The translations under genes were made by a program, and so were the position numbers. From Variovorax sp. PAMC26660 (GTDB taxonomy: Bacteria > Pseudomonadota > Gammaproteobacteria > Burkholderiales > Burkholderiaceae_C), in NCBI RefSeq assembly GCF_014302995.1, contig NZ_CP060295.1:1984001-2048000 (forward strand): DNA of 64,000 nt, in the 5' to 3' direction. This document shows positions 1-64,000 of the stretch, one piece after another. The notes under the pieces were generated by a model, which worked only from the letters and a program-made list of their open reading frames with translations, did no database searches and was not told the origin of the DNA. Every line of letters begins with the position of its first letter. Within the stretch, counting starts at the first letter, position 1.

Positions 1-1
1 C

Positions 2-1510
2 GACCGCAACCCGCCCACGCTGAAGCAGCGCACCCGCACGGGGCTGGACGAGCAGAAGGTCATCAAGCATCCGGCCTATGTGGAAATGGAGCGCCTGGCG
101 CTCAGCGAATTCGGCCTGGCCGCGATCTCGCACCGCGACGAAACGCTGGGCTGGGCCGGCAAGATGCCGCCGCTGGTCAAGTACGTGCTGACCTATCTGT
201 TCGTGCAGGCCGAGTTCGGCCTGTGCTGCCCGGTCTCGATGACCGATTCGCTCACGCGCACGCTCAAGAAGTTCGGCACCCCCGAGCTGGTCGCGCGCTT
301 CCTGCCACGTCTGACCTCGCTCGACTTCGACGAACTCGCGCAGGGCGCGATGTTCATGACCGAGCAGGCGGCCGGCTCCGACATCGCCGCCACCGCCACG
401 ATGGCGCGAGCCGAGACTGACGGCAGTTGGCGCCTGACCGGCGACAAGTGGTTCTGCTCCAACCCCGACGCCGATTTCGCGATGGTGCTCGCACGCGCCG
501 AAGACGGCGTGGCGGGCATGAAGGGCGTGTCGCTGTTCCTGCTGCCGCGCCGGCTCGAGGACGGCAGCCTCAACCACTACCGGATCATTCGCCTGAAGGA
601 CAAGCTGGGCACGCGCTCGATGGCCAGCGGCGAGATCCGGCTCGAAGGCGCGGTGGCGTACCTCGTGGGCGAAGAAGGCCGGGGCTTCGTGCAGATGGCC
701 GACATGGTGAACAACTCGCGCCTGTCGAACGGCGTGCGCGCCGCCGGCCTGATGCGCCGCGCGGTGGCCGAGGCCGAGTACATCGCCTCGGAGCGCCGCG
801 CCTTCGGCCGCACGATCGACCAGATGCCGCTGATGCAGCGCCAGCTCGACAAGCTGCGCCTGCCGGCCGAGCAGGCGCGCACGATGGTGTGCCAGACCGC
901 GCTGGCGCTGGCCCGCTCCGATGCGGGCGAGCCGGACGCCTATGCGCTGCTGCGCATCCTCACGCCGCTCATCAAGTTCCGCGCCTGCCGCGATGCACGC
1001 AAGGTGACGGGCGATGCGATGGAAGTGCGCGGCGGCTGCGGCTACATCGAGGAGTGGAGCGACCCGCGCCTTGTGCGCGACGCGCACCTGGGCTCGATCT
1101 GGGAAGGCACCAGCAACATCGTGGCGCTCGACGTGATCCGCGCCCTGAAGCGCGAAGGCTCGCTGCCCGTGCTGCGCGCGTCCTGCGAAAAGTTGCTCGA
1201 CGATGCGGTGCTCGCGCCCGCCTTTGCGAAGGCGCTGCGCGATGCGCTGGCGCGCGCAGCTGCGCTGGCCGAGACCGCCGCACGCGAAGGCGGCGACGTG
1301 CTGGCGCGCCAGGCCGCGTCGGCGCTGTACCACTGCACGAGCGCCATCGCGATGGCGTGGGAGGCCGCACACGGTGGCTCTGCCGCGCGCCTGCGCTGGG
1401 CACAACTGGTGCTGCTGCACCGCGTGCTGCCGCGCGATCCGCTGGCGCCCGATGCCATACCCGCCGACTGGAATGCGACGGCCGTGCGCACCGCCCCGGC
1501 GCTGGCCTGA
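2..1510 (+). CDS. Acyl-CoA dehydrogenase, AidB-like (5' end outside window)
   Basis: FAD-dependent acyl-CoA dehydrogenase, expected to introduce a trans-2 double bond into an acyl-CoA. The frame is open from base 2, so the start lies upstream and about 502 residues are visible. Family signatures are FMTEQAAGSDI (the flavin/substrate loop), LTGDKWFCSN, and near the C-terminus GGCGYIEEW followed by IWEGTSNI. The long C-terminal extension after the WEGTSNI motif and the FCSNPDAD variant fit the AidB-like branch rather than short-chain dehydrogenases. It is followed after 35 bp by a Bug-type receptor and then a CoA-transferase, so it probably belongs to a catabolic operon for an imported carboxylate. 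The substrate cannot be read from sequence. Confidence 0.9.
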   Translation, partial: DRNPPTLKQRTRTGLDEQKVIKHPAYVEMERLALSEFGLAAISHRDETLGWAGKMPPLVKYVLTYLFVQAEFGLCCPVSMTDSLTRTLKKFGTPELVARFLPRLTSLDFDELAQGAMFMTEQAAGSDIAATATMARAETDGSWRLTGDKWFCSNPDADFAMVLARAEDGVAGMKGVSLFLLPRRLEDGSLNHYRIIRLKDKLGTRSMASGEIRLEGAVAYLVGEEGRGFVQMADMVNNSRLSNGVRAAGLMRRAVAEAEYIASERRAFGRTIDQMPLMQRQLDKLRLPAEQARTMVCQTALALARSDAGEPDAYALLRILTPLIKFRACRDARKVTGDAMEVRGGCGYIEEWSDPRLVRDAHLGSIWEGTSNIVALDVIRALKREGSLPVLRASCEKLLDDAVLAPAFAKALRDALARAAALAETAAREGGDVLARQAASALYHCTSAIAMAWEAAHGGSAARLRWAQLVLLHRVLPRDPLAPDAIPADWNATAVRTAPALA

Positions 1511-1545
1511 ATTTTTTCACCCCCTACAAAAAACGGAGACATCCC

Positions 1546-2523
1546 TTGAAACGCCTCACCTTTCTGCTGGCCGCCTGCGCCACGCTGTTGACCGCCGTGC
1601 CCACCGCACAGGCCGCCGACGCCTTTCCCTCGAAGCCCATCATGCTGGTCGTGCCCTTCCCGCCCGGTGGACCCACCGACGCGATGGCCCGCACGCTCGC
1701 CGCCGAGATGAAGGACCGCCTCGGCCAACCGATGATCGTGGAGAACCGCGCGGGCGCCGGCGGCAACATCGGCGCCGAGTACGTGGCCCGCGCCGAAGCC
1801 GACGGGCACACGCTGATGTTCGGCACCTCGGGCCCACTGGCCATCAACAAGAGCCTGTACCGCAAGGTCAACTACGACCCGGTGAAGAGCTTTGCGCCGG
1901 TGATCCAGGTGGGCTACCTGCCGAACATCCTGGTGGTCAACCCTGCGTTGCCGGTGAAGAACGTGCCGGAGCTGGTGGCCTATGCCAAGGCCAATCCGGG
2001 CAAGCTCAGCTATGCCTCGTCGGGCAACGGCGCGTCGTCGCATCTGGCGGGCGTGCTCTTCAACTCGGTGGCGGGCACCGATCTTCAGCACATCCCCTAC
2101 AAGGGCACGGGCCCGGCGCTCAACGATCTGCTGGGCAACCAGGTCAGCATGACCTTCACCGACATCCTCACCGCGCTGCCCTACGTCAAGGCGGGCAAGC
2201 TGCGCGCACTGGGCATGGCAACGCTCGCGCGCTCGCAGGCACTGCCCGACGTGCCCACCATTTCGGAGCAGGGCTACAAGGGTTACGACGTGAGCGTGTT
2301 CTTCGGCATCGTCGCCCCGGCCGGCACGCCTGCAGACCGCGTGGCCAAGCTCAACCATGCGTTTGCCGAAGTTCTCAATTCACCCAAGGTGAAGCAGATG
2401 TTCGCGTCGCAAGGGCTTGAGGCATCGGCCGATACGTCGCCGCAGAAGCTGGGGCAGTTCATCGTGGCTGAGTCGGCCAAGTGGAAGGACGTTGTGCAGA
2501 AGTCGGGGGCGCAGCTCGATTGA
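1546..2523 (+). CDS. Tripartite tricarboxylate transporter receptor, Bug/TctC family
   Basis: Periplasmic solute-binding protein of the Bug family, 325 aa. I chose the TTG start at 1546 because it is preceded by GGAG at a normal distance and begins a clear signal peptide (basic KR, hydrophobic stretch, cleavage after AQA). Mature family motifs are PSKPIMLVVPFPPGG near the N-terminus, VENRAGAGGNIGAEYVA, and the IPYKGTGPAL segment that lines the ligand pocket. Such proteins usually bind carboxylates; Bordetella and Comamonadaceae genomes carry dozens without cognate TctAB membrane genes, and none is seen here. Position between an acyl-CoA dehydrogenase and a CoA-transferase suggests that its ligand is their substrate, which is an inference. 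Confidence 0.92.
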   Translation: MKRLTFLLAACATLLTAVPTAQAADAFPSKPIMLVVPFPPGGPTDAMARTLAAEMKDRLGQPMIVENRAGAGGNIGAEYVARAEADGHTLMFGTSGPLAINKSLYRKVNYDPVKSFAPVIQVGYLPNILVVNPALPVKNVPELVAYAKANPGKLSYASSGNGASSHLAGVLFNSVAGTDLQHIPYKGTGPALNDLLGNQVSMTFTDILTALPYVKAGKLRALGMATLARSQALPDVPTISEQGYKGYDVSVFFGIVAPAGTPADRVAKLNHAFAEVLNSPKVKQMFASQGLEASADTSPQKLGQFIVAESAKWKDVVQKSGAQLD

Positions 2524-2572
2524 TTCTGCTGCGTTGTTCTTTGCGGGCGTTGCTGTTGTTCAGGGCGCTGCT

Positions 2573-2822
2573 GTTCAGGGCGACGCTCCCGCCGACGCGG
2601 TGCTTTTTTTCGCGAATGTCCCCCGCTTCGCTCCTCCTTTATTTAGCTAAAAGCCCCGTATCGGCGCGAGCGTTGGACAGAGCGGTGGTTGTTCAGCGGT
2701 ACACCAGCAGCGTGCCCCTGTGCGAATGACGCCAGGTGCTCCCCGCAGCGAAATAAAGGAGGAGCGAAGCGGGGGACATTCGCACAGGGGAGCACCTGGC
2801 GTCATTCGCACTCGCCCCGAAC
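2573..2822 (-). repeat. Family-1 composite palindromic repeat, copy 1 (reverse orientation)
   Basis: Fills most of the 335-bp gap between the Bug receptor and the CoA-transferase. Ends are GTTCAGGGCG (2573-2582) and CGCCCCGAAC (2813-2822), a near-perfect terminal inverted repeat. Inside are two modules. One has perfect 24-bp arms at 2721-2744 and 2787-2810 around the conserved core; the other carries the same core in inverse orientation (2611-2644) between arms that begin at GCCGACGCGG. The core reads AAATAAAGGAGGAGCG on one strand, a perfect Shine-Dalgarno-like stretch with no start codon behind it. Copies 2, 3 and 4 lie at 11288, 41217 and 63245 in the opposite orientation. Confidence 0.9.
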
Positions 2823-2858
2823 AAACGCACAAACGAACGAAAAACAAGGACCACTGAA

Positions 2859-4010
2859 ATGACACAAGCCCCCCAAGGCGCCCTCACAGGCATCCGCGTC
2901 CTCGACATCTCCCGCATCCTCGGCGGCCCGTACTGCGGCCAGATCCTCGGTGACCACGGCGCCGACGTGCTCAAAGTCGAACCACCGCAGGGCGACGACA
3001 CGCGCACCTGGGGCCCGCCTTTCAAGGAAGGCGTCGCCTCGTACTACCACGGGCTCAACCGCAACAAGCGCGTGCAGCACCTGGACTTCTCGACAGAGGA
3101 AGGCCGCGAAGCGCTGTTCGCCTTGGTGGCCGAAGCCGACGTGCTGATCGAGAACTTCAAGACCGGCACGATGGAGCGCTGGGGCATCGGCTACGAGACG
3201 CTGTCGCAACGCTTTCCGCGCCTCGTGTGGTGCCGCGTGTCGGGCTTCGGCGCCGATGGTCCGTTGGGCGCGCTGCCCGGCTACGACGCGGCGGTGCAGG
3301 CCATGACCGGCATCATGAGCATCAATGGCGAAGCCGATGGCGGACCGCTGCGCGTGGGCCTTCCTGTCGTCGACATGGTGACGGGGCTGAACGCGGTGAT
3401 CGGCGTGCTGCTCGCGCTGCAGGAACGTCAGCGCAGCGGGCGCGGGCAGTTCGTTGAAGCGGCGCTGTACGACAGCGGCCTGTCGCTGCTGCATCCGCAT
3501 GCGGCCAACTGGTTCATGGACGGCACAGCGCCGCGCCGCACGGGCAATGCGCACCCCAACATCTATCCCTACGACGCGCTGGCCACCGGCACCGCCCCGG
3601 TGTTCGTGGCGGTGGGCAACGACCGGCAGTTCGCGAGCCTGTGCCGCTGCATCGGCCTGCCCGAGCTGGCCGACGATCCGCTCTACCGCACGGCCGGTGC
3701 GCGCTCGGTGCATCGCGACGGGCTCAAGCAGCGGCTCGAAGCGGCGATGGCCGTCTTCGATGGCCGCGAACTGGTCGATCTGCTGATGGCGGCCGGTGTG
3801 CCCGCCGCGCCCGTGCTGTCGGTGGCGGATGCGCTGCAGCATCCACACACGCTGCACCGCGAGATGGTGGTCGAGATGGAAGACGGCTACCAGGGCATCG
3901 GCGCGCCGGTGAAGCTGAGCCGCACGCCGGCCAGCTACCGCCATGTGCCGCTCACACCGGGCAGCGCGTTCCTACCCTTGGACGAAGGTGCCGCTTCAGC
4001 GAAAGACTGA
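2859..4010 (+). CDS. CaiB/BaiF family (class III) CoA-transferase
   Basis: 383-aa class III CoA-transferase, which moves CoA between two carboxylic acids through an aspartyl-CoA intermediate. The N-terminal LTGIRVLDISRILGGP and ADVLKVEPPQGDDTR are family hallmarks, and the expected catalytic aspartate is Asp143 in GYDAAVQAMTG. Length is typical (380-400 aa). The start ATG follows AAGGACCACTGAA. Because a repeat element separates it from the Bug gene, cotranscription is possible but not assured. Its 3' end overlaps the convergent UDP-glucose dehydrogenase gene by 15 bp. Confidence 0.93.
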   Translation: MTQAPQGALTGIRVLDISRILGGPYCGQILGDHGADVLKVEPPQGDDTRTWGPPFKEGVASYYHGLNRNKRVQHLDFSTEEGREALFALVAEADVLIENFKTGTMERWGIGYETLSQRFPRLVWCRVSGFGADGPLGALPGYDAAVQAMTGIMSINGEADGGPLRVGLPVVDMVTGLNAVIGVLLALQERQRSGRGQFVEAALYDSGLSLLHPHAANWFMDGTAPRRTGNAHPNIYPYDALATGTAPVFVAVGNDRQFASLCRCIGLPELADDPLYRTAGARSVHRDGLKQRLEAAMAVFDGRELVDLLMAAGVPAAPVLSVADALQHPHTLHREMVVEMEDGYQGIGAPVKLSRTPASYRHVPLTPGSAFLPLDEGAASAKD

Positions 4011-5336
4011 GCGGCCCCTGCCGATGCCGTAGTACGCGATGCCGGCGGCTTCGACTTCGGCGGCGTCATAGAGGTTGCGGCCGTCGAAGATGGCGGGCGT
4101 CTTCAACGTGTTCGCAATGCGTGCGAAGTCGGGCTGGCGGAATTCGCGCCATTCGGTCACCAGCGCGAGCGCATCGGCGCCCTGCAGCGTCTCGTCGGCA
4201 GTCGCACACCAGCGCACGTCGCCGCGCTCGCCGACGATGGCGCGCGCATTCGCCATCGCCGCCGGGTCGTAGACCTGCACGCATGCGCCGGCCGCCCACA
4301 GCCGCTCCAGCAGCACGAGGCTGGGTGCATCGCGCATATCGTCGGTGTCGGGCTTGAAGGCCAATCCCCACAGAGCGATGGTCCTGTTGGCGATGCGGCC
4401 CTCGAAGTGGTGCGTCATCAGATCGAACAGCCGTCCCTTCTGTTCGTGGTTGACGGCCTCGACCGCCGAGAGAATGCGCAGCGCATGGCCATCGCGGTCG
4501 GCCGCATGCCGCAGCGCCCGCACATCCTTGGCAAGGCACGAGCCGCCGTAGCCTGCGCCCGCCTGCAGGAAGTCGGGGCCGATGCGGCGGTCGGCACCGA
4601 TGCCGCGCCGCACCATCTCGATGTCGGCACCCGCCTGCTCGGCCACGCGCGCCATTTCGTTCATGAAGCTGATGCGGGTGGCGAGCATCGCGTTGGCGGC
4701 GTACTTGGTGAGTTCGGCCGAGCGGCGGTCCATCACGAGCAGTTGCCGTTCCGGGTCGCGCACGAAAGGCGCGTAGAGCCGGGTCAGCAGGTCGATGGCC
4801 CACGGGTCTTGCGAGCCGATCACCACACGGTCGGGCTGGCGGCCATCGCGCACGGCCGCGCCTTCGCGCAGGAACTCGGGGTTGACCGCCACCGCGATGC
4901 GATGCGGCGCACCACGGTGCGAAAGCTCGCTCTGCATCGCAGCCTCGACCTGCTCCGCCGTTCCCACCGGCGCGGTGGACTTGCACACGACCAGCGCGTC
5001 GCGGTCGCGGTGCCGGCCGATGCTGCGCGCCACCGCCATCACATGCTGCAGGTCGACGTCACCCTGTGCATCGGCCGGTGTGTTGACCACGATGAAGAGG
5101 ATGTCGCCATGCAGGCTGGCAACACGCTCGTCGGCGGTGAACCTCAGTCGCCCCGCCGCGATGCCGGCCGCCACCAGCGCTTCCAGATCCGGCTCATGCA
5201 GTGGCATGAGGCCGCGCTGCAAACCCTCGACTCGCGCCGCATCCGCGTCCGCGCACAGCACCTCGTGCCCCGCCTCCGCCAGGCAAGCGGCGAAGCTCAG
5301 GCCCACATAGCCGGCACCGAAGATGCTGACTTTCAT
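3996..5336 (-). CDS. ugd: UDP-glucose 6-dehydrogenase
   Basis: Oxidises UDP-glucose to UDP-glucuronate with two NAD+, supplying acidic sugar for capsule or lipopolysaccharide. 446 aa, starting at the ATG that gives MKVSIFGAGYVGLS; the open frame extends far upstream but without family similarity. The N-terminal Rossmann motif GAGYVG is at residues 7-12, the VNPEFLREG motif near 152, and the catalytic cysteine is Cys267 in GYGGSCLAKD. NPEFLREG and the C-terminal YDPAA segment are standard. It stands divergently from a glycosyltransferase gene 96 bp away, consistent with a polysaccharide cluster. The symbol is by function. Confidence 0.95.
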   Translation of the reverse strand: MKVSIFGAGYVGLSFAACLAEAGHEVLCADADAARVEGLQRGLMPLHEPDLEALVAAGIAAGRLRFTADERVASLHGDILFIVVNTPADAQGDVDLQHVMAVARSIGRHRDRDALVVCKSTAPVGTAEQVEAAMQSELSHRGAPHRIAVAVNPEFLREGAAVRDGRQPDRVVIGSQDPWAIDLLTRLYAPFVRDPERQLLVMDRRSAELTKYAANAMLATRISFMNEMARVAEQAGADIEMVRRGIGADRRIGPDFLQAGAGYGGSCLAKDVRALRHAADRDGHALRILSAVEAVNHEQKGRLFDLMTHHFEGRIANRTIALWGLAFKPDTDDMRDAPSLVLLERLWAAGACVQVYDPAAMANARAIVGERGDVRWCATADETLQGADALALVTEWREFRQPDFARIANTLKTPAIFDGRNLYDAAEVEAAGIAYYGIGRGRSVFR

Positions 5337-5432
5337 GGGTGCCCCCGTTCTTTTTGGCACTGGTGGCGCGCACGGTTGTGCGATAAAAGCGGAATGCAAG
5401 CCTTCAAAACAATGTCCGGACAGGAAAATTCG

Positions 5433-6458
5433 ATGATGCCCGATCAAGTTGCCGCGCGTTGCGCGCTGGTCCTGGAGACCAACAACCTGCGCGGCGGAGC
5501 GGATGCCGAGGCCAAGACAAGCACCAGCCTGCAACGCCTCGTCGCCCTGCTGGCAAGGCAGAAACTTCCGCTGACGGCGCTGGCGCAGGTGGTCGTCACG
5601 CACGACGGACTGAGCGCGGCCACCTGCGATGCGGTGAGCGCGCTCGCGGGCCGCCCGGTCGATTTCGTGCGCATCGATGCCGCCACCGGCTACTACGACG
5701 CCAAGAACGTCGGCTTCGCCGCCACCGATGCGGCCCGCTGCGACCACGTGGTGTTCGCCGATGCCGACTGCCTGCCCGACGACGACTGGCTGCTGCAGAT
5801 GCTGATGCCGCTCACGAAGCCCGACGCGCCCGCCGTGGTGGCCGGCCGTACCAGCTATGCGGCCAGCGTGGTCGGCACCGCGCTGACGACCATCGACTTC
5901 ATGTATTTCCCCAACGGCGATCACGCGGGCGCCACGAGCAACTTCTACGCGAACAACGTGGTCTTCCGGCGCGACGTGTTCGAGCAGCACAGCTACCAAG
6001 CATTGGACGGCGTGTACCGCGCGCACTGCCAGGTGCTGGGCATGCGGCTGAAGACGGCCGGCGTGCCCATTCACTACGCAGCGGCGGCCCACACCGAACA
6101 CCGCCTGCCCGACACGCGCGCCGAAGCGCTCAAGCTGCGCTGGATGCGCGGGCAGGACACTTATTCGCTCACGCCGCACCTGCTGCGCAGCTATGTGTCG
6201 GCGCGCTGGCAGTGGCTCGCGAAGAGCGGCCCTATCGGGCCGCTGTGCGTGCTGTTCACGCGGCTGGGCTTCAGCGTGCGCGCGCTCAATCACCAGGACT
6301 TGCCCCCCCTGCACGGCCTGCGCTGGGTGGCGGGCGTGGCGTTGATCCTGGGGTTCTCGGCGGTCGACATGCTGGGCGCGTTCGCGCGTGGCATCGGCCT
6401 GCACACGACAGGAAAAACAAACGCAGACGCGCAAGCGCTCTCGTATCACCGGCCTTGA
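5433..6458 (+). CDS. Family 2-like glycosyltransferase
   Basis: Predicted GT-A sugar transferase of about 341 aa. The DADCLPDDDW stretch is the metal-binding DxD-type region and VGFAATDAARCDHVVFADAD precedes it as in GT2 enzymes; SNFYANNVVFRR resembles the acceptor segment. Near the C-terminus a hydrophobic stretch (VAGVALILGFSAVDMLGAF) suggests membrane attachment. Several in-frame starts exist (5394, 5412, 5433, 5436); 5433 is chosen because AGGA lies 7 bp before it. It heads a plus-strand series of four closely packed genes, with UDP-glucose dehydrogenase on the other strand. Donor and acceptor sugars are unknown. Confidence 0.75.
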   Translation: MMPDQVAARCALVLETNNLRGGADAEAKTSTSLQRLVALLARQKLPLTALAQVVVTHDGLSAATCDAVSALAGRPVDFVRIDAATGYYDAKNVGFAATDAARCDHVVFADADCLPDDDWLLQMLMPLTKPDAPAVVAGRTSYAASVVGTALTTIDFMYFPNGDHAGATSNFYANNVVFRRDVFEQHSYQALDGVYRAHCQVLGMRLKTAGVPIHYAAAAHTEHRLPDTRAEALKLRWMRGQDTYSLTPHLLRSYVSARWQWLAKSGPIGPLCVLFTRLGFSVRALNHQDLPPLHGLRWVAGVALILGFSAVDMLGAFARGIGLHTTGKTNADAQALSYHRP

Positions 6459-6490
6459 TGGCTCCATCTAGAAAAACAACAAACAAGATC

Positions 6491-7498
6491 ATGCAAATCC
6501 GCTCTCTGCTTTCCGTGCGCCATGTCGCCCTGGGCCTCGCGCTCGCAGGTGCCTTCACCGTTGCCAGTGCCGCCGACTTCACCGGCCGCGGTGTCTTCAA
6601 CTTCAAGTCCGACAGCGGCTGCCCCTTCGGAGCACTCGCTGCCGCCAGCGACTGCAACCGCCTCGCGCTGGACGACGCCGACACACGCGCCGCGCTCGAC
6701 AGCGCTGCGCACACCATCCGCTTCACGAACACGCACAGCTATGGCGAGAAAACCATCGTGGGCGACGTGCTGCTGCAAGGCTCCGGCCAGGCGCGCAGCG
6801 GCCAGCGCGTGCCACTGACCTTTCATGCACTGCTGAGCCGCTCGGGCACCGACTGGTCGGTGAGCAGCCACGCGCATTCGCCCATCGGCGACGAGTTCGG
6901 CGACATCCGCATCGATCCGTACCAGGTCGTCGTGAATGACGGCAACGCCGAGCGCGTGGTGCTCACGCCCGCGCAGATCAGCGAAGCGCTGGCCAAGCCC
7001 TCGCTGACCGCGCGCCTTGCCAATGTGCTGGTGCAAGTGGACGACAACCGCACCGGCGGCGCGAAGGATGCCGACATCACCATCGGGCTGGGGCTGAGCA
7101 AGGCCTCGAAGTCGGTGGCGCGTGCGCGCTTCCACGCACCGGCGGCCAAGGGGCGCGAGCTGGCAGCAGCCATGCAGCAAGGCAACTGGACGCTGGAACT
7201 GCAGGCCCTGAGCGGCAAGATCCCGCGCCAGGTGGTGCAGCGCGATTTGTTCCTGTACGGGCTCGAATCGCAGTCGCTGCTGCAACCGCTGTTGCAGCGG
7301 GGCTTTCGCAAGAACGAGAAGCTGGTGCTCGGCGCCATCAACGGCAAGGGCTATGTGCGCTACGACGGCCAGCAGCGCGAATTCGCGGGTGCCGATGCAG
7401 CCGCGCGTGCCTTCCTGCAGGACAGCTTCATCGGCCTCGTGCTGGGCTGGCAGCAACAGCAGCCGCAGGCCGTGACGACCAAGGCCGATGGACGCTGA
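6491..7498 (+). CDS. Secreted protein of unknown function in the polysaccharide cluster
   Basis: 335-aa protein with a clear Sec signal peptide (hydrophobic segment about residues 10-26, cleavage after VASA), so periplasmic or surface-exposed. I do not recognise a domain. After the signal the sequence begins DFTGRGVFNFKSDSGCPFG with two cysteines within about 12 residues (SGCPF and SDCNRL), possibly a disulfide. The rest is rich in beta-strand-like alternation and ends in a Q-rich tail. It starts 32 bp after the glycosyltransferase and its end overlaps the next gene by 11 bp, so it is almost certainly cotranscribed with both. Confidence 0.7.
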   Translation: MQIRSLLSVRHVALGLALAGAFTVASAADFTGRGVFNFKSDSGCPFGALAAASDCNRLALDDADTRAALDSAAHTIRFTNTHSYGEKTIVGDVLLQGSGQARSGQRVPLTFHALLSRSGTDWSVSSHAHSPIGDEFGDIRIDPYQVVVNDGNAERVVLTPAQISEALAKPSLTARLANVLVQVDDNRTGGAKDADITIGLGLSKASKSVARARFHAPAAKGRELAAAMQQGNWTLELQALSGKIPRQVVQRDLFLYGLESQSLLQPLLQRGFRKNEKLVLGAINGKGYVRYDGQQREFAGADAAARAFLQDSFIGLVLGWQQQQPQAVTTKADGR

Positions 7499-8252
7499 CA
7501 CTTCGTTGATACCGGCAGCCGGCTTCGACTGCCTCGCACCGCCCGTGTTGCGCGGCTGGCCGGCGCTGCAGGCCCGGCTGGTACACCACGTCAAGCGGGC
7601 CGCGCTGCGCCAGTTGCATGCGAGCAATGCGGGCGAGATGCTGCTGCTGCGTTTCTACCTCGTCGGCGAAGAATCGTCCGAGCAGGCGCTGCAGCGCGAG
7701 CTGCGCATCAACCCGCCCGACTGGCTCGCACGCCAGCTTGACCAGCACCTGGCCGACGAGCAACTGCATGCACGCCTTTTCGCCGAAGCCATCGTCGAGC
7801 GCGGCGGCAGCGCGCAGGCCGCCGCATCGCCTGAAGAAGCGCCGCGACCCGACTGGCTGAGCCGCCGCAAGCTCGCACGCTGGCAGGGGCTGATCCGCCA
7901 GCATGCGCCGCACTTCGCGCAGGGCGGTCTGGTGCCGGCCTATGCCATCGGCTTGTCGGCGGAGCAGATGGCTTCGCGCATCCTGCAGCGGCACTGCGCA
8001 CTGATCGGGCCCACGCATGCGCTGCACCCGCTGCTGTCGCGCGTGCTGGCCGATGAAGACCGCCACATCCGCCTGTGCAGCCACACGCTGCAGCGCTGCG
8101 TGGCGCCGCACGAGCAGGCGCGGCTGGCGCAACTGATGCGCGAGGTGCGCGACACCGAGCGCGGCTTCGGCATCACCGGCGCGGTCGGCATGTTCCTCGC
8201 CGGCGTGGCGCTGCGGCTGCGCCCCGGCGCGGCGCGACCGGTGCACGCCTGA
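7488..8252 (+). CDS. Ferritin-like (putative di-iron) protein
   Basis: 254-aa, mostly helical soluble protein with no signal peptide. Carboxylate and histidine residues occur in the spacing of a ferritin-like four-helix di-iron site: a glutamate in NAGEMLLLRFYL, DEQLHARLF near residue 86, and DEDRHIRLC near residue 187. These D/ExxH pairs in two halves support a di-iron oxidase or oxygenase fold, but I cannot name the reaction. It overlaps the secreted-protein gene by 11 bp and is followed after 4 bp by a glycosyltransferase, so its product probably acts on a lipid or sugar intermediate of the same pathway. That role is inference. Confidence 0.6.
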   Translation: MDADTSLIPAAGFDCLAPPVLRGWPALQARLVHHVKRAALRQLHASNAGEMLLLRFYLVGEESSEQALQRELRINPPDWLARQLDQHLADEQLHARLFAEAIVERGGSAQAAASPEEAPRPDWLSRRKLARWQGLIRQHAPHFAQGGLVPAYAIGLSAEQMASRILQRHCALIGPTHALHPLLSRVLADEDRHIRLCSHTLQRCVAPHEQARLAQLMREVRDTERGFGITGAVGMFLAGVALRLRPGAARPVHA

Positions 8253-8256
8253 GTCG

Positions 8257-9378
8257 ATGCCGCCGCGCATCGTCTACCTCGCGACCGCGGACGCGCGCGG
8301 CCACCTGATGCGCGCGCAGTTGCTCACGCACGCACTGCGGGCTGCCGGCGCGCAGGTGCAGGTGCTCACCACGTCGGACGAAGGCGCGCGCTTCCTGGCC
8401 GGCTTCGGCATCGACGCACCGGTGCTCTCGCGCCACTATGCGGTGCAGTTCGACCACGAGCAGAACATGCTGCGCCGCGAGACCGACCGCAACGTCGCCC
8501 ACTACATGTTCCGCCCCGAACGCATGCTGCGCGACGTCGTGCGGCTGCGCGGCTGGTTCCGCGACGCGGACCTGGTGGTGAACGACTCCTTCCACCCCGC
8601 GCTGCTGTTCATGGGCTGGCTGCCGGGATGGCGTCGCAAGGTGGTGCATGTGTACGGCGCCAGCCTGCGGCATGCGCTGCAGACCAATTTCCGCGGCCGC
8701 ATGCCGGGCCCCATCGCGAAGGTGTTCGGCGGCATCGTGGCCTGGCAGATCGACCGCAGCCGGGCGCGCATCGAACACGACTTCGCCTACGACGCGCCGC
8801 AGCACGACGGACGCGGCGGCCACCGGCTGGCCACGCCCATCGCGGTGGTGGCACCCGCTTACGGCGAAGAAGACAGCGCAACGCGGCCGGCCGCCGTGTA
8901 CCTCAACCCGCACTTCGAGGAACCCGCGCTGGCCGATGGCCTGGAGCAAGGCCTGGCCGCCGCGGGCCTGCCGGCACACCTTGTCGGCGAGGGCTATGCC
9001 CATCGGCCACATTGGCATGCGCGCGACGAACACTGGATCGAGACCGCCGCACGTGGCGCCTTCATCGTCTCGGCGCCGGGCATGGCGGCGCTCTCGATCG
9101 CCGCGGTCTACCGCAAGCCCATCCTGCTTCTACTGACCGACCAGCCGGAGCAGGCGATCAATGCGGGACGCGCGACGCAGTTGGGTCTGGCGCACCGTGT
9201 GGTGGTGTGGCGCGGCGATGCGCAGAAGTTTGCACGGGCCGTGACGGCGGCGGCTGGCGAATTGCTGGCATTGCCGGAGAGCGCGACGAACGCCGCGCAG
9301 GGCCGGCAGGGAGCCATCGACCGGCTGCAGCACTGGGTCACGCTGCTGTCTGCGCTGGTCGCGCCGCCTAGCCGCTGA
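8257..9378 (+). CDS. GT-B-type glycosyltransferase-like protein
   Basis: 373-aa protein with the layout of an MurG/UGT-type GT-B enzyme. The N-terminal Rossmann half opens with IVYLATADARGHLMRAQLL (glycine-histidine acceptor loop), and the C-terminal half contains FIVSAPGMAALSIAAVYRKPILLL followed by DQPEQAINAGRATQLG, like the nucleotide-sugar loop where a clientele of small residues contacts the phosphate. An active glutamine/glutamate pair is present in DQPEQ. No signal or membrane span is evident. Its last 11 bp overlap the convergent capsule-type gene. Sugar specificity cannot be assigned. Confidence 0.65.
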   Translation: MPPRIVYLATADARGHLMRAQLLTHALRAAGAQVQVLTTSDEGARFLAGFGIDAPVLSRHYAVQFDHEQNMLRRETDRNVAHYMFRPERMLRDVVRLRGWFRDADLVVNDSFHPALLFMGWLPGWRRKVVHVYGASLRHALQTNFRGRMPGPIAKVFGGIVAWQIDRSRARIEHDFAYDAPQHDGRGGHRLATPIAVVAPAYGEEDSATRPAAVYLNPHFEEPALADGLEQGLAAAGLPAHLVGEGYAHRPHWHARDEHWIETAARGAFIVSAPGMAALSIAAVYRKPILLLLTDQPEQAINAGRATQLGLAHRVVVWRGDAQKFARAVTAAAGELLALPESATNAAQGRQGAIDRLQHWVTLLSALVAPPSR

Positions 9379-11068
9379 TAACCCCGCGCGCCGAATCGAC
9401 CAGCGCGCGAAACACCCGCGCAACCGCGCGCACCGGGTACATCTCGGACCACTGCTTCGAGGCCGTGACCTTCGGCGGTGCCGAGATCACGCCCCGGCCC
9501 ATGCGCAGCGACACCTGCAGCCGGCGGATCGCAAAGCTCGGCCGGGCTGCCATGAGCCGCCGCAGGGTCACCGGGGCACCGGCGACTGCGGCAGTTCCGG
9601 CATCGGCGACCACGAACTGCAGCACCAGGCACTTGCGCCCCGCGGTGGGCGGCAACTCGAAGACCAGACTGCGCCGCCGCGCACCGATCGTGCGCTGCCC
9701 CGGCAGCACCACGCCATCGAACATCGCATGGACGCTGGTGGCCTTGGCGTTGCTGCGAAAGTCGATGCGGACTTCGAGGCGATGCGGCTGCTGGTGCGAC
9801 GACGACGGCGACAGCGCCGGCAGCGGAATCACGAGGCAGGCCAGCTCGCCCTGGCTGCGCACGCCTTCGTCGTGGAACCCCGACCAGCCGTGGCTGAGCC
9901 AGCCGAGCGCGGGGCTGCCGGGGTGAAACATGTAGGGTCGCCCCAACTGCAGCTCGGACACTTCGCCCAGGCCGGGGGCCTGCGCGTCGAAGCCCCAGCG
10001 CGCACCGAATGCACGCTCGATGGTCGCAGCGGGCCAGGCCGCGGTGCTGGGCGCCGCGTCGCGGCCTTTTTCTTCGTCGCCGCCTGCGCATGCGGCCGCC
10101 ATGAAGTCCATCGCGCCGAGTCCGGCGCCGATCGCGATCCAGTCCGAGCAGGCCAGCGGCAGTTGGCCGGCCGCGTTGCGGTCGGCCTCGATCAGCGCAT
10201 GGCCGGGCTTGCGGAAGTAGCGCGCCTCGGTCAGCACGCTCGACGACAGGCTGGCGGCGAAATGCACGTTCGACGCCGACAGCAGCGCATAGGTGTTTTC
10301 GTGCGTCCAGGCCACGTTCGGAATGGCGCGCGCAATCGGCGCGAGGTCATGCAGCGCGGGCTCATAGGGGTGCGGCTTGATGACCAGCAGATCGACGCTT
10401 TGCGCCAGTTCGCGCAGCGGCGCGACGACGCTGGCCGGGTGCATGGTGCGCCCGCCACTGACCAGCGACAGGTCCACCAGGCTCTGGCCGAAGAACAGGC
10501 CCACGCGCAGGCGGGGGTCGAACAGCGAGGCGGCGCCACGCCGTGCGAAGTAGCCCTTGAGCACGGCCGCGTGGTTCCAGAACAGTTCTTCGTCCACGCA
10601 GCGGGCCCGCAGCGCGGCCTCGATGACGGGGTCGTTGGTGCGGGCGCAGAAGTGCAGGTGTTCGGTGAAACGGCGCGGATCGATCTCGATGTCCAGGTAG
10701 CTCGCGCCGCTGCGGTGGATGCAATGCTGCAGCGCCGGCGTGAGGCCCCAGCCGATCACGAGGCAGCCAGGGTCGAACGCCGGCATGCCGTCGCGCCCGG
10801 CCAGTGGCAGCAGGTCGGCCACACAGGCGCGGGCCCAGCCGGCTTGCGTGCAGGGCAGTTCGAGCCGGTCCATGAGGCGCGCGACGTCGATGCGCCCGCC
10901 TTCGGACAGCGGCGCCACTTCACGCATCGGCAGGCCCAGCCGGCCCAATGCGGAATCGAAAAAGCCACGGAGAAATCGCCGGTTTGCGACGTGGTACTGA
11001 AGCCCGTTGGCGGGCGAGCGGAAGAAATCGTCCGCAAAAATAACGTGATGGAACCGGCGAGTTGTCAT
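9368..11068 (-). CDS. Capsule polysaccharide biosynthesis-like protein
   Basis: 566-aa protein starting at the ATG that gives MTTRRFHHVIFADDFF. The central region has GLFFGQSLVDLSLV and LVIKPHPYEP; a KPHP motif of this type is typical of capsule-synthesis and CDP-glycerol/Kdo transferase-like GT-B proteins. The last 200 residues look like a separate beta-rich domain (LEVRIDFRSNAKATSV, SLVFELPP), perhaps binding the glycan. Longer in-frame starts upstream exist but add low-similarity residues. It converges on the GT-B gene with an 11-bp overlap. It is probably the second arm of the polysaccharide block, but a substrate cannot be given. Confidence 0.6.
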   Translation of the reverse strand: MTTRRFHHVIFADDFFRSPANGLQYHVANRRFLRGFFDSALGRLGLPMREVAPLSEGGRIDVARLMDRLELPCTQAGWARACVADLLPLAGRDGMPAFDPGCLVIGWGLTPALQHCIHRSGASYLDIEIDPRRFTEHLHFCARTNDPVIEAALRARCVDEELFWNHAAVLKGYFARRGAASLFDPRLRVGLFFGQSLVDLSLVSGGRTMHPASVVAPLRELAQSVDLLVIKPHPYEPALHDLAPIARAIPNVAWTHENTYALLSASNVHFAASLSSSVLTEARYFRKPGHALIEADRNAAGQLPLACSDWIAIGAGLGAMDFMAAACAGGDEEKGRDAAPSTAAWPAATIERAFGARWGFDAQAPGLGEVSELQLGRPYMFHPGSPALGWLSHGWSGFHDEGVRSQGELACLVIPLPALSPSSSHQQPHRLEVRIDFRSNAKATSVHAMFDGVVLPGQRTIGARRRSLVFELPPTAGRKCLVLQFVVADAGTAAVAGAPVTLRRLMAARPSFAIRRLQVSLRMGRGVISAPPKVTASKQWSEMYPVRAVARVFRALVDSARGVISG

Positions 11069-11287
11069 CGGTTTCGGGGGGTGTGGCCTGCCCTTTGCAG
11101 ACCATCCCGCCGACCTTTCCTGAGCGATGTGCCAATCTAGGCAGCAACTCTTAGCAAAGAATGAGGAAGGCATGGAGCCCAAGCAAAGTTCATGCAAAGG
11201 CTCCGTAAAGCGGGGCGATACACAAGCACCGCGAGTGCCTCCGGCGGTCAGAGTTCTGGCTCACGCAGGGGCTTTGGGGACGTTGCT

Positions 11288-11537
11288 GTTCGGGGCGCGT
11301 GCGAATGACACCGGGTGCTCCCCTCCGCGAATGTCCCCCGCTTCGCTCCTCCTTTATTTCGCTGCGGGGAGCACCCGGCGTCATTCGCACAGGGACACGC
11401 TGCTGGTGGATCGCCGATCAACGACGGCTCTGACCGCTCACGTCGATACGGGGCTCTTTTTCGCGAAATAAAGGAGGAGCGAAGCGGGGGACATTCGCGA
11501 AAAAGAGCACCGTGTCGGCGGGAGCGACGCCCTGAAA
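11288..11537 (+). repeat. Family-1 composite palindromic repeat, copy 2
   Basis: Occupies half of the 505-bp gap 11069-11573; I see no gene in the rest, including 11069-11287. Terminal repeats are GTTCGGGGCG (11288-11297) and CGCCCTGAAA (11528-11537). Module A arms are 11300-11323 and 11366-11389, 24 bp with one mismatch, around a 42-bp loop. Module B spans 11442-11519 and its loop holds the same core in reverse. The two cores form a 37-bp perfect inverted repeat with each other, so the element can fold either as two separate hairpins or as one long one. Confidence 0.92.
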
Positions 11538-11573
11538 AGCACCCCCAACACCAAACAGGCCGCAGACAGCCCC

Positions 11574-12572
11574 TCAGTCGAGCGACAGATTCAGCTCGCG
11601 AATCAGCGGCCGCCAGCGTGCAGACTCGTCCTCCAGCAGCGCCGCGAACTGGGCAGGCGCGTCACCCACGGGCTCCACGCCGAACTCGGCCAGCTTGCGT
11701 CGCACGGCCGGGTTGTGGATGGCGCTCGCCACCGATTGCTGCAACTGCGCCACCACCTCGGGCGGCGTGCCGGCCGGCACCACGAGGCCCATGAGCGCAG
11801 CGGCCTCGACCTGCGGCATGCCCAGCTCCGCGAAAGTCGGCACGCCGGGCAACTGCGCAAGGCGGGTGGAATGGGCCACCGCCAGCGCGCGCAGCTTGCC
11901 GCTCTGGATGAAGCGGCGGGCGGCCGCCAGGTCGCACATCATCACCGGCAGCTGGCCGCCCGCCACATCGGCCAGCGCGGGTGCAGCGCCCCGGTAAGGC
12001 ACGTGCACCATCTCCAGCCCTGCTTGCCGTTCCAGCAGTTCCATCGCCAGGTGCTGCGGGCTGCCAGTGCCGGCCGAGGCAAAGCTGACCTTGCCGGGAA
12101 AGGCGCGCGCGTCCTCGATGAAAGCCCGCGCGTCCTTGACGCCGCTGGACGGCCCGACCAGCAGCACCATCGGCAGCCGGCCCAGCAAGGTGACGGGGGC
12201 GAAGTCGCGCACGGGGTTGTAGCTGAGGTTGCGGTACAGCGCGGGGTTGAACACCAGCGTGCCGTTGTCGGCCGACAGCAGCGTGTAGCCATCGGCCGGT
12301 GCGCGCGCCACCTCGATGGCGCCGAGCGCGGTGTTGCCGCCCGCACGGTTCTCGATGATCACCGGCTGGCCCGCATCGACGGCCAGTTGGGTGCCGATGG
12401 TGCGCGCAACGATGTCGGCGCCGGCACCGGCCGGGTAGGGCACGATCCAGCGGATGGGCTTGGCGGGGTAGGCGAACTGCTGGGCCTGCACGGCGGCGGG
12501 CAACACCGCAGCGACCATCGCCATCAGGGCCATGGCCAGAACATGCAGCGGCAGTTTGCGGATCATGGGCAT
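11574..12572 (-). CDS. Tripartite tricarboxylate transporter receptor, Bug/TctC family
   Basis: 332-aa periplasmic binding protein with a Sec signal peptide (hydrophobic LAMALMAMVAAVLP, cleavage after VQA). Family motifs are KPIRWIVPYPAGAGADIVAR, VIIENRAGGNTALGAIEVA, VPYRGAAPALADV and the C-terminal WRPLIREL. An ATG at 12572 and another at 12566 are both possible starts; GGAG lies 4 bp before the first and 10 bp before the second. It stands alone, with repeat elements on both sides, as is common for Bug paralogues. The ligand is unknown. Confidence 0.9.
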   Translation of the reverse strand: MPMIRKLPLHVLAMALMAMVAAVLPAAVQAQQFAYPAKPIRWIVPYPAGAGADIVARTIGTQLAVDAGQPVIIENRAGGNTALGAIEVARAPADGYTLLSADNGTLVFNPALYRNLSYNPVRDFAPVTLLGRLPMVLLVGPSSGVKDARAFIEDARAFPGKVSFASAGTGSPQHLAMELLERQAGLEMVHVPYRGAAPALADVAGGQLPVMMCDLAAARRFIQSGKLRALAVAHSTRLAQLPGVPTFAELGMPQVEAAALMGLVVPAGTPPEVVAQLQQSVASAIHNPAVRRKLAEFGVEPVGDAPAQFAALLEDESARWRPLIRELNLSLD

Positions 12573-12613
12573 CTGTCTCCAGCGGAGGCCGGCCCCGATA
12601 TTAGGACGGGATC

Positions 12614-12833
12614 AGGGCCTGTTCACACTACGCAAGGGGTCGTGTTGCTTCGCCAAGGGGCTGGCTGCAAGGCGCCCGGGCGCAGCAAGGCCGGTGCCTT
12701 GCAAGCACGGGCAACGCCGCAGACGGCCCCTTGGCGAAGCAACCCGAAGGGAAGCTCGCCCCTCGGCGTTGCGCTCCTTGATGGGCGGGCTGTGGCGAGC
12801 TTCGCGACCCCTTGTGTAGTGTGAACAGGCCCT
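12614..12833. repeat. 220-bp MITE-like element with 29-bp terminal inverted repeats
   Basis: The outer 29 bp (12614-12642 and 12805-12833) are inverted repeats with a single mismatch. Within them lie nested hairpins: TTGCTTCGCCAAGGGG (12645-12660) with its exact complement at 12727-12742, and GAAGCTCGCC with GGCGAGCTTC towards the right end. No coding capacity is convincing. The right terminus runs into the stop codon of the VWA gene (12832-12834), so its insertion probably set the 3' end of that gene. It is unrelated in sequence to the 250-bp repeat family. The remaining gap to the Bug gene is about 40 bp. Confidence 0.85.
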
Positions 12834-14046
12834 AGGCCGCCCTGCTCGTCTTCAGGCCTTGGCCCGCCGCCCAGGTCGCCACGTCCTCGCGCTTGATGGC
12901 GGCCGCCATCAGGCCCGGGAAGGCGTCGGGCGTGCAGGCGAACGAGGGCACACCCAAGGCAGCCAGCTTGGCGGCAAGGTCGCGGTCGTAGGCCGGCGCG
13001 CCTTCGTCGCTGAGCGCCAGCAGCGCGATGAACTGCACGCCGGCCTCGACCAGCTCGTGGGCGCGGCGCAGCAGCCCGTCTTCCACGCCGCCTTCGTAGA
13101 GATCGGAGATCAGGATCAGGATGGCGTTGCGCGGCTCGCGCACCAGGGTCTGGCAATAGCCGACCGCGCCGTTGATGTCGGTGCCGCCGCCCAGTTGCAC
13201 GCCGAACAGCAGGTCCACCGGGTCCTGCAGCTGCTCGGTCATGTCGACCACGGCGGTGTCGAACACCACCAGCTTGGTCGCCACCGCGGGCAGGCTGGCC
13301 ATGACGGCGCCGAAGATGCTCGAATAGACCACCGAGGCGGCCATGGAGCCGCTCTGGTCGATGCACAGGATCACCTCGCGCTGCGGCTGGCGCGCCTTGC
13401 GGCCGTAGCCCACCAGCGTCTGCGGCACCACGGTGCGGTACTCGGGCTGCCAGTGGCGCAGGTTGGCGCGGATGGTGCGGTTCCAGTCGATCTCGGAATG
13501 GCGCGGGCGGCGGTTGCGCTGGCTGCGGTTGAGCGCGCCGCTCACGGCGCTGCGCATCGGCTCTTCCAGCCGCTTCATGAGTTCGTCGACCACCTTGCGC
13601 ACCACGGCGCGCGCGGTGTCCTTGGTGCCGGCCGGGATCACGCTGGACAGCGCCACGAGGTTGGCGACCAGGTGCACGTCGGGCTGCGCGCTTTCGAGCA
13701 TCTCGGGCTGCAGCAGCATCTGGCGCAGGTTGAGCCGCTCCATCGCGTCACGCTGCATCACCTGCACCACCTGGCTCGGAAAGTACTTGCGGATGTCGCC
13801 GAGCCAGCGCGCCACGCTGGGCGCCGAATCGCCGCGGCCACCGCGCTGGCCGCCCTGGCCCAGGCCGCGCCGGCCGTCGGATTCGTAGAGCGCGGCGAGC
13901 GCCATGTCGATCTCGCGCACACGGCCGTCGATGGCGCCGCAACTGGCATTGGCTTCGCTGCCGAGCACGAGGCGCCAGCGCTGCAGGCGGTCGGTGGGTG
14001 GCAGTGCCGCTTCTTCTGTATCGACAGGGTCCTGATTCACGCTCAT
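12832..14046 (-). CDS. VWA domain protein (CoxE-like), last gene of the MoxR/DUF5682 cluster
   Basis: 404 aa. A charged, glycine-rich linker (residues 55-75) precedes a helical region, then a von Willebrand A domain. The MIDAS metal site is complete: DQSGS at residues 230-234, the threonine in GGGTDI and the aspartate in ISDLYEGG. MoxR AAA+ ATPases and VWA proteins commonly work as a pair, the ATPase remodelling a target held through the VWA domain. The start ATG overlaps the DUF5682 stop as ATGA, giving translational coupling. The stop codon lies at the edge of a MITE-like element, so the C-terminus may have been altered. Confidence 0.9.
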   Translation of the reverse strand: MSVNQDPVDTEEAALPPTDRLQRWRLVLGSEANASCGAIDGRVREIDMALAALYESDGRRGLGQGGQRGGRGDSAPSVARWLGDIRKYFPSQVVQVMQRDAMERLNLRQMLLQPEMLESAQPDVHLVANLVALSSVIPAGTKDTARAVVRKVVDELMKRLEEPMRSAVSGALNRSQRNRRPRHSEIDWNRTIRANLRHWQPEYRTVVPQTLVGYGRKARQPQREVILCIDQSGSMAASVVYSSIFGAVMASLPAVATKLVVFDTAVVDMTEQLQDPVDLLFGVQLGGGTDINGAVGYCQTLVREPRNAILILISDLYEGGVEDGLLRRAHELVEAGVQFIALLALSDEGAPAYDRDLAAKLAALGVPSFACTPDAFPGLMAAAIKREDVATWAAGQGLKTSRAA

Positions 14047-16364
14047 GCCTTGACTCCCAGCAGTTCCCGCAACAGCGGCAGTGCGAGCACCGCGCGCGCT
14101 TCGTCCCAATCGGAGGCGGCCGTGGCGACCTGTGCCGTGCCGCCCACCGCGCCGCGTTTTGCGCGCTCGCCGAGCGCACGCCGGTCGGCGCCTGAAAAAT
14201 CCGCGAAGCTGCGGCGCACCAGCGGCAGCACCTGCACGAAGTGTTCTTCGCCGAGCCCGGAGAGCCAGCGGTCGACCAGCGACCAGACCGCCTCGTCGTG
14301 CAGCAGCACCATCGCGTTGCGGTTGAGAAAACCTTCGAGCCACGCGGCCGCCTCGGTCGGCGGTGCACCGGCCGACAGGTTGCGCGCGAGTTGTTGCGCG
14401 GCACCGTCGCTGTCGAGCTGTGCATCGTCGAGCAGCAGCCGGCAGCTCACACCGCGCAGCAGCGAGGCGGCGCTTTCGCCGAAGGCGATGGACCGCAGCG
14501 CGGCACGCCAGGCAGCGGTGGTTTCTTCGCCGTCGCGCAGGCGCACGGCATCGTGCGCCGCGATGAGGCAGGTACGCAGTGCTTCCGAGGCCTCGGCGTC
14601 GAGCGCGCCGCATGCAATGGGCAGGCCGATGGCACCGCGCACGATCAGGCTGTCGAGCACATGCGAGAGCAGCGCACTGTCGGTCTGGCGCACGCTGCCA
14701 TAGCGGAACACGTTGGCCAGCGGCGGCACGGCGCCGATGAGCTGCACTGCGTCGCCGGTGAGCGCGGCGCGGTCTTCGAGCGCGCGGGTCACGGCCTGCA
14801 CGGCCACGGGCAGGTCGGCCAGCAGCACGGTGTCGACCTGCTCGGCCAGCGCGGTGAGCGAAGTCTCGGCGGCCAGGCGTTCCATCACGCGCGCGCTCGC
14901 GGCGTGGGCCACGGTGGCGCCGAAACGGCTGGCTTCGATGATGCGCAGCGCGAACTCGGGCTGCCACTGCAACTGCCACACCTCGTGGAAGGTGCCGCGG
15001 CTCGCGCGCTGGCCGGCCCTGGGTTCGCCCCAGTCCAGGTCGAGCAGCCGCAGCCGGTGCAGCAGATGGCTGCGCGCCAGGTCGTTGGCCTGGCGCAGGT
15101 CGAGGTCGAGTGTTTTCGCGGTCGCCTCGGGCTTCAGGCGCAGGCTTTTTTGCGCCTGCTCGATGTCGCGCTGCAGCGGCACGGTGGGCACGTCGGCCGG
15201 CACCTGTCCCATGCGGTCGCCCACGGTGAGGCGCTCGCGGATCAGCGTGAGCGGCGCCTGCTCGCCCATGCAGATCACGCTGCGCACGGCTTCGTCGAGT
15301 TCGGGCAGGCCGGGCGCGGGACGCTCGCGCAGCGCGGCCAGCGTTTCGGCCAGACGGGTGGCTTCGATCAGGTGGGCGGAGGAGCAGTCGAGGTCGTGTT
15401 CGCGCAGCAGCCGTGCCACGCGCGCGAGCCAGCCGGTCGTGCGGCCGGCCACTTGCTCACCCTGCTGCCACAGGTGTTCGTACCAGCCCGGCGAATCGAT
15501 GCCCGCGCCGTAGCCGCTGGCGCTCGTGAGGTGGCGATAGGTCCACGGCACCCAGGTGGCGAGCACCTTGAGCTTGGGCAGGCCCTTGAGCAGGGCGGCA
15601 TCGGCCTTCGCAGTGACCGTGCCCTGCAACGCGGGCACGTGCCATGCGCCGCAGACCACGGCGATGCGCTGGTGGCCGGCCTTGACGGCTTCGCGGATCG
15701 ACTGGCGCATGAAGGCTTCGCGCAACTGCTCGCGCTCCATCGCGCGCTGGCCGCGGCGGTCTTCAGGCGTTTCAGCGCGCACTGCCGTCATGGCTTCGGC
15801 GATGGCGCCGAACAGGTCTTGGCCGTCGCCGCGCTCCTCGACCATGTGGTTCCACCAGCTCTCGCCGTCGGCATAGCCGGCGGCGTGGGCCAGCCAGTCG
15901 AAGGGGTCGTCGGGCAGTGCGGTGGCGATGGGCTCTTCGACCGTTTCGGATGCGGGCACCGTGTCGGTCTCGTCATCGTCGAGCGGTGTTTCGACGGGTG
16001 CTTCGGCCTTGGCCTCATCGGCCGCACGCGCGGCCTGTTCGATGGCCATGCGGTGCGCCTGTGGCAGGTCGATGAAGCGCGTGGGCAACGCGTGCTTCAC
16101 GCCCCATTGCAGCGCCTGCCATTCAGGCGAGAACTCGGCGAAGGGGTAGAAGGCCGCAAGGCCTGTGTCTTCGCTCGCATGAACCAGCACCGCGACGGGC
16201 GGACGCAGGTCCGCATGCGCCATGAAGGACAGCAGCGGCTCGGCCTCGGGTGGCCCTTCGACCAGGATGCAGTCGGGCTGCAGCGACTCGAAGGCGCGCA
16301 GCAGGCTGCGCGCGCAGCCGGGCCCGTGGTGGCGGATGCCGAAGTAGTGCAGCGGTGAAGCCAT
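14043..16364 (-). CDS. DUF5682 family protein, possibly EreA/TIKI/ChaN-like
   Basis: 773-aa cytoplasmic protein. I place the start at the ATG of MASPLHYFG (16364); an in-frame GTG at 16406 would overlap the upstream gene by 14 bp. N-terminal motifs are GIRHHG (9-14), VEGPPEA (35-41), TRFIDLP (95-101) and VVCGAWH (236-242). A GxxH motif, an EGP glutamate and a second G-x-x-H resemble the EreA/TIKI/ChaN superfamily of metal-dependent hydrolases; this relation is my inference. A long helical C-terminal part follows, perhaps protein-binding. It lies between the MoxR and VWA genes. Confidence 0.8.
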   Translation of the reverse strand: MASPLHYFGIRHHGPGCARSLLRAFESLQPDCILVEGPPEAEPLLSFMAHADLRPPVAVLVHASEDTGLAAFYPFAEFSPEWQALQWGVKHALPTRFIDLPQAHRMAIEQAARAADEAKAEAPVETPLDDDETDTVPASETVEEPIATALPDDPFDWLAHAAGYADGESWWNHMVEERGDGQDLFGAIAEAMTAVRAETPEDRRGQRAMEREQLREAFMRQSIREAVKAGHQRIAVVCGAWHVPALQGTVTAKADAALLKGLPKLKVLATWVPWTYRHLTSASGYGAGIDSPGWYEHLWQQGEQVAGRTTGWLARVARLLREHDLDCSSAHLIEATRLAETLAALRERPAPGLPELDEAVRSVICMGEQAPLTLIRERLTVGDRMGQVPADVPTVPLQRDIEQAQKSLRLKPEATAKTLDLDLRQANDLARSHLLHRLRLLDLDWGEPRAGQRASRGTFHEVWQLQWQPEFALRIIEASRFGATVAHAASARVMERLAAETSLTALAEQVDTVLLADLPVAVQAVTRALEDRAALTGDAVQLIGAVPPLANVFRYGSVRQTDSALLSHVLDSLIVRGAIGLPIACGALDAEASEALRTCLIAAHDAVRLRDGEETTAAWRAALRSIAFGESAASLLRGVSCRLLLDDAQLDSDGAAQQLARNLSAGAPPTEAAAWLEGFLNRNAMVLLHDEAVWSLVDRWLSGLGEEHFVQVLPLVRRSFADFSGADRRALGERAKRGAVGGTAQVATAASDWDEARAVLALPLLRELLGVKA

Positions 16365-16392
16365 GTGCAATCGCGTGATCGGCGCGCAGGGC

Positions 16393-17472
16393 TCAGAGCT
16401 GCTCACGGCAGGCGCGGTACAGGTCCTTCCAGTCGGTGCGCTCCTTCACCACGGTCTCCAGGTATTCCTTCCACACCACGTGGTCCTGCACCGGGTCCTT
16501 GATGACCGCGCCGATCAGGCCCGAGGCCACGTCGGCCGAGCGCAGCACGCCGTCGCCGAAGTGGCCGGCCAGCGCCATGCCGCTGTTGATGACGGAGATG
16601 GCCTCTGCCGTGGAGAGCGTGGAGCTGGGCGACTTGATGCGGGTCTTGCCGTCTTCGGTCTGGCCGTTGCGCAGCTCGCGAAAGATCTGCACCACGCGGC
16701 GCACTTCCTGCAGCGCCGGTGGCTCCGCCGGCAACGCGAGCGCACGGCCCAGCTCGGCCACCCGCTTGACCACGATCTGCACTTCCTCGGCCTCGCTCGA
16801 AGGCACGGGCAGCACCACGGTGTTGAAGCGGCGCTTGAGCGCGCTCGACAGCTCGTTCACGCCCTTGTCGCGGTTGTTGGCGGTGGCAATCACCGAGAAG
16901 CCGCGCACGGCCTGCACCTCGCTGCCGAGTTCGGGAATGGGCAGCGTCTTTTCGGACAGAACGGTGATCAGCGTGTCCTGCACGTCGGCCGGAATGCGCG
17001 TGAGCTCTTCGACGCGCGCGATCTTGCCCAGGCGCATGGCGTGCACCAGCGGGCTGGGCACCAGTGCTTTTTCCGACGGTCCGTTGGCCAGCAGCTCGGC
17101 GTAGTTCCAGCCGTAGCGCAACTGCTCTTCGCTGGTGCCGGCGGTGCCCTGGATCAGCATGGTCGAGTCGCCGCTGACGGCCGCGGCCAGGTGCTCGGAC
17201 ACCCACGACTTTGCCGTGCCCGGCACGCCGTAGAGCAGCAGTGCGCGGTCGGTGGCGAGCGTGGACACGGCGATTTCCATCAGGCGCGAATTGCCGATGT
17301 ACTTGGGGCTGACCTCGAAGCCGTTGGCCAGCTTGCCGCCCATCAGGTAGGTGAGCACGGCCCAGGGCGAGAGCTTCCAGTTGGCCGGGCGCTGGCGGTC
17401 GTCGACCTTCTGGAGCGCATCGAGTTCTTCGGCGAATTGATGTTCGGCATGCTGGCGCAGGACATTGCTCAT
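16393..17472 (-). CDS. MoxR-type AAA+ ATPase
   Basis: 359-aa AAA+ ATPase with Walker A GVPGTAKS at residues 82-89, sensor 1 asparagine in IATANNRDKG and arginine finger in LKRRF. The Walker B position reads IARVEE (residues 151-156), with glutamate where most MoxR proteins have aspartate; this EELTR form seems to be shared by this subfamily. The C-terminal helical lid contains STAEAISVINSGMA. It overlaps the DUF5691 gene by 4 bp (ATGA) and precedes DUF5682 by 28 bp, so it is the motor of the cluster. The cellular target is unknown. Confidence 0.93.
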   Translation of the reverse strand: MSNVLRQHAEHQFAEELDALQKVDDRQRPANWKLSPWAVLTYLMGGKLANGFEVSPKYIGNSRLMEIAVSTLATDRALLLYGVPGTAKSWVSEHLAAAVSGDSTMLIQGTAGTSEEQLRYGWNYAELLANGPSEKALVPSPLVHAMRLGKIARVEELTRIPADVQDTLITVLSEKTLPIPELGSEVQAVRGFSVIATANNRDKGVNELSSALKRRFNTVVLPVPSSEAEEVQIVVKRVAELGRALALPAEPPALQEVRRVVQIFRELRNGQTEDGKTRIKSPSSTLSTAEAISVINSGMALAGHFGDGVLRSADVASGLIGAVIKDPVQDHVVWKEYLETVVKERTDWKDLYRACREQL

Positions 17473-19019
17473 GGACGGCCTTGGGATGAAGAGGTTGACT
17501 GGGGAAGAAGAGAAGAAAACAACTGGCGCGCACGCACGATGCGCGCGGTGTCGCTCAATGCGCTGGCCAGGCCGGGGCTTTCCTCGGCCGTGCGCGGCAG
17601 GCCGGCCAGCAGGTGCAGCGCGCTGGCGTGCAGCAGCGCGGCCGCGTTGCCGAGCACCTGGCGCAGCACGTAGTCGTTGGCGAGGTCGCCGCGCTCGACG
17701 CGGGTGCGCAGCGCGGCCGCGAGCTGGAGCGAGAGTTCGGCCGATGGTGTTTCGCCGGGCGCGCAGGCCTGGTCAGCAAAGGCGATCACGTTCTGCACGC
17801 CGCTGCCCGCCAGGCCGAGTTCGATCAACCAGTGGCGCTCGCGCCGTTCGCGGGGCAGCAGCGCCAGCAACTGGCCGACCCAGGCGCGCTGGCTGTATTG
17901 GGTGTGATGGTGGTCGAGCATCGCATCGCACCAGTCGACATCGGACACGGCGAGGATGGCCTCGTTCCAGCCGCGGAACAGGGCGTCTTTCCAGTCGCTC
18001 TTCGTGGCCCAGCCGAGCAGCGCGGCGGGTGTCATGCCGGTGCGCGCGGTCCACCACGCGAGCGGCGTTTGCCGCACGAGCTGGTAGAGCCACCAGGCGC
18101 GTTCGCCGAGGCTTTCGTGGGTAGGGCGCGCGGGGTCGATGGCGTCGTCCTTCCAGCGCGGGTCGGCGGCCTCGGGGGCGTTCATCTGCCATGCGCCGCC
18201 TGCTTGCAACAGCAGCGGCGCGAGAAAGGCTTCGATGCGCTGCACGTGGGCGCTTGCGGGCAGCCGCTGCAGAAGTTCGCCCGCGACCTGGCGCACGTCG
18301 CGGGCGCGGTCCTTGAGCTGGGCATCGAGCAGTGCTTCGTCGTCGGGGCCGATGTTCTCGGCCAGAGCGCCGAGCAGCGCAGCGCGCTCCTTGGCGGGAA
18401 GTTGCGGCAGTTCAGCAGCGAGACGTTCGCGTGCGGCGGCAGGCTCACTGCGGCGCTGCTCGGCGAGCACCGCGCGGCGTTGTTCGAGGCTGCCCTCGTC
18501 CCAGCGCGTCTGCGCATCGGCCTGCTCGCTGGCGCCGACGGCATAGCGCCAGTCGTCGTTGTGTGCGGCCAGCCAGAGGCCGCGCTCGCCGAGCGCGGGG
18601 ATCACGGCCGAGCGCACGTCGATGGCACGGCGGCCGGCGTCGAGCGCGGTGGGCAAGAGGTTGTGCGGCAGGCGCAGGCCGGCGGCGGTCAACGCGGCAA
18701 GGCCTTCGTGCTGCAGGCGCAGCGGGCCGCTGGCAAGCGCATCGGCGATGGCCGCCTGCAGCGCGGGTTCTTTCAATACGGGCCGCTCGTCTGCGGCGGC
18801 GACCGGCGCGTCGGATGGCGACAGGCCCGGTGCCACGAAGCCGGCACGGCGGCCGATGGCCACGGCACCTGCAGCGCGCAACAGTTGGCCCTGTGCTTCG
18901 CCGCCTTGTATCGCCTGCAGAAGCCCGCCAAATTCGCCCGCCATGCCTTCGGCTGCCGGCACGGGCTGGCGGGCTGTGCCGACCAGCGCGGTCTGCAGCA
19001 ATGTGTTCCAGTGACTCAT
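17469..19019 (-). CDS. DUF5691 family helical-repeat protein
   Basis: 516 aa, starting MSHWNTLLQTALVGTAR; the ALVGT segment close to the N-terminus is typical of the family. The body is rich in Leu/Ala helices of about 35-40 residues, consistent with HEAT-like repeats and a scaffolding or adaptor role. No signal or catalytic motif was seen. Translation of the following MoxR gene overlaps its stop codon. It lies 55 bp after the SWIM gene. Function is unknown; the repeated co-occurrence of this family with MoxR, DUF5682 and VWA proteins is remembered knowledge. Confidence 0.82.
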   Translation of the reverse strand: MSHWNTLLQTALVGTARQPVPAAEGMAGEFGGLLQAIQGGEAQGQLLRAAGAVAIGRRAGFVAPGLSPSDAPVAAADERPVLKEPALQAAIADALASGPLRLQHEGLAALTAAGLRLPHNLLPTALDAGRRAIDVRSAVIPALGERGLWLAAHNDDWRYAVGASEQADAQTRWDEGSLEQRRAVLAEQRRSEPAAARERLAAELPQLPAKERAALLGALAENIGPDDEALLDAQLKDRARDVRQVAGELLQRLPASAHVQRIEAFLAPLLLQAGGAWQMNAPEAADPRWKDDAIDPARPTHESLGERAWWLYQLVRQTPLAWWTARTGMTPAALLGWATKSDWKDALFRGWNEAILAVSDVDWCDAMLDHHHTQYSQRAWVGQLLALLPRERRERHWLIELGLAGSGVQNVIAFADQACAPGETPSAELSLQLAAALRTRVERGDLANDYVLRQVLGNAAALLHASALHLLAGLPRTAEESPGLASALSDTARIVRARQLFSSLLPQSTSSSQGRP

Positions 19020-19074
19020 TCGATGACCTTCGCGCTGCGCGCTGCGGCATACGCCTTGGGAGCGGCCCGGCGGT

Positions 19075-20427
19075 TCATGTACGCACTCCCGCAAGGGCCC
19101 AGACCGGCGCACTTCCGACTGCGGCGCCCGAGGCCCAGGCGGTGAGCGGCGCGAACTGTTCTCCGTCCCACTCGCCAAAAACGCGCAGCGGCGCGCCGCC
19201 CGAATGCGCCATCAGTTGCCACGCTTCCTGCGTGGCCAGTTGCATCGGCAAGGCCTGCGGCGCGGCGTCCAGGCGCAGCCACCATTGGTCGCCGTGCCGC
19301 GCTGGCACGGCCTCGGCCCACACCATCGGCAGCAGCGGTTGCCAGGGGTTGGCGGCGATCTGTTGTGCCATGCGTTGCCATTCGTCGGAGGTGTCCTGAG
19401 CGGACCCGGCCGATGCAGCGGGCGCGTCGGCCAGTTGCTCGGCCAGCAGCGCGCGCTGCGAGGCATGGCCGGGGTAGAAGCACAGCACTGCGGCGCGCTC
19501 GCTGCCGCTGATCCAGGCGGTTTCGAAGCCACGGCCGCCATGCGAATAGTCGAGCAGCAGCGCACGCCGGCCGCTCGCGCGGCCTTGCAGCCACACGTGG
19601 CGCTCGACCAGCTTGCTGTCGCGCTCGTCGGTGCACTGGCCCAGCACGAGCCATTGGTCGCTGATGCGCTCGCCGTCCACGAGCAGGGCATCGCGGTCCT
19701 GCGGCCAGCCGAGGGCGGTGCGCAGGTCGGCCAGCGTGGCGGCCGACAGCGTGTCGCGGCGCGGCACCGCATCGACGATCAGTTGCAGCCGGCCCAGCCG
19801 GTCGAGCAGCCGTGCCGGCCAGCCTTCGCCGGCACCGATGAGTTCGGCCGCCTGCGTGATGCGCTGGCCCAGGCCGGGCGCCTGCGCATCGACCATGCGC
19901 GCGGCCATCGAGCCCCAGGCCTGCTGTTGCTCGCTGCCGAGCGAGGCCAGGCCGCGCTGCGTCTGGTCGTCGAGCCAGCGTGCAAGCTCCTGCACGCCGG
20001 TGTCGATGCGCTTCCAGCGCTGCGCGTCGCGCTTGGCGGCCGCGGCGGGATCGGGTGCGGCGGCCGGCTCGGCGGCACGCGCTTCCTTCTTCTCGGCCTT
20101 CTCGCGGCGCGAGGCGAGCCAGTCGGCCACCCAGGGCGGCGGCGTGCCGGCGGTGAAGCTGGCCTCGCTCTGGGCGCGCAGCAGCATCAGCGCCAGGCCG
20201 TGCTTGCAGGGGAACTTGCGGCTCGGGCAGGAGCAGCGGAACACCGGGCCCGTCAGGTCGACCTGGGCCTGGTAGGGCTTGCTGCCGCTGCCCTGGCACT
20301 CACCCCAGACAGCATCGTCGGAGTAGGCGAGCGTGGGCCACTTGGCCGGTGCGAGCAGGCCCTTGGCAGCCTTGGCCGACGCATCGTCGGGCGCAAGCGC
20401 AAGAACGGCTTCTGTGCTGAGACTCAT
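19075..20427 (-). CDS. SWIM zinc-finger protein
   Basis: 450 aa. The SWIM motif CxCx(n)CxH is complete: Cys65, Cys67, Cys74 and His76 in FRCSCPSRKFPCKHG. An Ala/Glu/Lys-rich charged linker follows (about residues 110-140), then a helical region and a beta-rich C-terminal part with several tryptophans. SWIM fingers bind DNA or proteins; here the neighbours suggest substrate recognition for the MoxR/VWA machine, which is inference. The start ATG at 20427 gives MSLSTEAVLAL; longer open frame upstream is noise. It comes 52 bp after the small lipoprotein gene. Confidence 0.88.
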   Translation of the reverse strand: MSLSTEAVLALAPDDASAKAAKGLLAPAKWPTLAYSDDAVWGECQGSGSKPYQAQVDLTGPVFRCSCPSRKFPCKHGLALMLLRAQSEASFTAGTPPPWVADWLASRREKAEKKEARAAEPAAAPDPAAAAKRDAQRWKRIDTGVQELARWLDDQTQRGLASLGSEQQQAWGSMAARMVDAQAPGLGQRITQAAELIGAGEGWPARLLDRLGRLQLIVDAVPRRDTLSAATLADLRTALGWPQDRDALLVDGERISDQWLVLGQCTDERDSKLVERHVWLQGRASGRRALLLDYSHGGRGFETAWISGSERAAVLCFYPGHASQRALLAEQLADAPAASAGSAQDTSDEWQRMAQQIAANPWQPLLPMVWAEAVPARHGDQWWLRLDAAPQALPMQLATQEAWQLMAHSGGAPLRVFGEWDGEQFAPLTAWASGAAVGSAPVWALAGVRT

Positions 20428-20479
20428 CGGGGCACCCTCGCGCCGGCCCGCGGCGCGGATGGATTGAAAGGCGCGCCCA

Positions 20480-21052
20480 TCAAGGCGCGATGGGATTGCC
20501 GGGCGTGCCGGCTTCGCCCGCCGGGACCGTGGCGTTGGCCACGGTCGGCGTGCGGCGGGAGATGCGCACCGCCGGCTGTTGCGTCGATGGCGACGCAGTG
20601 CTGCCAGCGGCGACCTTGGTGACGCCGGCTTTGGTGATCGTGACGGGCGCGGCCGATGCGACCGGCATCGGCGCGACAGGCTCGGTGCCGGCGCTCGCCG
20701 TGGTGGCCGTATTTGCAGCCGGCACCACCGCCCCGGTCTTGGGATCGTGCAGCACCACGCTCTTGCCGACACCGACGCCCGTGCCCACCGGTCCGAGGGC
20801 AACCCCCACGCCGACGCCGGCAGACCCCGACACCACGCCGCCGTTGTTGACAGCCACGCCCGCGCCGAGCGGGCCGAAGCCGGTGTTCAGGCCCATCGAG
20901 AAACTGCCGTCCCTGGTGGCACCCAGGCCCAGCGAGAGCCCGGGAACCAGCGGAATGCCGATCTGGTAGTGAGAACAGCCGCTCATCAGGAGCAGCAGCA
21001 CCGCCGCCGGAACGGTGGCCGTTGCTGCTGCACGGATGCGCGGCCGTGCCAT
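20480..21052 (-). CDS. Small glycine-rich lipoprotein
   Basis: 190 aa with a lipoprotein signal: hydrophobic VPAAVLLLLMSGC with Cys at about residue 26 as the lipid-bearing residue. Next is a glycine-rich central part with repeated valine-glycine units (SAGVGVGVALGPVGTGVGVG), then an Ala/Pro/Thr-rich tail. Its ATG overlaps the htpG stop as TGATG, so it is translationally coupled to the chaperone gene, which is unusual. I do not recognise the family and cannot give a role beyond cell-envelope anchoring. Confidence 0.75.
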   Translation of the reverse strand: MARPRIRAAATATVPAAVLLLLMSGCSHYQIGIPLVPGLSLGLGATRDGSFSMGLNTGFGPLGAGVAVNNGGVVSGSAGVGVGVALGPVGTGVGVGKSVVLHDPKTGAVVPAANTATTASAGTEPVAPMPVASAAPVTITKAGVTKVAAGSTASPSTQQPAVRISRRTPTVANATVPAGEAGTPGNPIAP

Positions 21053-23097
21053 CACACCAGCAGCGCGTTGACGCGCCTCACGTAAGCGGCGGGGTCGGCC
21101 GGCAGGCCGCCTTCGGCGAGCAGCGCCTGGTCGAACAGGATGTTCGCGAGGTCGTCGAAATGCGCGGAGCTTTCGAGCTTCTTCACCAGCGGATGGTCGG
21201 CGTTGACTTCGAGCACCGGCTTCAGGTCGGGCGCGGGCTGGCCGGCCTGCTTGAGCATGCGCGCGAGCTGCGTGCTCATGCCGCCGTCCTGCACCACGAG
21301 GCAGGCGGGCGAGTCGACCAGGCGCGTGGTCACGCGCACATCGTCGGCCTTGTCCTTGAGGGCTTCCTTGAGCCGTTCGAGCATCGGCTTGAAGGATTCG
21401 GCGGCCTCTTCGGCGGCCTTCTTCTCGGACTCGTCCTGCAGCTTGCCCAGGTCGACCGCGCCCTTGGCCACGCTTTGCAGCGGCGTGCCGTCGAACTCGG
21501 TGAGGTAGTTGAGCGACCACTCGTCCACACGGTCGGTCATGAGCAGCACTTCGATGCCCTTCTTCTTGAAGACTTCGAGCTGCGGGCTGTTCTTGGCGCC
21601 GGCGAGCGTGTCGGCCGTGATGTAGTAGATCGCGTCCTGGCCTTCCTTCATGCGCGCCTTGTAGTCGGCAAAGCTCACGCTCACGCCGTCGGTGGTGCTC
21701 GATGCGAAGCGCAGCAGCTTGGCGATGCGGTCGCGGTTGCCCATGTCCTCGCCCAGGCCTTCCTTGAGCACCGCGCCGAACTCGGCGTAGAACTTGGCGT
21801 ACTTGCCCGATTCGTCGGCGTGCGCGGCCGCAGCCTCGGCGGCCGGCGTGGCGTTCTTGTCGACCACGTCGCTGATGTCGCTCAGCGCTTCGGTCGGCTC
21901 GGGCGCCGGCACCGACTCGCCCGAACCCACGTCGATCTTGCCTTCGGCGCTCTCGGGGGCGGTCTTCTGCTTCTTGGCCAGGTCTTCGAGCATGGAGAGC
22001 ACGCGCTTGGTGCTGCCTTCGCGGATGGCCTTCACGTCGCGGCTTTCCTGCAGCAGCTCACGGCTCACATTCAGCGGCAGGTCGGCCGAGTCGATCACGC
22101 CCTTGACGAAGCGCAGGTAGCTGGGCAGCAGCGCCTCGGCGTCGTCCATGATGAAGACGCGCTTGACGTACAGCTTGACGCCCGCGCCCTTGTCGCGGTT
22201 CCACAGGTCGAAGGGGGCCTTCGCGGGGATGTACAGCAGTTGCGTGTATTCGGTGCTGCCTTCGACGCGGTTGTGGCTCCAGGCGAGCGGCGCCTCGTAG
22301 TCGTGGCTGATGCTCTTGTAGAACTCTTCGTACTGCTCGGCGGTGATGTCCTTCTTGGGGCGGCTCCACAGGGCGTTGGCCTTGTTGACCGTTTCCCACT
22401 CGCCGGTTTTCACCATGTCGCCGGGCTGGTCGTTCTCGCCTTCCTTCCACTCTTCCTTTTCCATGAGGATCGACAGCGAGATGTGGTCGGAGTACTTGCC
22501 GACGATCTGCCTGAGCTTGTAGGCGTTGAGGTATTCGTCGGCATCGTCGCGCAGGTGCAGCGTGATGCGGGTGCCGCGCTCGGCGCGCGTGATGTCGGCC
22601 ACTTCGAAGTCGCCGGCGCCACCGCTGACCCAACGAACGCCCTGGTCGGCCGGAAGGCCCGCGCGGCGCGACTCGACGCTGATCTTGTCGGCCACGATGA
22701 AGCCCGAGTAAAAGCCCACGCCGAACTGGCCGATGAGCTGCGCGTCGGCCTTCTGGTCGCCGCTGAGCTTGCTCATGAAGTCCTTGGTGCCGCTCTTGGC
22801 GATCGTGCCGAGGTTGTCGATGGCCTCCTGGCGCGACAGGCCGATGCCCTTGTCGGTGATGGTGAGGGTGCGGGCGGCCTTGTCGAAGGACAGGCGCACG
22901 TCGAGCTCGGGCTGGTCTTCGTACAGCTCGGGATGGTCGAGCGCCTCGAAGCGCAGCTTGTCGCACGCGTCCGATGCGTTCGAGATCAGCTCGCGCAGGA
23001 AGATTTCCTTGTTGGAATAAAGCGCATGCGTGACGAGGTGCAGCAGTTGCGCGACTTCAGCCTGGAACGGGAGTTTGGTATTGGAGGAATCAGCCAT
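21052..23097 (-). CDS. htpG: Chaperone HtpG (Hsp90 family)
   Basis: 681-aa cytoplasmic Hsp90. The GHKL ATP-binding domain has [22 protein letters not shown] and [11 protein letters not shown]; middle and C-terminal domains follow with the expected length, although family members are often nearer 620-650 aa. Hsp90 clamps around client proteins using ATP. No good Shine-Dalgarno sequence stands before the ATG at 23097. It is first in a minus-strand run with the lipoprotein, SWIM and MoxR-cluster genes, with gaps of 52-55 bp or less, so cotranscription is plausible. Confidence 0.97.
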
Positions 23098-23375
23098 TGG
23101 AAAGAGAGATATCGGATCGAAAAAATTCTAAGTCGGCAACGCGGCCATACGGTGATGCCGCGCGAACTTTCTCAGGTAAGGCCTTTGTCTACCTAAACAA
23201 CCGCGCGGGGTTAGGTCCGGAAAAAATTGCTCATTCGCCGGAAGAGTTATCCACAGGCTCCGACGGCCCTCCGACCACGCTGTAACACGGAAAGTTACCG
23301 TAGTTAACATTTATCCAATATCCTAGGTTCCGAAACTGAACTGGGCAGCAATGCCCCGGGAACCAGGGATGTCGT
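23098..23375. other. Divergent intergenic region between htpG and the surface-fibre operon
   Basis: 278 bp with markedly lower GC than its surroundings, so it probably carries promoters for both divergent transcription units. A perfect DnaA-box match (TTATCCACA) lies at 23247-23255, followed by an AT-rich tract near 23300-23325 (TTAACATTTATCC). I see no coding potential and no strong terminator. The single box has no neighbouring boxes, so it is not an origin. Confidence 0.5.
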
Positions 23376-25640
23376 TTGATGATTCGAGTGACACTGCGGA
23401 CCGCGGTCGACCCCGCCAGAGCCATCTGGCGCCCGACTGTGGTGCAGGTGTGGCTCGGATGCGCGATGGCCCTGTGCGGGCTCCCGCCGGCACTCGCCCA
23501 ATCCGCCACCGGGCCTGTCGTGGCTGATGCGCACATCGAATCGATGAACCGCGCCCAGGCAGAGCAGGCGAAGCTGAAGGCGCTCATCGAGTCCGCCCCC
23601 AAGGCTTACGAAGACCGTTTCATGAACCCGGGCACCGAGCCGGCCGACGATGCCGCGCCGGAGGCCGAACAGCCGCAGGGCTTTCGCGCCTGGATGGTGG
23701 AAAGCCGCATCGGCTTCGGCTCCGCGTCGGCCTCCGGCTACGGCAGCCAGCGCGCGACCGAGTTCGGCCAGCGCTTCGAATACCGCCGCGAGACGCTCAA
23801 CTACGGCGAATTCGTGTTGCAGGCCGACGGCCGCCACCTGAGCGGCGACAACCTCGTGGACGGCGGCGGCATCGGTGCGCTGGGCTATGCGCGCGAACCC
23901 ACCAGCGGGCGCTTCACGCTGCGTAACCTGGGCTTCCCGATCACCACGCAGACCTTTGCCGACAGCGCGGTGGGCGATATCTACAGCGAGCTGACCGACG
24001 GCCTGGGCCGCAACTACCGGCTCTCGCTGGGCTCGACGACGGTGCGCGGCGCCTCGATGCGCATCTTCAATTCCGACTTGGACGTGCGCGCCGGCTTCGG
24101 CCAGCGCGGCAACCTGGCAGGCGGCCCCTACCCAGGCTTCGAGAAGAGCCAGGGCACGCTCGGCTGGCTCGGGTTCACGCAGCGGCTGGGCGATTCGTGG
24201 TTCACGGCGCTGCAGCTGGACCAGGCGCGCGACGTCCCGGCCTACTACTTCGACCCGCTCACGGCGCAGGGCTTCGGCCGCAAGGACGTCACGAGCTGGG
24301 CCGCCTCGCTGGGCTACGGCCGCGAGGTGGTGCGCGACGGCGACTTCAAGGCGCGCGCCACATTGGTGGGCAGCAGCGTGAGCTCGCCCACGGCGGGCGT
24401 GGCAACAGGTGGCTCGCAGGGCCTTTTCCTCGAAGCGAGCGCGCGTTCCGGGCTCTACCGGCACGAGTTCGGCGTGTACACGGCGCGGCCGAACCTGCAC
24501 TTCGGCGACTACGCGCTGTCCACCGGCACGGGCGGCGCCTACTGGCGCGTGGACCGCAGCACGAGCCGCATGAGCTGGGGCGCGGGCCTGGACCAGGAGC
24601 GCAACCAGGCAGACCCCAACTACCATCTCGCGGGCTATTCGCGGGTGGGCGTGAACGGCAACTTCCAGTACCTGTTCGACCGCGACACCTCGATCGGCGG
24701 CAGCCTGAACGTGTACCGCACGCGCTACGACAAAAGCACGGACCCCGCCGCCGTCAGCAACGCCGCGATCGCGTCCGATGCGCGCAGCCTCTACGGCAAC
24801 GCCTTCTACCAGACACGTTTCTTCGACTGGCCTCGCAGCCGCTTCACGCTGACGGTGCGGCGCAACGAACTGCTCGTGCGCAACGACGAGGCCGCCACCG
24901 GCCAGGAACTGCAATGGGAGCAGGACTGGATCGGCGGGCGCTTCGAGAGGATGCGCCCCGAACTCACCACCACCCTCGGCTACGCGCGCGACCGCAGCGG
25001 CGGCATCGCGCGCAACTACCCGACGGCCGGCGTGCAGTTCCGCTACTGGATGGATGGCGGCCTGCAGCTGGGCGGCAACCTGCGCTACACCTCGCAGAGC
25101 GGTGGCCTGTACACCAGCCGCGGCCTGTCGGGCACGCTCACCGCCGAGAAGGAGTTGGCGCCGGGCTGGCGCCTCGGTTTCGCGGCCAGCTTCAACCAGG
25201 CGCGCGCGGCGCTGGTGCCGACCACGTTTTCCGGCACCAACCTCTATCGCAGTCAAGAGAAGTCCGCCTACATCTACCTGCGCTGGGAGGGCAGCACCGG
25301 CACGGCCTACCAGACGGCCGGGATGCGCGGCAACGGCGCGGGCGGCGGGAGCGTGTCGGGCCATGTGTTCTTCGATGCCAACCGCGACGGCCTGCAGCAG
25401 GCCGGCGAGGGCGGCGTGGCCGGGGTCGAGGTGCTGCTCGACGGCCGCTACCGCGCCATCACCGACCGCGACGGCCGCTTCGAGTTTCCGCTGGTCACGA
25501 CCGGCCGCCACCAGCTGACGCTCACGCTCGAGAGCGTGCCCCTGCCATGGGGTGCCAGGGGCGACAGCGGCGTGAGCGTCGACGTGCCCCTGCGTGGCCA
25601 GGCCACCACCGAGATCCCCGTGGTCAAGGTGGCCGAATGA
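23376..25640 (+). CDS. Outer-membrane beta-barrel with C-terminal SdrD-B-like domain (usher-like)
   Basis: 754 aa. A signal peptide (VWLGCAMALCGLPPALA) is followed by a helical Gln/Ala-rich stretch, then some 550 residues of alternating strands with aromatic girdles, ending strands in patterns such as YGEFVLQADGRH and YIYLRWEG: a large outer-membrane barrel. The last 100 residues (VSGHVFFDANRDG, TDRDGRFEFP) form an SdrD-B/carboxypeptidase-regulatory-like Ig fold. It is shorter than PapC ushers and lacks their recognisable N-terminal domain, so it may be a non-classical usher or secretion pore. It starts the operon; its stop lies in the first unit of a tetranucleotide repeat. Confidence 0.7.
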   Translation: MMIRVTLRTAVDPARAIWRPTVVQVWLGCAMALCGLPPALAQSATGPVVADAHIESMNRAQAEQAKLKALIESAPKAYEDRFMNPGTEPADDAAPEAEQPQGFRAWMVESRIGFGSASASGYGSQRATEFGQRFEYRRETLNYGEFVLQADGRHLSGDNLVDGGGIGALGYAREPTSGRFTLRNLGFPITTQTFADSAVGDIYSELTDGLGRNYRLSLGSTTVRGASMRIFNSDLDVRAGFGQRGNLAGGPYPGFEKSQGTLGWLGFTQRLGDSWFTALQLDQARDVPAYYFDPLTAQGFGRKDVTSWAASLGYGREVVRDGDFKARATLVGSSVSSPTAGVATGGSQGLFLEASARSGLYRHEFGVYTARPNLHFGDYALSTGTGGAYWRVDRSTSRMSWGAGLDQERNQADPNYHLAGYSRVGVNGNFQYLFDRDTSIGGSLNVYRTRYDKSTDPAAVSNAAIASDARSLYGNAFYQTRFFDWPRSRFTLTVRRNELLVRNDEAATGQELQWEQDWIGGRFERMRPELTTTLGYARDRSGGIARNYPTAGVQFRYWMDGGLQLGGNLRYTSQSGGLYTSRGLSGTLTAEKELAPGWRLGFAASFNQARAALVPTTFSGTNLYRSQEKSAYIYLRWEGSTGTAYQTAGMRGNGAGGGSVSGHVFFDANRDGLQQAGEGGVAGVEVLLDGRYRAITDRDGRFEFPLVTTGRHQLTLTLESVPLPWGARGDSGVSVDVPLRGQATTEIPVVKVAE

Positions 25641-25670
25641 ATGAATGAATGAATGAATGAATGAATGAAT
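25635..25670 (+). repeat. Tetranucleotide simple repeat (GAAT)9
   Basis: Nine perfect GAAT units at 25635-25670. The barrel gene's TGA stop (25638-25640) is in the first unit. Every unit contains an ATGA, so overlapping starts and stops occur in all three frames. The ATG at 25661, in the last units, and another at 25673 are in frame with the next gene, whose ribosome-binding site and likely true start are at 25733. Such tracts mutate by slippage, so coupling of translation between the barrel and the first subunit could vary among cells. Confidence 0.9.
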
Positions 25671-25732
25671 CCATGAATGAGCAGCGCTTTCGTCCGGTTT
25701 GTTCCCACCTGCGTTCAATAAAAGGAGACGCC

Positions 25733-26347
25733 ATGACCCGAAGAGAATCCACCCCCCGCCTGCTGGCCATATCGCTGGCCGCATTCGCCCTGGCCCTGCC
25801 GGGCAGTGGCGCCCTGGCGGAGAGCCAGTACGGCTCCGGTACGGGCACGATCACCGCGCAGGCCAAGGTCAACCTCAGCGTGACGGTGCCCAAACTCATC
25901 CTGCTGCGCGTGGGCTCGACCAACGCCACGGTGGACACGGTGGCCTGGACCTCTGCCCTCAGCATTCCCGGCGCCACCCCCACCACGCCGCTGGCCGGCG
26001 TCAACAACACCAACGTCGACTGGAACGGCACCGCGCCCACGGTCACCACCAGCACGGCGGGAGGCACGCTCACGGTGTACGCGTGGACCAATGCGGGCGC
26101 GGGCACCATCAACTGCGCCCTGGGCGCCTGGAGCGCCGCCGGCGGTCCGGCCAACGGGGACTTTGCCGTGACGGCGACCGGCAATCTGCCGCATCCGGGC
26201 GCCAACCTCGGCGCCTGCGCCTCGACCTCGTTCAACTCCAACGTGGTGGCCACCAGCACCTGGGCCTATACGCTGGGCGGCACACCCTCTTCCTGGGTCG
26301 CCGGCGTTTACACCAACACCATCACCTACACGGCGCAAGGCATCTGA
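25733..26347 (+). CDS. Putative secreted beta-sandwich subunit 1
   Basis: 204 aa. The start at 25733 follows AAAAGGAGA at 6-8 bp; in-frame ATGs at 25661 and 25673 would add 24 or 20 residues before the signal peptide. A Sec signal (LAISLAAFALALPGSGALA) precedes a Thr/Ser/Asn-rich mature part with alternating strands: VNLSVTVPKLILLRVGSTNATVDTVAW and a final strand block GVYTNTITYTAQGI. A paired Cys pattern (NCALGAW and GACASTS) could form a disulfide. The LRVGS...TVDTVAF/W motif is shared with subunit 2, so the two are paralogous. Fimbrial or matrix subunit is inference. Confidence 0.65.
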   Translation: MTRRESTPRLLAISLAAFALALPGSGALAESQYGSGTGTITAQAKVNLSVTVPKLILLRVGSTNATVDTVAWTSALSIPGATPTTPLAGVNNTNVDWNGTAPTVTTSTAGGTLTVYAWTNAGAGTINCALGAWSAAGGPANGDFAVTATGNLPHPGANLGACASTSFNSNVVATSTWAYTLGGTPSSWVAGVYTNTITYTAQGI

Positions 26348-26979
26348 TGCGCGGTGCCGCAGTCGCGGGCGCGGCGGCATTGGTGCTGGCGGGCGCGGCG
26401 GCGCCGGCGCGCGCCGTCATCACCATCGTGACGGACACGGGCAGCAGCTACGGACTCGTGCTGCGCGTGGGCTCGGCCGGCACCACGGTCGACACCGTGG
26501 CCTTCAGCGTCACCGGCGCCAACGCCGGGCTCACGCCCACGCCGGTGACCGGCACGCCGTCGATCACGGTCTGGGTCACGCCGGTGCGACCGATCGCCAA
26601 CAACACCACCGCGCGCCCGGTGACGCTGCGCGTGGATTCGTCCTCGGGGCTGCTCTGCCAATGGGTCGGCTGCGGCTCGATTGCCATTCCCTTCAGCAAG
26701 GTCAGCTGGACCGCCACGGGCAACGACAACGCCGCGTCGGGCGACATCCAGAGCGGCAGCTTCGACACCACGGCCAACCAGACGATCGCGAGCTACAACG
26801 CCAATGCCACCTTCTGCACCGGCCTGCTGGGCCTGCCGTGCGTGCTGGGCATCGGCACCTGGACCTACCAGTCCCGGCAACTGTCGTCCACGACGCTGCA
26901 GTTCAAGTACGCCAACGACACCGTCTACCCCGGCGGCACCTACATGGGCACCGTGCGCTTCACGGCGTCGATGGAATGA
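26347..26979 (+). CDS. Putative secreted beta-sandwich subunit 2
   Basis: 210 aa, overlapping the previous stop by one base (TGATG). A signal peptide (VAGAAALVLAGAAAPARA) leads a mature chain with the same YGLVLRVGSAGTTVDTVAF motif as subunit 1. Later come two CxxxxC/xxxC patterns (LLCQWVGCGS and FCTGLLGLPC), suggesting disulfides. The last strand ends GTYMGTVRFTASME, the tail form GTYxGxVxFTAS that also closes subunit 4. Such a conserved C-terminal strand is what chaperone-assembled subunits present to a chaperone; here this is inference. Confidence 0.65.
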   Translation: MRGAAVAGAAALVLAGAAAPARAVITIVTDTGSSYGLVLRVGSAGTTVDTVAFSVTGANAGLTPTPVTGTPSITVWVTPVRPIANNTTARPVTLRVDSSSGLLCQWVGCGSIAIPFSKVSWTATGNDNAASGDIQSGSFDTTANQTIASYNANATFCTGLLGLPCVLGIGTWTYQSRQLSSTTLQFKYANDTVYPGGTYMGTVRFTASME

Positions 26980-27467
26980 GCGCGCGGCGCCTGTGCCTGC
27001 GAACGGCCGCCTGCGCGGCGTGCCTTGGCACGGCCGTGGCGGCCTGGGCGCAGGTGGCGCGGCTGGACGACTCGGCCTCGCCGCGCGCGCAGGTGCGCGG
27101 CGATTTCAGCAGCGCCCAGGGCATGGACGGCAACCTGCTGGTCCTGCCTTTCGGGCGCGTCGAATACCGGCTGGCCACGGCGCCCTACGCCGGACGGCGC
27201 GCGCGCATCTTCTACGTGATCCCGCCGGCCATCGTGGGCCTGCGCTCGCCGACCGGCCTGCGCATCGACTGGCGCGGCAACGGCGCCTTCGCGAGCGGCT
27301 CGGGCCGCCCCGGCGACCGGGTGCAGGTGTGGAACGGCGTCGTGCAGACGCCGTGGATGAACGAAACCTTCGACCTGACGCTGCGCGTGGACCCGCGCGA
27401 GCTGCGCGTGCCCACGGGTGCGGCGCTGAGCTTCGAGTCGACCTTCGAGATCGAGACCTTGCCATGA
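26976..27467 (+). CDS. Putative secreted subunit 3
   Basis: 163 aa, start overlapping the previous gene as ATGA. A signal peptide (CLRTAACAACLGTAVAAWA) precedes a compact mature protein with strands such as ARIFYVIPPAIVG and a closing FESTFEIETLP. It lacks the LRVGS motif of subunits 1 and 2, so it may be a tip, initiator or periplasmic helper. I do not recognise a named family. Its stop overlaps the chaperone-like gene. Confidence 0.6.
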   Translation: MSARRLCLRTAACAACLGTAVAAWAQVARLDDSASPRAQVRGDFSSAQGMDGNLLVLPFGRVEYRLATAPYAGRRARIFYVIPPAIVGLRSPTGLRIDWRGNGAFASGSGRPGDRVQVWNGVVQTPWMNETFDLTLRVDPRELRVPTGAALSFESTFEIETLP

Positions 27468-28318
27468 ACGACGACGCCTTCGCCCCCCCTCGCCACCCTC
27501 GCTTCGGCCGGCTGCGCGCCGCTGCCGTGCTCGCGTTGCTGGTTACGGCCGTGGCCGGGCACCACGCGGTGGCCGCCCCGTTCGAGATCGCCGTCACGCC
27601 GTCGCGCTTCGAGCTTGCTGCCAAGGGCGGCACCCGCCTGGGGCAGTCGCTGGACATCCACAACCTGGGGTCGGCCACGACCGAGGTGGCGATCCGCAGC
27701 ATCGACTGGAGCTATTCGCCCGAAGGCGACATCAGCTATCACGACGAGCTGCTGCCCGGCAGTTGCCGGCCGTGGGTGATGCTCGAGCGGCGCATCGTCT
27801 CCGTGCCGGCGCGCAGCAAGAAGTCGTTCCGCTTCCAGGTCGATCCGCCAGCCGATGCACCGCGCGGCGAGTGCCGCTTCATGATCGCCATCGAAGGCAC
27901 GGAGCCCGCGCAGCAGACCGTCATCCGCGGCGGCGGCGCGAGCCTGAACCTGCCGGTCACGGGCCGCATCGCGGTGGCGGTGTATGTGCTGCTCAACGGC
28001 GCCGAACCCAAGCTCGAGATCCGGCAGATCGCCAGCAGCGAAGCCACCGGTGCCCGCCGCGCGCTCATCACGGTGGCCAACACCGGCGACGCGCACGGCC
28101 GGCTCGAAGGCAGCCTGGACGCGACCGACAGCAAGGGCCGCGCCTTCGAGCTGGTGCCCGAAGGCACGCCGATCCTGCCCGGCCAGACCCGCACGCTGGC
28201 GCTGGTGCCCAAGGGCGACGGCGGGCCACCCGCGCCGCCGCCCGTCTACCCGGTGAAGGCCAGTGGCGCGCTGGACTGGGAAAAGGGCAGCTTCAAAGTG
28301 GACGTGGAGCTGAAGTGA
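27464..28318 (+). CDS. Periplasmic PapD-like chaperone
   Basis: 284 aa, coupled to subunit 3 by ATGA. A signal peptide (VLALLVTAVAGHHAVAA) precedes FEIAVTPSRFELAAKGGTRLGQSLDIHNLG, whose opening resembles the first strands of an Ig-like PapD-type domain; a second Ig-like domain (EIRQIASSEATGARRALITVANTGDAHG) follows. Sequence SVPARSKKSFRFQVDPP matches the basic patch and G1 strand region of periplasmic chaperones. Its place between subunit genes fits a chaperone that holds unfolded subunits and delivers them to the barrel, an analogy to chaperone-usher systems. Confidence 0.65.
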   Translation: MNDDAFAPPRHPRFGRLRAAAVLALLVTAVAGHHAVAAPFEIAVTPSRFELAAKGGTRLGQSLDIHNLGSATTEVAIRSIDWSYSPEGDISYHDELLPGSCRPWVMLERRIVSVPARSKKSFRFQVDPPADAPRGECRFMIAIEGTEPAQQTVIRGGGASLNLPVTGRIAVAVYVLLNGAEPKLEIRQIASSEATGARRALITVANTGDAHGRLEGSLDATDSKGRAFELVPEGTPILPGQTRTLALVPKGDGGPPAPPPVYPVKASGALDWEKGSFKVDVELK

Positions 28319-28980
28319 AACACGGCAGCGGCCTGCGCCTGCATGGTGCGGTTGCCGCTGCCTGCCTGCTGGCGACGGCGGCCGTCGCACCGATGGCCGC
28401 GCACGCCGCCTCCAGCACCGCGGGCCCGAGCAGTTCGGTGCCGCTGACCACGGGCACCGTGGCGCTGAACTTCACCCTCGCGATCGACAAGTTCATCTTC
28501 TTTCGCATCGGCGACGGCGCCTGGCCCACGCCGGGTGGCACCACGAGCAGCGTGAGCTTCACGGTGGCGCCGACGATTCCCGGCGGCCCCACCACGCCGA
28601 CGGCCGGCAACAACAAGCCGGTGAACTGGAGCGGCGCCGCGCCCACACTGGGCGTGACGCCGAGCGGCAACATCCTGCCGGTCGAGGTACGCAGCAACGC
28701 CGGGCAGATCGGCCTGCACGCCACGGTGACCACGCCGCTCACGAACGGCGCGCACACCATCCCGATGTCGGAAATCACCATCACATCGAGCGACGGCAAC
28801 CTGCCCGCGCCGGTGATTCCGGTCACGGGCAGCGGCGCCACCGTCAACGTGGCCTCCACCGACGCCACCGGCCTCGTCACCCTGCGCACCGCGAACTGGA
28901 CCTTCCTGTACGCCAACCTGGCCAGCCGCACCGCCGGCACCTACCTGGGCGTGGTGACTTTTACCGCCAGCTCGCCCTGA
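28315..28980 (+). CDS. Putative secreted beta-sandwich subunit 4
   Basis: 221 aa with a GTG start that overlaps the chaperone stop (GTGA). A signal peptide (VAAACLLATAAVAPMAAHA) precedes a Thr/Pro/Gly-rich mature part, with FTLAIDKFIFFRIGDGAWPTPGG recalling the strand before LRVGS in subunits 1 and 2 and a final GTYLGVVTFTASSP tail shared with subunit 2. Last gene of the operon, so possibly the main or anchor subunit. No cysteine is in the mature chain, unlike subunits 1 and 2. Confidence 0.65.
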   Translation: MKHGSGLRLHGAVAAACLLATAAVAPMAAHAASSTAGPSSSVPLTTGTVALNFTLAIDKFIFFRIGDGAWPTPGGTTSSVSFTVAPTIPGGPTTPTAGNNKPVNWSGAAPTLGVTPSGNILPVEVRSNAGQIGLHATVTTPLTNGAHTIPMSEITITSSDGNLPAPVIPVTGSGATVNVASTDATGLVTLRTANWTFLYANLASRTAGTYLGVVTFTASSP

Positions 28981-29057
28981 ATCTGCGCCAAGTCAGCTTC
29001 CGCTGGGATTGATCCCCAAAGCTGCGCAGTTGCCTTTCAACCCCTCAGGAGCTTTGC

Positions 29058-29582
29058 ATGAACAAGAACCCCAAGAAGATGCTGTGGATCGCCGCTTGCC
29101 TCGGGCTGGCCGCCTTTGCCGCCCAGGCGCAGGTGCCCGCTGACGCGCCCGCCGGCACCACCGTGCAATGCAAGGACGGCAGCTATGCCTCGCCCGACAC
29201 CAAATCCGGCGCCTGCCGGGGTCACAAGGGCATCAAGACCTGGTTCGGCAAGACCGCCGACGCCAAGGCAGCGCCGGCAGCCGCCGCCGCTGCGCCTGCT
29301 GCAGCCGCTCCCGCCGTGGAAACCCAGTCGGCCAGCGTCGACAAGACCGGCGTGGCCCCGAGCACCGGCACGGCGACCAAGACACCGGGCGCGCCCGACC
29401 TCACGAAGATGGCAGCCGCACCCGGCGGCGGTGCCGGCAAGGTGTGGGCCAACGACGAAACCAAGGTCTATCACTGCATGGGCGACCGCTACTACGGCAA
29501 GACCAAGAAGGGCGAGTACCTGAGCGAAGCCGATGCGAAGGCCAAGGGCATGCACGCCTCGCACAACAAAACCTGTTCATAG
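29058..29582 (+). CDS. DUF3761-like secreted protein
   Basis: 174 aa. A Sec signal (LWIAACLGLAAFAAQA) is followed by TVQCKDGSYASPDTKSGACRGHKG, a two-cysteine pattern typical of DUF3761 proteins, then an Ala/Thr/Pro linker rich in AAAPA, and a C-terminal segment VYHCMGDRYYGKTKKGEY ending in a further cysteine (NKTC). Probably periplasmic. The start ATG follows CTCAGGAGC. It lies 77 bp after the fibre operon on the same strand. Function unknown. Confidence 0.8.
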   Translation: MNKNPKKMLWIAACLGLAAFAAQAQVPADAPAGTTVQCKDGSYASPDTKSGACRGHKGIKTWFGKTADAKAAPAAAAAAPAAAAPAVETQSASVDKTGVAPSTGTATKTPGAPDLTKMAAAPGGGAGKVWANDETKVYHCMGDRYYGKTKKGEYLSEADAKAKGMHASHNKTCS

Positions 29583-29620
29583 GCTCGCCCCCAGGCTTCG
29601 CGCACTTCGTGTCGCTTCTC

Positions 29621-29663
29621 CAACCCCCTACCGGGGGCAACACCAGCGGCCCGGCAAAGCCGG
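29621..29663 (+). terminator. Hairpin-rich intergenic repeat, possible terminator
   Basis: Between the DUF3761 gene and the convergent binding-protein gene lie two short hairpins, CCCCC/GGGGG (29624-29637) and CCGGC-AAA-GCCGG (29651-29663), in a GC-rich block that resembles a common Comamonadaceae intergenic repeat. No T-run follows, so termination is only a guess. Confidence 0.3.
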
Positions 29664-29698
29664 TTCCGCGGTGTTTCACGAAAAGAGCCTAGCGTCGG

Positions 29699-30742
29699 CT
29701 ACTTCGGCTGGGACTCGACCTCGCGGGTCCAGCGGTCGATCAGGCGCTTGCGCTCGGCCGCTTTCCCATACTTCTCGAAGTCGTACTTGATGAGCTTCAC
29801 ATCGGCCATCGACGCGATGCGGGCATCGGGCTTGAAAGTCTTGTTGGCCGGCGTCTGAAGGCTGCCCGCCTTCGCGCCGATGGACTGGCCCGCGGGGCTC
29901 ATGAGCCAGTCGTAGTAGCGCTTGGCGTTCTCCTTGTTGCGTGCGCCCTTCACCAGTGCAATGCCGCCAACTTCATAGCTCGTGCCTTCGCACGGTGCGG
30001 CGGTCTTCACCGGAAATTTGTCGAAGCGCCAGCGCTCGAAGCCGAAGATGAAGCTCACGCCGATCGCCACCTCGCCCTTGGCCACGTTGGGCGCCTGCGC
30101 CTGGCCGCTGCGGGTGTAGCTGGTGATGTTACGGTGCAGCTTCTTCAGGTAGTCGAAGGCCTCGTCCTCGCCCATCTGCTGCACCAGACCCGCGATGACG
30201 GTGTAGGCCGTGCCGCTGGAGGCCGGGTGCGAGATCTCGATCTCGCCCTTGTATTCGGGCTTGATGAGATCGGCCCAGCACCTGGGCTCGTGCAGCTTCT
30301 TTTTCTTGAGCAGGTCGGTGTTGAAGCCGAAACCGATGGCGCTGGTGTAGAAGCCGCCCACCATGTTCTGCGACATCGCGTACTGCCGCACCGACCATTC
30401 GTGCAGGTCGTTGATGTAGGCCGGCCGGTAGGCGTCGAGCAGGCCCTGCTCGGCCGCCTGCAGGAACGGATCGCCGGTGCCGCCCCACCAGATGTCGGTC
30501 TTGGGGTTGGCGGCCTCGGCACGCAGTTGCGCACCGATCTCGCCGGTGCCCTTGTGAGCCTGCAGCACCTTGATGCCGGTCTCGCGCGTGAAGGCCGTGG
30601 CAGCCGCCTCGCACCAACCCGCGTCGGTGCTGCACAGCGCGTTCACCGTGCCTTGCGCGGCCGCGTCCGGCGAAGAAAGAAGCATCGCGGTGCCCAGGCA
30701 CGCGGCAAGGGTGGCGAGAGGGCGAAAGGCGAAGGGGCGCAT
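29699..30742 (-). CDS. ABC transporter substrate-binding protein (iron/phosphonate type)
   Basis: 347-aa periplasmic binding protein of the extracellular-solute-binding (SBP_bac_1/6) group. AGGAG stands before the ATG at 30742. Signal peptide about residues 10-28 with cleavage after AAA, then VNALCSTDAGWCEAAATAF, KTDIWWGGTGDPFLQAAEQG and IGVSFIFGFERWRFDKFP, as in ferric-ion or aminoethylphosphonate receptors. No permease or ATPase gene is adjacent. Ligand unknown; the Fe(III)-like group is the nearest by motif. Confidence 0.82.
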   Translation of the reverse strand: MRPFAFRPLATLAACLGTAMLLSSPDAAAQGTVNALCSTDAGWCEAAATAFTRETGIKVLQAHKGTGEIGAQLRAEAANPKTDIWWGGTGDPFLQAAEQGLLDAYRPAYINDLHEWSVRQYAMSQNMVGGFYTSAIGFGFNTDLLKKKKLHEPRCWADLIKPEYKGEIEISHPASSGTAYTVIAGLVQQMGEDEAFDYLKKLHRNITSYTRSGQAQAPNVAKGEVAIGVSFIFGFERWRFDKFPVKTAAPCEGTSYEVGGIALVKGARNKENAKRYYDWLMSPAGQSIGAKAGSLQTPANKTFKPDARIASMADVKLIKYDFEKYGKAAERKRLIDRWTREVESQPK

Positions 30743-30811
30743 GCGTTTGTCTCCTGCGAGTGGCTCGCTTGTTGTGAGAAGCAAGCCGCAGGATAGCGGC
30801 TGCCCCACCGT

Positions 30812-31735
30812 TCAGGGTGCGACTTGCAGCAGCGGCGGCAGGTGCTCGGCCAGCCAGTCGATCACCACGCGCGTCTTGAACGGCAGGTAGCGACTGCGCG
30901 AGCGGATCACGTTCAGCTCGAAGCCGAAGGGCTTGGGCTCCTCGAACACGCGCACCAGCGTGCCGGCCGCGAGCGCATCGGCCGCCAGCCACGACGGCAG
31001 CCGCGCAAGCCCCATGCCGCCGATGGCCGCTTCGAGCAGCACTTCGGCGCTGTCGCAGCGCAGCCGCGAGGGCAGCATCACATCGACCAACCGGCCCTGG
31101 GCATCGTGAAAGCGCCAGGCCGAAACCTGCCCGTCGCGGGCATAGAGCACCGCTTCGTGTGTGCCCTGCGCGCTTTGCATTTCGCCGATGGTGCCGGGAT
31201 GGCCACGCTCTGCCAGGTACGCCGGCGCGGCGCACAGGGCCATCCACTGCACCCCGAGCGGCCGCGCGATCAGGTTGGCGCTGTCGAGCAGCTCGCCGCT
31301 GCGGATCGCGAGATCGAGCCCCTCCTCGGCCAGGTCCACGCGCCGGTCGTTGAAGGCGAGTTCGAGCGACAACTGCGGATGTCGCCGCGCCAATGCCAGC
31401 AGCAACGGGCCGACCTTGAGCCGGCCGAGCATCGCCGGCATGCTGATCCGCACGACACCGGTCGCGGTGCTGCGCGCCGCGTCGGTCAGCGCCTGCGCCG
31501 CATCGAGTTCGGCCAGCACGCGCCTGCAGCGCTCGTAGTAGCCGTGGCCTTCCTCGGTGAGGCTCTGGCTGCGCGTGGTGCGCAGGAACAGCCGCGTGTT
31601 CAGCCGCGCCTCGAGGCGCGCGATGCTCTTGGCGACGGCCGAGCGGGTGACGTGCAGGCGCTGCGCCGCCAGCGCGAAGCTGCCGGCCTCGACCGCCGCG
31701 ACGAATTCCTCGATGCCTTGGAGACGCTGACCCAT
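30812..31735 (-). CDS. LysR-family regulator
   Basis: 307 aa. N-terminal winged helix-turn-helix (QGIEEFVAAVEAGSFALAAQRLHVTRSAVAKSIARLE) is the LysR DNA-binding domain, followed by the inducer-binding domain starting near residue 95 (VRISMPAMLGRLKVGPLLL). It is divergent from a zinc-less medium-chain dehydrogenase gene 99 bp away, the classical arrangement in which the regulator controls its neighbour and itself. The inducer is not known. Confidence 0.93.
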   Translation of the reverse strand: MGQRLQGIEEFVAAVEAGSFALAAQRLHVTRSAVAKSIARLEARLNTRLFLRTTRSQSLTEEGHGYYERCRRVLAELDAAQALTDAARSTATGVVRISMPAMLGRLKVGPLLLALARRHPQLSLELAFNDRRVDLAEEGLDLAIRSGELLDSANLIARPLGVQWMALCAAPAYLAERGHPGTIGEMQSAQGTHEAVLYARDGQVSAWRFHDAQGRLVDVMLPSRLRCDSAEVLLEAAIGGMGLARLPSWLAADALAAGTLVRVFEEPKPFGFELNVIRSRSRYLPFKTRVVIDWLAEHLPPLLQVAP

Positions 31736-31834
31736 TGGAGACTTTCAAGCACCAGTAAAGAGAAAATTATCCGCCGCCGGGTACTTCACATCCTCAATAG
31801 CATGACGACTCCCTGTCATTCGTGGAGCCTTTCA

Positions 31835-32845
31835 ATGCAAGAACCCGACACCCTGCGCCGCTGGCAACTGCCCCAACTGGGCCGCGCCCACCTCGAACAA
31901 GCCGAAGCGCCGATGCCCACACCGGGTGCCGGCCAGATCCTGGTGAAGGTGGGTGCGGTTGCACTCAACTACCGCGACCTGCTGATGATTCGCGACGGCA
32001 TGGGCATGCCCCTGGGCCTGCCCTTCACGCCCGGCTCCGACATGGCCGGCACCGTGATGGCCGCCGGCCCCGGCGTGAACCGCTTCGCCGTGGGCGACCG
32101 TGTGGTCAACACCTTCTGGGGCGGCTGGATCGACAGCCACTGGCACGCCGGCACCACGCTGATGGGCGGCCCTGGCCCGGGCATGCTGGCCTCGCATGTG
32201 CTGATCGACGCCGCCTGGGCCGTGGCCGCACCGCGCACGCTGAGCCTGGCCGAAGCCAGCACGCTGCCCTGCGCGGGCCTTACCGCGTGGTTCGCACTGG
32301 CCGAGACCGGCGGGCTGCGCGCGGGCGAGACGGTGCTGATTCATGGCACCGGCGGTGTCGCGCTGTTCGGGCTGCAGCTCGCGCGGCTGCACGGCGCGCA
32401 AGCCATCGTGGTGACGGGCAGCGAAGACAAGCGTGCGCAGACGCTCGCACTCGGCGCCTCGCATGTGCTGCTGCGGGGCGGCGACTGGCCGGCCGAGGTG
32501 CGTCGGCTCACGGGCGGTCGCGGTGCCGACCATGTGCTCGAACTGTCGAGCGGCCCCAACCTCGACCGCTCGTTGCAGGCCACAAGGCAGGGCGGCCGCG
32601 TGTCGATCATCGGCATGCTCGGCGGCGACACGCTGAGCGCGTCGTTCTACGCGATGGTGCTGGGCCGCGTGACCGTGCAGGGCATCGGCATCGGGCATCG
32701 GCGCGCGCTCGAAGACCTGGTGCGCGCCATCGACGTCAACGCGCTCGAGCCGGTGATCGCGGCGCAGTATGGTTTCGACGCATTGCCTGCTGCGCTCGAC
32801 CACCTGGAACGCGGCGCCTTCGGGAAGATCGTCATCACGCTTTGA
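31835..32845 (+). CDS. Medium-chain dehydrogenase/reductase (quinone-reductase-like)
   Basis: 336 aa, starting at 31835 with GGAG 8 bp ahead; a longer start at 31802 is in frame but less well supported. The NAD(P)-binding motif is [15 protein letters not shown], and GSDMAGTV replaces the GHE zinc motif, so zinc ligands are not evident and a quinone oxidoreductase or enoyl reductase type is more likely than an alcohol dehydrogenase. LysR sits divergently and probably regulates it. Confidence 0.85.
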
Positions 32846-33026
32846 GGTATTGAGGTCTTCCGGTTCACACGCAACGCAGTTGCGGCGGTGCACAAAAACT
32901 GCGCGATCCGTGAAGAGATTCCGTTCACTGCAACGAGGTGCTCGACGCTCTGCATTTCTCGTTTCAGAATGCGCCCGCGTCTGGCCCCCGGTCAGGCGCG
33001 TTTTCTCAACTTCAGGATGGAGCGTT

Positions 33027-33734
33027 ATGGAACACAGTACCTACAAAAAATGGTCGGCCGAGTTCATTGGTACTTTCTGGCTCACGCTCGGAGGCTGCGG
33101 AAGCGCAGTTCTGGCTGCGACATTTCCAGGTACCGGCATCGGCTTTCTGGGCGTCGCACTCGCCTTCGGTCTCACGGTGGTGACGGGCGCCTATGCACTC
33201 GGCCCGATCTCGGGTGGCCACTTCAATCCGGCGGTGTCGATCGGCTTGGCGGCCGCAGGGCGCTTCAAGGCCTCGCAGCTCGCGGGCTACATCGTGTCGC
33301 AGGTGCTGGGTGCCATCGCTGCTGCAGGCGTGCTCTACCTCATCGCCACCGGCAAGCCGGGCGCGGACATCGGCGGCTTCGCCACCAACGGCTATGGCGA
33401 ACACTCGCCCGGCAAGTACGGCATGACGGCCGCATTGCTGTGCGAGGTCGTGATGACCGCGGTGTTCCTGATCGTGATTCTTGGCTCCACCGCCAAGCGC
33501 GCAGCCGGTGGCTTCGCGGGCCTGTCGATCGGCTTGTGCCTCACGTTGATTCACCTGATCTCGATCCCGGTGACCAACACCTCGGTGAACCCGGCACGCA
33601 GCACGGGCCCGGCCTTGTTCGGGCCGTCCTATGCCGTATCGGAACTGTGGCTGTTCTGGGTCGCGCCCATCGCGGGCGCCATCATCGGCGCGGTGATCTA
33701 CCGCGCCCTGCTCAGCAACAACAACGACGATTGA
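33027..33734 (+). CDS. aqpZ: Aquaporin Z
   Basis: 235-aa water channel of the inner membrane with six membrane spans. Both NPA boxes are present, HFNPAVS in the first half and SVNPARS in the second; the selectivity arginine follows the second [20 protein letters not shown] at the N-terminus matches AqpZ rather than GlpF. The start ATG is preceded by AGGATGG. A 181-bp gap from the dehydrogenase gene leaves room for its own promoter. Confidence 0.95.
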
Positions 33735-33758
33735 CGTCGCTGTTGTCGTGAGCCTCGT

Positions 33759-33779
33759 CGGAAGCTAACTCAGCTTCCG
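33759..33779. terminator. Convergent hairpin after aqpZ
   Basis: CGGAAGCT-AACTC-AGCTTCCG forms a perfect 8-bp stem between the stop of aqpZ and the stop of the convergent small gene, whose TGA lies in the loop and arm. Placed where a bidirectional terminator would be, although no clear T-run follows on either strand. Confidence 0.45.
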
Positions 33780-34108
33780 GCGCCCGACTTCACCATCGGC
33801 AGTGAAGTCGATTGGCCGATCGGCTCTGTCCCGGTGGGGTGCGAAGCCGCCCAGGCGCCGGCCTGGATGTCGGACACCGGCGTCGTTGAATTCATCGCGG
33901 GTGCAGAGGTCGACTGACCGATGGCTTCCGTGCCGCTCGGACGAGCGGCAGCCATTGCACCGGCTTGCACTTCCGGCTTTTCCGGCGAGTTCATCTGCAG
34001 CGGATGGAAGTCCGAGCCATCGGTGGTTTCGGCCGATGCATTGACGGCGCCCAGCGCTGCGAACGCAGCGAAGGAACCAACGGCGAGAAGCTTGAAGGAA
34101 TTGCGCAT
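33770..34108 (-). CDS. Small secreted protein with two internal repeats
   Basis: 112 aa. AGGAG precedes the ATG. A signal peptide (LLAVGSFAAFAALGAVNASA) leads a mature chain with a duplicated 24-residue unit, each copy running from QAGA through AA, P and GTExIGQST to a proline. I do not recognise the family; periplasmic or extracellular location is likely. It stands after the response-regulator/histidine-kinase pair, on the same strand but 180 bp downstream. Confidence 0.75.
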   Translation of the reverse strand: MRNSFKLLAVGSFAAFAALGAVNASAETTDGSDFHPLQMNSPEKPEVQAGAMAAARPSGTEAIGQSTSAPAMNSTTPVSDIQAGAWAASHPTGTEPIGQSTSLPMVKSGAGS

Positions 34109-34288
34109 GGTGTGTTCTCCTGAGTGCAGGTTGTCTCCGGTCACGTGCCATCGCGCGAACTGCGCGTGGCAGGACCTGAATGCACTCTAGGCAGGCAGAC
34201 TGAGGTGAAGGTGAGCGAAGAGTTAGGCACGCGTGAGCGGCGCGCTCAAAAATACCGCTTTGGTTTGATCCGACGGCGAGCCCGTGCG

Positions 34289-35668
34289 CTACGCCACCGA
34301 CACAGGCAGATGCACACGCGCCATCAGCCCGCGGCCATCGCTGCGGTTGCGCAGCTCGATGCGCAGGCCATGCCGCTCGGCCGCCGTGCGCGCAATGGCA
34401 AGCCCCAGTCCGCTGCCACCCGCGGCCGAACCCGGCACGCGAAAGAAACGGTCGAACACGCGGCCCATCGCGGCCTGCGGAATGCCGGGGCCGTTGTCGA
34501 GCACATCGACCACCGCATGCCCCTCGAACAGATGCAGCCGCACGTCGACCACGCCACCTTCGGGCGCATAGCGCAGCGCGTTGTCGATCAGGTTGTCGAA
34601 CACGCTGCGCAACTCGGCCGCGGGCGCGAACACCACCGCCGCCATGCTGCCCTCGAAGCCCACGTCCACGCAGCGCGCATCGGCCAGCACCATGAGCTGG
34701 CTGACGCTCTCGCGCAGCAGCACCTCGATGTCGACCCGCTCGCCTGCGGCGCCGCGCTGCGGCGCGTCCTGCCGCGAGAGATGCAGCAGTTGCTCGATCA
34801 AATGCTGCGCGCGCGTGACGCCGGCTTCGAGCTGGTTGAAGCGCTCTGTCGCTTCACCGGCCGGCACGTGCGCGCGCAGGTTCTCGATCTGCAGGCCGAT
34901 GGCGGCCATCGGCGTGCGCAGCTCGTGGGCCGCGTCCTGCACGAAGCGGCGCTGCGTGGCGAAGGCACTGCGCACCCGCGACAGCAGGTTGTTGAAAGCG
35001 CCGACCAGCGGCGCGATCTCGTCGGGCACGCGCGCGAGCGACAACTCGGTGGGGCTGCGTTCGTCCTGCGACGCCACATCGCGCGCCACCGCGCGCAGCG
35101 AGCGCGAGGCGGCGGACACGATGAGCCACAGGATCAGCAAGGCCACCGGCAACAGCAGCGCAATCGGCAGGCCTTCGAGCAGGGCACGCCGCAGCGCGCG
35201 GCGGCGGCGGTAGTCCTCGTTCTGCAGCACCTGCACACGCGGCTGGTCGGCGCGCGGGCCGGGCTCGGCGGTGAACACGCGCCAGCTCGACTGCGCGTGC
35301 GCACCCGCGTTCACGTCGCTGAAACCGATGCCGGCCTGCAGCGGCACCGACAGCGCGGGCCATGAACTCGCGCGCAGCGTGGTGCCGTCGGCGCTCCAGA
35401 TCTGCACGATGAACGCGCCGCGCGAGAAAGCCGCCTCGCCGTCCATCTCGCGCGGAGTCTTCGGCTGGTCGCTGCCCGTATAGGACTCGGCCACCAGGCG
35501 CATCTGGTCATCCAGCGCGTTGTGCACCAGGTTGCCGTAAGCAAGAAAGGAGAACCAGGCCGTGAGCACGGCCGCGAGCACGTGCAGCGTGATCAGCCAC
35601 AGCAGCAGTTGCGTGCGCAGCGAGCGCGGCCGCCACCACCGGCCGTGGCCGCGCGTCGCACCGGTCAT
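34289..35668 (-). CDS. Sensor histidine kinase (QseC-like)
   Basis: 459 aa inner-membrane sensor. Two membrane spans (about residues 22-45 and 165-190) enclose a periplasmic domain, followed by HAMP and a HisKA domain with phospho-acceptor His248 in DAAHELRTPM and an HATPase domain with DNLIDNALRYAPEG, DNGPGIP and GSGLGLAI. Its start overlaps the response-regulator stop as ATGA, so the two form one operon. The signal is unknown. Confidence 0.93.
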   Translation of the reverse strand: MTGATRGHGRWWRPRSLRTQLLLWLITLHVLAAVLTAWFSFLAYGNLVHNALDDQMRLVAESYTGSDQPKTPREMDGEAAFSRGAFIVQIWSADGTTLRASSWPALSVPLQAGIGFSDVNAGAHAQSSWRVFTAEPGPRADQPRVQVLQNEDYRRRRALRRALLEGLPIALLLPVALLILWLIVSAASRSLRAVARDVASQDERSPTELSLARVPDEIAPLVGAFNNLLSRVRSAFATQRRFVQDAAHELRTPMAAIGLQIENLRAHVPAGEATERFNQLEAGVTRAQHLIEQLLHLSRQDAPQRGAAGERVDIEVLLRESVSQLMVLADARCVDVGFEGSMAAVVFAPAAELRSVFDNLIDNALRYAPEGGVVDVRLHLFEGHAVVDVLDNGPGIPQAAMGRVFDRFFRVPGSAAGGSGLGLAIARTAAERHGLRIELRNRSDGRGLMARVHLPVSVA

Positions 35669-36321
35669 GCCGCCACGCGCCAACCCAGGCCGCGCACGTT
35701 GCGGATCGCGTCCGCGCCGAGCTTGCGGCGCATGCCGTGGATCAGCACGTCGATCGCGTTGCTGGTCACTTCCTCGCCCCAACCATAGATGCGGTTTTCA
35801 AGCTGCTCGCGCGAAAGGATGGCGCCGGGCCGCTCCAGCAGCGCGTGCAGCAGCGCGAATTCGCGCGCGGTGAGCGCCTCGCGTTCGCCGTTCACCACCA
35901 CTTCGCGCGTGGTCAGGTCGAGCTGCAGCGCGCCACTGCCGACCAGCGAGTGCGCGGCACCGTCGCGGCGGCGCACGATGGCCCGCATGCGGGCGAGCAG
36001 TTCGCGAAACTCGAAAGGCTTGAGCAGGTAATCGTCGGCGCCGAGATCGAGGCTGTGGATGCGGTCGTCGACCCCGTCGCGCGCGGTCAGCACCAGCACG
36101 GGCGTGGCGTCGCCGCGTTCGCGGGCGCGCCGCAGCACCTCGGTGCCGTCCTGCTTGGGCAGGCCCAGGTCGAGCAGCACGCAGGTGTAGCCACCATCGC
36201 CCAGGGCGCTCTGCGCGAGTTCGCCGTCGCGCACCCAGTCGGCGGACCAGCCCGCACCTTCGAGCGCCTGCTTCAGGCTGCGCCCGATCATTTCGTCGTC
36301 TTCCACCAAAAGCACGCGCAT
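35665..36321 (-). CDS. OmpR/PhoB-family response regulator (QseB-like)
   Basis: 218 aa. Receiver domain with acidic EDDE at 7-10, phospho-acceptor Asp51 in LLDLGLP and Lys101 in LLKPF, then a winged-helix DNA-binding domain (LTAREFALLHALLERPG, VLIHGMRRKLG). Length is typical. It is first in the operon with the kinase. Targets are unknown; the small secreted gene and others nearby are possible. Confidence 0.94.
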   Translation of the reverse strand: MRVLLVEDDEMIGRSLKQALEGAGWSADWVRDGELAQSALGDGGYTCVLLDLGLPKQDGTEVLRRARERGDATPVLVLTARDGVDDRIHSLDLGADDYLLKPFEFRELLARMRAIVRRRDGAAHSLVGSGALQLDLTTREVVVNGEREALTAREFALLHALLERPGAILSREQLENRIYGWGEEVTSNAIDVLIHGMRRKLGADAIRNVRGLGWRVAA

Positions 36322-36453
36322 CGCGGTGACTCCTTCGGCCGCAAGGTAGCACGCGATCGGGATGACCGGAAGTGCTTGCGCCGTGGCGCAGCCTAGGGGC
36401 GAAGAATTAGGCGGGACTGACTTGAGCGTCGCGCAGTGCAGCAGCTTCAGGGG

Positions 36454-37560
36454 TCAGGGCATGCGGATGGCGTGCCGTTCGCCCTCGCCGTCCGACGTGA
36501 AGGCCAGCAGTTGCAGGGCCTGCTCGTGAACGCCGAGGCGATCTGCCCCGGACCACCGCGTGAACGGTTCCAGCACCACGGTGGCGGCGTCTTTCGCCCG
36601 CTCGATCTTCCATACCCCCGCCACGAAGCCGTCGAGCAGCACCGTGCCGCGCACGATGCCGTTGACGGTGAACACGCGGGCGCGGTGCGCCTCGCTCAGC
36701 ACGCGGCTGCGGTCGGCGTGCGAGAGCAGCAGGTTGTCCCACTCGGCGACGAGGCGCGGTGGCGCGGGCGTGTCGGCGTCGGGACGTGGCGCGCGCGGCA
36801 AATCGAACAGCTCCTGGCCCTGCTCTCCCGCGAACACGCGCAGTTGTGGACGAAGGCGTTCGGCCACGGCCTTCCAGCCAGTCAGACCCGACCATGCGCC
36901 GGCGTCGGCCAGCGTGGCGGGGCCGAAGGCGGCGAGGTAGCGCAGCAGCAGATCGTCTTGCGTGGCCGGGGCGACGTCGGCGGCGGATTCACCGAGCCAG
37001 TGCCCGATGGGCTGCAGCAGCGCGCTCTGGTGCGAGTTCCAGCTGCCGGCGGGCGGCAGGTGCACCAGCGGCACGTTGTTGCGGATCACCGCGGCCAGCG
37101 AGGCTGCTTCGCTCCCAGGCCAGCGCTCGGCGAGCGCCTGCCCGAGTTCGGCACTGGTGCGGGGGCGCTCATCGAGCAATGCGCGTCCTGCCCCGACCAC
37201 CGCCGTGCGGTCGATGCCTTCGAGCGCCCGCTTGTGATTGCCCAGCAGGCCGCGCTGATGCACCGGCTCCAGCAGCGGACGCCATGCCAGCGCGTCGGCG
37301 GCCGTCATCAGATGCAGGGTCGAGCGCATCGCCGACATGCGCACGATGCGGCGCTTGCGCATGGCCTCGGTCAAGTGCTCACGCTCGAAGCCTTCGAGCC
37401 GGCTCCAGAGCCCGACATAGGGCGGATTGGGTGCCTGCGCCTGCAACCCGCCCAGTCGCTCGATGGCTTGCGCGACCGTCAGCTTGCGCCGCTCCAGCAG
37501 CATCTGCCGCGCCAGCGTGGCACGGTTCAGCGCGCGCAGGCTCAGCGTGGCAGCGGGCAT
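36454..37560 (-). CDS. Winged-helix protein of the AlkZ/YcaQ (HTH_42) family
   Basis: 368 aa. Motifs LGGLQAQAPNPPYVGLWSRLEGF and MSAMRSTLHLMTAADAL identify the winged-helix family that contains the DNA glycosylases AlkZ and YcaQ, which remove alkylated or cross-linked bases. A Gln-rich QAQ motif is present in LGGLQAQ. It lies 13 bp downstream of the pseudouridine synthase gene and is probably cotranscribed. Glycosylase activity is inferred from family only. Confidence 0.8.
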   Translation of the reverse strand: MPAATLSLRALNRATLARQMLLERRKLTVAQAIERLGGLQAQAPNPPYVGLWSRLEGFEREHLTEAMRKRRIVRMSAMRSTLHLMTAADALAWRPLLEPVHQRGLLGNHKRALEGIDRTAVVGAGRALLDERPRTSAELGQALAERWPGSEAASLAAVIRNNVPLVHLPPAGSWNSHQSALLQPIGHWLGESAADVAPATQDDLLLRYLAAFGPATLADAGAWSGLTGWKAVAERLRPQLRVFAGEQGQELFDLPRAPRPDADTPAPPRLVAEWDNLLLSHADRSRVLSEAHRARVFTVNGIVRGTVLLDGFVAGVWKIERAKDAATVVLEPFTRWSGADRLGVHEQALQLLAFTSDGEGERHAIRMP

Positions 37561-37573
37561 GCGCGCGCAGTGT

Positions 37574-38491
37574 TCAGAACTTTTCGTGCGGGCCGAGGTA
37601 GCGCCACTGCCCCACCGGCAGGTTGCCGAGCATCACCTGGCCGATGCGCACGCGCTTCAGGCCCACCACCTTCAGGCCGACCAGCTCGCACATGCGGCGG
37701 ATCTGGCGCTTCTTGCCTTCGGTGAGCACGAAGCGCAACTGCTCGGGGTTCTGCCATTCGACCTTCGCCGGTTTGAGCGCCTGGCCGTCGAGGCTCAGGC
37801 CATGGCGCAGCCGGGCGAGCATGGCCGGCGGAAAGACCGCCTGTACGTTCTGCGTGACGGGATCGTCGTCGTCCATGCGGATGAGCTGCCCCGTGGGCGC
37901 CGGCTGGCCCAGGCCGTGGTAGGCCACGCGCACCAGGTATTCCTTTTCCATCACCGAGTCTTCGCCGATCAGCTGGCGCGCGATGCGGCCGTCCTGCGTC
38001 ATGACCAGCAGGCCGATGGAATCGATGTCGAGCCGGCCGCACGGCGCCAGGCCGCGCATCTGGCTGGGGTGAAAGAAGAAGCGCGCGTTGTCGTCCACCC
38101 AGCGGTTCTGCGGCGTGAACAGCGTGACCGCCGGCTCGTGCCCGTCTTCGGCCTGCGCACTCACGTAGCCGATGGGCTTGTTGATGAGGATGGTGACCAG
38201 GTTCGCCTGCTGGCCCTTGGCCGCCTTGTCGATCTCGATGCGGTCGGACGGCGTGACCTTCACGCCCATCTCGGCCGGCTTGCCGTTCACCTTCACCCAG
38301 CCGTTGGCGATCCATTCGTCGGCTTCGCGGCGCGAGCACATGCTGAGTTCGGCCATGCGCTTGTTGAGCCGCACCGGCCCACCGCTGGCCACCGGTGGCG
38401 GCGCCGCGCGGCGAAATGGCTGGCTGGATTCGGTCGGAAGAGGGGCGGGACCACGACGGGCCGGACCGTTGGAGGGGGGAGACGCAGGCAT
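37574..38491 (-). CDS. 23S rRNA pseudouridine synthase, RsuA/RluB-F type
   Basis: 305 aa. A Pro/Ser-rich N-terminus precedes an S4 RNA-binding domain ([22 protein letters not shown]), then the catalytic domain with the conserved Asp in [12 protein letters not shown] and [23 protein letters not shown]. Similar enzymes convert one uridine of 23S rRNA to pseudouridine. RluF is the nearest by motif but RluB or RluE cannot be excluded. It stands divergently from the NAD gene. Confidence 0.85.
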
Positions 38492-38607
38492 GAGAGATTA
38501 TCGACCAGGCCCGGTTTCCGCCCGCAAGACAGCTTGATCGAAATGCGGGACCCCGCTATCCTGACCGCAAGCGCGAGTTGATCGCGCCATTTTTGGGGGA
38601 TTCCCAA

Positions 38608-39678
38608 GTGAGCACACGCAAGTACCAGTACGCCATCGTCATCGGGCGTTTCCAGCCCGTCCATTTCGGTCACCAACGACTCATCGAAGAAGGCCTGCGT
38701 GCCGCCGATCGGGTCATCGTGGTGGTCGGCTCCGACCGCAAGCCACGGAGCGTCAAGAACCCCTTCACCTTCGACGAACGCGAACGCATGGTGCGCGCCT
38801 GTCTGCGCGGCACCGAGCAGATGCGCGTGAGCGTCGTCGGCGTGGGCGACTCGCCCTACAACGACCAGATATGGATCGCGTCGATCCAGTCGGCTGTCGA
38901 GCGCCTGATCCAGCAAGACGGCCACGTGCCTTCGCAGACCAAGGTCGCGCTGGTGGGCCATCTGAAGGACGCATCGAGCTACTACCTCAAGCTCTTTCCG
39001 CATTGGGAGTTCGTGGGCCACAACAACGTGGAGAGTCTGAACGCCACCGACGTGCGCGGCCTCTACTTCGACCCCGAGAACCGCGGCCAGCTTGCACCGG
39101 CCGACCTGCCCGACGGCACCGCCGCCTTTCTCGACAGGTTCACCACCACCAGCGACTACGCCGAGCTTTGCGAAGAGCGCGCCTTCCTCATCGACTACCG
39201 CGACAAGTACCGCTATGCGGGCAGCGACTTTCCGCCGATCTACACCACGGTCGACGCCATCGTGGTCGAGGCCGGGCACATCCTGCTGGTGCAGCGCAAG
39301 TTCCATCCCGGCAAGGGCACCTGGGCATTGCCGGGCGGCTTCGTCGGCCAGCACGAGCGGCTGCAGGACGCGGCCATCCGCGAGCTGAAGGAAGAAACCC
39401 GCCTGAAGGTGCCCGTGCCCGTGCTCAACGGCAGCATGAAGGCCAGCCATGTGTTCGACGCGCCTGATCGATCGCAGCGCGGCCGCACGATCACGCACGG
39501 ATTCTTCTTCGAGCTGGCGCACAACCAGTGGACGGGCCTGTCGGACGTGCGCGCCGACGACGACGCGGCCGAGGTGCGCTGGGTGCCGATTGCAGAATTC
39601 CTGGACATGCAGGACCGCATCTACGAAGACCATTTTTTCATCGCGAATCATTTTTTGGGTGGCCTGGGCAAGAACTGA
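38608..39678 (+). CDS. nadM: Bifunctional NMN adenylyltransferase / Nudix hydrolase (NadM-Nudix)
   Basis: 356 aa. I chose the GTG at 38608 (GGGGGA about 9 bp upstream) over an upstream TTG. The N-terminal nucleotidyltransferase domain has GRFQPVHFGH at residues 13-22 (HxGH) and SLNATDVR; the C-terminal Nudix domain has the box GGFVGQHERLQDAAIRELKEET. It joins ATP to NMN to make NAD and probably hydrolyses ADP-ribose derivatives. nadV follows after 64 bp, so salvage from nicotinamide is complete in two genes. The symbol follows the family. Confidence 0.92.
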   Translation: MSTRKYQYAIVIGRFQPVHFGHQRLIEEGLRAADRVIVVVGSDRKPRSVKNPFTFDERERMVRACLRGTEQMRVSVVGVGDSPYNDQIWIASIQSAVERLIQQDGHVPSQTKVALVGHLKDASSYYLKLFPHWEFVGHNNVESLNATDVRGLYFDPENRGQLAPADLPDGTAAFLDRFTTTSDYAELCEERAFLIDYRDKYRYAGSDFPPIYTTVDAIVVEAGHILLVQRKFHPGKGTWALPGGFVGQHERLQDAAIRELKEETRLKVPVPVLNGSMKASHVFDAPDRSQRGRTITHGFFFELAHNQWTGLSDVRADDDAAEVRWVPIAEFLDMQDRIYEDHFFIANHFLGGLGKN

Positions 39679-39703
39679 ACGACCAGGCTTTGTCAGCAAG
39701 AAC

Positions 39704-39742
39704 GGCCCCGGTTGACGGGGCCCACGTGAAAGGAGCTTTCAC
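39704..39742 (+). promoter_or_regulatory. Tandem hairpins, the second enclosing the nadV ribosome-binding site
   Basis: GGCCCCG-GTTGA-CGGGGCC (39704-39722) and GTGAAAG-GAG-CTTTCAC (39726-39742) are perfect 7-bp stems only three bases apart, ending directly before the nadV ATG at 39743. The Shine-Dalgarno AAGGAG lies in the second hairpin, so folding would hide it. The arrangement resembles a translational switch, with the first stem as a possible partner or as a terminator for nadM. No known riboswitch consensus was recognised. Confidence 0.65.
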
Positions 39743-41188
39743 ATGAACCGCAACCTCACCTCTTCGCCCCTGGGCAACAACCTGCTGCTGCGCACCGACT
39801 CCTACAAGGTGTCGCACTGGATGCAATATCCGCCCGGCACGCAGACGGTGCACAGCTACATCGAATCACGCGGCGGCATCTTCAGCCACTCGCTCTTCTT
39901 CGGCCTGCAGGCTTACCTGCGCGAGTACCTGCAGACGCCGGTGACGTTGGCCGATGTCGATGAAGCCGCCGCGCTCATGGCCGTGCACGGCGAGCCCTTC
40001 AATCGCGAAGGCTGGCTGCGGCTGATCGAGAAGCACGGCGGGCTGATGCCGGTGCGCATCCGCGCCGTGCCCGAAGGCAGCGTGCTGCCGGTGCACAACG
40101 TGCTGGCCACCATCGAGAACACCGATCCCGAATTCTTCTGGGTCACGAGCTTTCTGGAAACCGAATTGCTGCGCGCCATCTGGTATCCGACCACGGTGGC
40201 CACACTGTCGGCTGCCGCGCGCACCACGCTGCTGCGCTATCTGGAGGCAACCTGCGACGACCCCCAAGGGCAGATCGCGTTCAGGCTGCACGACTTCGGC
40301 GCGCGCGGTGTATCGAGCCTCGAATCGGCGGCGCTTGGCGGCATGGCCCACCTGGTCAACTTCATGGGCACCGACACGCTGACCGCGCTGGTGGCGGCGC
40401 GCCGTTATTACGACTGCGACGTGGCGGGCTTCTCGATTCCCGCGGCCGAGCACAGCACCATCACGGGATGGGGCCGCGACCACGAATCCGACGCCTACGG
40501 CAACATGATCGACCAGTTCGGCAAGCCCGGTGCGACCTTCGCGGTGGTGAGCGACAGCTACGACATCTTCAATGCCTGCGCGCGCATCTGGGGCGACGAG
40601 CTGAAGGCGAAGGTGGTGGCCTCGGGCGCGACGCTGGTGGTGCGGCCCGACTCGGGCGACCCGGCCGAAACCACGCTGAAGGTGGCGCAGATATTGGCCG
40701 ACCGCTTCGGCACCACGACCAATGCCAAGGGCTTTCGGGTGCTGAACAACGTACGCATCATCCAGGGCGATGGCGTGAACCTCGACTCGCTGCGGTTGTG
40801 CCTGTCGAACTTCTTCCACAACGGGTTCTCGACGGAGAACATCTCGTTCGGCATGGGCGGTGGGCTGTTGCAGCAAGTGAACCGCGACACGATGCAGTGG
40901 GCGATGAAGTGTTCGGCCATGCAGGTGAACGGCGAGTGGCGCGATGTCTACAAGTCGCCGGTGGGCGATGTAAGCAAGGCATCGAAGAAGGGTCGGCTCG
41001 CACTTGTGCAGAACGCACGCGGCGAGGTGCAGACGTTGCGCGAGGAAACGCTCGCGGCTGGCCAGACCGATCTGCTGCAAACGGTGTTCGAGAACGGGCG
41101 CATCGTGACGAGCACGACCTTCGATGCGATTCGGGAACGCGCGGCCATTGGCGTTAATCAGTTCGTTACCTCGCGCGCTCCGCTCTGA
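39743..41188 (+). CDS. nadV: Nicotinamide phosphoribosyltransferase
   Basis: 481 aa, matching the NAMPT/NadV family rather than the nicotinate enzyme PncB: TDSYKVSHWMQYPPGT at the N-terminus, LHDFGARGVSSLESAALGG, the VAGFSIPAAEHST segment and VVRPDSGDP. It makes NMN from nicotinamide and PRPP; NadM then makes NAD. The two adjacent genes form NAD salvage without deamidation. Translation may be controlled by the hairpin over its ribosome-binding site. Confidence 0.95.
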   Translation: MNRNLTSSPLGNNLLLRTDSYKVSHWMQYPPGTQTVHSYIESRGGIFSHSLFFGLQAYLREYLQTPVTLADVDEAAALMAVHGEPFNREGWLRLIEKHGGLMPVRIRAVPEGSVLPVHNVLATIENTDPEFFWVTSFLETELLRAIWYPTTVATLSAAARTTLLRYLEATCDDPQGQIAFRLHDFGARGVSSLESAALGGMAHLVNFMGTDTLTALVAARRYYDCDVAGFSIPAAEHSTITGWGRDHESDAYGNMIDQFGKPGATFAVVSDSYDIFNACARIWGDELKAKVVASGATLVVRPDSGDPAETTLKVAQILADRFGTTTNAKGFRVLNNVRIIQGDGVNLDSLRLCLSNFFHNGFSTENISFGMGGGLLQQVNRDTMQWAMKCSAMQVNGEWRDVYKSPVGDVSKASKKGRLALVQNARGEVQTLREETLAAGQTDLLQTVFENGRIVTSTTFDAIRERAAIGVNQFVTSRAPL

Positions 41189-41216
41189 GGTGTTGTTGAT
41201 CTTTCGGGGCGCTCTT

Positions 41217-41469
41217 GTTCGGGGTGCGTGCGAATGACACCAGGAGCTCCCCTCCGCGAATGTCCCCCGCTTCGCTCCTCCTTTATTTCGCTGCGGGGAG
41301 CACCTGGCGTCATTCGCACAGGGGCACGCTGCTGGTGTATCGCCGATCGACCATCGCTCTGTCCAACGCTCGCGCCGATACGGGGCTCTTTTTCGCGAAA
41401 TAAAGGAGGAGCGAAGCGGGGGACATTCGCGAAAAAGAGCACCGTGTCGGCGTGAGCGTCGCCCTGAAC
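41217..41469 (+). repeat. Family-1 composite palindromic repeat, copy 3
   Basis: Most of the 389-bp gap between nadV and the glycosyltransferase gene; the rest shows no gene. Ends are GTTCGGGGTG (41217-41226) and CGCCCTGAAC (41460-41469). Module A arms are 41229-41252 and 41295-41318; module B is 41374-41451. The arms carry CCAGG with CCTGG where copy 2 has CCGGG with CCCGG, so the pair changes together, but one further mismatch exists. Orientation is the same as copies 2 and 4. Confidence 0.92.
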
Positions 41470-41577
41470 AGCGGTACGACAGACGAGAAGTTCATCACCA
41501 CCCAAGCCGCTCTCACTGCGGCTCACCACCAGCAGCGCCACATGGCATGGCCATAATCCGCCCACACCGCCGAATCC

Positions 41578-42732
41578 ATGACCAAACTCCTGATCCTCAG
41601 CGTGAGCGCCGGCAACGGCCACGTGCGTGCAGCACAGGCGCTTGCCGCCACCGCCCAGAACCTCGCCCCGCCCTGCACGGCGGTCCACATCGACGCCATG
41701 GCCCATGTGGCCGGAGGCTTTCGCAAGGTCTACACCGACTGGTACATCCAGCTCGTGAACCGCGCGCCCGACCTCTGGTCGTACCTGCACCAGCGCACCG
41801 ACGTCACGCCGCACCATGCGCCTTCGCAACGGCTGCGCCGCGGCATCGAGCGCCTGAGCACCGGCGCACTGGTGCGCGAAATCCGCCGCGAGAAACCCGA
41901 CGCAGTGATCTGCACCCACTTCTTGCCGGCCGAACTGCTGATGCGCGAGCGCAACCGGGGCCGCATCGACTACCCCGTGTGGCTGCAGATCACCGACTAC
42001 GACCTGCACAACATGTGGCTGGTGCCGGGCATGGCCGGCTACCTCGCGGCGACCGAAGAAGTGGCCTTCCGGCTGCGGGCTCGCGGCATTCCCGCGGACC
42101 GCATCCACGTGACAGGCATCCCCGTGATGCCTGCCTTCTCCGAGCCTGACGTGCCGGCGCTCGTGCGCCACACCTGCGCCACCGAACTCGGCCTCGACCC
42201 CGCGCGCCCCATCCTGCTAATGGCCTCGGGCGGTGCCGGCGTGGGCGACCTGCCGAGCATGGTCGAGCGCGTGCTCGGCCTCGGCGGGCATGACGGCAAG
42301 GAGGGCAGCTTCCAGGTCATCGCGGTTGCGGGCCGCAACGTCGAAGCGCAGGGCAAGCTCGAAGCGCTGGCCAAGCGCTATCCGGGTCGCGTGGTGGCCA
42401 TCGGCTTCACCAACGAAATGCACAAGCTCATGGCCGCCGCCGATCTGGTCGTCACCAAGCCCGGTGGCCTCACGGTGTCCGAATGCCTGGCGCTCGGCAA
42501 GCCAATGCTGCTGATCTCGCCCATTCCGGGGCAGGAAGAACACAACGCCGGCTTCCTGATGGAAGAAGGCGCCGCATGGCTCGCCTACGACGCCATCGGC
42601 CTCGACTACAAGGTCGCGCGCCTGATGGCCGACCCCGCCAAGCTCGCGAACATGGCCGCGCGCAGTCGCGCACTCGGCAAGCCGCAGGCCGCGCGGGCCG
42701 TGCTGCAACACGTGCTGGGTGCCGGGGCGTGA
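41578..42732 (+). CDS. Lipid glycosyltransferase, MGDG-synthase/MurG-like
   Basis: 384 aa. N-terminal MGDG-synthase-like acceptor domain (ILSVSAGNGHVRAAQAL, the GNGH motif; YTDWYIQLVNRAPDLW) and a C-terminal GT28-type donor domain with LLMASGGAGVGDLP and VVTKPGGLTVSECLALGKPMLL, plus PGQEEHNAGFL. Relatives add sugar to diacylglycerol or similar lipids. It overlaps the next gene by 4 bp and begins a three-gene unit. Sugar and lipid are not determined. Confidence 0.85.
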   Translation: MTKLLILSVSAGNGHVRAAQALAATAQNLAPPCTAVHIDAMAHVAGGFRKVYTDWYIQLVNRAPDLWSYLHQRTDVTPHHAPSQRLRRGIERLSTGALVREIRREKPDAVICTHFLPAELLMRERNRGRIDYPVWLQITDYDLHNMWLVPGMAGYLAATEEVAFRLRARGIPADRIHVTGIPVMPAFSEPDVPALVRHTCATELGLDPARPILLMASGGAGVGDLPSMVERVLGLGGHDGKEGSFQVIAVAGRNVEAQGKLEALAKRYPGRVVAIGFTNEMHKLMAAADLVVTKPGGLTVSECLALGKPMLLISPIPGQEEHNAGFLMEEGAAWLAYDAIGLDYKVARLMADPAKLANMAARSRALGKPQAARAVLQHVLGAGA

Positions 42733-43223
42733 GCGGCGAGGTTGAAAAAACCGGCGTGGGCCGCACGCTCGGCTATCTCGCCTGGGTGGTCGCGATGGCC
42801 TTTTTCTTCGCCAACGCGGAAATCCAGATCGAAGGCGGCGCGGGCTGGGCCACCTCGCTGCCCACCTGGCGCATCGAGAACAGCATCTGGCTCGACATCT
42901 TCTGGGGCGGCCGCGCCATGACCGGCTACCACGCCTGGGTGTTCACCTTCATGGCGCTGGTGTTCTTCTCGCCGCTGGCCTTCAACGGCCGGTGGACGTG
43001 GCGCAACGTGGGGTTCGCCGTCGCAGGGCTGATCGTGTTCTGGGTCTGCGAAGACTTTCTGTGGTTCATGATCAACCCGGCCTTCGGCTGGGCCCGCTTC
43101 AACCCGGTCGATGCGTTCTGGCACAAGCACTGGCTGTGGGGTGCGCCGGTCGACTACTGGGGTGGCCTGGCAGTGGCGGCGTTGATCCTGGCAACCCGGC
43201 ACTGGCGCCACAAGAAGAAATGA
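42729..43223 (+). CDS. Four-span membrane protein of unknown family
   Basis: 164 aa with a GTG start overlapping the previous stop as GTGA. Four hydrophobic segments are visible: TLGYLAWVVAMAFFFAN, HAWVFTFMALVFFSPLAF, NVGFAVAGLIVFWVCEDFLWFM and WGGLAVAALILATRHW, with many tryptophans and histidines (HKHWLW). I do not recognise the family. Its position between a lipid glycosyltransferase and a phosphatase suggests a lipid-related role at the inner membrane. Confidence 0.75.
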   Translation: MSGEVEKTGVGRTLGYLAWVVAMAFFFANAEIQIEGGAGWATSLPTWRIENSIWLDIFWGGRAMTGYHAWVFTFMALVFFSPLAFNGRWTWRNVGFAVAGLIVFWVCEDFLWFMINPAFGWARFNPVDAFWHKHWLWGAPVDYWGGLAVAALILATRHWRHKKK

Positions 43224-43762
43224 CGACGCCGAACATCGACGATCCGCGCCCCGGCCACTGGGCCGACCCGCTGGACGAACTGCAGGTCGAGAACCTGCAC
43301 CGCATCACGCCCATGCTGTACCGCAGCGCCCAGCCCCGGCGCGCCAACATGGCGGCGCTGCAGTCGCTGGGCATCCGCACGGTGGTGAGCCTGCGCTCCT
43401 TCAACGACGACAAGAAAGTGTTCGCCGGCACCGGCATCCGCCTCGTGCGCGTGCCGATCAACACCTGGTCCATCGACGACGCCAAGGTGCTGCGTGCACT
43501 GGTCGCCATTCGCGAGGCCGAGAAGCACGGCCCGGTGCTGATCCACTGCATGCACGGCGCCGACCGCACCGGCGTGGTGGCCGCCGTCTACCGCATGGCC
43601 GTTCAAGACTGGGACAAGGACAGCGCGCGCCACGAAATGCTGCGCGGCGGCTACGGCTATCACACGCTGTGGCGCAACATCCCGCGCTACATCGAGCGGC
43701 TCGACCCTCTGAAGATGCGCCACGCGCTGGCCCACGCGCCGGCCATTCCCATGGTGTCCTGA
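43220..43762 (+). CDS. Dual-specificity/lipid phosphatase (CX5R family)
   Basis: 180 aa with the phosphatase signature HCMHGADRTG: catalytic Cys110 and Arg116. WSIDDAKVLRAL lies before it, and a general-acid aspartate is probably among the residues of FNDDKKVF. No signal peptide. Small bacterial enzymes of this type act on phosphoproteins or lipid phosphates, the latter likelier here beside a lipid glycosyltransferase. It overlaps the membrane gene as ATGA. Confidence 0.88.
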   Translation: MTTPNIDDPRPGHWADPLDELQVENLHRITPMLYRSAQPRRANMAALQSLGIRTVVSLRSFNDDKKVFAGTGIRLVRVPINTWSIDDAKVLRALVAIREAEKHGPVLIHCMHGADRTGVVAAVYRMAVQDWDKDSARHEMLRGGYGYHTLWRNIPRYIERLDPLKMRHALAHAPAIPMVS

Positions 43763-43852
43763 AGGCGCCTGCAGCTTTCGCACCCCGCTCCTATACTGGC
43801 CGCCCCGTGGCCACCGGCCATCTTCGAACGAACCTCTTCAAGGGCTTCTTCC

Positions 43853-44983
43853 ATGGCACTGCAACTCCGCTCCCTCGTTCGCTCGAACGGCGAACTCGAA
43901 CTCTCGCTGCATGACGAGCCGATCCCCGAACCGCAGGCCCACGAGGTCGTGATCCGCATCGAGGCCTCGCCGATGAACCCGTCGGACCTGGGCCTGCTGT
44001 TCGGCGCCGCCGACATGAGCACCGCCAAGGCATCCGGCACGGCCGACCGTCCGGTCGTCACCGCCACCGTTCCCGAACGCGCAAGGCCCGCAATGGCCGG
44101 CCGCCTCGACGAGTCGATGCCGGTCGGCAACGAAGGCGCGGGCGTGGTCGTGAAGGCCGGTTCGTCGCCGGCCGCGCAGGCGCTGCTCGGCAAGACCGTG
44201 GCCGCCATCGGTGGCGCCATGTACTCGCAGTACCGCGCGGTCGCCGTCGCGCAGTGCATGGAACTGCCGGCAGGCACGACGGCCGCCGAAGGCGCTTCGT
44301 GCTTCGTCAATCCGCTCACCTCGCTGGGCATGGTCGAGACGATGCGGCGCGAAGGCCACAAGGCGCTGGTGCACACCGCCGCCGCCTCCAACCTCGGGCA
44401 GATGCTCAACAAGATCTGCCAGAAGGACGGCATCGACCTCGTCAACATCGTGCGCAAGCCCGAGCAGGAAGCGCTGCTGCGCGGCCTCGGCGCAAAGTAC
44501 GTGTGCAACGCGACCTCGCCCACTTTTCTCGAAGACCTGACGCAGGCGCTGGTCGACACCGGTGCCACGCTGGCCTTCGACGCCACCGGCGGCGGCAAGC
44601 TCGCGGGCCAGATCCTCGGCTGCATGGAAGCGGCGCTGAACCGCACCGCCAAGGAATACAGCCGCTACGGCTCGACCACCCACAAGCAGGTCTACATCTA
44701 CGGCGGCCTCGACCGCAGCCCGACCGAGTTCGTGCGCAACTTCGGCATGGCATGGGGCATGGGCGGCTGGCTGCTGTTCCCGTTCCTCGGAAAACTCGGC
44801 GACGAAGGCACGCAGCGTTTGAAGGCGCGCGTGGTGGCGGAGTTGAAGACCACGTTCGCGAGCAAGTACACGCGCGAGGTGTCGCTGGTCGAGGCGCTGC
44901 AGCTCGATGCGATCGGGGTGTATGGGAAGCAGGCGACGGGGGAGAAGTTCTTGCTCAATCCGAACAAGGGCGTGGCAGCCTGA
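43853..44983 (+). CDS. Zinc-less medium-chain dehydrogenase
   Basis: 376 aa. Fold markers are SPMNPSDLGLLFGA, the GNEGAGVVV site in place of the GHE zinc motif, and the cofactor loop HTAAASNLGQMLN. Catalytic zinc ligands are not evident, so an NADPH-dependent enone reductase type is more likely than an alcohol dehydrogenase. Standing alone, with 90 bp before it and a convergent gene 8 bp after it. Substrate unknown. Confidence 0.82.
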   Translation: MALQLRSLVRSNGELELSLHDEPIPEPQAHEVVIRIEASPMNPSDLGLLFGAADMSTAKASGTADRPVVTATVPERARPAMAGRLDESMPVGNEGAGVVVKAGSSPAAQALLGKTVAAIGGAMYSQYRAVAVAQCMELPAGTTAAEGASCFVNPLTSLGMVETMRREGHKALVHTAAASNLGQMLNKICQKDGIDLVNIVRKPEQEALLRGLGAKYVCNATSPTFLEDLTQALVDTGATLAFDATGGGKLAGQILGCMEAALNRTAKEYSRYGSTTHKQVYIYGGLDRSPTEFVRNFGMAWGMGGWLLFPFLGKLGDEGTQRLKARVVAELKTTFASKYTREVSLVEALQLDAIGVYGKQATGEKFLLNPNKGVAA

Positions 44984-44991
44984 GACAGCCC

Positions 44992-45576
44992 CTACTCCAG
45001 CTCGAGCCGTCCGTCACGTACCTTCACCCGCTTGGGTGCGGAGCCGAACTTGGGGTGCTCTGACCAGGTAAGCGTCAGGTGCTGCGGATCGGTACGGTTT
45101 TCCAGTTGCGTGCGCAGCGAGGCACCGCTGGCGTCGTCGAATTCGATCGATTCGAGGCAACTCTGCAGGAGCAACTTGTCCTGCTCGATCAGGCGCAACG
45201 GCGGCTTCGCTATCTCGATGAGGCGAAGGATGTCTTCTGTGCCAGCGCCGCAGTAGCCAGCACCGCGGTTCTCGCGCGAGGGCTCCTGCGTCACGAGGTA
45301 GAAGTAGGTGTGGCCGTCCTGCTGGAAGGCCGCCGCACCGGCGACGAACACATCGTCCGACACGGCGACGGCCCGCTTCAGCGTCGGACTCCATTTCAGG
45401 TTCACCGAAGCACCGGAGGCCAGCTTCGCGCTGGGCACGGGCGCGATGCGGAGCGTGGCTCCGTCGCCAATCTGCAGCGGTGGCGACGGCGGTGCCGCGT
45501 GGAGCGCTGCGCTGAGCAGCGCCATGGATGCGCCGACAACCCAGGCCGCGCCGAAGCGTTTCATCGTGGTGTTCAT
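44992..45576 (-). CDS. Secreted protein of unknown function
   Basis: 194 aa with a signal peptide (WVVGASMALLSAALHA). The mature part has two cysteine sites (GYCGAGTED and QSCLESIEF) that could form a disulfide. No domain recognised. It follows a FAD monooxygenase gene by 15 bp on the same strand, probably in one transcript. Confidence 0.65.
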   Translation of the reverse strand: MNTTMKRFGAAWVVGASMALLSAALHAAPPSPPLQIGDGATLRIAPVPSAKLASGASVNLKWSPTLKRAVAVSDDVFVAGAAAFQQDGHTYFYLVTQEPSRENRGAGYCGAGTEDILRLIEIAKPPLRLIEQDKLLLQSCLESIEFDDASGASLRTQLENRTDPQHLTLTWSEHPKFGSAPKRVKVRDGRLELE

Positions 45577-45591
45577 GGCGGCCGATTGTCG

Positions 45592-46770
45592 CTACGCAGC
45601 CACCGCGCCGAACAGCAGGCTCGCGCCGTCGTTCGACTGCTGGATGGCCTCGCGTGCGTAGTCGCGCATGGCCGCCTCGTAGTCGGCGACCGCCGCCATC
45701 ACGGGGGTGCGATTGGCAGATGCCGCACCCAGCTTTTCGGCAAGCGTCGCGGCGTCGTGCAGCGCGGTGTTCGCGCCCAGGCCACCTGCGGGGCTCATGA
45801 CGTGGATCGCATCCCCGAGCACGGTCACGCCGTCGGTCTTCCAGGCGGGCGGTGCCGTCATGGTCCGGATCGGAAGCATCGCGACATCGGAGGGCGCGGC
45901 CAACTCGAAGAGGGCACGGAATCCGGGATGCCAGTCGGCGGCGCGGGACAGCACGATGGCGTGCGCGCGGTTGCGCGGTTCCGATGGCAACGCGGTCGCA
46001 TCGTCAACGGGATTCAAGCGGTCGTTCGGTCCGATCATGGCCCAGTAGAGGTAGTCGCCGACGGGCCGGGGCGAAGACCGGGGCCTGAACTTCATGGGAT
46101 CGACGATGACCGCAAGGCGATCACCGAATGCGACCGATGTCTTCGTGTGGAACAGCGGCGCGATGCGCGATGCGGTGTCCGCAGCGAAGAGGGTCTTGCC
46201 GTAGATGCAGGTCGATCCGGTGTCGATCGGCACCACGTCGGGAAGGCGCAGGCCGCGCACCGTGGAGTTGACGCCATCGGCAGCCACAAGAACATCTGCT
46301 TCGACCACGCTGCCGTCTTCAAAGCATGCGCGCAGTGCGCCACCGCTGCGCTCGTAGCCGTCGAACACACGGCCGAAATGCACATGCGCTTCGATGCCGC
46401 TGAGCAGCACCCGGCGCATGGCGAGGCGGTCGGCGTTCACGTCTTCCACGCGGCCCACGGGAGCGTCGTCACCCCCGGCACGCTGCCATGAAGCGACCCA
46501 GCGTTCGCTCACGGGTTCGAGGCTGGGGCCGATGAGGTTGACGCCGCTCACGGGGATGGCGCAGGTCTGCTTGAAGAGGGTGTTCAACGCGGGCGGCAGG
46601 CAGGCTTCCAGCGCCTGTTGGCCGGTCTGGTCGATCTTGATACGGAAGCCCTGGGGGCGGCTGTCGGGTGCGGCGTCGCGCTCGTAGACATCGAAGGACA
46701 CGCCGCGTCGATGGAGTCCCTGTGCGAGGCACAGGCCGCCCAAGCCTGCGCCGATGATCACTATGTGCAA
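45592..46770 (-). CDS. FAD-dependent monooxygenase
   Basis: 392 aa. I prefer the TTG at 46770: AGGAG lies 7 bp ahead, and the protein then begins MHIVIIGAGLGGL, the normal family N-terminus. The ATG at 46800 has no ribosome-binding site and adds ten residues. FAD motifs are GAGLGG, the later VTVLGDAIHVMSPAGGLG (GD box) and DVLVAADGVNS. Related enzymes hydroxylate aromatic rings or confer antibiotic inactivation; the substrate here is unknown. A perfect inverted repeat lies just upstream. Confidence 0.85.
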   Translation of the reverse strand: MHIVIIGAGLGGLCLAQGLHRRGVSFDVYERDAAPDSRPQGFRIKIDQTGQQALEACLPPALNTLFKQTCAIPVSGVNLIGPSLEPVSERWVASWQRAGGDDAPVGRVEDVNADRLAMRRVLLSGIEAHVHFGRVFDGYERSGGALRACFEDGSVVEADVLVAADGVNSTVRGLRLPDVVPIDTGSTCIYGKTLFAADTASRIAPLFHTKTSVAFGDRLAVIVDPMKFRPRSSPRPVGDYLYWAMIGPNDRLNPVDDATALPSEPRNRAHAIVLSRAADWHPGFRALFELAAPSDVAMLPIRTMTAPPAWKTDGVTVLGDAIHVMSPAGGLGANTALHDAATLAEKLGAASANRTPVMAAVADYEAAMRDYAREAIQQSNDGASLLFGAVAA

Positions 46771-46789
46771 ATCTGCTCTCCTGTTTTTT

Positions 46790-46807
46790 TGTCCGGACAT
46801 TCGGACA
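46790..46807 (-). promoter_or_regulatory. Operator-like inverted repeat before the monooxygenase gene
   Basis: TGTCCG-GACATT-CGGACA, a perfect 6-bp inverted repeat with a 6-bp spacer, 20-37 bp before the TTG start. It looks like a TetR/MarR-type site; no regulator gene of those types is adjacent. Confidence 0.5.
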
Positions 46808-46906
46808 GGGGACAGTGTTGAGCTGGGTGGACTGAAGGCGGTAATGAGTGAGGGACTGAAAGTAATGAGATTGGGTCAGGGGCTCTTTTGCGTTCTTTGG
46901 GGAGGC

Positions 46907-47090
46907 GCCCGGTTCGCGGCACGGCGCGGTCAGCCCCACTGTGCCGGCCCTTCGGGCTTCCCTGCGGTGCTCGCGTCTCGCGGGGTCTCGCAGAACTCGC
47001 TTCGCTCAAACAGCTGCGAGCCCTGATCCGCGAAACGCTGCGCTCCTCGGCGGCCCAGAGGGGCCGACCACGCCGCACCGCGAACCGGGC
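46907..47090. repeat. Family-2 palindrome-borne repeat, left copy
   Basis: The 625-bp gap 46801-47425 has no gene. This 184-bp element has 31-bp arms at 46907-46937 and 47060-47090, differing at four positions, all of which pair as G-U in a minus-strand transcript. The loop carries a 51-bp block (46980-47030) repeated exactly and inverted at 47283-47333. Arms are unrelated to those of the right copy. Confidence 0.85.
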
Positions 47091-47145
47091 TCAGGGGTTT
47101 AGCGAGAACCCTGCACTTCTTTGAGGCCGACTGCCCTCACCCCAA

Positions 47146-47166
47146 CCCTCTCCCAAAGGGAGAGGG
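47146..47166. terminator. Strong 9-bp stem hairpin
   Basis: CCCTCTCCC-AAA-GGGAGAGGG between the two family-2 repeats, within the common CCCTCACCCC block found in many proteobacterial genomes. A likely terminator-like structure, although no long T-run follows. Confidence 0.5.
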
Positions 47167-47220
47167 AGTAATTCGGGGACTCGGCCTCGAAGGTGGGGGA
47201 ATCGACAACCGCTCTGTCCA

Positions 47221-47406
47221 CGGCGATGGGCGCTGTGCCCTTGGGCGGCCGTTGAGGCACCGCCGAGCAGCGCAGCGACGGGCGGATCAGGGCTCGCAGC
47301 TGTTTGAGCGAAGCGAGTTCTGCGAGACCCCGCCCGTCGTAAGCAGCGCAGGGAAGCCCGAAGGGCCGGTGACGTCGGCCGCCCAAGGGCACAGCGCCCA
47401 TCGCCG
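47221..47406. repeat. Family-2 palindrome-borne repeat, right copy
   Basis: 186 bp, 19 bp after the kdpE stop. Perfect 31-bp arms at 47221-47251 and 47376-47406. The core between them (47252-47375) is the inverse of the left copy's core, including the exact 51-bp block, with looser matching outside. Same core in two wholly different palindromes. Confidence 0.88.
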
Positions 47407-47425
47407 CGCCCCGACCGACAAACAG

Positions 47426-48124
47426 CTAAACCACCAACCGATACCCCACAGCAGTCTCCGTCAGCAGATGCCGAGGCTGCGCAGGGTCCGCCTCCAGCTT
47501 CTGCCGCAGATGCCCCATGTAGATCCGCAGATAGTGGCTCTGGTCCGTGTGCGATGGCCCCCACACCTCGCGCAGCAGTTGGCGCTGCGTCAACACACGC
47601 CCCGCATTCGCAACCAGCACCGACAACAGCCGGTACTCGGTCGGCGTCAGATGCACCTCGGCACCCGCTCGTCGCACGATCCGCGCACCGCGATCGAATT
47701 CGATCTCGCCGAAGCGGAACAGCGCTTCCGCAGGTTCGTCATTGCCCCCACCCGCCGCCCGGGGACGCCGCAGATTCGCACGAACCCGCGCCAGCAGTTC
47801 ACCGGTGCCGAAGGGCTTGGTCAGATAGTCGTCCGCGCCCGCATCCAGCGCGGCGATCTTGTCCGCCTCATCGGTGCGCGCAGACAGCACGATGATCGGC
47901 ACCGCCGACCAGCCGCGCACATCGCGAATCAGCGAAACCCCATCGCCATCGGGCAACCCGAGGTCGAGCACCAGCAGATCGGGCTGGCGCGTTCCCGCCG
48001 CCGCCAGGCCATCGCGCAGCGTGCCGGCCTCGTGCACCAGCCAGCCTTCGGCCTCGAGCGCGCCGCGCACAAAACGGCGGATCTGCGGCTCGTCTTCGAT
48101 CACGATGGCGGTGGGGGATGGCAT
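47426..48124 (-). CDS. kdpE: Response regulator KdpE
   Basis: 232 aa, starting at the ATG that gives MPSPTAIVIEDEP; a longer frame upstream is not conserved. Receiver domain with Asp54 in LLVLDLGLPDG and Lys in YLTKPF, then the winged-helix domain (LTPTEYRLLSVLVANAG, YLRIYMGHLRQKLE). Phosphorylated by KdpD, it turns on kdpFABC at low potassium or high osmolarity. It lies 10 bp after kdpD. Confidence 0.95.
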   Translation of the reverse strand: MPSPTAIVIEDEPQIRRFVRGALEAEGWLVHEAGTLRDGLAAAGTRQPDLLVLDLGLPDGDGVSLIRDVRGWSAVPIIVLSARTDEADKIAALDAGADDYLTKPFGTGELLARVRANLRRPRAAGGGNDEPAEALFRFGEIEFDRGARIVRRAGAEVHLTPTEYRLLSVLVANAGRVLTQRQLLREVWGPSHTDQSHYLRIYMGHLRQKLEADPAQPRHLLTETAVGYRLVV

Positions 48125-48134
48125 GGGCGCGGAT

Positions 48135-50876
48135 TCAGAGTTGGGCTTCGGCCGGTTCGGGCGGCTCGCGACGTGGCAGGGTGACCGTGAATTCTGCACC
48201 GCCATCGCGCGCATTGGCGGCCGTGATCTCGCCGCCGTGCGCGCTCACCACTGCCCTGCAGATTGCCAGGCCCAGCCCCACGCCCGGCGTGGCCGACTCG
48301 ACCTCGCCGCGCGTGAATTTGTCGAACAGTTTCTGCTCGTGGCCCAGCAGCGCGGCGGGCAGGCCCGGCCCGTGGTCGCGCACCGTCAGCACCAGCGCGC
48401 CGGGCTCGGCACGGGCACCCACCACGATGGGTGGCGCGCCGTACTTGGTGGCGTTCTCGAGCAGGTTCACCAGCACGCGTTCGATCAGCACCGCATCGAA
48501 TTCGACCAGCGGCAGTTCAGGGTCGAGCGCCGTCTGCACCACCACGCTGCCCAGCGACGTGCGCGCTGCGCGAATGGCCGAGCCCACCACCTCTTCCACC
48601 GACTGCCAGTCGCGCCGCAGGTTCACCGCGCCGCCCGCGATGCCGCTTTCGAGCCGCGCCATGTCGAGCAGGTTGTTGACCAGCGCGTGCAGCTCGTGCG
48701 CCTGCGCGACGATGGCGCGGGCCGCTTCGGCATGCTCGGCGGGCGGCAGCGTCTGCAGCGATTCGGCCAGCGCGATCAGCGCGGTGAGCGGCGTTCGCAC
48801 GTCGTGCGAGATCGCGCCGAGCAGCGCATTGCGCAGCCGCTCCGATTCCATCTCGACCACCGCCTGCTGCGCGACTTCGACGTAGTGCACGCGCTCCAGC
48901 GCAATCGCGATCTGCCGCGCCAACGTGTCCAACTGCTGCGCCTGTTCGGGAATGAGCAGCCAGCGCGGCTGGACGGGCGACAGCGCCAGCACCCCGCGCA
49001 CGCGCATCGGCGCCTGAAGCGGCACGTAGTGCCAGGGCTGCGCCGCCAGCGTGGCGGTGGCAAGGCCGGCCGGCTGGCCGTGGCGGAAGGCCCAGTCGGC
49101 CACTTGCGGATCGAAGCCCTCGGGTGGATCGGTGGGCATCACGAGCTGGTCGGCCGCATCGATGACCAGCACCACCGCGTGCCCGCCGAAATGGCCCCGC
49201 ACCGCGGCGCCGCCCAGCGCGACCACCTGCGAACTCTCCAACGCGGCGGACAGCTCGCGCGTCAGCTCGAACAGCGAGCGCGCGCGCCGCTCCCGGCTGG
49301 TCGACACGCCGGCCGCAAAGCGCAGCCCGGCCGTGAGCTGGCCCACCAGCAGGCCGACGCCGAGCATGACCGCGAAGGTCAGCACGTACTGCACGTCGCT
49401 CACCGCGAACGACAGGCGCGGCGGCACGAAGAAATAGTCGAAGGCCGCCACGTTGAGCAGCGCCGCCAGCGCCGATGGCCCGCGGCCGAAGCGCATCGCC
49501 ACGCCCACCACGCCGAGCAGGAACAGCATCACGATGTTCGACAGTTCGAGCACGCCCGCCAGCGGCGTGCAGATCAGCGTGAGCGCAACGCTGGTGGCAG
49601 TGGCCCATGCGTAGCCGGGCCAATAGGTCGGCGCCTTCTCGTGGTCGTCGCTGTCGATGCGGGCGCCCTCCAACGGCGCGCGCGACAAGCGGCGCGAGCT
49701 GTCGGCGGGGGCCACTTCCATGATGTCGAGCGTGGGCGCGCGTTGGGCCAGCGCACGCGACAGCGGCTGCGCGCGCGCGGACCACCAGCCGCGCCACCCG
49801 GCGGCCGGCGCCGAGCGCCCCAGCACCAGCGTCGCGCAGTTGAGCCGGCGCGCCTGTTCGGCGAGCTGTTCCGCCACGTCGGAGCCCGTGAGCACCGCTG
49901 TGGCCGCGCCCAGTTCTTCCGCCAGCTTGAGCACGGCAAGGATGCGGTCGCGCTCGGCGGCGGCCAGCCGTTGCAGGCGGGGCGTTTCGACATACACCGC
50001 ATGCCACCGCACATTGAGCTGGCCCGCCAGCCGTGCCGCCGTGCGCACCGTCTGCGCCGCGCCCTCATGCGGGCCGACGCACGCGAGGATCGCGCCCGAG
50101 GTGTTCCAGGCCTGCAACCCACGGCCATTGCCGCCGGCGCCCGATTGCTCGACGCGCCAGCCGCGCACATCGTCTTCCACGTGCTCGGCAGTGCGGCGCA
50201 GGGCAATCTCGCGCAGCGCGATCAGGTTGCCCTTGCGAAAGAAGTTCTGCGCCGCGCGCTCGGCCTGCTGCGGCAAATACACCTTGCCGGCCGCGAGCCG
50301 GGCGGTGAGTTCGTCGGGCGTGACGTCGACCAGCACCACTTCGTCGGCTTCATCGAGCACGGTGTCGGGCACGGTCTCGTGCACGCGCACACCGGTGATG
50401 GCGCCGACCGTGCCGTTGAGGCTTTCCAGGTGCTGCACATTGAGTGCCGACCACACCTCGATGCCGGCGGCCAGCAGTTCCTGCACGTCCTGCCAGCGCT
50501 TGGCGTGGCGGGAACCGGGCGCGTTGGTGTGGGCGAGTTCATCGACCAGCAGCACGGCGGGCTTGCGCGCCAGCGCGGCGTCGAGGTCGAACTCGGCGAG
50601 CGTGCGGCCGCGGTAGTCCAGCTCGCGCAGCGGCAGCGCGTCGAGGCCCGAGAGCAGCGCGGCGGTTTCGCTGCGGCCATGGGTCTCGATCACGCCGATC
50701 AGCACGTCGCGGCCACCGGCACGTTCGCGCTGCGCGGCGCTGAGCATGGCCCAGGTTTTCCCCACGCCGGCGCTGGCGCCGAAGTAGATGCGCAGCTTGC
50801 CGCGCTGCGCGCGCGCCTCGTCGCTGCGCAGTTGCGCGATCAGGGCATCGGGGTCGGGGCGGAGCATCTCGTTCAT
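48135..50876 (-). CDS. kdpD: Sensor kinase KdpD
   Basis: 913 aa. N-terminal KdpD domain with Walker A GASAGVGKT (33-41) and Walker B VDELAHTN (111-118), a USP-like domain, four membrane spans around residues 420-515, a GAF-like region, HisKA with His691 in AISHDVRTP, and an HATPase domain (NLLENATKYG, DHGPGLP). Senses potassium or turgor and controls KdpE phosphorylation. Its start ATG lacks a strong ribosome-binding site. It is separated from kdpFABC by an MFS gene on the other strand. Confidence 0.97.
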   Translation of the reverse strand: MNEMLRPDPDALIAQLRSDEARAQRGKLRIYFGASAGVGKTWAMLSAAQRERAGGRDVLIGVIETHGRSETAALLSGLDALPLRELDYRGRTLAEFDLDAALARKPAVLLVDELAHTNAPGSRHAKRWQDVQELLAAGIEVWSALNVQHLESLNGTVGAITGVRVHETVPDTVLDEADEVVLVDVTPDELTARLAAGKVYLPQQAERAAQNFFRKGNLIALREIALRRTAEHVEDDVRGWRVEQSGAGGNGRGLQAWNTSGAILACVGPHEGAAQTVRTAARLAGQLNVRWHAVYVETPRLQRLAAAERDRILAVLKLAEELGAATAVLTGSDVAEQLAEQARRLNCATLVLGRSAPAAGWRGWWSARAQPLSRALAQRAPTLDIMEVAPADSSRRLSRAPLEGARIDSDDHEKAPTYWPGYAWATATSVALTLICTPLAGVLELSNIVMLFLLGVVGVAMRFGRGPSALAALLNVAAFDYFFVPPRLSFAVSDVQYVLTFAVMLGVGLLVGQLTAGLRFAAGVSTSRERRARSLFELTRELSAALESSQVVALGGAAVRGHFGGHAVVLVIDAADQLVMPTDPPEGFDPQVADWAFRHGQPAGLATATLAAQPWHYVPLQAPMRVRGVLALSPVQPRWLLIPEQAQQLDTLARQIAIALERVHYVEVAQQAVVEMESERLRNALLGAISHDVRTPLTALIALAESLQTLPPAEHAEAARAIVAQAHELHALVNNLLDMARLESGIAGGAVNLRRDWQSVEEVVGSAIRAARTSLGSVVVQTALDPELPLVEFDAVLIERVLVNLLENATKYGAPPIVVGARAEPGALVLTVRDHGPGLPAALLGHEQKLFDKFTRGEVESATPGVGLGLAICRAVVSAHGGEITAANARDGGAEFTVTLPRREPPEPAEAQL

Positions 50877-51005
50877 CGGCAGCGCAGGTTATCGCATCGG
50901 GTGGCACGAGCGCCAGGGGTGCATCGAACGCTTCGCTCCCAGGCGAAGCGTCGAATTCCCTGCGGCACAGAATGAACTGTCTGAAGCCTGAAAAGCGGAC
51001 ACACC

Positions 51006-52403
51006 ATGAACAGCACCTCTTCTCCCGCCAGTCCGGCGCTTTCGCTGCCCGCCAGTACCCACGGCAAACATCGCTGGCTCGCGCTGGTCACGCTGTGCCT
51101 GGCGGTTCTTGTCGCGCAGGTCGACATGGCGGTGGTCAATCTCGGCACGCGACCCATCGGTGAATATTTCTCCGCGAGCGTCATCGCGCTGCAGTGGGTG
51201 GTGGACAGCTACAACCTGGTCTATGCCGTGCTGCTGCTCACCGGTGGCCTGCTGGCCGACCTGTACGGCCGGCGCCGCATCTTCATGACGGGCGCGGCGG
51301 TCTTCACCGGCGCCACGCTGCTGTGCGCGGTCTCGACGTCCGTCTGGATGCTGATTGCCGGCCGCGCGCTGGCGGGCCTGGGCGCGGCGCTGCTGATGCC
51401 TGCATCCCTCGCGATCATCCGGGTGGTGTGGCAGGACACCGCCGAACGCGGCCGGGCGCTGGGCATCTGGGCCGCATGCAACGGGCTGGCCATGGCCATC
51501 GGCGCACCGCTGGGCGGCGTGCTGATTCATCACTTCGGATGGCGCAGCATCTTTCTCGCGGTGATTCCGCTGAGCGGGGCCGCGCTGTTGCTGGCGCTGC
51601 CCTCGATTCCTGAATCGTCGGACCCCAAGGGTCGCAGCCTCGACATGCCGGCACAGGTCTTCGGTGCGCTTGCGCTGGGCGGGCTGGCCTTCGCCGCCAT
51701 CCAGTCGCACGACGCGCCGGCTCTGGCTGCCGTTGTGTTGGTGATGGCAGTGATGGCCTTCGTGCTGTTCCTTCGCATCGAGCGCAACAAGGGCGCCGCG
51801 GCACTGGTGCCGCTCGACCTCTTCGGCGTTCATGCTTTCCGCAGCGCGATGCTCGCCACCATCGGCATGACCTTCGGCATGTACGGCACGCTGTTCCTGG
51901 TGCCGCTCACATGGTTGAGTACCGGAGCGCTCGACGCCACGCAGGCCGGCCTTGCGCTGATTCCGATGGCCCTGGTGTTCGTGGCGGTCTCGCCGTTCAG
52001 CGGCAAGCTGACGACGCGGCTCGGCGCGCGCACCATGACCTGCGGCGGCGTGGCGGTCATCGGTTGCGGGTTGATCCTGATCGGGATCGGCGCGCCCTTC
52101 GCATCGATCGTGCTGACCGAGGCGGGGCTGGTGTTGACAGGCATCGGCATGGGCTTGGCCACCGGCCCGCTGATGGGCGTGGCGGTCGGCGCGGTCGATG
52201 CCGCGCGCTCGGGCACTGCGTCGGCGTTGATCAACGTCGCGCGCATCGCGGGCGCCACGCTCGGTATCGCCGTGCTGGGCGCGCTCTACGCCGTTGTGCA
52301 CGGCGGTGCCCATGGGCTGCAGATCGCGATGTTCGCGGGCGCCGCAGTCCAACTGGGCTGCGCGGCGCTGGCGTGGAACATGGCGCGGATGCGCCCGGCC
52401 TGA
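51006..52403 (+). CDS. MFS drug-efflux transporter (DHA2 type)
   Basis: 465 aa inner-membrane protein with about 14 spans. Motifs LADLYGRRRIFM (loop 2-3), GRALAGLGAALLMPASLAIIRV and GIWAACNGLAMAIGAPLGGVL (antiporter motif C-like) mark drug:proton antiporters of the EmrB/QacA type. It is on the strand opposite to the kdp genes and splits kdpDE from kdpFABC. Substrate unknown. Confidence 0.9.
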   Translation: MNSTSSPASPALSLPASTHGKHRWLALVTLCLAVLVAQVDMAVVNLGTRPIGEYFSASVIALQWVVDSYNLVYAVLLLTGGLLADLYGRRRIFMTGAAVFTGATLLCAVSTSVWMLIAGRALAGLGAALLMPASLAIIRVVWQDTAERGRALGIWAACNGLAMAIGAPLGGVLIHHFGWRSIFLAVIPLSGAALLLALPSIPESSDPKGRSLDMPAQVFGALALGGLAFAAIQSHDAPALAAVVLVMAVMAFVLFLRIERNKGAAALVPLDLFGVHAFRSAMLATIGMTFGMYGTLFLVPLTWLSTGALDATQAGLALIPMALVFVAVSPFSGKLTTRLGARTMTCGGVAVIGCGLILIGIGAPFASIVLTEAGLVLTGIGMGLATGPLMGVAVGAVDAARSGTASALINVARIAGATLGIAVLGALYAVVHGGAHGLQIAMFAGAAVQLGCAALAWNMARMRPA

Positions 52404-52454
52404 CCCGGCGGCTTCGGGGTGGAGATCGGCCCGCATACGGAAACGAAGCGCCCG

Positions 52455-52592
52455 TCAGCGCGCCGATTCATCCTTGCCACGCGAACGCTGGTGATGACGC
52501 CGGGCCGTGCGCGACAGCACCCACCACGCAAAGCCCAGCGGCACGAACAGCGCCGCCATGGCCAGCAGCGCAAGAAGCAGGTCAGTGACCAT
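52455..52592 (-). CDS. 45-aa single-span membrane protein
   Basis: Short frame starting at 52592 inside the end of the 119-aa gene (11-bp overlap), giving MVTDLLLALLAMAALFVPLGFAW and then a strongly basic, polar tail ending in ESAR. One membrane span. Overlap with the gene ahead and membrane character support it as real, but it is too short for homology judgement. Confidence 0.45.
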   Translation of the reverse strand: MVTDLLLALLAMAALFVPLGFAWWVLSRTARRHHQRSRGKDESAR

Positions 52593-52941
52593 GGCGCAGG
52601 CCGCAGCGCGCGAGGTGTTCGCGCCAGCTCACGAGCCGGCCGATTTCGCCCGAAGGCACGCATTCGATCAGCCGGTGCAGCACGTCCGCGTAGCTGGCGA
52701 TCGGCAGGCGGATCATCAGGCGCACGCAGGGCGCATCGCTTTCCTGCGTGCTGCAGGCGTGCAGCAGCGGTTCGCACCGCACCACACCCGCGTCGGGGCA
52801 GCCGGCGATGCTGCGGCGCACGCGCAGGGCATCGGCACAGCAGACGGTGACGTCGAGCACGAAGAACTGGGTCGTCTTGCTCATCGCGGCGTGCGCGGTG
52901 CGCAAGACGCCAGGGTGTTCTCGGTAAGCGGCATAGGCCAT
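52582..52941 (-). CDS. 119-aa protein downstream of kdpC
   Basis: GGAG precedes the ATG at 52941, 13 bp after kdpC. Several cysteines (TVCCADA, AGCPD, HACST) and no signal peptide. I do not recognise the family. Its operon position suggests a helper for potassium transport or membrane stress, but this is inference. Confidence 0.6.
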   Translation of the reverse strand: MAYAAYREHPGVLRTAHAAMSKTTQFFVLDVTVCCADALRVRRSIAGCPDAGVVRCEPLLHACSTQESDAPCVRLMIRLPIASYADVLHRLIECVPSGEIGRLVSWREHLARCGLRHGH

Positions 52942-52954
52942 GGTTTGTTTCTCC

Positions 52955-53557
52955 TCAACGCGTTGTCGTCGAAGCAGGGACTGCGTCGAGCGCGAGATTC
53001 AATGCGAGCACGTTGACGCGTGATTCGCCCAGCAGGCCCAGCAGCGGGCGCTGTGTGTTCTTCGCGATCAGCGTGTTGATCTGTTCAACCGGCACGCCGC
53101 GCGCGCGGGCGACGCGCGCCGCCTGGTACTGCGCAGCGGCGGGGCTGATGTCCGGATCGAGCCCGCTGGCCGATGCCGTGACGAGGTCGACCGGCACCGG
53201 TGCGGTGTTGCCCGGATCGACTGCGCGCAGGGCCTCGATGCGGCCCTTGACCGCATCGGTCAGCGCGGGGTTCAGCGGACCCTGGTTCGAGCCGCCCGAG
53301 GAACTGGCGTTGTAGGGCTGCGGCGAGGTGGCCGACGGGCGGCCCCAGAAGTGCTTCGGGTCGCTGAAGTTCTGGCCGATGAGCCTGGAGCCCACGGTCG
53401 TGCCGTCGAGCACGATCAGGCTGCCGTCCGCCTGCGCGGGAAACACCGCTTTCGCGGCGCCGGTGACGAGCATCGGATAGATCAGGCCGGTGATCGCGCT
53501 CAGCAATACGAAGAGCACGAGTGCGGGGCGAAAGATACTGCCGTTGTTGTTTTTCAT
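52955..53557 (-). CDS. kdpC: Potassium-transporting ATPase subunit KdpC
   Basis: 200 aa. One N-terminal membrane span ([22 protein letters not shown]), then the conserved periplasmic part: [34 protein letters not shown] and the C-terminal [11 protein letters not shown]. Helps ATP binding and stability of KdpB. GAGGAG precedes the start; 13 bp from kdpB. Confidence 0.96.
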
Positions 53558-53570
53558 GATGAAGAACTCC

Positions 53571-55670
53571 TCAGACGAGATGGACAGCCACGAGCAGCCA
53601 GTCGATCAACTTGATACCGATGAAAGGGACGAGCAGGCCGCCCAGACCGTAGATGGCGAGGTTGCGGCGCAGCAGCGCGGCGGCGCCCACCGGCCGGTAG
53701 CGCACGCCCTTGAGCGCCAGCGGAATCAGGAACACGATGACCAGTGCGTTGAAGATCACCGCGCTCAGGATGGCCGACGACGGGCTCGCAAGCCGCATCA
53801 CGTTGAGTGCACCGAGCTGCGGATAGGTCGACACGAAGATCGCCGGAATGATCGCGAAGTACTTCGCCACGTCGTTCGCAATCGAGAAGGTGGTGAGCGA
53901 GCCGCGCGTCATCAGCAGCGCCTTGCCGGTTTCCACCACTTCGAGCAGCTTGGTCGGGTTGGAGTCGAGGTCGACCATGTTGCCGGCCTCCTTCGCCGCC
54001 TGCGTGCCGCTGCCCATGGCCACCGCCACGTCGGCCTGCGCGAGCGCCGGGGCGTCGTTGGTGCCGTCACCGGTCATGGCGACCAGGCGGCCTTCGGCCT
54101 GGTACTTTCGGATCAGCGCAAGCTTGTCCTCGGGCGTGGCTTCGGCCAGAAAGTCGTCGACGCCGGCTTCAGCTGCGATCGCGGCTGCCGTGAGCTTGTT
54201 GTCGCCGGTGATCATCACCGTCTTGATGCCCATGCGGCGCAGCTCGGCAAAGCGCTCCTTGATGCCGGTCTTGACGATGTCCTTCAGCTCGACCACACCG
54301 AGCACGCGTTCACCTTCGGCCACGGCCAGCGGCGTGCTGCCGCGGCGTGCCGTTTCTTCGGCGGCGCGCAGCATCTCTGCGGGCATCGAGCCGCCGAGCG
54401 ATTCCACATGCCGGCGGATCGCATCGACCGCGCCCTTGCGCAGCACGATGACGTTGGTGTCCAGGCTGTTGGGCGCGGCCGGCAGGTCGACACCGCTCAT
54501 GCGGGTCTGCGCGGTGAAGGGCACGAAGCGGGCACCGTCGACCGCGGTGGTGTCCAGGCCGTCGCGGCGGGCCAGCTCGACGATGCTGCGGCCTTCGGGC
54601 GTTTCATCGGGCAGCGAAGCGAACATGGCAGCGCGTGCCAGCCGGGCCTTGGGGATGCCGGGCGCCGGCAGGAAGGCGCTGGCCTGGCGGTTGCCGTGCG
54701 TGATGGTGCCGGTCTTGTCGAGCAGCAGCACATCGACGTCGCCGGCAGCTTCCACCGCGCGGCCCGAGGTGGCGATCACGTTGGCCTGCATCATGCGGCT
54801 CATGCCGGCCACGCCGACGGCCGAGAGCAGGCCGCCGATGGTGGTCGGGATCAGGCACACCAGCAACGCCACCAGTGCGGTGAGCGACACCACGGTGCCG
54901 GCGCCGGCAGCCTCCACGCTGAACACCGAGAACGGCAGCAGCGTGACGGTGACCATCAGGAACACCAGCGTCAGCGCCACCAGCAGGATGGTCAGCGCGA
55001 TCTCGTTCGGCGTCTTCTGGCGCTTGGCCGCTTCGACCATGCCGATCATGCGGTCGAGGAAAGACTCGCCCGGGTTCACCGAGATGCGCACCACCAGCCA
55101 GTCGGACAGCACGCGGGTGCCGCCGGTCACGGCCGAGAAGTCGCCGCCCGATTCGCGCACCACGGGTGCCGATTCGCCGGTGATGGCGCTTTCGTCGACC
55201 GAGGCCACGCCTTCGATGACTTCGCCGTCGAGCGGGATCACGTCGCCGGTCTCGACCAGCACGATGTCGCCCTTGCGCAGGTTCGGCGCCTGTTCAGGCA
55301 ACCACGAGGCGCCATGGTGCGGCTCCTGCAGCTTCTTGGCCCAGGTGTCCTTGCGCAGGCCGCGCAGCGACGCGGCCTGCGCCTTGCTGCGGCCTTCGGC
55401 CAGGGCTTCGGCAAAGTTCGCGAACAGCACGGTGAACCACAGCCAGATGGTCACGGCCAGCACGAAGGCAGGCTTCATGCCGGTGTCGCCCGGGAAGCTC
55501 ATCGCGTGCACCCAGAGCAGCGTGGTGAGGATGCTCCCGATGTAGACGATGAACATCACCGGGTTGCGCCACTGGGTGCGCGGGTTCAGCTTGGCGAAGG
55601 CGCCCCACAGGGCGGGCTTGACCAGCGCTGCATCGAACAGCGAAAGAGAGGTTTTGGTGTTGACAGTCAT
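53571..55670 (-). CDS. kdpB: Potassium-transporting P-type ATPase subunit KdpB
   Basis: 699 aa. Phosphorylation site Asp318 in LLDKTGT, TGES at 164-167 in the actuator domain, and [23 protein letters not shown] in the hinge. Seven membrane spans expected. It energises KdpA for high-affinity potassium uptake. AGGAG before the ATG; kdpA ends 10 bp upstream. Confidence 0.97.
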
Positions 55671-55680
55671 GGCGGGCTCC

Positions 55681-57480
55681 TTATTTCCAGAGCACCAGGT
55701 GTTCGACGATCGGCCCGAGGGCGAGCGCCGGCACGTAGTTGAGCAAGCCGACCAGCAGCACGGTGCCGATCAGCAAAGAGACGAACAGCGGGCCGTGCGT
55801 GGGCAGCGTGCCGCTGGTGACGGGCAGGCGCTTCTTGGCGGCCAGCGCACCGGCAATGGCCAGCACCGGCACGATCATCGCGAAGCGGCCGAGCCACATG
55901 GCCAGCCCGAGCAGGCCGTTGTAGAAGGGCGTGTTGGCCGACAGGCCTGCGAAGGCGCTGCCGTTGTTGTTGGCCGCCGAGGTCAGCGCGTAGAGGATTT
56001 CCGAGAAACCATGCGCGCCGGGGTTCGCAATGCCGGCCTTGCCGGCGCCCGCGACCACCGCCACGGCGGTTCCCGCCAGCACCAGGATCGGCGTGACCAG
56101 GATGGCGATGGAGATCAGCTTCATCTCGCGCACCTCGATCTTCTTGCCGAGGTACTCGGGCGTGCGGCCGATCATCAGGCCGGCGATGAACACCGCGAGC
56201 ATCGCGAAGATCAGCATGCCGTAGAGACCGCTGCCGACGCCGCCGAACACCACTTCGCCCAGTTGCATGAGCACCATCGGCACCATGCCGCCCAGGGGCG
56301 TGAGCGAGTCGTGCATCGCGTTGACCGCACCGCACGAGGCGGCGGTGGTCACCGCGGCAAACAGCGACGTGGCGTCGATGCCGAAGCGCAACTCCTTGCC
56401 TTCCATGTTGCCGCCGGTCTGCAGCGCACTCGACATCTGGTCGACACCCAGCGATGTCAGCAGCGGATTGCCGGCCTGCTCGGCGGGTGTGATGACCACC
56501 ACCGCGATCACGAACATGATCGTCATGGCGGCCAGCACGGCCCAGCCCTGGCGCATGTCACCGACCACGCGGCCGAAGGCGAAGCACAGCGCCGCCGGGA
56601 TCACGAAGATCGCGAGCATCTGCAGCAGGTTGGTCAGCGCTGTCGGGTTCTCGTACGGATGCGCCGAGTTGGCATTGAAGAAGCCGCCACCGTTGGTGCC
56701 GAGCATCTTGATGGCCTCTTGCGAAGCCACCGGACCCATGGCCAGCGTCTGCGTCTTGGTGGTGGCATCTTCCATCACCGGCTGGCCCTTGTCGTCCTTC
56801 AGCGGCTGGCCGTCGGCGCCATTCTTCGGCTGCTGGAAGGCGGTGGTCTCGACCGTGTTCACGGTCTTGTACTCGTCGAAGTTCTGGATTACGCCTTGCC
56901 CCACGAAGCACAGCGCGATCACGAACGAGATCGGCACCAGCACCCACAGCGTGATGCGCGTGACGTCGGCCCAGAAGTTGCCGACCAGGCCCTTGCCATC
57001 ACCCCGGCGCGCGAAGCCGCGCACCAGTGCGAAGGCCACCGCAATGCCGGTGGCAGCGGAGAAGAAGTTCTGCACCGTCAGGCCGAGCATCTGCGTGAGA
57101 TAGCTCATGGTCGACTCGCCGCCGTAGCCCTGCCAGTTGGTGTTGGAAACGAAGCTCACCGCGGTGTTGAAGGCCGAGTCGGGCGACACGGCCGTCATGC
57201 CCGCGGGATTGAGCGGCAGCCAGCCCTGCACGCGTTGCAGGGCGTAAAGAAAGATGGCGCCGATGGCATTGAAGGCCAGCAGTGCGAGCGCGTAGCGCAG
57301 CCAGTGCATCGACTGCTCCGGCTTCGTGCCGGCGATCTTGTAGAGCGGCGACTCGACGCGCTGCATCCAGCGCGGCACGCGCTCGTTGCACAGCGCGGCA
57401 AGGAACTTGCCGATGGGCCAGGCCAGCACCAGCAGTGCGGCCAGGAAAAAGGCCAACAGGCCCCAGGCGGAGGAGGTCAT
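55681..57480 (-). CDS. kdpA: Potassium-transporting ATPase subunit KdpA
   Basis: 599 aa channel-like subunit with ten spans. The four pore loops are visible as [46 protein letters not shown] and [12 protein letters not shown]. It holds the potassium selectivity filter. GAGGA precedes its ATG, one base after the kdpF stop. Confidence 0.97.
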
Positions 57481-57481
57481 T

Positions 57482-57580
57482 TCAGAATTCCTCTGCGCAG
57501 ATCAGCGCGAACACGAGGTAGGCGAACAGGATCACGGCGATCAGGGCGCCGAAGCCATAAAGAACTTCGAGGCTGATCAC
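57482..57580 (-). CDS. kdpF: Potassium-transporting ATPase subunit KdpF
   Basis: 32-aa single-span protein, GTG start at 57580 with GGAGA upstream, sequence beginning [20 protein letters not shown] and ending in EEF. Length and place directly before kdpA match KdpF, which stabilises the complex. Its start overlaps the preceding small gene (GTGA). Confidence 0.88.
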
Positions 57581-57708
57581 GATGCTTCTCCGTCGCCAGT
57601 GGCGGTTGCTTTCGGTGGGTTCGATCCTTCGAGCCTGTTCAGCCCGACGACCATGGCCGCCACCACGACCCATAGCGCCAGCAAGGCGCCCATCCAGACG
57701 ATGTCCAT
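57577..57708 (-). CDS. 43-aa membrane protein at the head of the kdp operon
   Basis: MDIVWMGALLALWVVVAAMV is a single hydrophobic span, followed by a polar tail ending GDGEAS. GGAG is at 6 bp from the ATG and the stop overlaps the kdpF start as GTGA. First gene of the transcript. I do not know a named family for it; translational coupling to kdpF argues that it is expressed. Confidence 0.7.
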   Translation of the reverse strand: MDIVWMGALLALWVVVAAMVVGLNRLEGSNPPKATATGDGEAS

Positions 57709-57786
57709 ACATCACTCCTGCAAAACAAGACAGGCTTCAGTCTCGGCAGTCGTGCGTAAAACCGGGGGAAAGAGTCGGCAGGCAGG

Positions 57787-57803
57787 CGTAAAGAAACCGT
57801 AAA
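57787..57803 (-). promoter_or_regulatory. Candidate KdpE-binding site of the kdpFABC promoter
   Basis: On the minus strand TTTACGGTTTCTTTACG is a direct repeat of TTTACG with 11-bp spacing, the normal spacing for OmpR-family dimers, in a T-rich tract about 80 bp before the first kdp start codon. It resembles the T-rich KdpE operator known from E. coli kdpFABC (TTTATA-like half-sites). Confidence 0.6.
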
Positions 57804-57825
57804 AATGAGGGCTGGATGCCCGGGC

Positions 57826-57842
57826 TGTGCGCGGCGCGCACA
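57826..57842. promoter_or_regulatory. Perfect 7-bp inverted repeat before the cysteine hydrolase gene
   Basis: TGTGCGC-GGC-GCGCACA in the 229-bp divergent region between kdp and the hydrolase gene, 96 bp before the latter's start. A possible operator; GC-rich palindromes of this length can occur by chance. Confidence 0.3.
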
Positions 57843-57937
57843 ACACTTGTCGCCGTTTCGCCCTGTGCGCGGGCCGGTGCCGTTCCTAGACTTTCCAGCG
57901 TCGCTTTTGACGAATCTCCAGTCTTCAGGAACCCACC

Positions 57938-58645
57938 ATGTTCAACCTCTCCCGCCGCGGGCTCATGGGCGCGCTGGCCTTGCCTTGCGCGGCCGGCATC
58001 GTCGGCACCGCTGCTGCTGCCGCATCGCCCTTCGCACCGACCCCCACCATCCGCGCCATGTCGGGCGCGCAGGCCCGGCGGCAGTTGCCCGGCAACACCA
58101 CGGCCTTGCTGGTGATCGATTTCCAGAACGAATACTTCACCGGCCGCATGCCGATTGCCGACGGATCGGGCGCCATGGCCCAGACGAAGCGCCTCCTGGC
58201 CTGGGCGGACCAACTTGCATTTCCCGTATTCCAGATTCAGCACCTCGCACCGGCGGGCGCCGCCGTGTTCGCTGAAGACGGCAACACCGTCAGCTTCCAC
58301 CCGGACATGCAGCCCAGGGCACGCGATACGGTCGTGCAAAAGCGCACCGTCAGCGTCTTCGCCAGCACCGACATTGCGCGACAGCTGCAATCGGCCCATA
58401 TCCGGACGCTCGTGATCACCGGACTCATGACACATGCCTGCGTGGCCGGCGCGGCCCGCGACGCCGCGGCGCAGGGTTTCGACGTGGTGGTGTCGTCCGA
58501 CGCCACGGCCACCCGGTCGATCCGCCGCGAGAACGGCGACACGGTGTCGCACGACGGCCTGCATCGCGCGGCGCTGGCCGAGATCGAGGACACCTTCGGC
58601 GACGTGCTGACGACCGCGCAGATCCTGGCCTTGGCGGTTGCATGA
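57938..58645 (+). CDS. Isochorismatase-family cysteine hydrolase, probably exported
   Basis: 235 aa. An N-terminal SRRGLMGALALPCAAGIVG with twin arginine and a hydrophobic span suggests Tat export. The hydrolase domain has Asp in VIDFQNEYF, Lys in VQKRTVS and nucleophilic Cys in MTHACV, the triad of the isochorismatase-like fold. Substrates of the family include amides, hydroxamates and isochorismate. The LysR gene follows 39 bp downstream. Confidence 0.85.
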   Translation: MFNLSRRGLMGALALPCAAGIVGTAAAAASPFAPTPTIRAMSGAQARRQLPGNTTALLVIDFQNEYFTGRMPIADGSGAMAQTKRLLAWADQLAFPVFQIQHLAPAGAAVFAEDGNTVSFHPDMQPRARDTVVQKRTVSVFASTDIARQLQSAHIRTLVITGLMTHACVAGAARDAAAQGFDVVVSSDATATRSIRRENGDTVSHDGLHRAALAEIEDTFGDVLTTAQILALAVA

Positions 58646-58684
58646 AAATGCGCGTCATCTGAGGCATCCGCAGGAGGGCGGCGC

Positions 58685-59575
58685 ATGGATCAAGTGAAGG
58701 CGATGCGCGCCTTTCAGCGCATCGCGCAGGCAAAAAGTCTTTCGGCCGCCGCGCAATCGCTGGACACGACGCACTCCAGCCTCTCCCGCCAGCTGCAGGC
58801 GCTGGAGGCGTCGCTCGGCGCACAGCTCGTGCGGCGCGACACCCGCGGCATCACGCTGACCGAAGCGGGAGAGCGCTACCACGCGGCCTGCACGGACATC
58901 CTGTCGCGGCTCGATGCGGCCCATGCGGATGCGGCGGCAGATGGCGGCAAGGCGCCAGCCGGAACGCTGAGGGTGAGCATGCCGCTTTCCATCGCCACGC
59001 TGGACCTGCCGGACTGGCTGCCTGCCTTCCAGGCGCGCCATGCCGGCATCCGGCTGGACGTGGTCTGCACCGACCGCTTCACGAAGCTGGTCGCCGAAGG
59101 CATCGACGTCGCCCTGCGCATCAGTGCAGAACTAGAGGACACCTCCATGATGGCGCGCACGCTGGCGGTCTCCGACATGGTGCTGGTCGCGGCGCCTCGG
59201 TATCTGGTCGGCCACGGCATGCCGCGGACACCGCAAGACCTGTCACGGCACCAGTGCCTGGTTCACAACGGGCCCGAGAATCCGGCGCATTGGACCTTGC
59301 ACATGCACGACGGCCAGCAGCAAACGCTCAGGCCGGATTCGCATTTCGCATGCGACACCGTCACGGCGCTGTACGCAGCCGCCAAATGCGGGCTGGGCAT
59401 CGCAGCGCTGACCTGGCACACGGTCCGTGCCGACCTCCAGGCCGGCACGCTCGTGCGGGTTCTGCCCGACATCACGCTCGGGCAGCGCACCTACACAGCG
59501 CTCTATCCCCGGACACGGCATGTTCCCCCTGCGGTGCGCGCCTTCATCGATTTCGTGGCGACCTGCTACCGATAG
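58685..59575 (+). CDS. LysR-family regulator
   Basis: 296 aa; AGGAGG 6-7 bp before the ATG. Winged helix MRAFQRIAQAKSLSAAAQSLDTTHSSLSRQLQALE, then an inducer domain from about residue 97 (TLRVSMPLSIATLDLPDWLP). CrgA/AphB-like subgroup by pattern. Same strand as the hydrolase gene, which it may control. Confidence 0.93.
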   Translation: MDQVKAMRAFQRIAQAKSLSAAAQSLDTTHSSLSRQLQALEASLGAQLVRRDTRGITLTEAGERYHAACTDILSRLDAAHADAAADGGKAPAGTLRVSMPLSIATLDLPDWLPAFQARHAGIRLDVVCTDRFTKLVAEGIDVALRISAELEDTSMMARTLAVSDMVLVAAPRYLVGHGMPRTPQDLSRHQCLVHNGPENPAHWTLHMHDGQQQTLRPDSHFACDTVTALYAAAKCGLGIAALTWHTVRADLQAGTLVRVLPDITLGQRTYTALYPRTRHVPPAVRAFIDFVATCYR

Positions 59576-59584
59576 GGAGGCCCG

Positions 59585-60703
59585 TCAAAGCTCCCGCTGA
59601 AGCTGCCACGCCTGGTACTTCAGGCTCGCCACCGCGCCGACGACGATGCCGGCGATGGCCGGCAGGCTGGCGATGCTCAAGGTGGAAAAAGCGCTCAGCC
59701 CCTGCCCGATGGTGCAGCCCATGGCCGTGACGCCACCGATGCCCATCAGCACGCCGCCCGTCATGTGGTGCGCGAGATCATTGGTGCCGGCGAAGCCTTC
59801 CCACCTAAATTCGCGCGACCACAGCGCGTGCACCGCGGCGCCCACCACCACGCCGGCCACCGACGCGATGCCCAGGGTCAGCAGCTTGTTGGTGTCGCTG
59901 TAGAACAGCAGCCAGTCGAGCGCATAGGCCACCGGCGTGACGAAGCTCAGCGCCTCGGCGCGGCCGGAGTTGGTGGCCAGAAAGACATGCTCCAGCGTCA
60001 GCGGATGCTCGTCGACCACGGCCCAGTGGCCGCTGAGCCACCACGCCACCACGACCAGCAGGCCGATCAGCAATCCGCCGACAAGGCTGCGCACATCGCG
60101 CGTGTCGCGCCGGCCCCATGCGGCCCATGCGATCAACGCACCGCCGACAACCAGGCCGATGAGAAGGCGCAGCGAAGGTCCATGCACCTGCAGCGCCGCG
60201 GCCAGCACGTCGGGCAGCGAGGCATTGGTCGCCATGTCGACATGCACCTTGTCCACGGTGGCCACGCGCAGCACGGCGGTGATGCCCTTGAGCGTGGCGA
60301 AGGCCGACACGCCCATCACCAGCAGCACCACCAGCGCCTTCAGGCTGCCACCCCCCAGGCGCACCAGCGTCTTGTTGCCGCAGCCCGAGGACAGCACCAT
60401 GCCCGCGCCGAACAACAAACCGCCGACCAGGGCCGCCAGCCAGAGGATGCGGTTCGAGGCATACAACGTCTGGTTCGGATCGACCAGCCCGGCAAAGACC
60501 AGTGCCGAGAAGCCGATCAGCGCGATGCCGCCGGCGGCCGCCCATTGCTTCACGCGCGTCCAGTCGCCCAGGTTCACCACGTCGCTGATCGCGCCCATGG
60601 TGCAGAAACGCGTGGACCGCGCCACGGCGCCGAACACCGCCGACAGCACGAAGGCGGCCACGAGTGCAAGCGACGTGAGAAGAGAAACCTGCTCGATGGA
60701 CAT
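59585..60703 (-). CDS. YeeE/YedE-family sulfur (thiosulfate) transporter
   Basis: 372 aa, about nine or ten membrane spans. Conserved cysteines in STRFCTMGA, SSGCGNKTLVR and AMGCTIGQGLSAF are the thiosulfate-conducting residues in the TsuA group. It follows soxB by 43 bp on the same strand, so thiosulfate or sulfur import for the Sox pathway is likely. Confidence 0.85.
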   Translation of the reverse strand: MSIEQVSLLTSLALVAAFVLSAVFGAVARSTRFCTMGAISDVVNLGDWTRVKQWAAAGGIALIGFSALVFAGLVDPNQTLYASNRILWLAALVGGLLFGAGMVLSSGCGNKTLVRLGGGSLKALVVLLVMGVSAFATLKGITAVLRVATVDKVHVDMATNASLPDVLAAALQVHGPSLRLLIGLVVGGALIAWAAWGRRDTRDVRSLVGGLLIGLLVVVAWWLSGHWAVVDEHPLTLEHVFLATNSGRAEALSFVTPVAYALDWLLFYSDTNKLLTLGIASVAGVVVGAAVHALWSREFRWEGFAGTNDLAHHMTGGVLMGIGGVTAMGCTIGQGLSAFSTLSIASLPAIAGIVVGAVASLKYQAWQLQREL

Positions 60704-60746
60704 GCCGCGATTCTAGGGAGCGGCCTTGCGCACGCCCCAGCTCGAT

Positions 60747-62474
60747 TCAGCTCAAGCCGGGATTCGGTGCGATGTTCTTCAGCACGGGTTCGTCGAGCCG
60801 GCGCGTGGAGATCACCTTGCGCGACTTCAGCCACGGCTCGACCACTTCCCACACCGGCTTGTTGCCGGCCGTGCGCGCTTCTTCGCTCACCGGCGCCCAG
60901 CCCGCGACCTTGTAGCTGCGGCTCGCGTCGATGGGCTTGCCGCCCAGACGCATGTCCTGGATGCGCTGGCCCATGCCTGCGGTCGGGTCGCAGGTGTACT
61001 GCAGCCCGCCCACGCGCACCATGTCGCCGCCCTGCTGGTAGTAGGGGTCGGGGTTGAAGAGGTTGTCGCAGACGTCTTCGAGCACGGTCTTGAGCGTTTC
61101 GCCAGTCATCTGCGTCACGGTGGCGTACGAGTAGGTGGTGGCCGTCATGTCCATCAGCCATTCGCGCGTGATGGGCTGGCCGGGCAGCAGCGAGGTGCCC
61201 CAGCGGAAGCCGGGCGAGAAGGCGATGGGGGCGTCCTGCACCTCCATCAGCGCGTCGAGCAGCAACTGGTCGCCGGTGCCGTTGAAGTTGCCGCGCCGGT
61301 ACAGCGTGCCGTCGGTGTGGGCGAGCGTTTCGGACAGCTTGGCTTCATAAGGTGCGCGAACGCGCGTGATGAGCGCATCCATCTCCTTGTCGGCCGGGAT
61401 CAGGTCGGAGAACACCGGCAGCAGCCGGTAGCGGAAGTCGCTGACCTTCTTGCCCTTGACGTCGAAATCGATCACGCCGAGAAACTTGCCGTTGGAGCCG
61501 CCATTGACCACGATGGTCTTGCCGCCCGCATTGCTCACCAGCGTGGGCATCGGCGTGCCGTCGTGCGTGTGGCCGCCGAGGATGGCGTCGATGCCGGTCA
61601 CGCGGCCGGCCATCTTGAGGTCGACGTCCATGCCGTTGTGCGAGAGAACCACCACCACCTGCGCGCCCTTGCCGCGCGCCTCGTTCACCACGCGCTGCAG
61701 GTTGTCGTCCTGGATGCCGAAGGTCCAGTCGGCCACCATGTAGCGCGGGTTGGCGATGGGCGTGTACGGAAAGGCCTGGCCGACGATGGCGCAGGGCACG
61801 CCGTTGATCTCGCGCATCACGTAGGGCTTGAACACCGGGTCGCCAAAGTCGGCGGTCTTGACGTTCTGCGCGACGAATTCGATTTTTCCGGCGAAGTCTT
61901 TCTCGATGATCTGCTGCACCCGCTCCATGCCGTAAGTGAACTCCCAGTGCCCCGTCATGATGTCGACGCCGAGCAGCTTGCAGGCATCGACCATGTCCTG
62001 CGCCTGCGTCCACAGCGAGGTGGCGGAGCCTTGCCATGTATCGCCACCGTCGAGCAGCAGCGCGCCGGGCCGGCTGGCCTTGAGTTGCTTGACCAGCGTG
62101 GCCAGGTGCGCGAAGCCGCCGACCTTGCCGTAGCGTTGCGCGGCCTTGTCGAAGTCGAGGTACGTGAGCGCATGCGCCATGCGCGTGCCGGGCGGCACGC
62201 CCGCGGCCTTCAGCAGGTGCTCGCCCACCAGGTGCGGCACCTTGCCGCGCATGTGGCCCACGCCGATGTTCACGCCGGGTTCGCGAAAGTACAGCGGCTT
62301 GAGTTGCGCATGGCAATCGGTCATGTGCAGCATCGACACGTTGCCGAAGCGCGGCAGCGCATACATGCTGTCGAGGCCGGCTGCCGCGTCGGCACTGCCG
62401 TAGCGGCCCAGGCCGATGCCGGCAACGGCGCCGGCCCCGAGCATCTGGACGAACTCGCGCTTGGAAAGATTCAT
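60747..62474 (-). CDS. soxB: Sox thiosulfohydrolase SoxB
   Basis: 575-aa periplasmic di-manganese hydrolase that releases sulfate from the SoxYZ carrier. Metal-site motifs are MLHMTDCHAQLKP, LLDGGDTWQGSA, GHWEFTYGME, LSHNGMD and GGHTHDG. The N-terminus SKREFVQMLGAGAVAG is a Tat-like signal with KR instead of RR. It lies 19 bp after soxX. Sox subunits Y, Z, C and D are not in this window. Confidence 0.95.
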   Translation of the reverse strand: MNLSKREFVQMLGAGAVAGIGLGRYGSADAAAGLDSMYALPRFGNVSMLHMTDCHAQLKPLYFREPGVNIGVGHMRGKVPHLVGEHLLKAAGVPPGTRMAHALTYLDFDKAAQRYGKVGGFAHLATLVKQLKASRPGALLLDGGDTWQGSATSLWTQAQDMVDACKLLGVDIMTGHWEFTYGMERVQQIIEKDFAGKIEFVAQNVKTADFGDPVFKPYVMREINGVPCAIVGQAFPYTPIANPRYMVADWTFGIQDDNLQRVVNEARGKGAQVVVVLSHNGMDVDLKMAGRVTGIDAILGGHTHDGTPMPTLVSNAGGKTIVVNGGSNGKFLGVIDFDVKGKKVSDFRYRLLPVFSDLIPADKEMDALITRVRAPYEAKLSETLAHTDGTLYRRGNFNGTGDQLLLDALMEVQDAPIAFSPGFRWGTSLLPGQPITREWLMDMTATTYSYATVTQMTGETLKTVLEDVCDNLFNPDPYYQQGGDMVRVGGLQYTCDPTAGMGQRIQDMRLGGKPIDASRSYKVAGWAPVSEEARTAGNKPVWEVVEPWLKSRKVISTRRLDEPVLKNIAPNPGLS

Positions 62475-62493
62475 GGAGAGAGAAGCCGGGCGT

Positions 62494-63159
62494 TCAGCGG
62501 TTGACGGGAGACTGGGGGTCGAGCAGCAGGCCCATCACGTCGCGGATCTGCTTCTCGTCGAGGATGCCGGAATGGCCGACGCGCGGCATGTTCGAGCAGG
62601 CGTTGTAGGCGCGCGCGTTCCACAGCTTGCCCCAGGTGTATTCGACGATGGGCTTGGCGGCAGCGCTGGCCGGATCGCTCACGCCGCGCAGCTTGCCGTA
62701 GTGGTAGAGGCTGGGGCCGAGCGTGCCGAAGGAGATTTCTTCCTTCGACATCTGGTGGCAGTTGTAGCAATTGCCGCCGTTGACCGAAGCTGTGGCCGTG
62801 GGGGCCGGGTCGGTCCAGGTGAGGCCGCGCCCGTTCTGCGCGAGCTTCTCGCCCTCGCGCCAGTCGCCGATGAACTTGCCATCGGCGGGCCAGCGCACGG
62901 TTTTCAAGTTCGCGGCTTCGATGTCCTTTGCGGTCTTCTCGTCGAGCGGCTTGCCGCTGGCATCGGCTTCGCTGCAGGCGAGGTTGGCCGGGTCTTGCAC
63001 GAGGCGGTCGACCTTGGCGATGCCCTGGTCGCGGAAGGAGCGCTGCAGTGCCTCGGCAGTGAGCTTGTCGAGGTCGGCCGCGCTGTCGACAGACGCGCAC
63101 CCGAACACGGTGAGCGCGCAGGCCACGGCGGCCATGCCAAAGAGGTGATCGACTTTCAT
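62494..63159 (-). CDS. soxX: Sulfur-oxidising cytochrome c SoxX
   Basis: 221 aa. One CxxCH haem site, CYNCH at residues 131-135, and a distal Met in SNMPRVGHSG. It pairs with SoxA to link thiosulfate to SoxYZ. The N-terminus (ALTVFGC) could be a lipoprotein signal with Cys21, unusual for SoxX. AAGGAAC precedes the ATG. A repeat element separates it from soxA. Confidence 0.9.
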   Translation of the reverse strand: MKVDHLFGMAAVACALTVFGCASVDSAADLDKLTAEALQRSFRDQGIAKVDRLVQDPANLACSEADASGKPLDEKTAKDIEAANLKTVRWPADGKFIGDWREGEKLAQNGRGLTWTDPAPTATASVNGGNCYNCHQMSKEEISFGTLGPSLYHYGKLRGVSDPASAAAKPIVEYTWGKLWNARAYNACSNMPRVGHSGILDEKQIRDVMGLLLDPQSPVNR

Positions 63160-63244
63160 TTCTTGTTCCTTCAGTGGCTCATCGCGGTGCGCGTGAGCTT
63201 TGCCGGGGCCGTTGGTATCTAGTGCTCTTGTTCTTGGCGCTGCT

Positions 63245-63504
63245 GTTCAGGGCGTGTGCGAATGACATCGGGTGCTCCCCTCCGCGAATGTCCCCCGGGG
63301 CGCTGCGCGCCCCTCCTCCTTTATTTCGCTGCGGGGAGCACCCGATGCCATTCGCACCTGGACACGCTGCTGGTGATCCTGAGATCAACGACCGCTCTGA
63401 ACGCTCACGCCGATACGGGGCTCTTTTTCGCGAAATAAAGGAGGAGCGAAGCGGGGGACATTCGCGAAAAAGAGCACCGTGTCGGCGTGAGCGACGCCCT
63501 GAAC
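63245..63504 (+). repeat. Family-1 composite palindromic repeat, copy 4 (between soxA and soxX)
   Basis: 260 bp in the 410-bp gap 63160-63569, which has no gene. Ends GTTCAGGGCG and CGCCCTGAAC are perfect, and the inverted match extends outward (63237-63254 against 63495-63512, one mismatch). Module A arms are 63257-63280 and 63333-63356, with ATCGGG opposite CCCGAT where copy 2 has ACCGGG and CCCGGC. Its core A has extra bases (GGGCGCTGCGCGCCCC) that make a further hairpin. Module B is 63409-63486. Confidence 0.92.
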
Positions 63505-63569
63505 GGCAGCGCTCAGAACAACGTACGCCAAACACAACAACGCGACGAACAGAAAAGCAAGGCGCCATT

Positions 63570-63998
63570 TCAGCGCTTGATCGCCGGCGCAGTGGTCTTG
63601 CCACCCTTGCCGTTGACGCCCATGTACACGGCCAGCGCCACGGTCACGTCGCTCGCATAGCCCGGGTACGGAAAGCGCTGCTGGCGGAAGCAGTCGTTCA
63701 GCCGCCGCTGCATGCCCCACAGCTCCCCAGACGACACACGGTAGGCCGGCCACGCGCCGAAGCCTTCACCGGCGCCAGGGTTCTTCGTGAGGTTCGGCAG
63801 GTCCTGCAGGCGGATGCGCTTGCCATCGGCACCATGGCAAGTGGCACAAGCAAAGTCGTGCGGCCCCGCGCGCATGAAGAACAGGCGCTTGCCCACTTCG
63901 TAGGCGCGTCGCTCGCTGGCATGCGATTGCGGCAGATTCAGCGGCATGCCCTTCGACTCGGCCGAGATCCACGCCACCAACCCTTCGATGTTCTTCTG
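63570..63998 (-). CDS. soxA: Sulfur-oxidising cytochrome c SoxA (5' end outside window)
   Basis: The last 142 residues of SoxA; the frame runs off the window end. CATCH is the haem site and the later Cys in RRLNDCFRQ is the expected persulfidated haem ligand. QKNIEGLVAWISAES precedes. SoxAX joins thiosulfate to SoxYZ by a disulfide. Upstream sox genes are likely beyond 64 kb. Confidence 0.92.
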   Translation of the reverse strand, partial: QKNIEGLVAWISAESKGMPLNLPQSHASERRAYEVGKRLFFMRAGPHDFACATCHGADGKRIRLQDLPNLTKNPGAGEGFGAWPAYRVSSGELWGMQRRLNDCFRQQRFPYPGYASDVTVALAVYMGVNGKGGKTTAPAIKR

Positions 63999-64000
63999 CT

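Follow-up and report, generated by a model that had tools for sequence, protein, structure and literature searches.

A high-copy doublet of two-level hairpins in Variovorax and related bacteria with a conserved fold and a largely variable sequence

A REPIN is defined by a palindrome that also flanks a RAYT gene and, to our knowledge, is abundant only where a RAYT is present. The attC sites of integrons are conserved more in structure than in sequence, and carry R and L boxes that are recombined by the integrase. Among the RU repeats of enterobacteria, RU-1 is ERIC. The portions of the cited papers used here describe the closest systems as follows. REP elements are palindromes of 20–40 bp, one end of which bears a GTAG or CGTC tag (PMC3733652); TnpA_REP recognises one single strand only, and attC sites are recognised as a folded single strand (PMC8266576). 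In IS200/IS605, the transposase acts through intermediates of single-stranded DNA and finds its sites by their subterminal secondary structures (PMC6006769), and the enterobacterial RU are MITE-like repeats of 103–168 bp located in many intergenic regions (PMC2759123). Finally, DNA mini-hairpins in which a GNA or GNNA loop tops two or more G-C pairs are extraordinarily stable, with GCGAAGC melting at 78 C (PMC4686876).

The window, that is, the whole 64,000-nucleotide stretch of a Variovorax genome that was analysed, contains four copies of a repeated element. An earlier note on this DNA had located the four copies, assigned them shared terminal repeats (GTTCRGGGCG) and divided each into modules A and B with unrelated arms around a common core in opposite orientations. 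All four copies are present at the positions it gave, and sequence comparison agrees with its division into modules. The doublets end in GTTCRGGGCG and CGCCCTGAAC with small deviations, the start of copy 3 being GTTCGGGGTG and the end of copy 2 being CGCCCTGAAA. The features, in window positions, are:

2573..2822, minus strand: copy 1 doublet, reversed relative to copies 2–4, with B on the left and A on the right
2607..2652, minus strand: damaged module B of copy 1, whose arms have lost register; core 2615-2644
2720..2811, plus strand: copy 1 module A hairpin; core 2751-2780, 28/31 arm pairs
11288..11537, plus strand: copy 2 doublet; orthologous site without the element in the 7 relatives read
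11298..11391, minus strand: copy 2 module A hairpin; core 11330-11359, 30/32 arm pairs
11435..11526, plus strand: copy 2 module B hairpin; core 11466-11495, 29/31 arm pairs
41217..41469, plus strand: copy 3 doublet; flanked by a nadV-like gene (39743-41188) and a glycosyltransferase gene (41578-42732), both read by eye
41227..41320, minus strand: copy 3 module A hairpin; core 41259-41288, 29/32 arm pairs
41366..41459, plus strand: copy 3 module B hairpin; core 41398-41427, 31/32 arm pairs
63245..63504, plus strand: copy 4 doublet
63256..63357, minus strand: copy 4 module A hairpin; core 63287-63326, 29/31 arm pairs
63402..63493, plus strand: copy 4 module B hairpin; core 63433-63462, 30/31 arm pairs

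The compensated changes that had been quoted for the module A arms proved real on re-reading, as did the perfect pairing of the copy 1 module A arms, which extends over 25 bp. Module B of copy 1 keeps 6 of its 8 core-adjacent pairs, after which the arm register is lost. Module A of copy 3 has a single uncompensated A·A (plus strand), and the core of copy 4 module A contains a longer inner hairpin than the others.

A module is about 92 nt long and has two stems: AAATAAAGGAGG, a variable inner hairpin and GGGGGACATT follow one another, and a long variable arm stem encloses all three. Two modules, inverted to each other, make a doublet. The purine internal loop is conserved (AAATAAAGGAGGA / CGGGGGACATT), and the inner hairpin is GCGAAGC in 98 of the 102 unique modules of this genome. 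Here the modules also have a conserved 3' foot, CGCCCYGAAC, followed by an A/C-rich, T-poor tail (4.3–8.5% T, as against 16–20% at 52 control gap ends in the window); the two modules of a doublet lie on opposite strands, back to back, their tails pointing outward. The heptamer AAGGAGG is Shine-Dalgarno-like; that ribosomes or CsrA might dock at the element is a purely hypothetical idea. Genome-wide, the 12-mer AAATAAAGGAGG occurs 337 times and its reversed control not once, an abundance far beyond chance. The search that the earlier note had advised thus revealed a family far larger than four copies, with about 165 doublets (core matches numbered 164 and 165 on the two strands). When retrieved modules were paired by the rule “minus, then plus”, the cores were 104–109 nt apart in 88 of the 89 pairs from this genome; these 88 entered the gene-context count, from which the remaining, widely spaced pair and seven unpaired modules were excluded. 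Five of the seven unpaired modules had a loose partner at the right place.

The earlier note had read the compensated arms as the product of selection on hairpin structure, and had named a lack of covariation in further copies as grounds for refuting this. No such lack was seen. From 189 modules, 34 (two from this genome) were chosen that differed from one another and kept no fewer than 17 of the 26 arm pairs. In this set, 33 of 35 pairs varied on both sides. Of the cells, 89.3% were paired, a share that shuffling lowered to 58.7%; covariation scored 0.713, compared with 0.178 when shuffled and 0.118–0.141 when slid. For 185 modules taken with no arm filter and with this genome excluded, the median was 23 of 26 pairs, versus 17 with shuffled partners; only 12 had fewer than 17 arm pairs. 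Pairing was also strand-specific. On the purine-core strand of the 185 outside modules, G·T was counted 388 times and A·C 44 times (392 and 45 if the two arm positions omitted from this count are included), and in 88 doublets of this genome modules A and B each leaned the same way despite their opposite strands. Taken together, these results strongly support the conclusion that the hairpin structure is under selection; the shape of the element is kept while most of its letters change. The lean by itself cannot distinguish DNA from RNA, because G·T and G·U look alike. A C-GNA-G loop was present in 154 of the 185 outside modules (143 by a stricter count) and in 34 of 62 distinct inner hairpins, the other 28, many of them longer, being without it. 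Among the loops of the 185 modules there was one GNRA and no UUCG.

A covariance model identified modules in 49 of 61 Variovorax genomes and in 74 of the 141 genera of the host family, and the search of related bacteria suggested earlier therefore finds the element widespread. Under the strict filters used, none were detected in 12 of the 61 genus genomes and 140 of 250 family genomes. Module counts per genome are lower bounds, the highest being at least 68 in the genus, at least 16 in the family and at least 11 in a further search; the genera taken from one core search are a sample, representing 80 of 120 stretches among the matches listed. In other genomes, neighbouring modules less than 400 nt apart stood in minus-plus order in 73 of 74 cases, and doublets with unrelated arms were found in Ramlibacter, Pseudorhodoferax, Hydrogenophaga, Lysobacter and Pseudoxanthomonas. 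Among 72,556 plasmid records, three gave a match (about 76% identity), all of them Variovorax replicons of 1.2–1.3 Mb. A phage origin was considered and rejected: the exact core pattern occurred in 0 viral contigs, and copy 3 matched no phage record. The first reading had missed the variable hairpin inside the modules, how widely the element occurs, its strand polarity and its orientation towards genes, as well as the filled and empty sites.

How might such a unit spread? We lean, without great assurance, towards a non-autonomous, REP/REPIN-like mobile doublet whose working form would be folded single-stranded DNA. The purine-core strand would fold as a two-level hairpin, comprised of a drifting arm stem, a fixed purine loop and an inner stem that in most cases ends in a GNA triloop, with the 3' foot and tail following in this genome. 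A putative strand-specific protein, acting in trans, would recognise the folded strand and copy or insert the unit into intergenic DNA, mostly near gene 3' ends, by a chemistry that we infer. Copies are long-lived, homogenised within the genome and lost piecemeal through palindrome deletion. The structure with its polarity, the range, the gene context, the homogenisation and the filled, empty and partly deleted sites are all observed, whereas the single-stranded form, the enzyme and its chemistry are inferred. Counting against this best explanation are the 28 inner hairpins without a C-GNA-G loop and the prediction that the whole element, folded as one strand, favours core-core pairing (-85.3 versus -76.0 kcal/mol). 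Two widely spaced minus-plus cases, L046 (1.7 kb) and L105 (0.7 kb), could have been an autonomous parent with a gene between its modules, but no transposase was recognised by eye in either. The interval between the L105 modules holds what reads as a small membrane-protein gene.

Gene context bears on whether the working strand is DNA or RNA. The count by strand and context proposed in the earlier note covered 88 of the roughly 165 doublets, with a gene model seeded with genes picked by eye. All 88 were intergenic, two lay between divergent genes, and most were downstream of stop codons, near gene 3' ends. Such placement is what would be expected if the purine-strand hairpin, transcribed from the upstream gene, acted in the 3'UTR to stabilise the RNA, terminate transcription or dock a protein, with the inverted modules serving both sides. 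For 87 doublets both neighbouring genes lay no more than 500 nt away. Of these doublets 60 were co-directional, and along transcription B preceded A in 50, an order that places A's purine strand in the sense RNA, and followed it in 10. A model based on DNA alone gives no reason to expect this bias, and the folded-strand wobble is compatible with RNA as well. However, in 75 of the 88 doublets it is module B that faces a stop codon; B's purine strand is then antisense to the gene ending there, and B nevertheless keeps the purine-strand wobble; in the 25 doublets flanked by convergent genes, the other gene would read B's purine strand as sense. Isolated modules in other genomes showed no sense preference (10 sense, 12 antisense), and the loops are of the GNA type, hardly ever GNRA or UUCG. 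Rfam 15 gave no curated match at gathering score across the whole window; at E<=5, the copy 3 locus had five matches, all below gathering score, and the two over the element were miRNA models (20.8 and 20.7 bits, with gathering scores of 81 and 70). We therefore consider an RNA element unlikely. No replication-strand bias was visible below 3.0 Mb (35 plus, 40 minus; origin position not located).

The histories of individual sites can be compared between species, rather than between strains of one species. At the copy 1 site, two of seven relatives have the element, two a remnant and three no trace. At the copy 2 site, the element is absent from all seven relatives read, and copy 2 thus appears to be a new gain. 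At the copy 3 site, relatives have eight full doublets and one half doublet. Copy 3 resembles its 87 paralogs (median identity 93.3%, range 81.7–98.4) more closely than its eight same-site orthologs (67–82%), the copies being homogenised within the genome. The long conservation at this site, the homogenisation and the REP-like placement would also fit elements selected by the host, such as a BIME-like chromosomal element for protein docking or supercoiling whose copies are synchronised by gene conversion and not by transposition. We regard this as quite improbable: the 12 genus and 140 family genomes in which none was detected imply that the element has no essential role, and the apparent gain of copy 2 speaks for mobility.

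A REPIN mobilised by a RAYT, the Y1 transposase that is usually encoded by one gene in nearly every Variovorax genome, would share the layout of two inverted palindromes, extragenic and in many copies. A Y1_Tnp match was found in 58 of 61 genus genomes, and in these 58 the HMM score tracked the module count (Spearman 0.59, p 9e-7, uncorrected for kinship); at least 10 modules were present in 26 of 31 genomes scoring at least 48 bits but in only 4 of 27 below. Nonetheless, the palindrome does not flank the gene: the core lay within about 1.5 kb at 0 of 12 genus RAYT loci, and none was present in the 8.5 kb around this genome's gene. Nor is abundance confined to genomes with a RAYT, the correlation within the genus, confounded by kinship, pointing the other way. 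Among 48 hand-picked family members, Y1_Tnp was matched in 24 of 32 module-rich genomes (from 41 with at least 10 modules) and in 12 of 16 module-free ones (from 140). Four genomes with at least 11 modules, all 99–100% complete, had no Y1_Tnp match: G035 (1 contig), G532 (2 contigs), and G289 and G564 (about 30 contigs each). Reading by eye the 5' foot consensus of A and B in the 88 doublets here, and the feet of 50 modules from beyond the genus, showed no fixed GTAG, as the earlier note had observed of the window copies. Linkage and presence/absence do not support RAYT as the helper, although the score correlation within the genus favours it, and we hold this reading to be very unlikely.

The element could also be a classical MITE whose terminal inverted repeats serve a DDE transposase. 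The GTTCRGGGCG/CGCCCYGAAC ends, the length of about 250 bp and the filled and empty sites favour this reading, but it is most improbable, since no target duplication of 2–10 bp was found in the 53 copies with both ends placeable, the supposed terminal repeat makes better sense as one 3' foot that follows every hairpin, and freely varying arms around a fixed internal core are the reverse of a terminal-repeat element. The other 35 of 88 copies had an end that could not be placed, the tails obscuring the true ends; within 60 nt outward, four 8-mers were shared versus 2.1 expected (range 0–6). The empty sites that the earlier note had proposed to examine for target duplications were found, and the duplications were not. 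Outside the genus, only a loose version of the 3' foot was recognised by eye in 50 modules.

Returning to the mobile folded doublet, it is conceivable, though we hold it only tentatively, that these elements form a separate class of single-stranded-DNA replicators in Burkholderiales and Lysobacter-like bacteria, marked by the fixed purine loop and the GNA-capped mini-hairpin and moved by a mobiliser unrelated to Y1/RAYT, as a second, independent REPIN-like solution. The repeat is present in 74 of 141 sampled family genera and has neither a curated Rfam match nor a description in the open-licence papers searched; within Rfam 15 and those papers, the earlier statement that it belongs to no described family holds. 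The covariation, which is very strong, and the one-sided wobble offer a natural test of selection on folded single-stranded chromosomal DNA. If the helper protein is not a RAYT, the spread of palindromic repeats would need a second mechanism. The modules, whose arms vary while the loop is fixed and the GNA cap stable, provide a ready set of substrates for a helper search.

Compared with known systems, as far as the cited portions describe them, the element resembles the RU, by description only, as a small MITE-like intergenic repeat, but RU carry reading frames and occur inside genes according to the title of PMC2759123, whereas 0 of 88 doublets do so here. The d(GCGAAGC) mini-hairpins, an in vitro structural class and not a genomic element, are the same as the inner hairpin of 98 of 102 unique modules and share its GNA loop class (PMC4686876). 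IS200/IS605 ends and the palindromes derived from them would be alike in structure recognition and use of single-stranded DNA; unlike them, the hairpins here are mutually inverted, with no transposase seen by eye between modules and no Y1 association. Integron attC sites likewise keep structure over sequence and share the folded-strand recognition proposed here, but the element has an internal purine loop core instead of R and L boxes, and forms doublets instead of cassette arrays. REP differ in size (20–40 bp, against two-stem modules of about 92 nt), in their GTAG or CGTC end tag and in their Y1_Tnp linkage. With REP, BIME and REPIN, however, the element shares high-copy, extragenic, inverted palindrome pairs (about 165 doublets, none of 88 in genes) and folded hairpins with internal mismatches, and with TnpA_REP systems it would share the recognition of a single strand.

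The doublet, an element of about 250 bp made of two inverted modules (hairpins A and B), occurs four times in the window, where the earlier note had placed it:

2573-2822, copy 1, with a damaged module B
11288-11537, copy 2
41217-41469, copy 3
63245-63504, copy 4, with a longer inner hairpin in module A

Each copy reads as an outer foot (GTTCRGGGCG), hairpin A, a spacer (43–45 nt in copies 2–4), hairpin B and CGCCCTGAAC. As that note had also described, the arms of A and B are unrelated and a common core lies in opposite orientation in the two modules. Across genomes, the core consists of AAATAAAGGAGG, a variable inner hairpin and GGGGGACATT, enclosed by a long arm stem with a closure of mostly GCG...CGC. 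In the consensus of the source genome (G000), the spacer holds a GATCA-type motif about 15–20 nt 5' of the hairpin foot for both modules. As one single strand, copy 3 could also form one long hairpin by pairing of its complementary cores (predicted core-core DNA fold of the locus −85.3 kcal/mol, vs −76.0 kcal/mol for a fold restricted to short-range pairs). A different large palindromic repeat lies at 46944-47417 of the window (110-nt arms, 90% complementary, 206 nt between them), adjoined by a second, 42-nt arm pair.

The element is real and widespread, and its structure is very well supported. Selection on hairpin structure, proposed from the sequence alone, gained strong support from covariation: in 34 diverse modules, both-sided changes were found in 33 of 35 pairs, paired cells made up 89.3% (58.7% after shuffling), and the covariation score was 0.713, compared with 0.178 when shuffled and 0.118–0.141 when slid. 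Since these modules had been chosen for pairing, the pairs were recounted in 185 modules with no arm filter and with G000 left out; the median was 23 of 26 pairs, vs 17 with shuffled partners, and 12 of the 185 fell below 17. Two arm positions near the core carried a non-standard pair in 20 of the 34 modules each; by eye, A·G and G·A account for most of these.

Copies in G000, a single contig of 7.39 Mb in which the window spans bases 1984001-2048000, go far beyond four: the core pattern had 164 matches on one strand and 165 on the other, and its reversed control had none. The fetched G000 set of 185 modules comprised 89 (-,+) pairs and 7 modules without a partner, with a core-core distance of 104–109 nt in 88 pairs and 1,701 nt in one. 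When no order was imposed in other genomes, neighbours less than 400 nt apart were (-,+) in 73 of 74 cases and (-,-) in one. At locus L046 (900-2720), DNA with small hypothetical ORFs replaces the usual spacer, and A is separated from B by 1.7 kb.

A covariance model built from the 34 modules (R1) detected modules in 49 of 61 Variovorax genomes (E ≤0.001). At the family level (E ≤1e-5), 110 of 250 genomes had modules, and these covered 74 of 141 genera. Across the class, 5 of 369 genomes matched: G000, one other family member, two of another family (f35) and a further genome elsewhere with a weak match. In a phylum-wide set of 398 genomes, 4 contained the exact core pattern; no viral contig did. 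Named records among the matches listed were Variovorax, Ramlibacter, Rhodoferax, Hydrogenophaga, Pseudorhodoferax, Xylophilus, Lysobacter, Stenotrophomonas, Pseudoxanthomonas and Stagnimonas; one 'Bacillus subtilis' record among them is probably contamination. Copy 3 matched three Variovorax replicons of 1.2–1.3 Mb and no phage record.

None of 88 G000 doublets lay inside a gene of the G000 gene model: the neighbouring genes were co-directional for 61, convergent for 25 and divergent for 2 (all gene junctions of the window: 39, 7 and 6, respectively). In the co-directional cases, the A-to-B direction opposed transcription 50 times and followed it 10 times (p 1.6e-7). The 64 doublets in other genomes were convergent in 22 cases, co-directional in 37, divergent in 2, and unclear or in a gene call in 3. 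By eye, modules at L105 (4602-5378, a Xylophilus record) flank an apparent small membrane-protein gene. The outward tails are A/C-rich, with 4.3–8.5% T vs 16–20% at control gap ends of the window, and the full unit therefore probably exceeds 250 bp. The GCCCYGAA foot is occasionally repeated in these tails (3/88 on A, 6/88 on B).

Single sites differ in their history. Of 30 loci fetched for the copy 3 site, the gap was readable in 13 relatives and G000 and unreadable in 16. Eight relatives (L262-L269) have a complete doublet there, in the same orientation; L274 has lost hairpin A and kept B, in L271 an internal deletion joins the outer arms, and L270, L273 and L276 show no module. Copy 3 is closer to its 87 G000 paralogs (median identity 93.3%, range 81.7–98.4) than to its 8 orthologs (67–82%): an old site, at which the sequence is homogenised or copies are replaced in place. 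For copy 1, the element occupies the site in G075 and G009 and is reduced to a remnant in G016 and G007; G069, G063 and G033 show no trace of it, and only 19–30 nt separate the two genes there. Copy 2 is absent from all 7 relatives read and thus looks like a recent gain. Partial doublets at L271, L274, L292 and L293 have breakpoints in or beside hairpin arms, such as palindrome deletion would predict.

Imperfect pairs on the purine-core strand were G·T in 388 cases and A·C in 44 (185 modules outside G000; 392 to 45 with the two arm positions near the core included). The same lean was found in both modules of the 88 G000 doublets; for example, position 17 of A was AT in 39, GC in 38, GT in 9 and AC in 2, and position 30 of B was GC in 71, GT in 12 and AC in 1. 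It is expected if one strand is read, and not if the duplex alone matters; with A on one strand and B on the other, each strand carries one functional fold. RNA hairpins prefer GNRA or UNCG caps. GNRA was present in 1 of the 185 modules outside G000 and UUCG in none; C-GNA-G occupied the inner part in 154 (143 by a stricter loop count) and 34 of 62 distinct inner hairpins, and GCGAAGC was the inner hairpin of 98 of 102 unique G000 modules. According to PMC4686876, DNA mini-hairpins that combine a GNA or GNNA loop with two or more G-C pairs are extra-stable; GCGAAGC melts at 78 °C. Among single modules of other genomes in co-directional cases, 10 had the purine strand as sense and 12 as antisense. 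B faces a stop codon in 75 of 88 G000 doublets, yet retains the purine-strand lean. Loop class, sense/antisense parity and the lean of B favour DNA over RNA, none decisively.

The earlier note recognised no described family, and this held within the open-licence literature on Variovorax, Burkholderiales or Comamonadaceae repeats, REPIN/RAYT and MITE; a description in other literature is possible. Literal core strings returned no related paper by title among the matches listed. PMC3733652 and PMC6006769 mention neither these taxa nor a GGAG motif, and the same is true of PMC2817692 apart from one unrelated mention of Variovorax.

RAYT, the Y1 transposase of REP/REPIN systems, was the obvious helper candidate because 58 of 61 Variovorax genomes have a Y1_Tnp match, and its HMM score tracks module number (Spearman 0.59, uncorrected for kinship). 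However, the core was found at 0 of 12 RAYT loci, and among 48 hand-picked other family members, Y1_Tnp was as frequent in module-rich genomes (24/32, drawn from 41 with at least 10 modules) as in module-free ones (12/16, drawn from 140). Moreover, four genomes of 99–100% completeness (G035, G289, G532, G564) have modules without Y1_Tnp. The element was therefore not filed as a RAYT REPIN. G489 (locus L315), a relative in which no modules were detected, carries 20 Y1_Tnp matches, and the frames of some are broken. No target duplication was found in the 53 of 88 copies with placeable ends. The most likely working is that of a mobile doublet whose folded single-stranded DNA would be recognised by a helper acting in trans; both the movement and the helper are inferred. 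In the known system, as a passage of PMC8266576 describes it, recognition of REP by TnpA_REP is strand-specific and involves the GTAG motif and a bulge.
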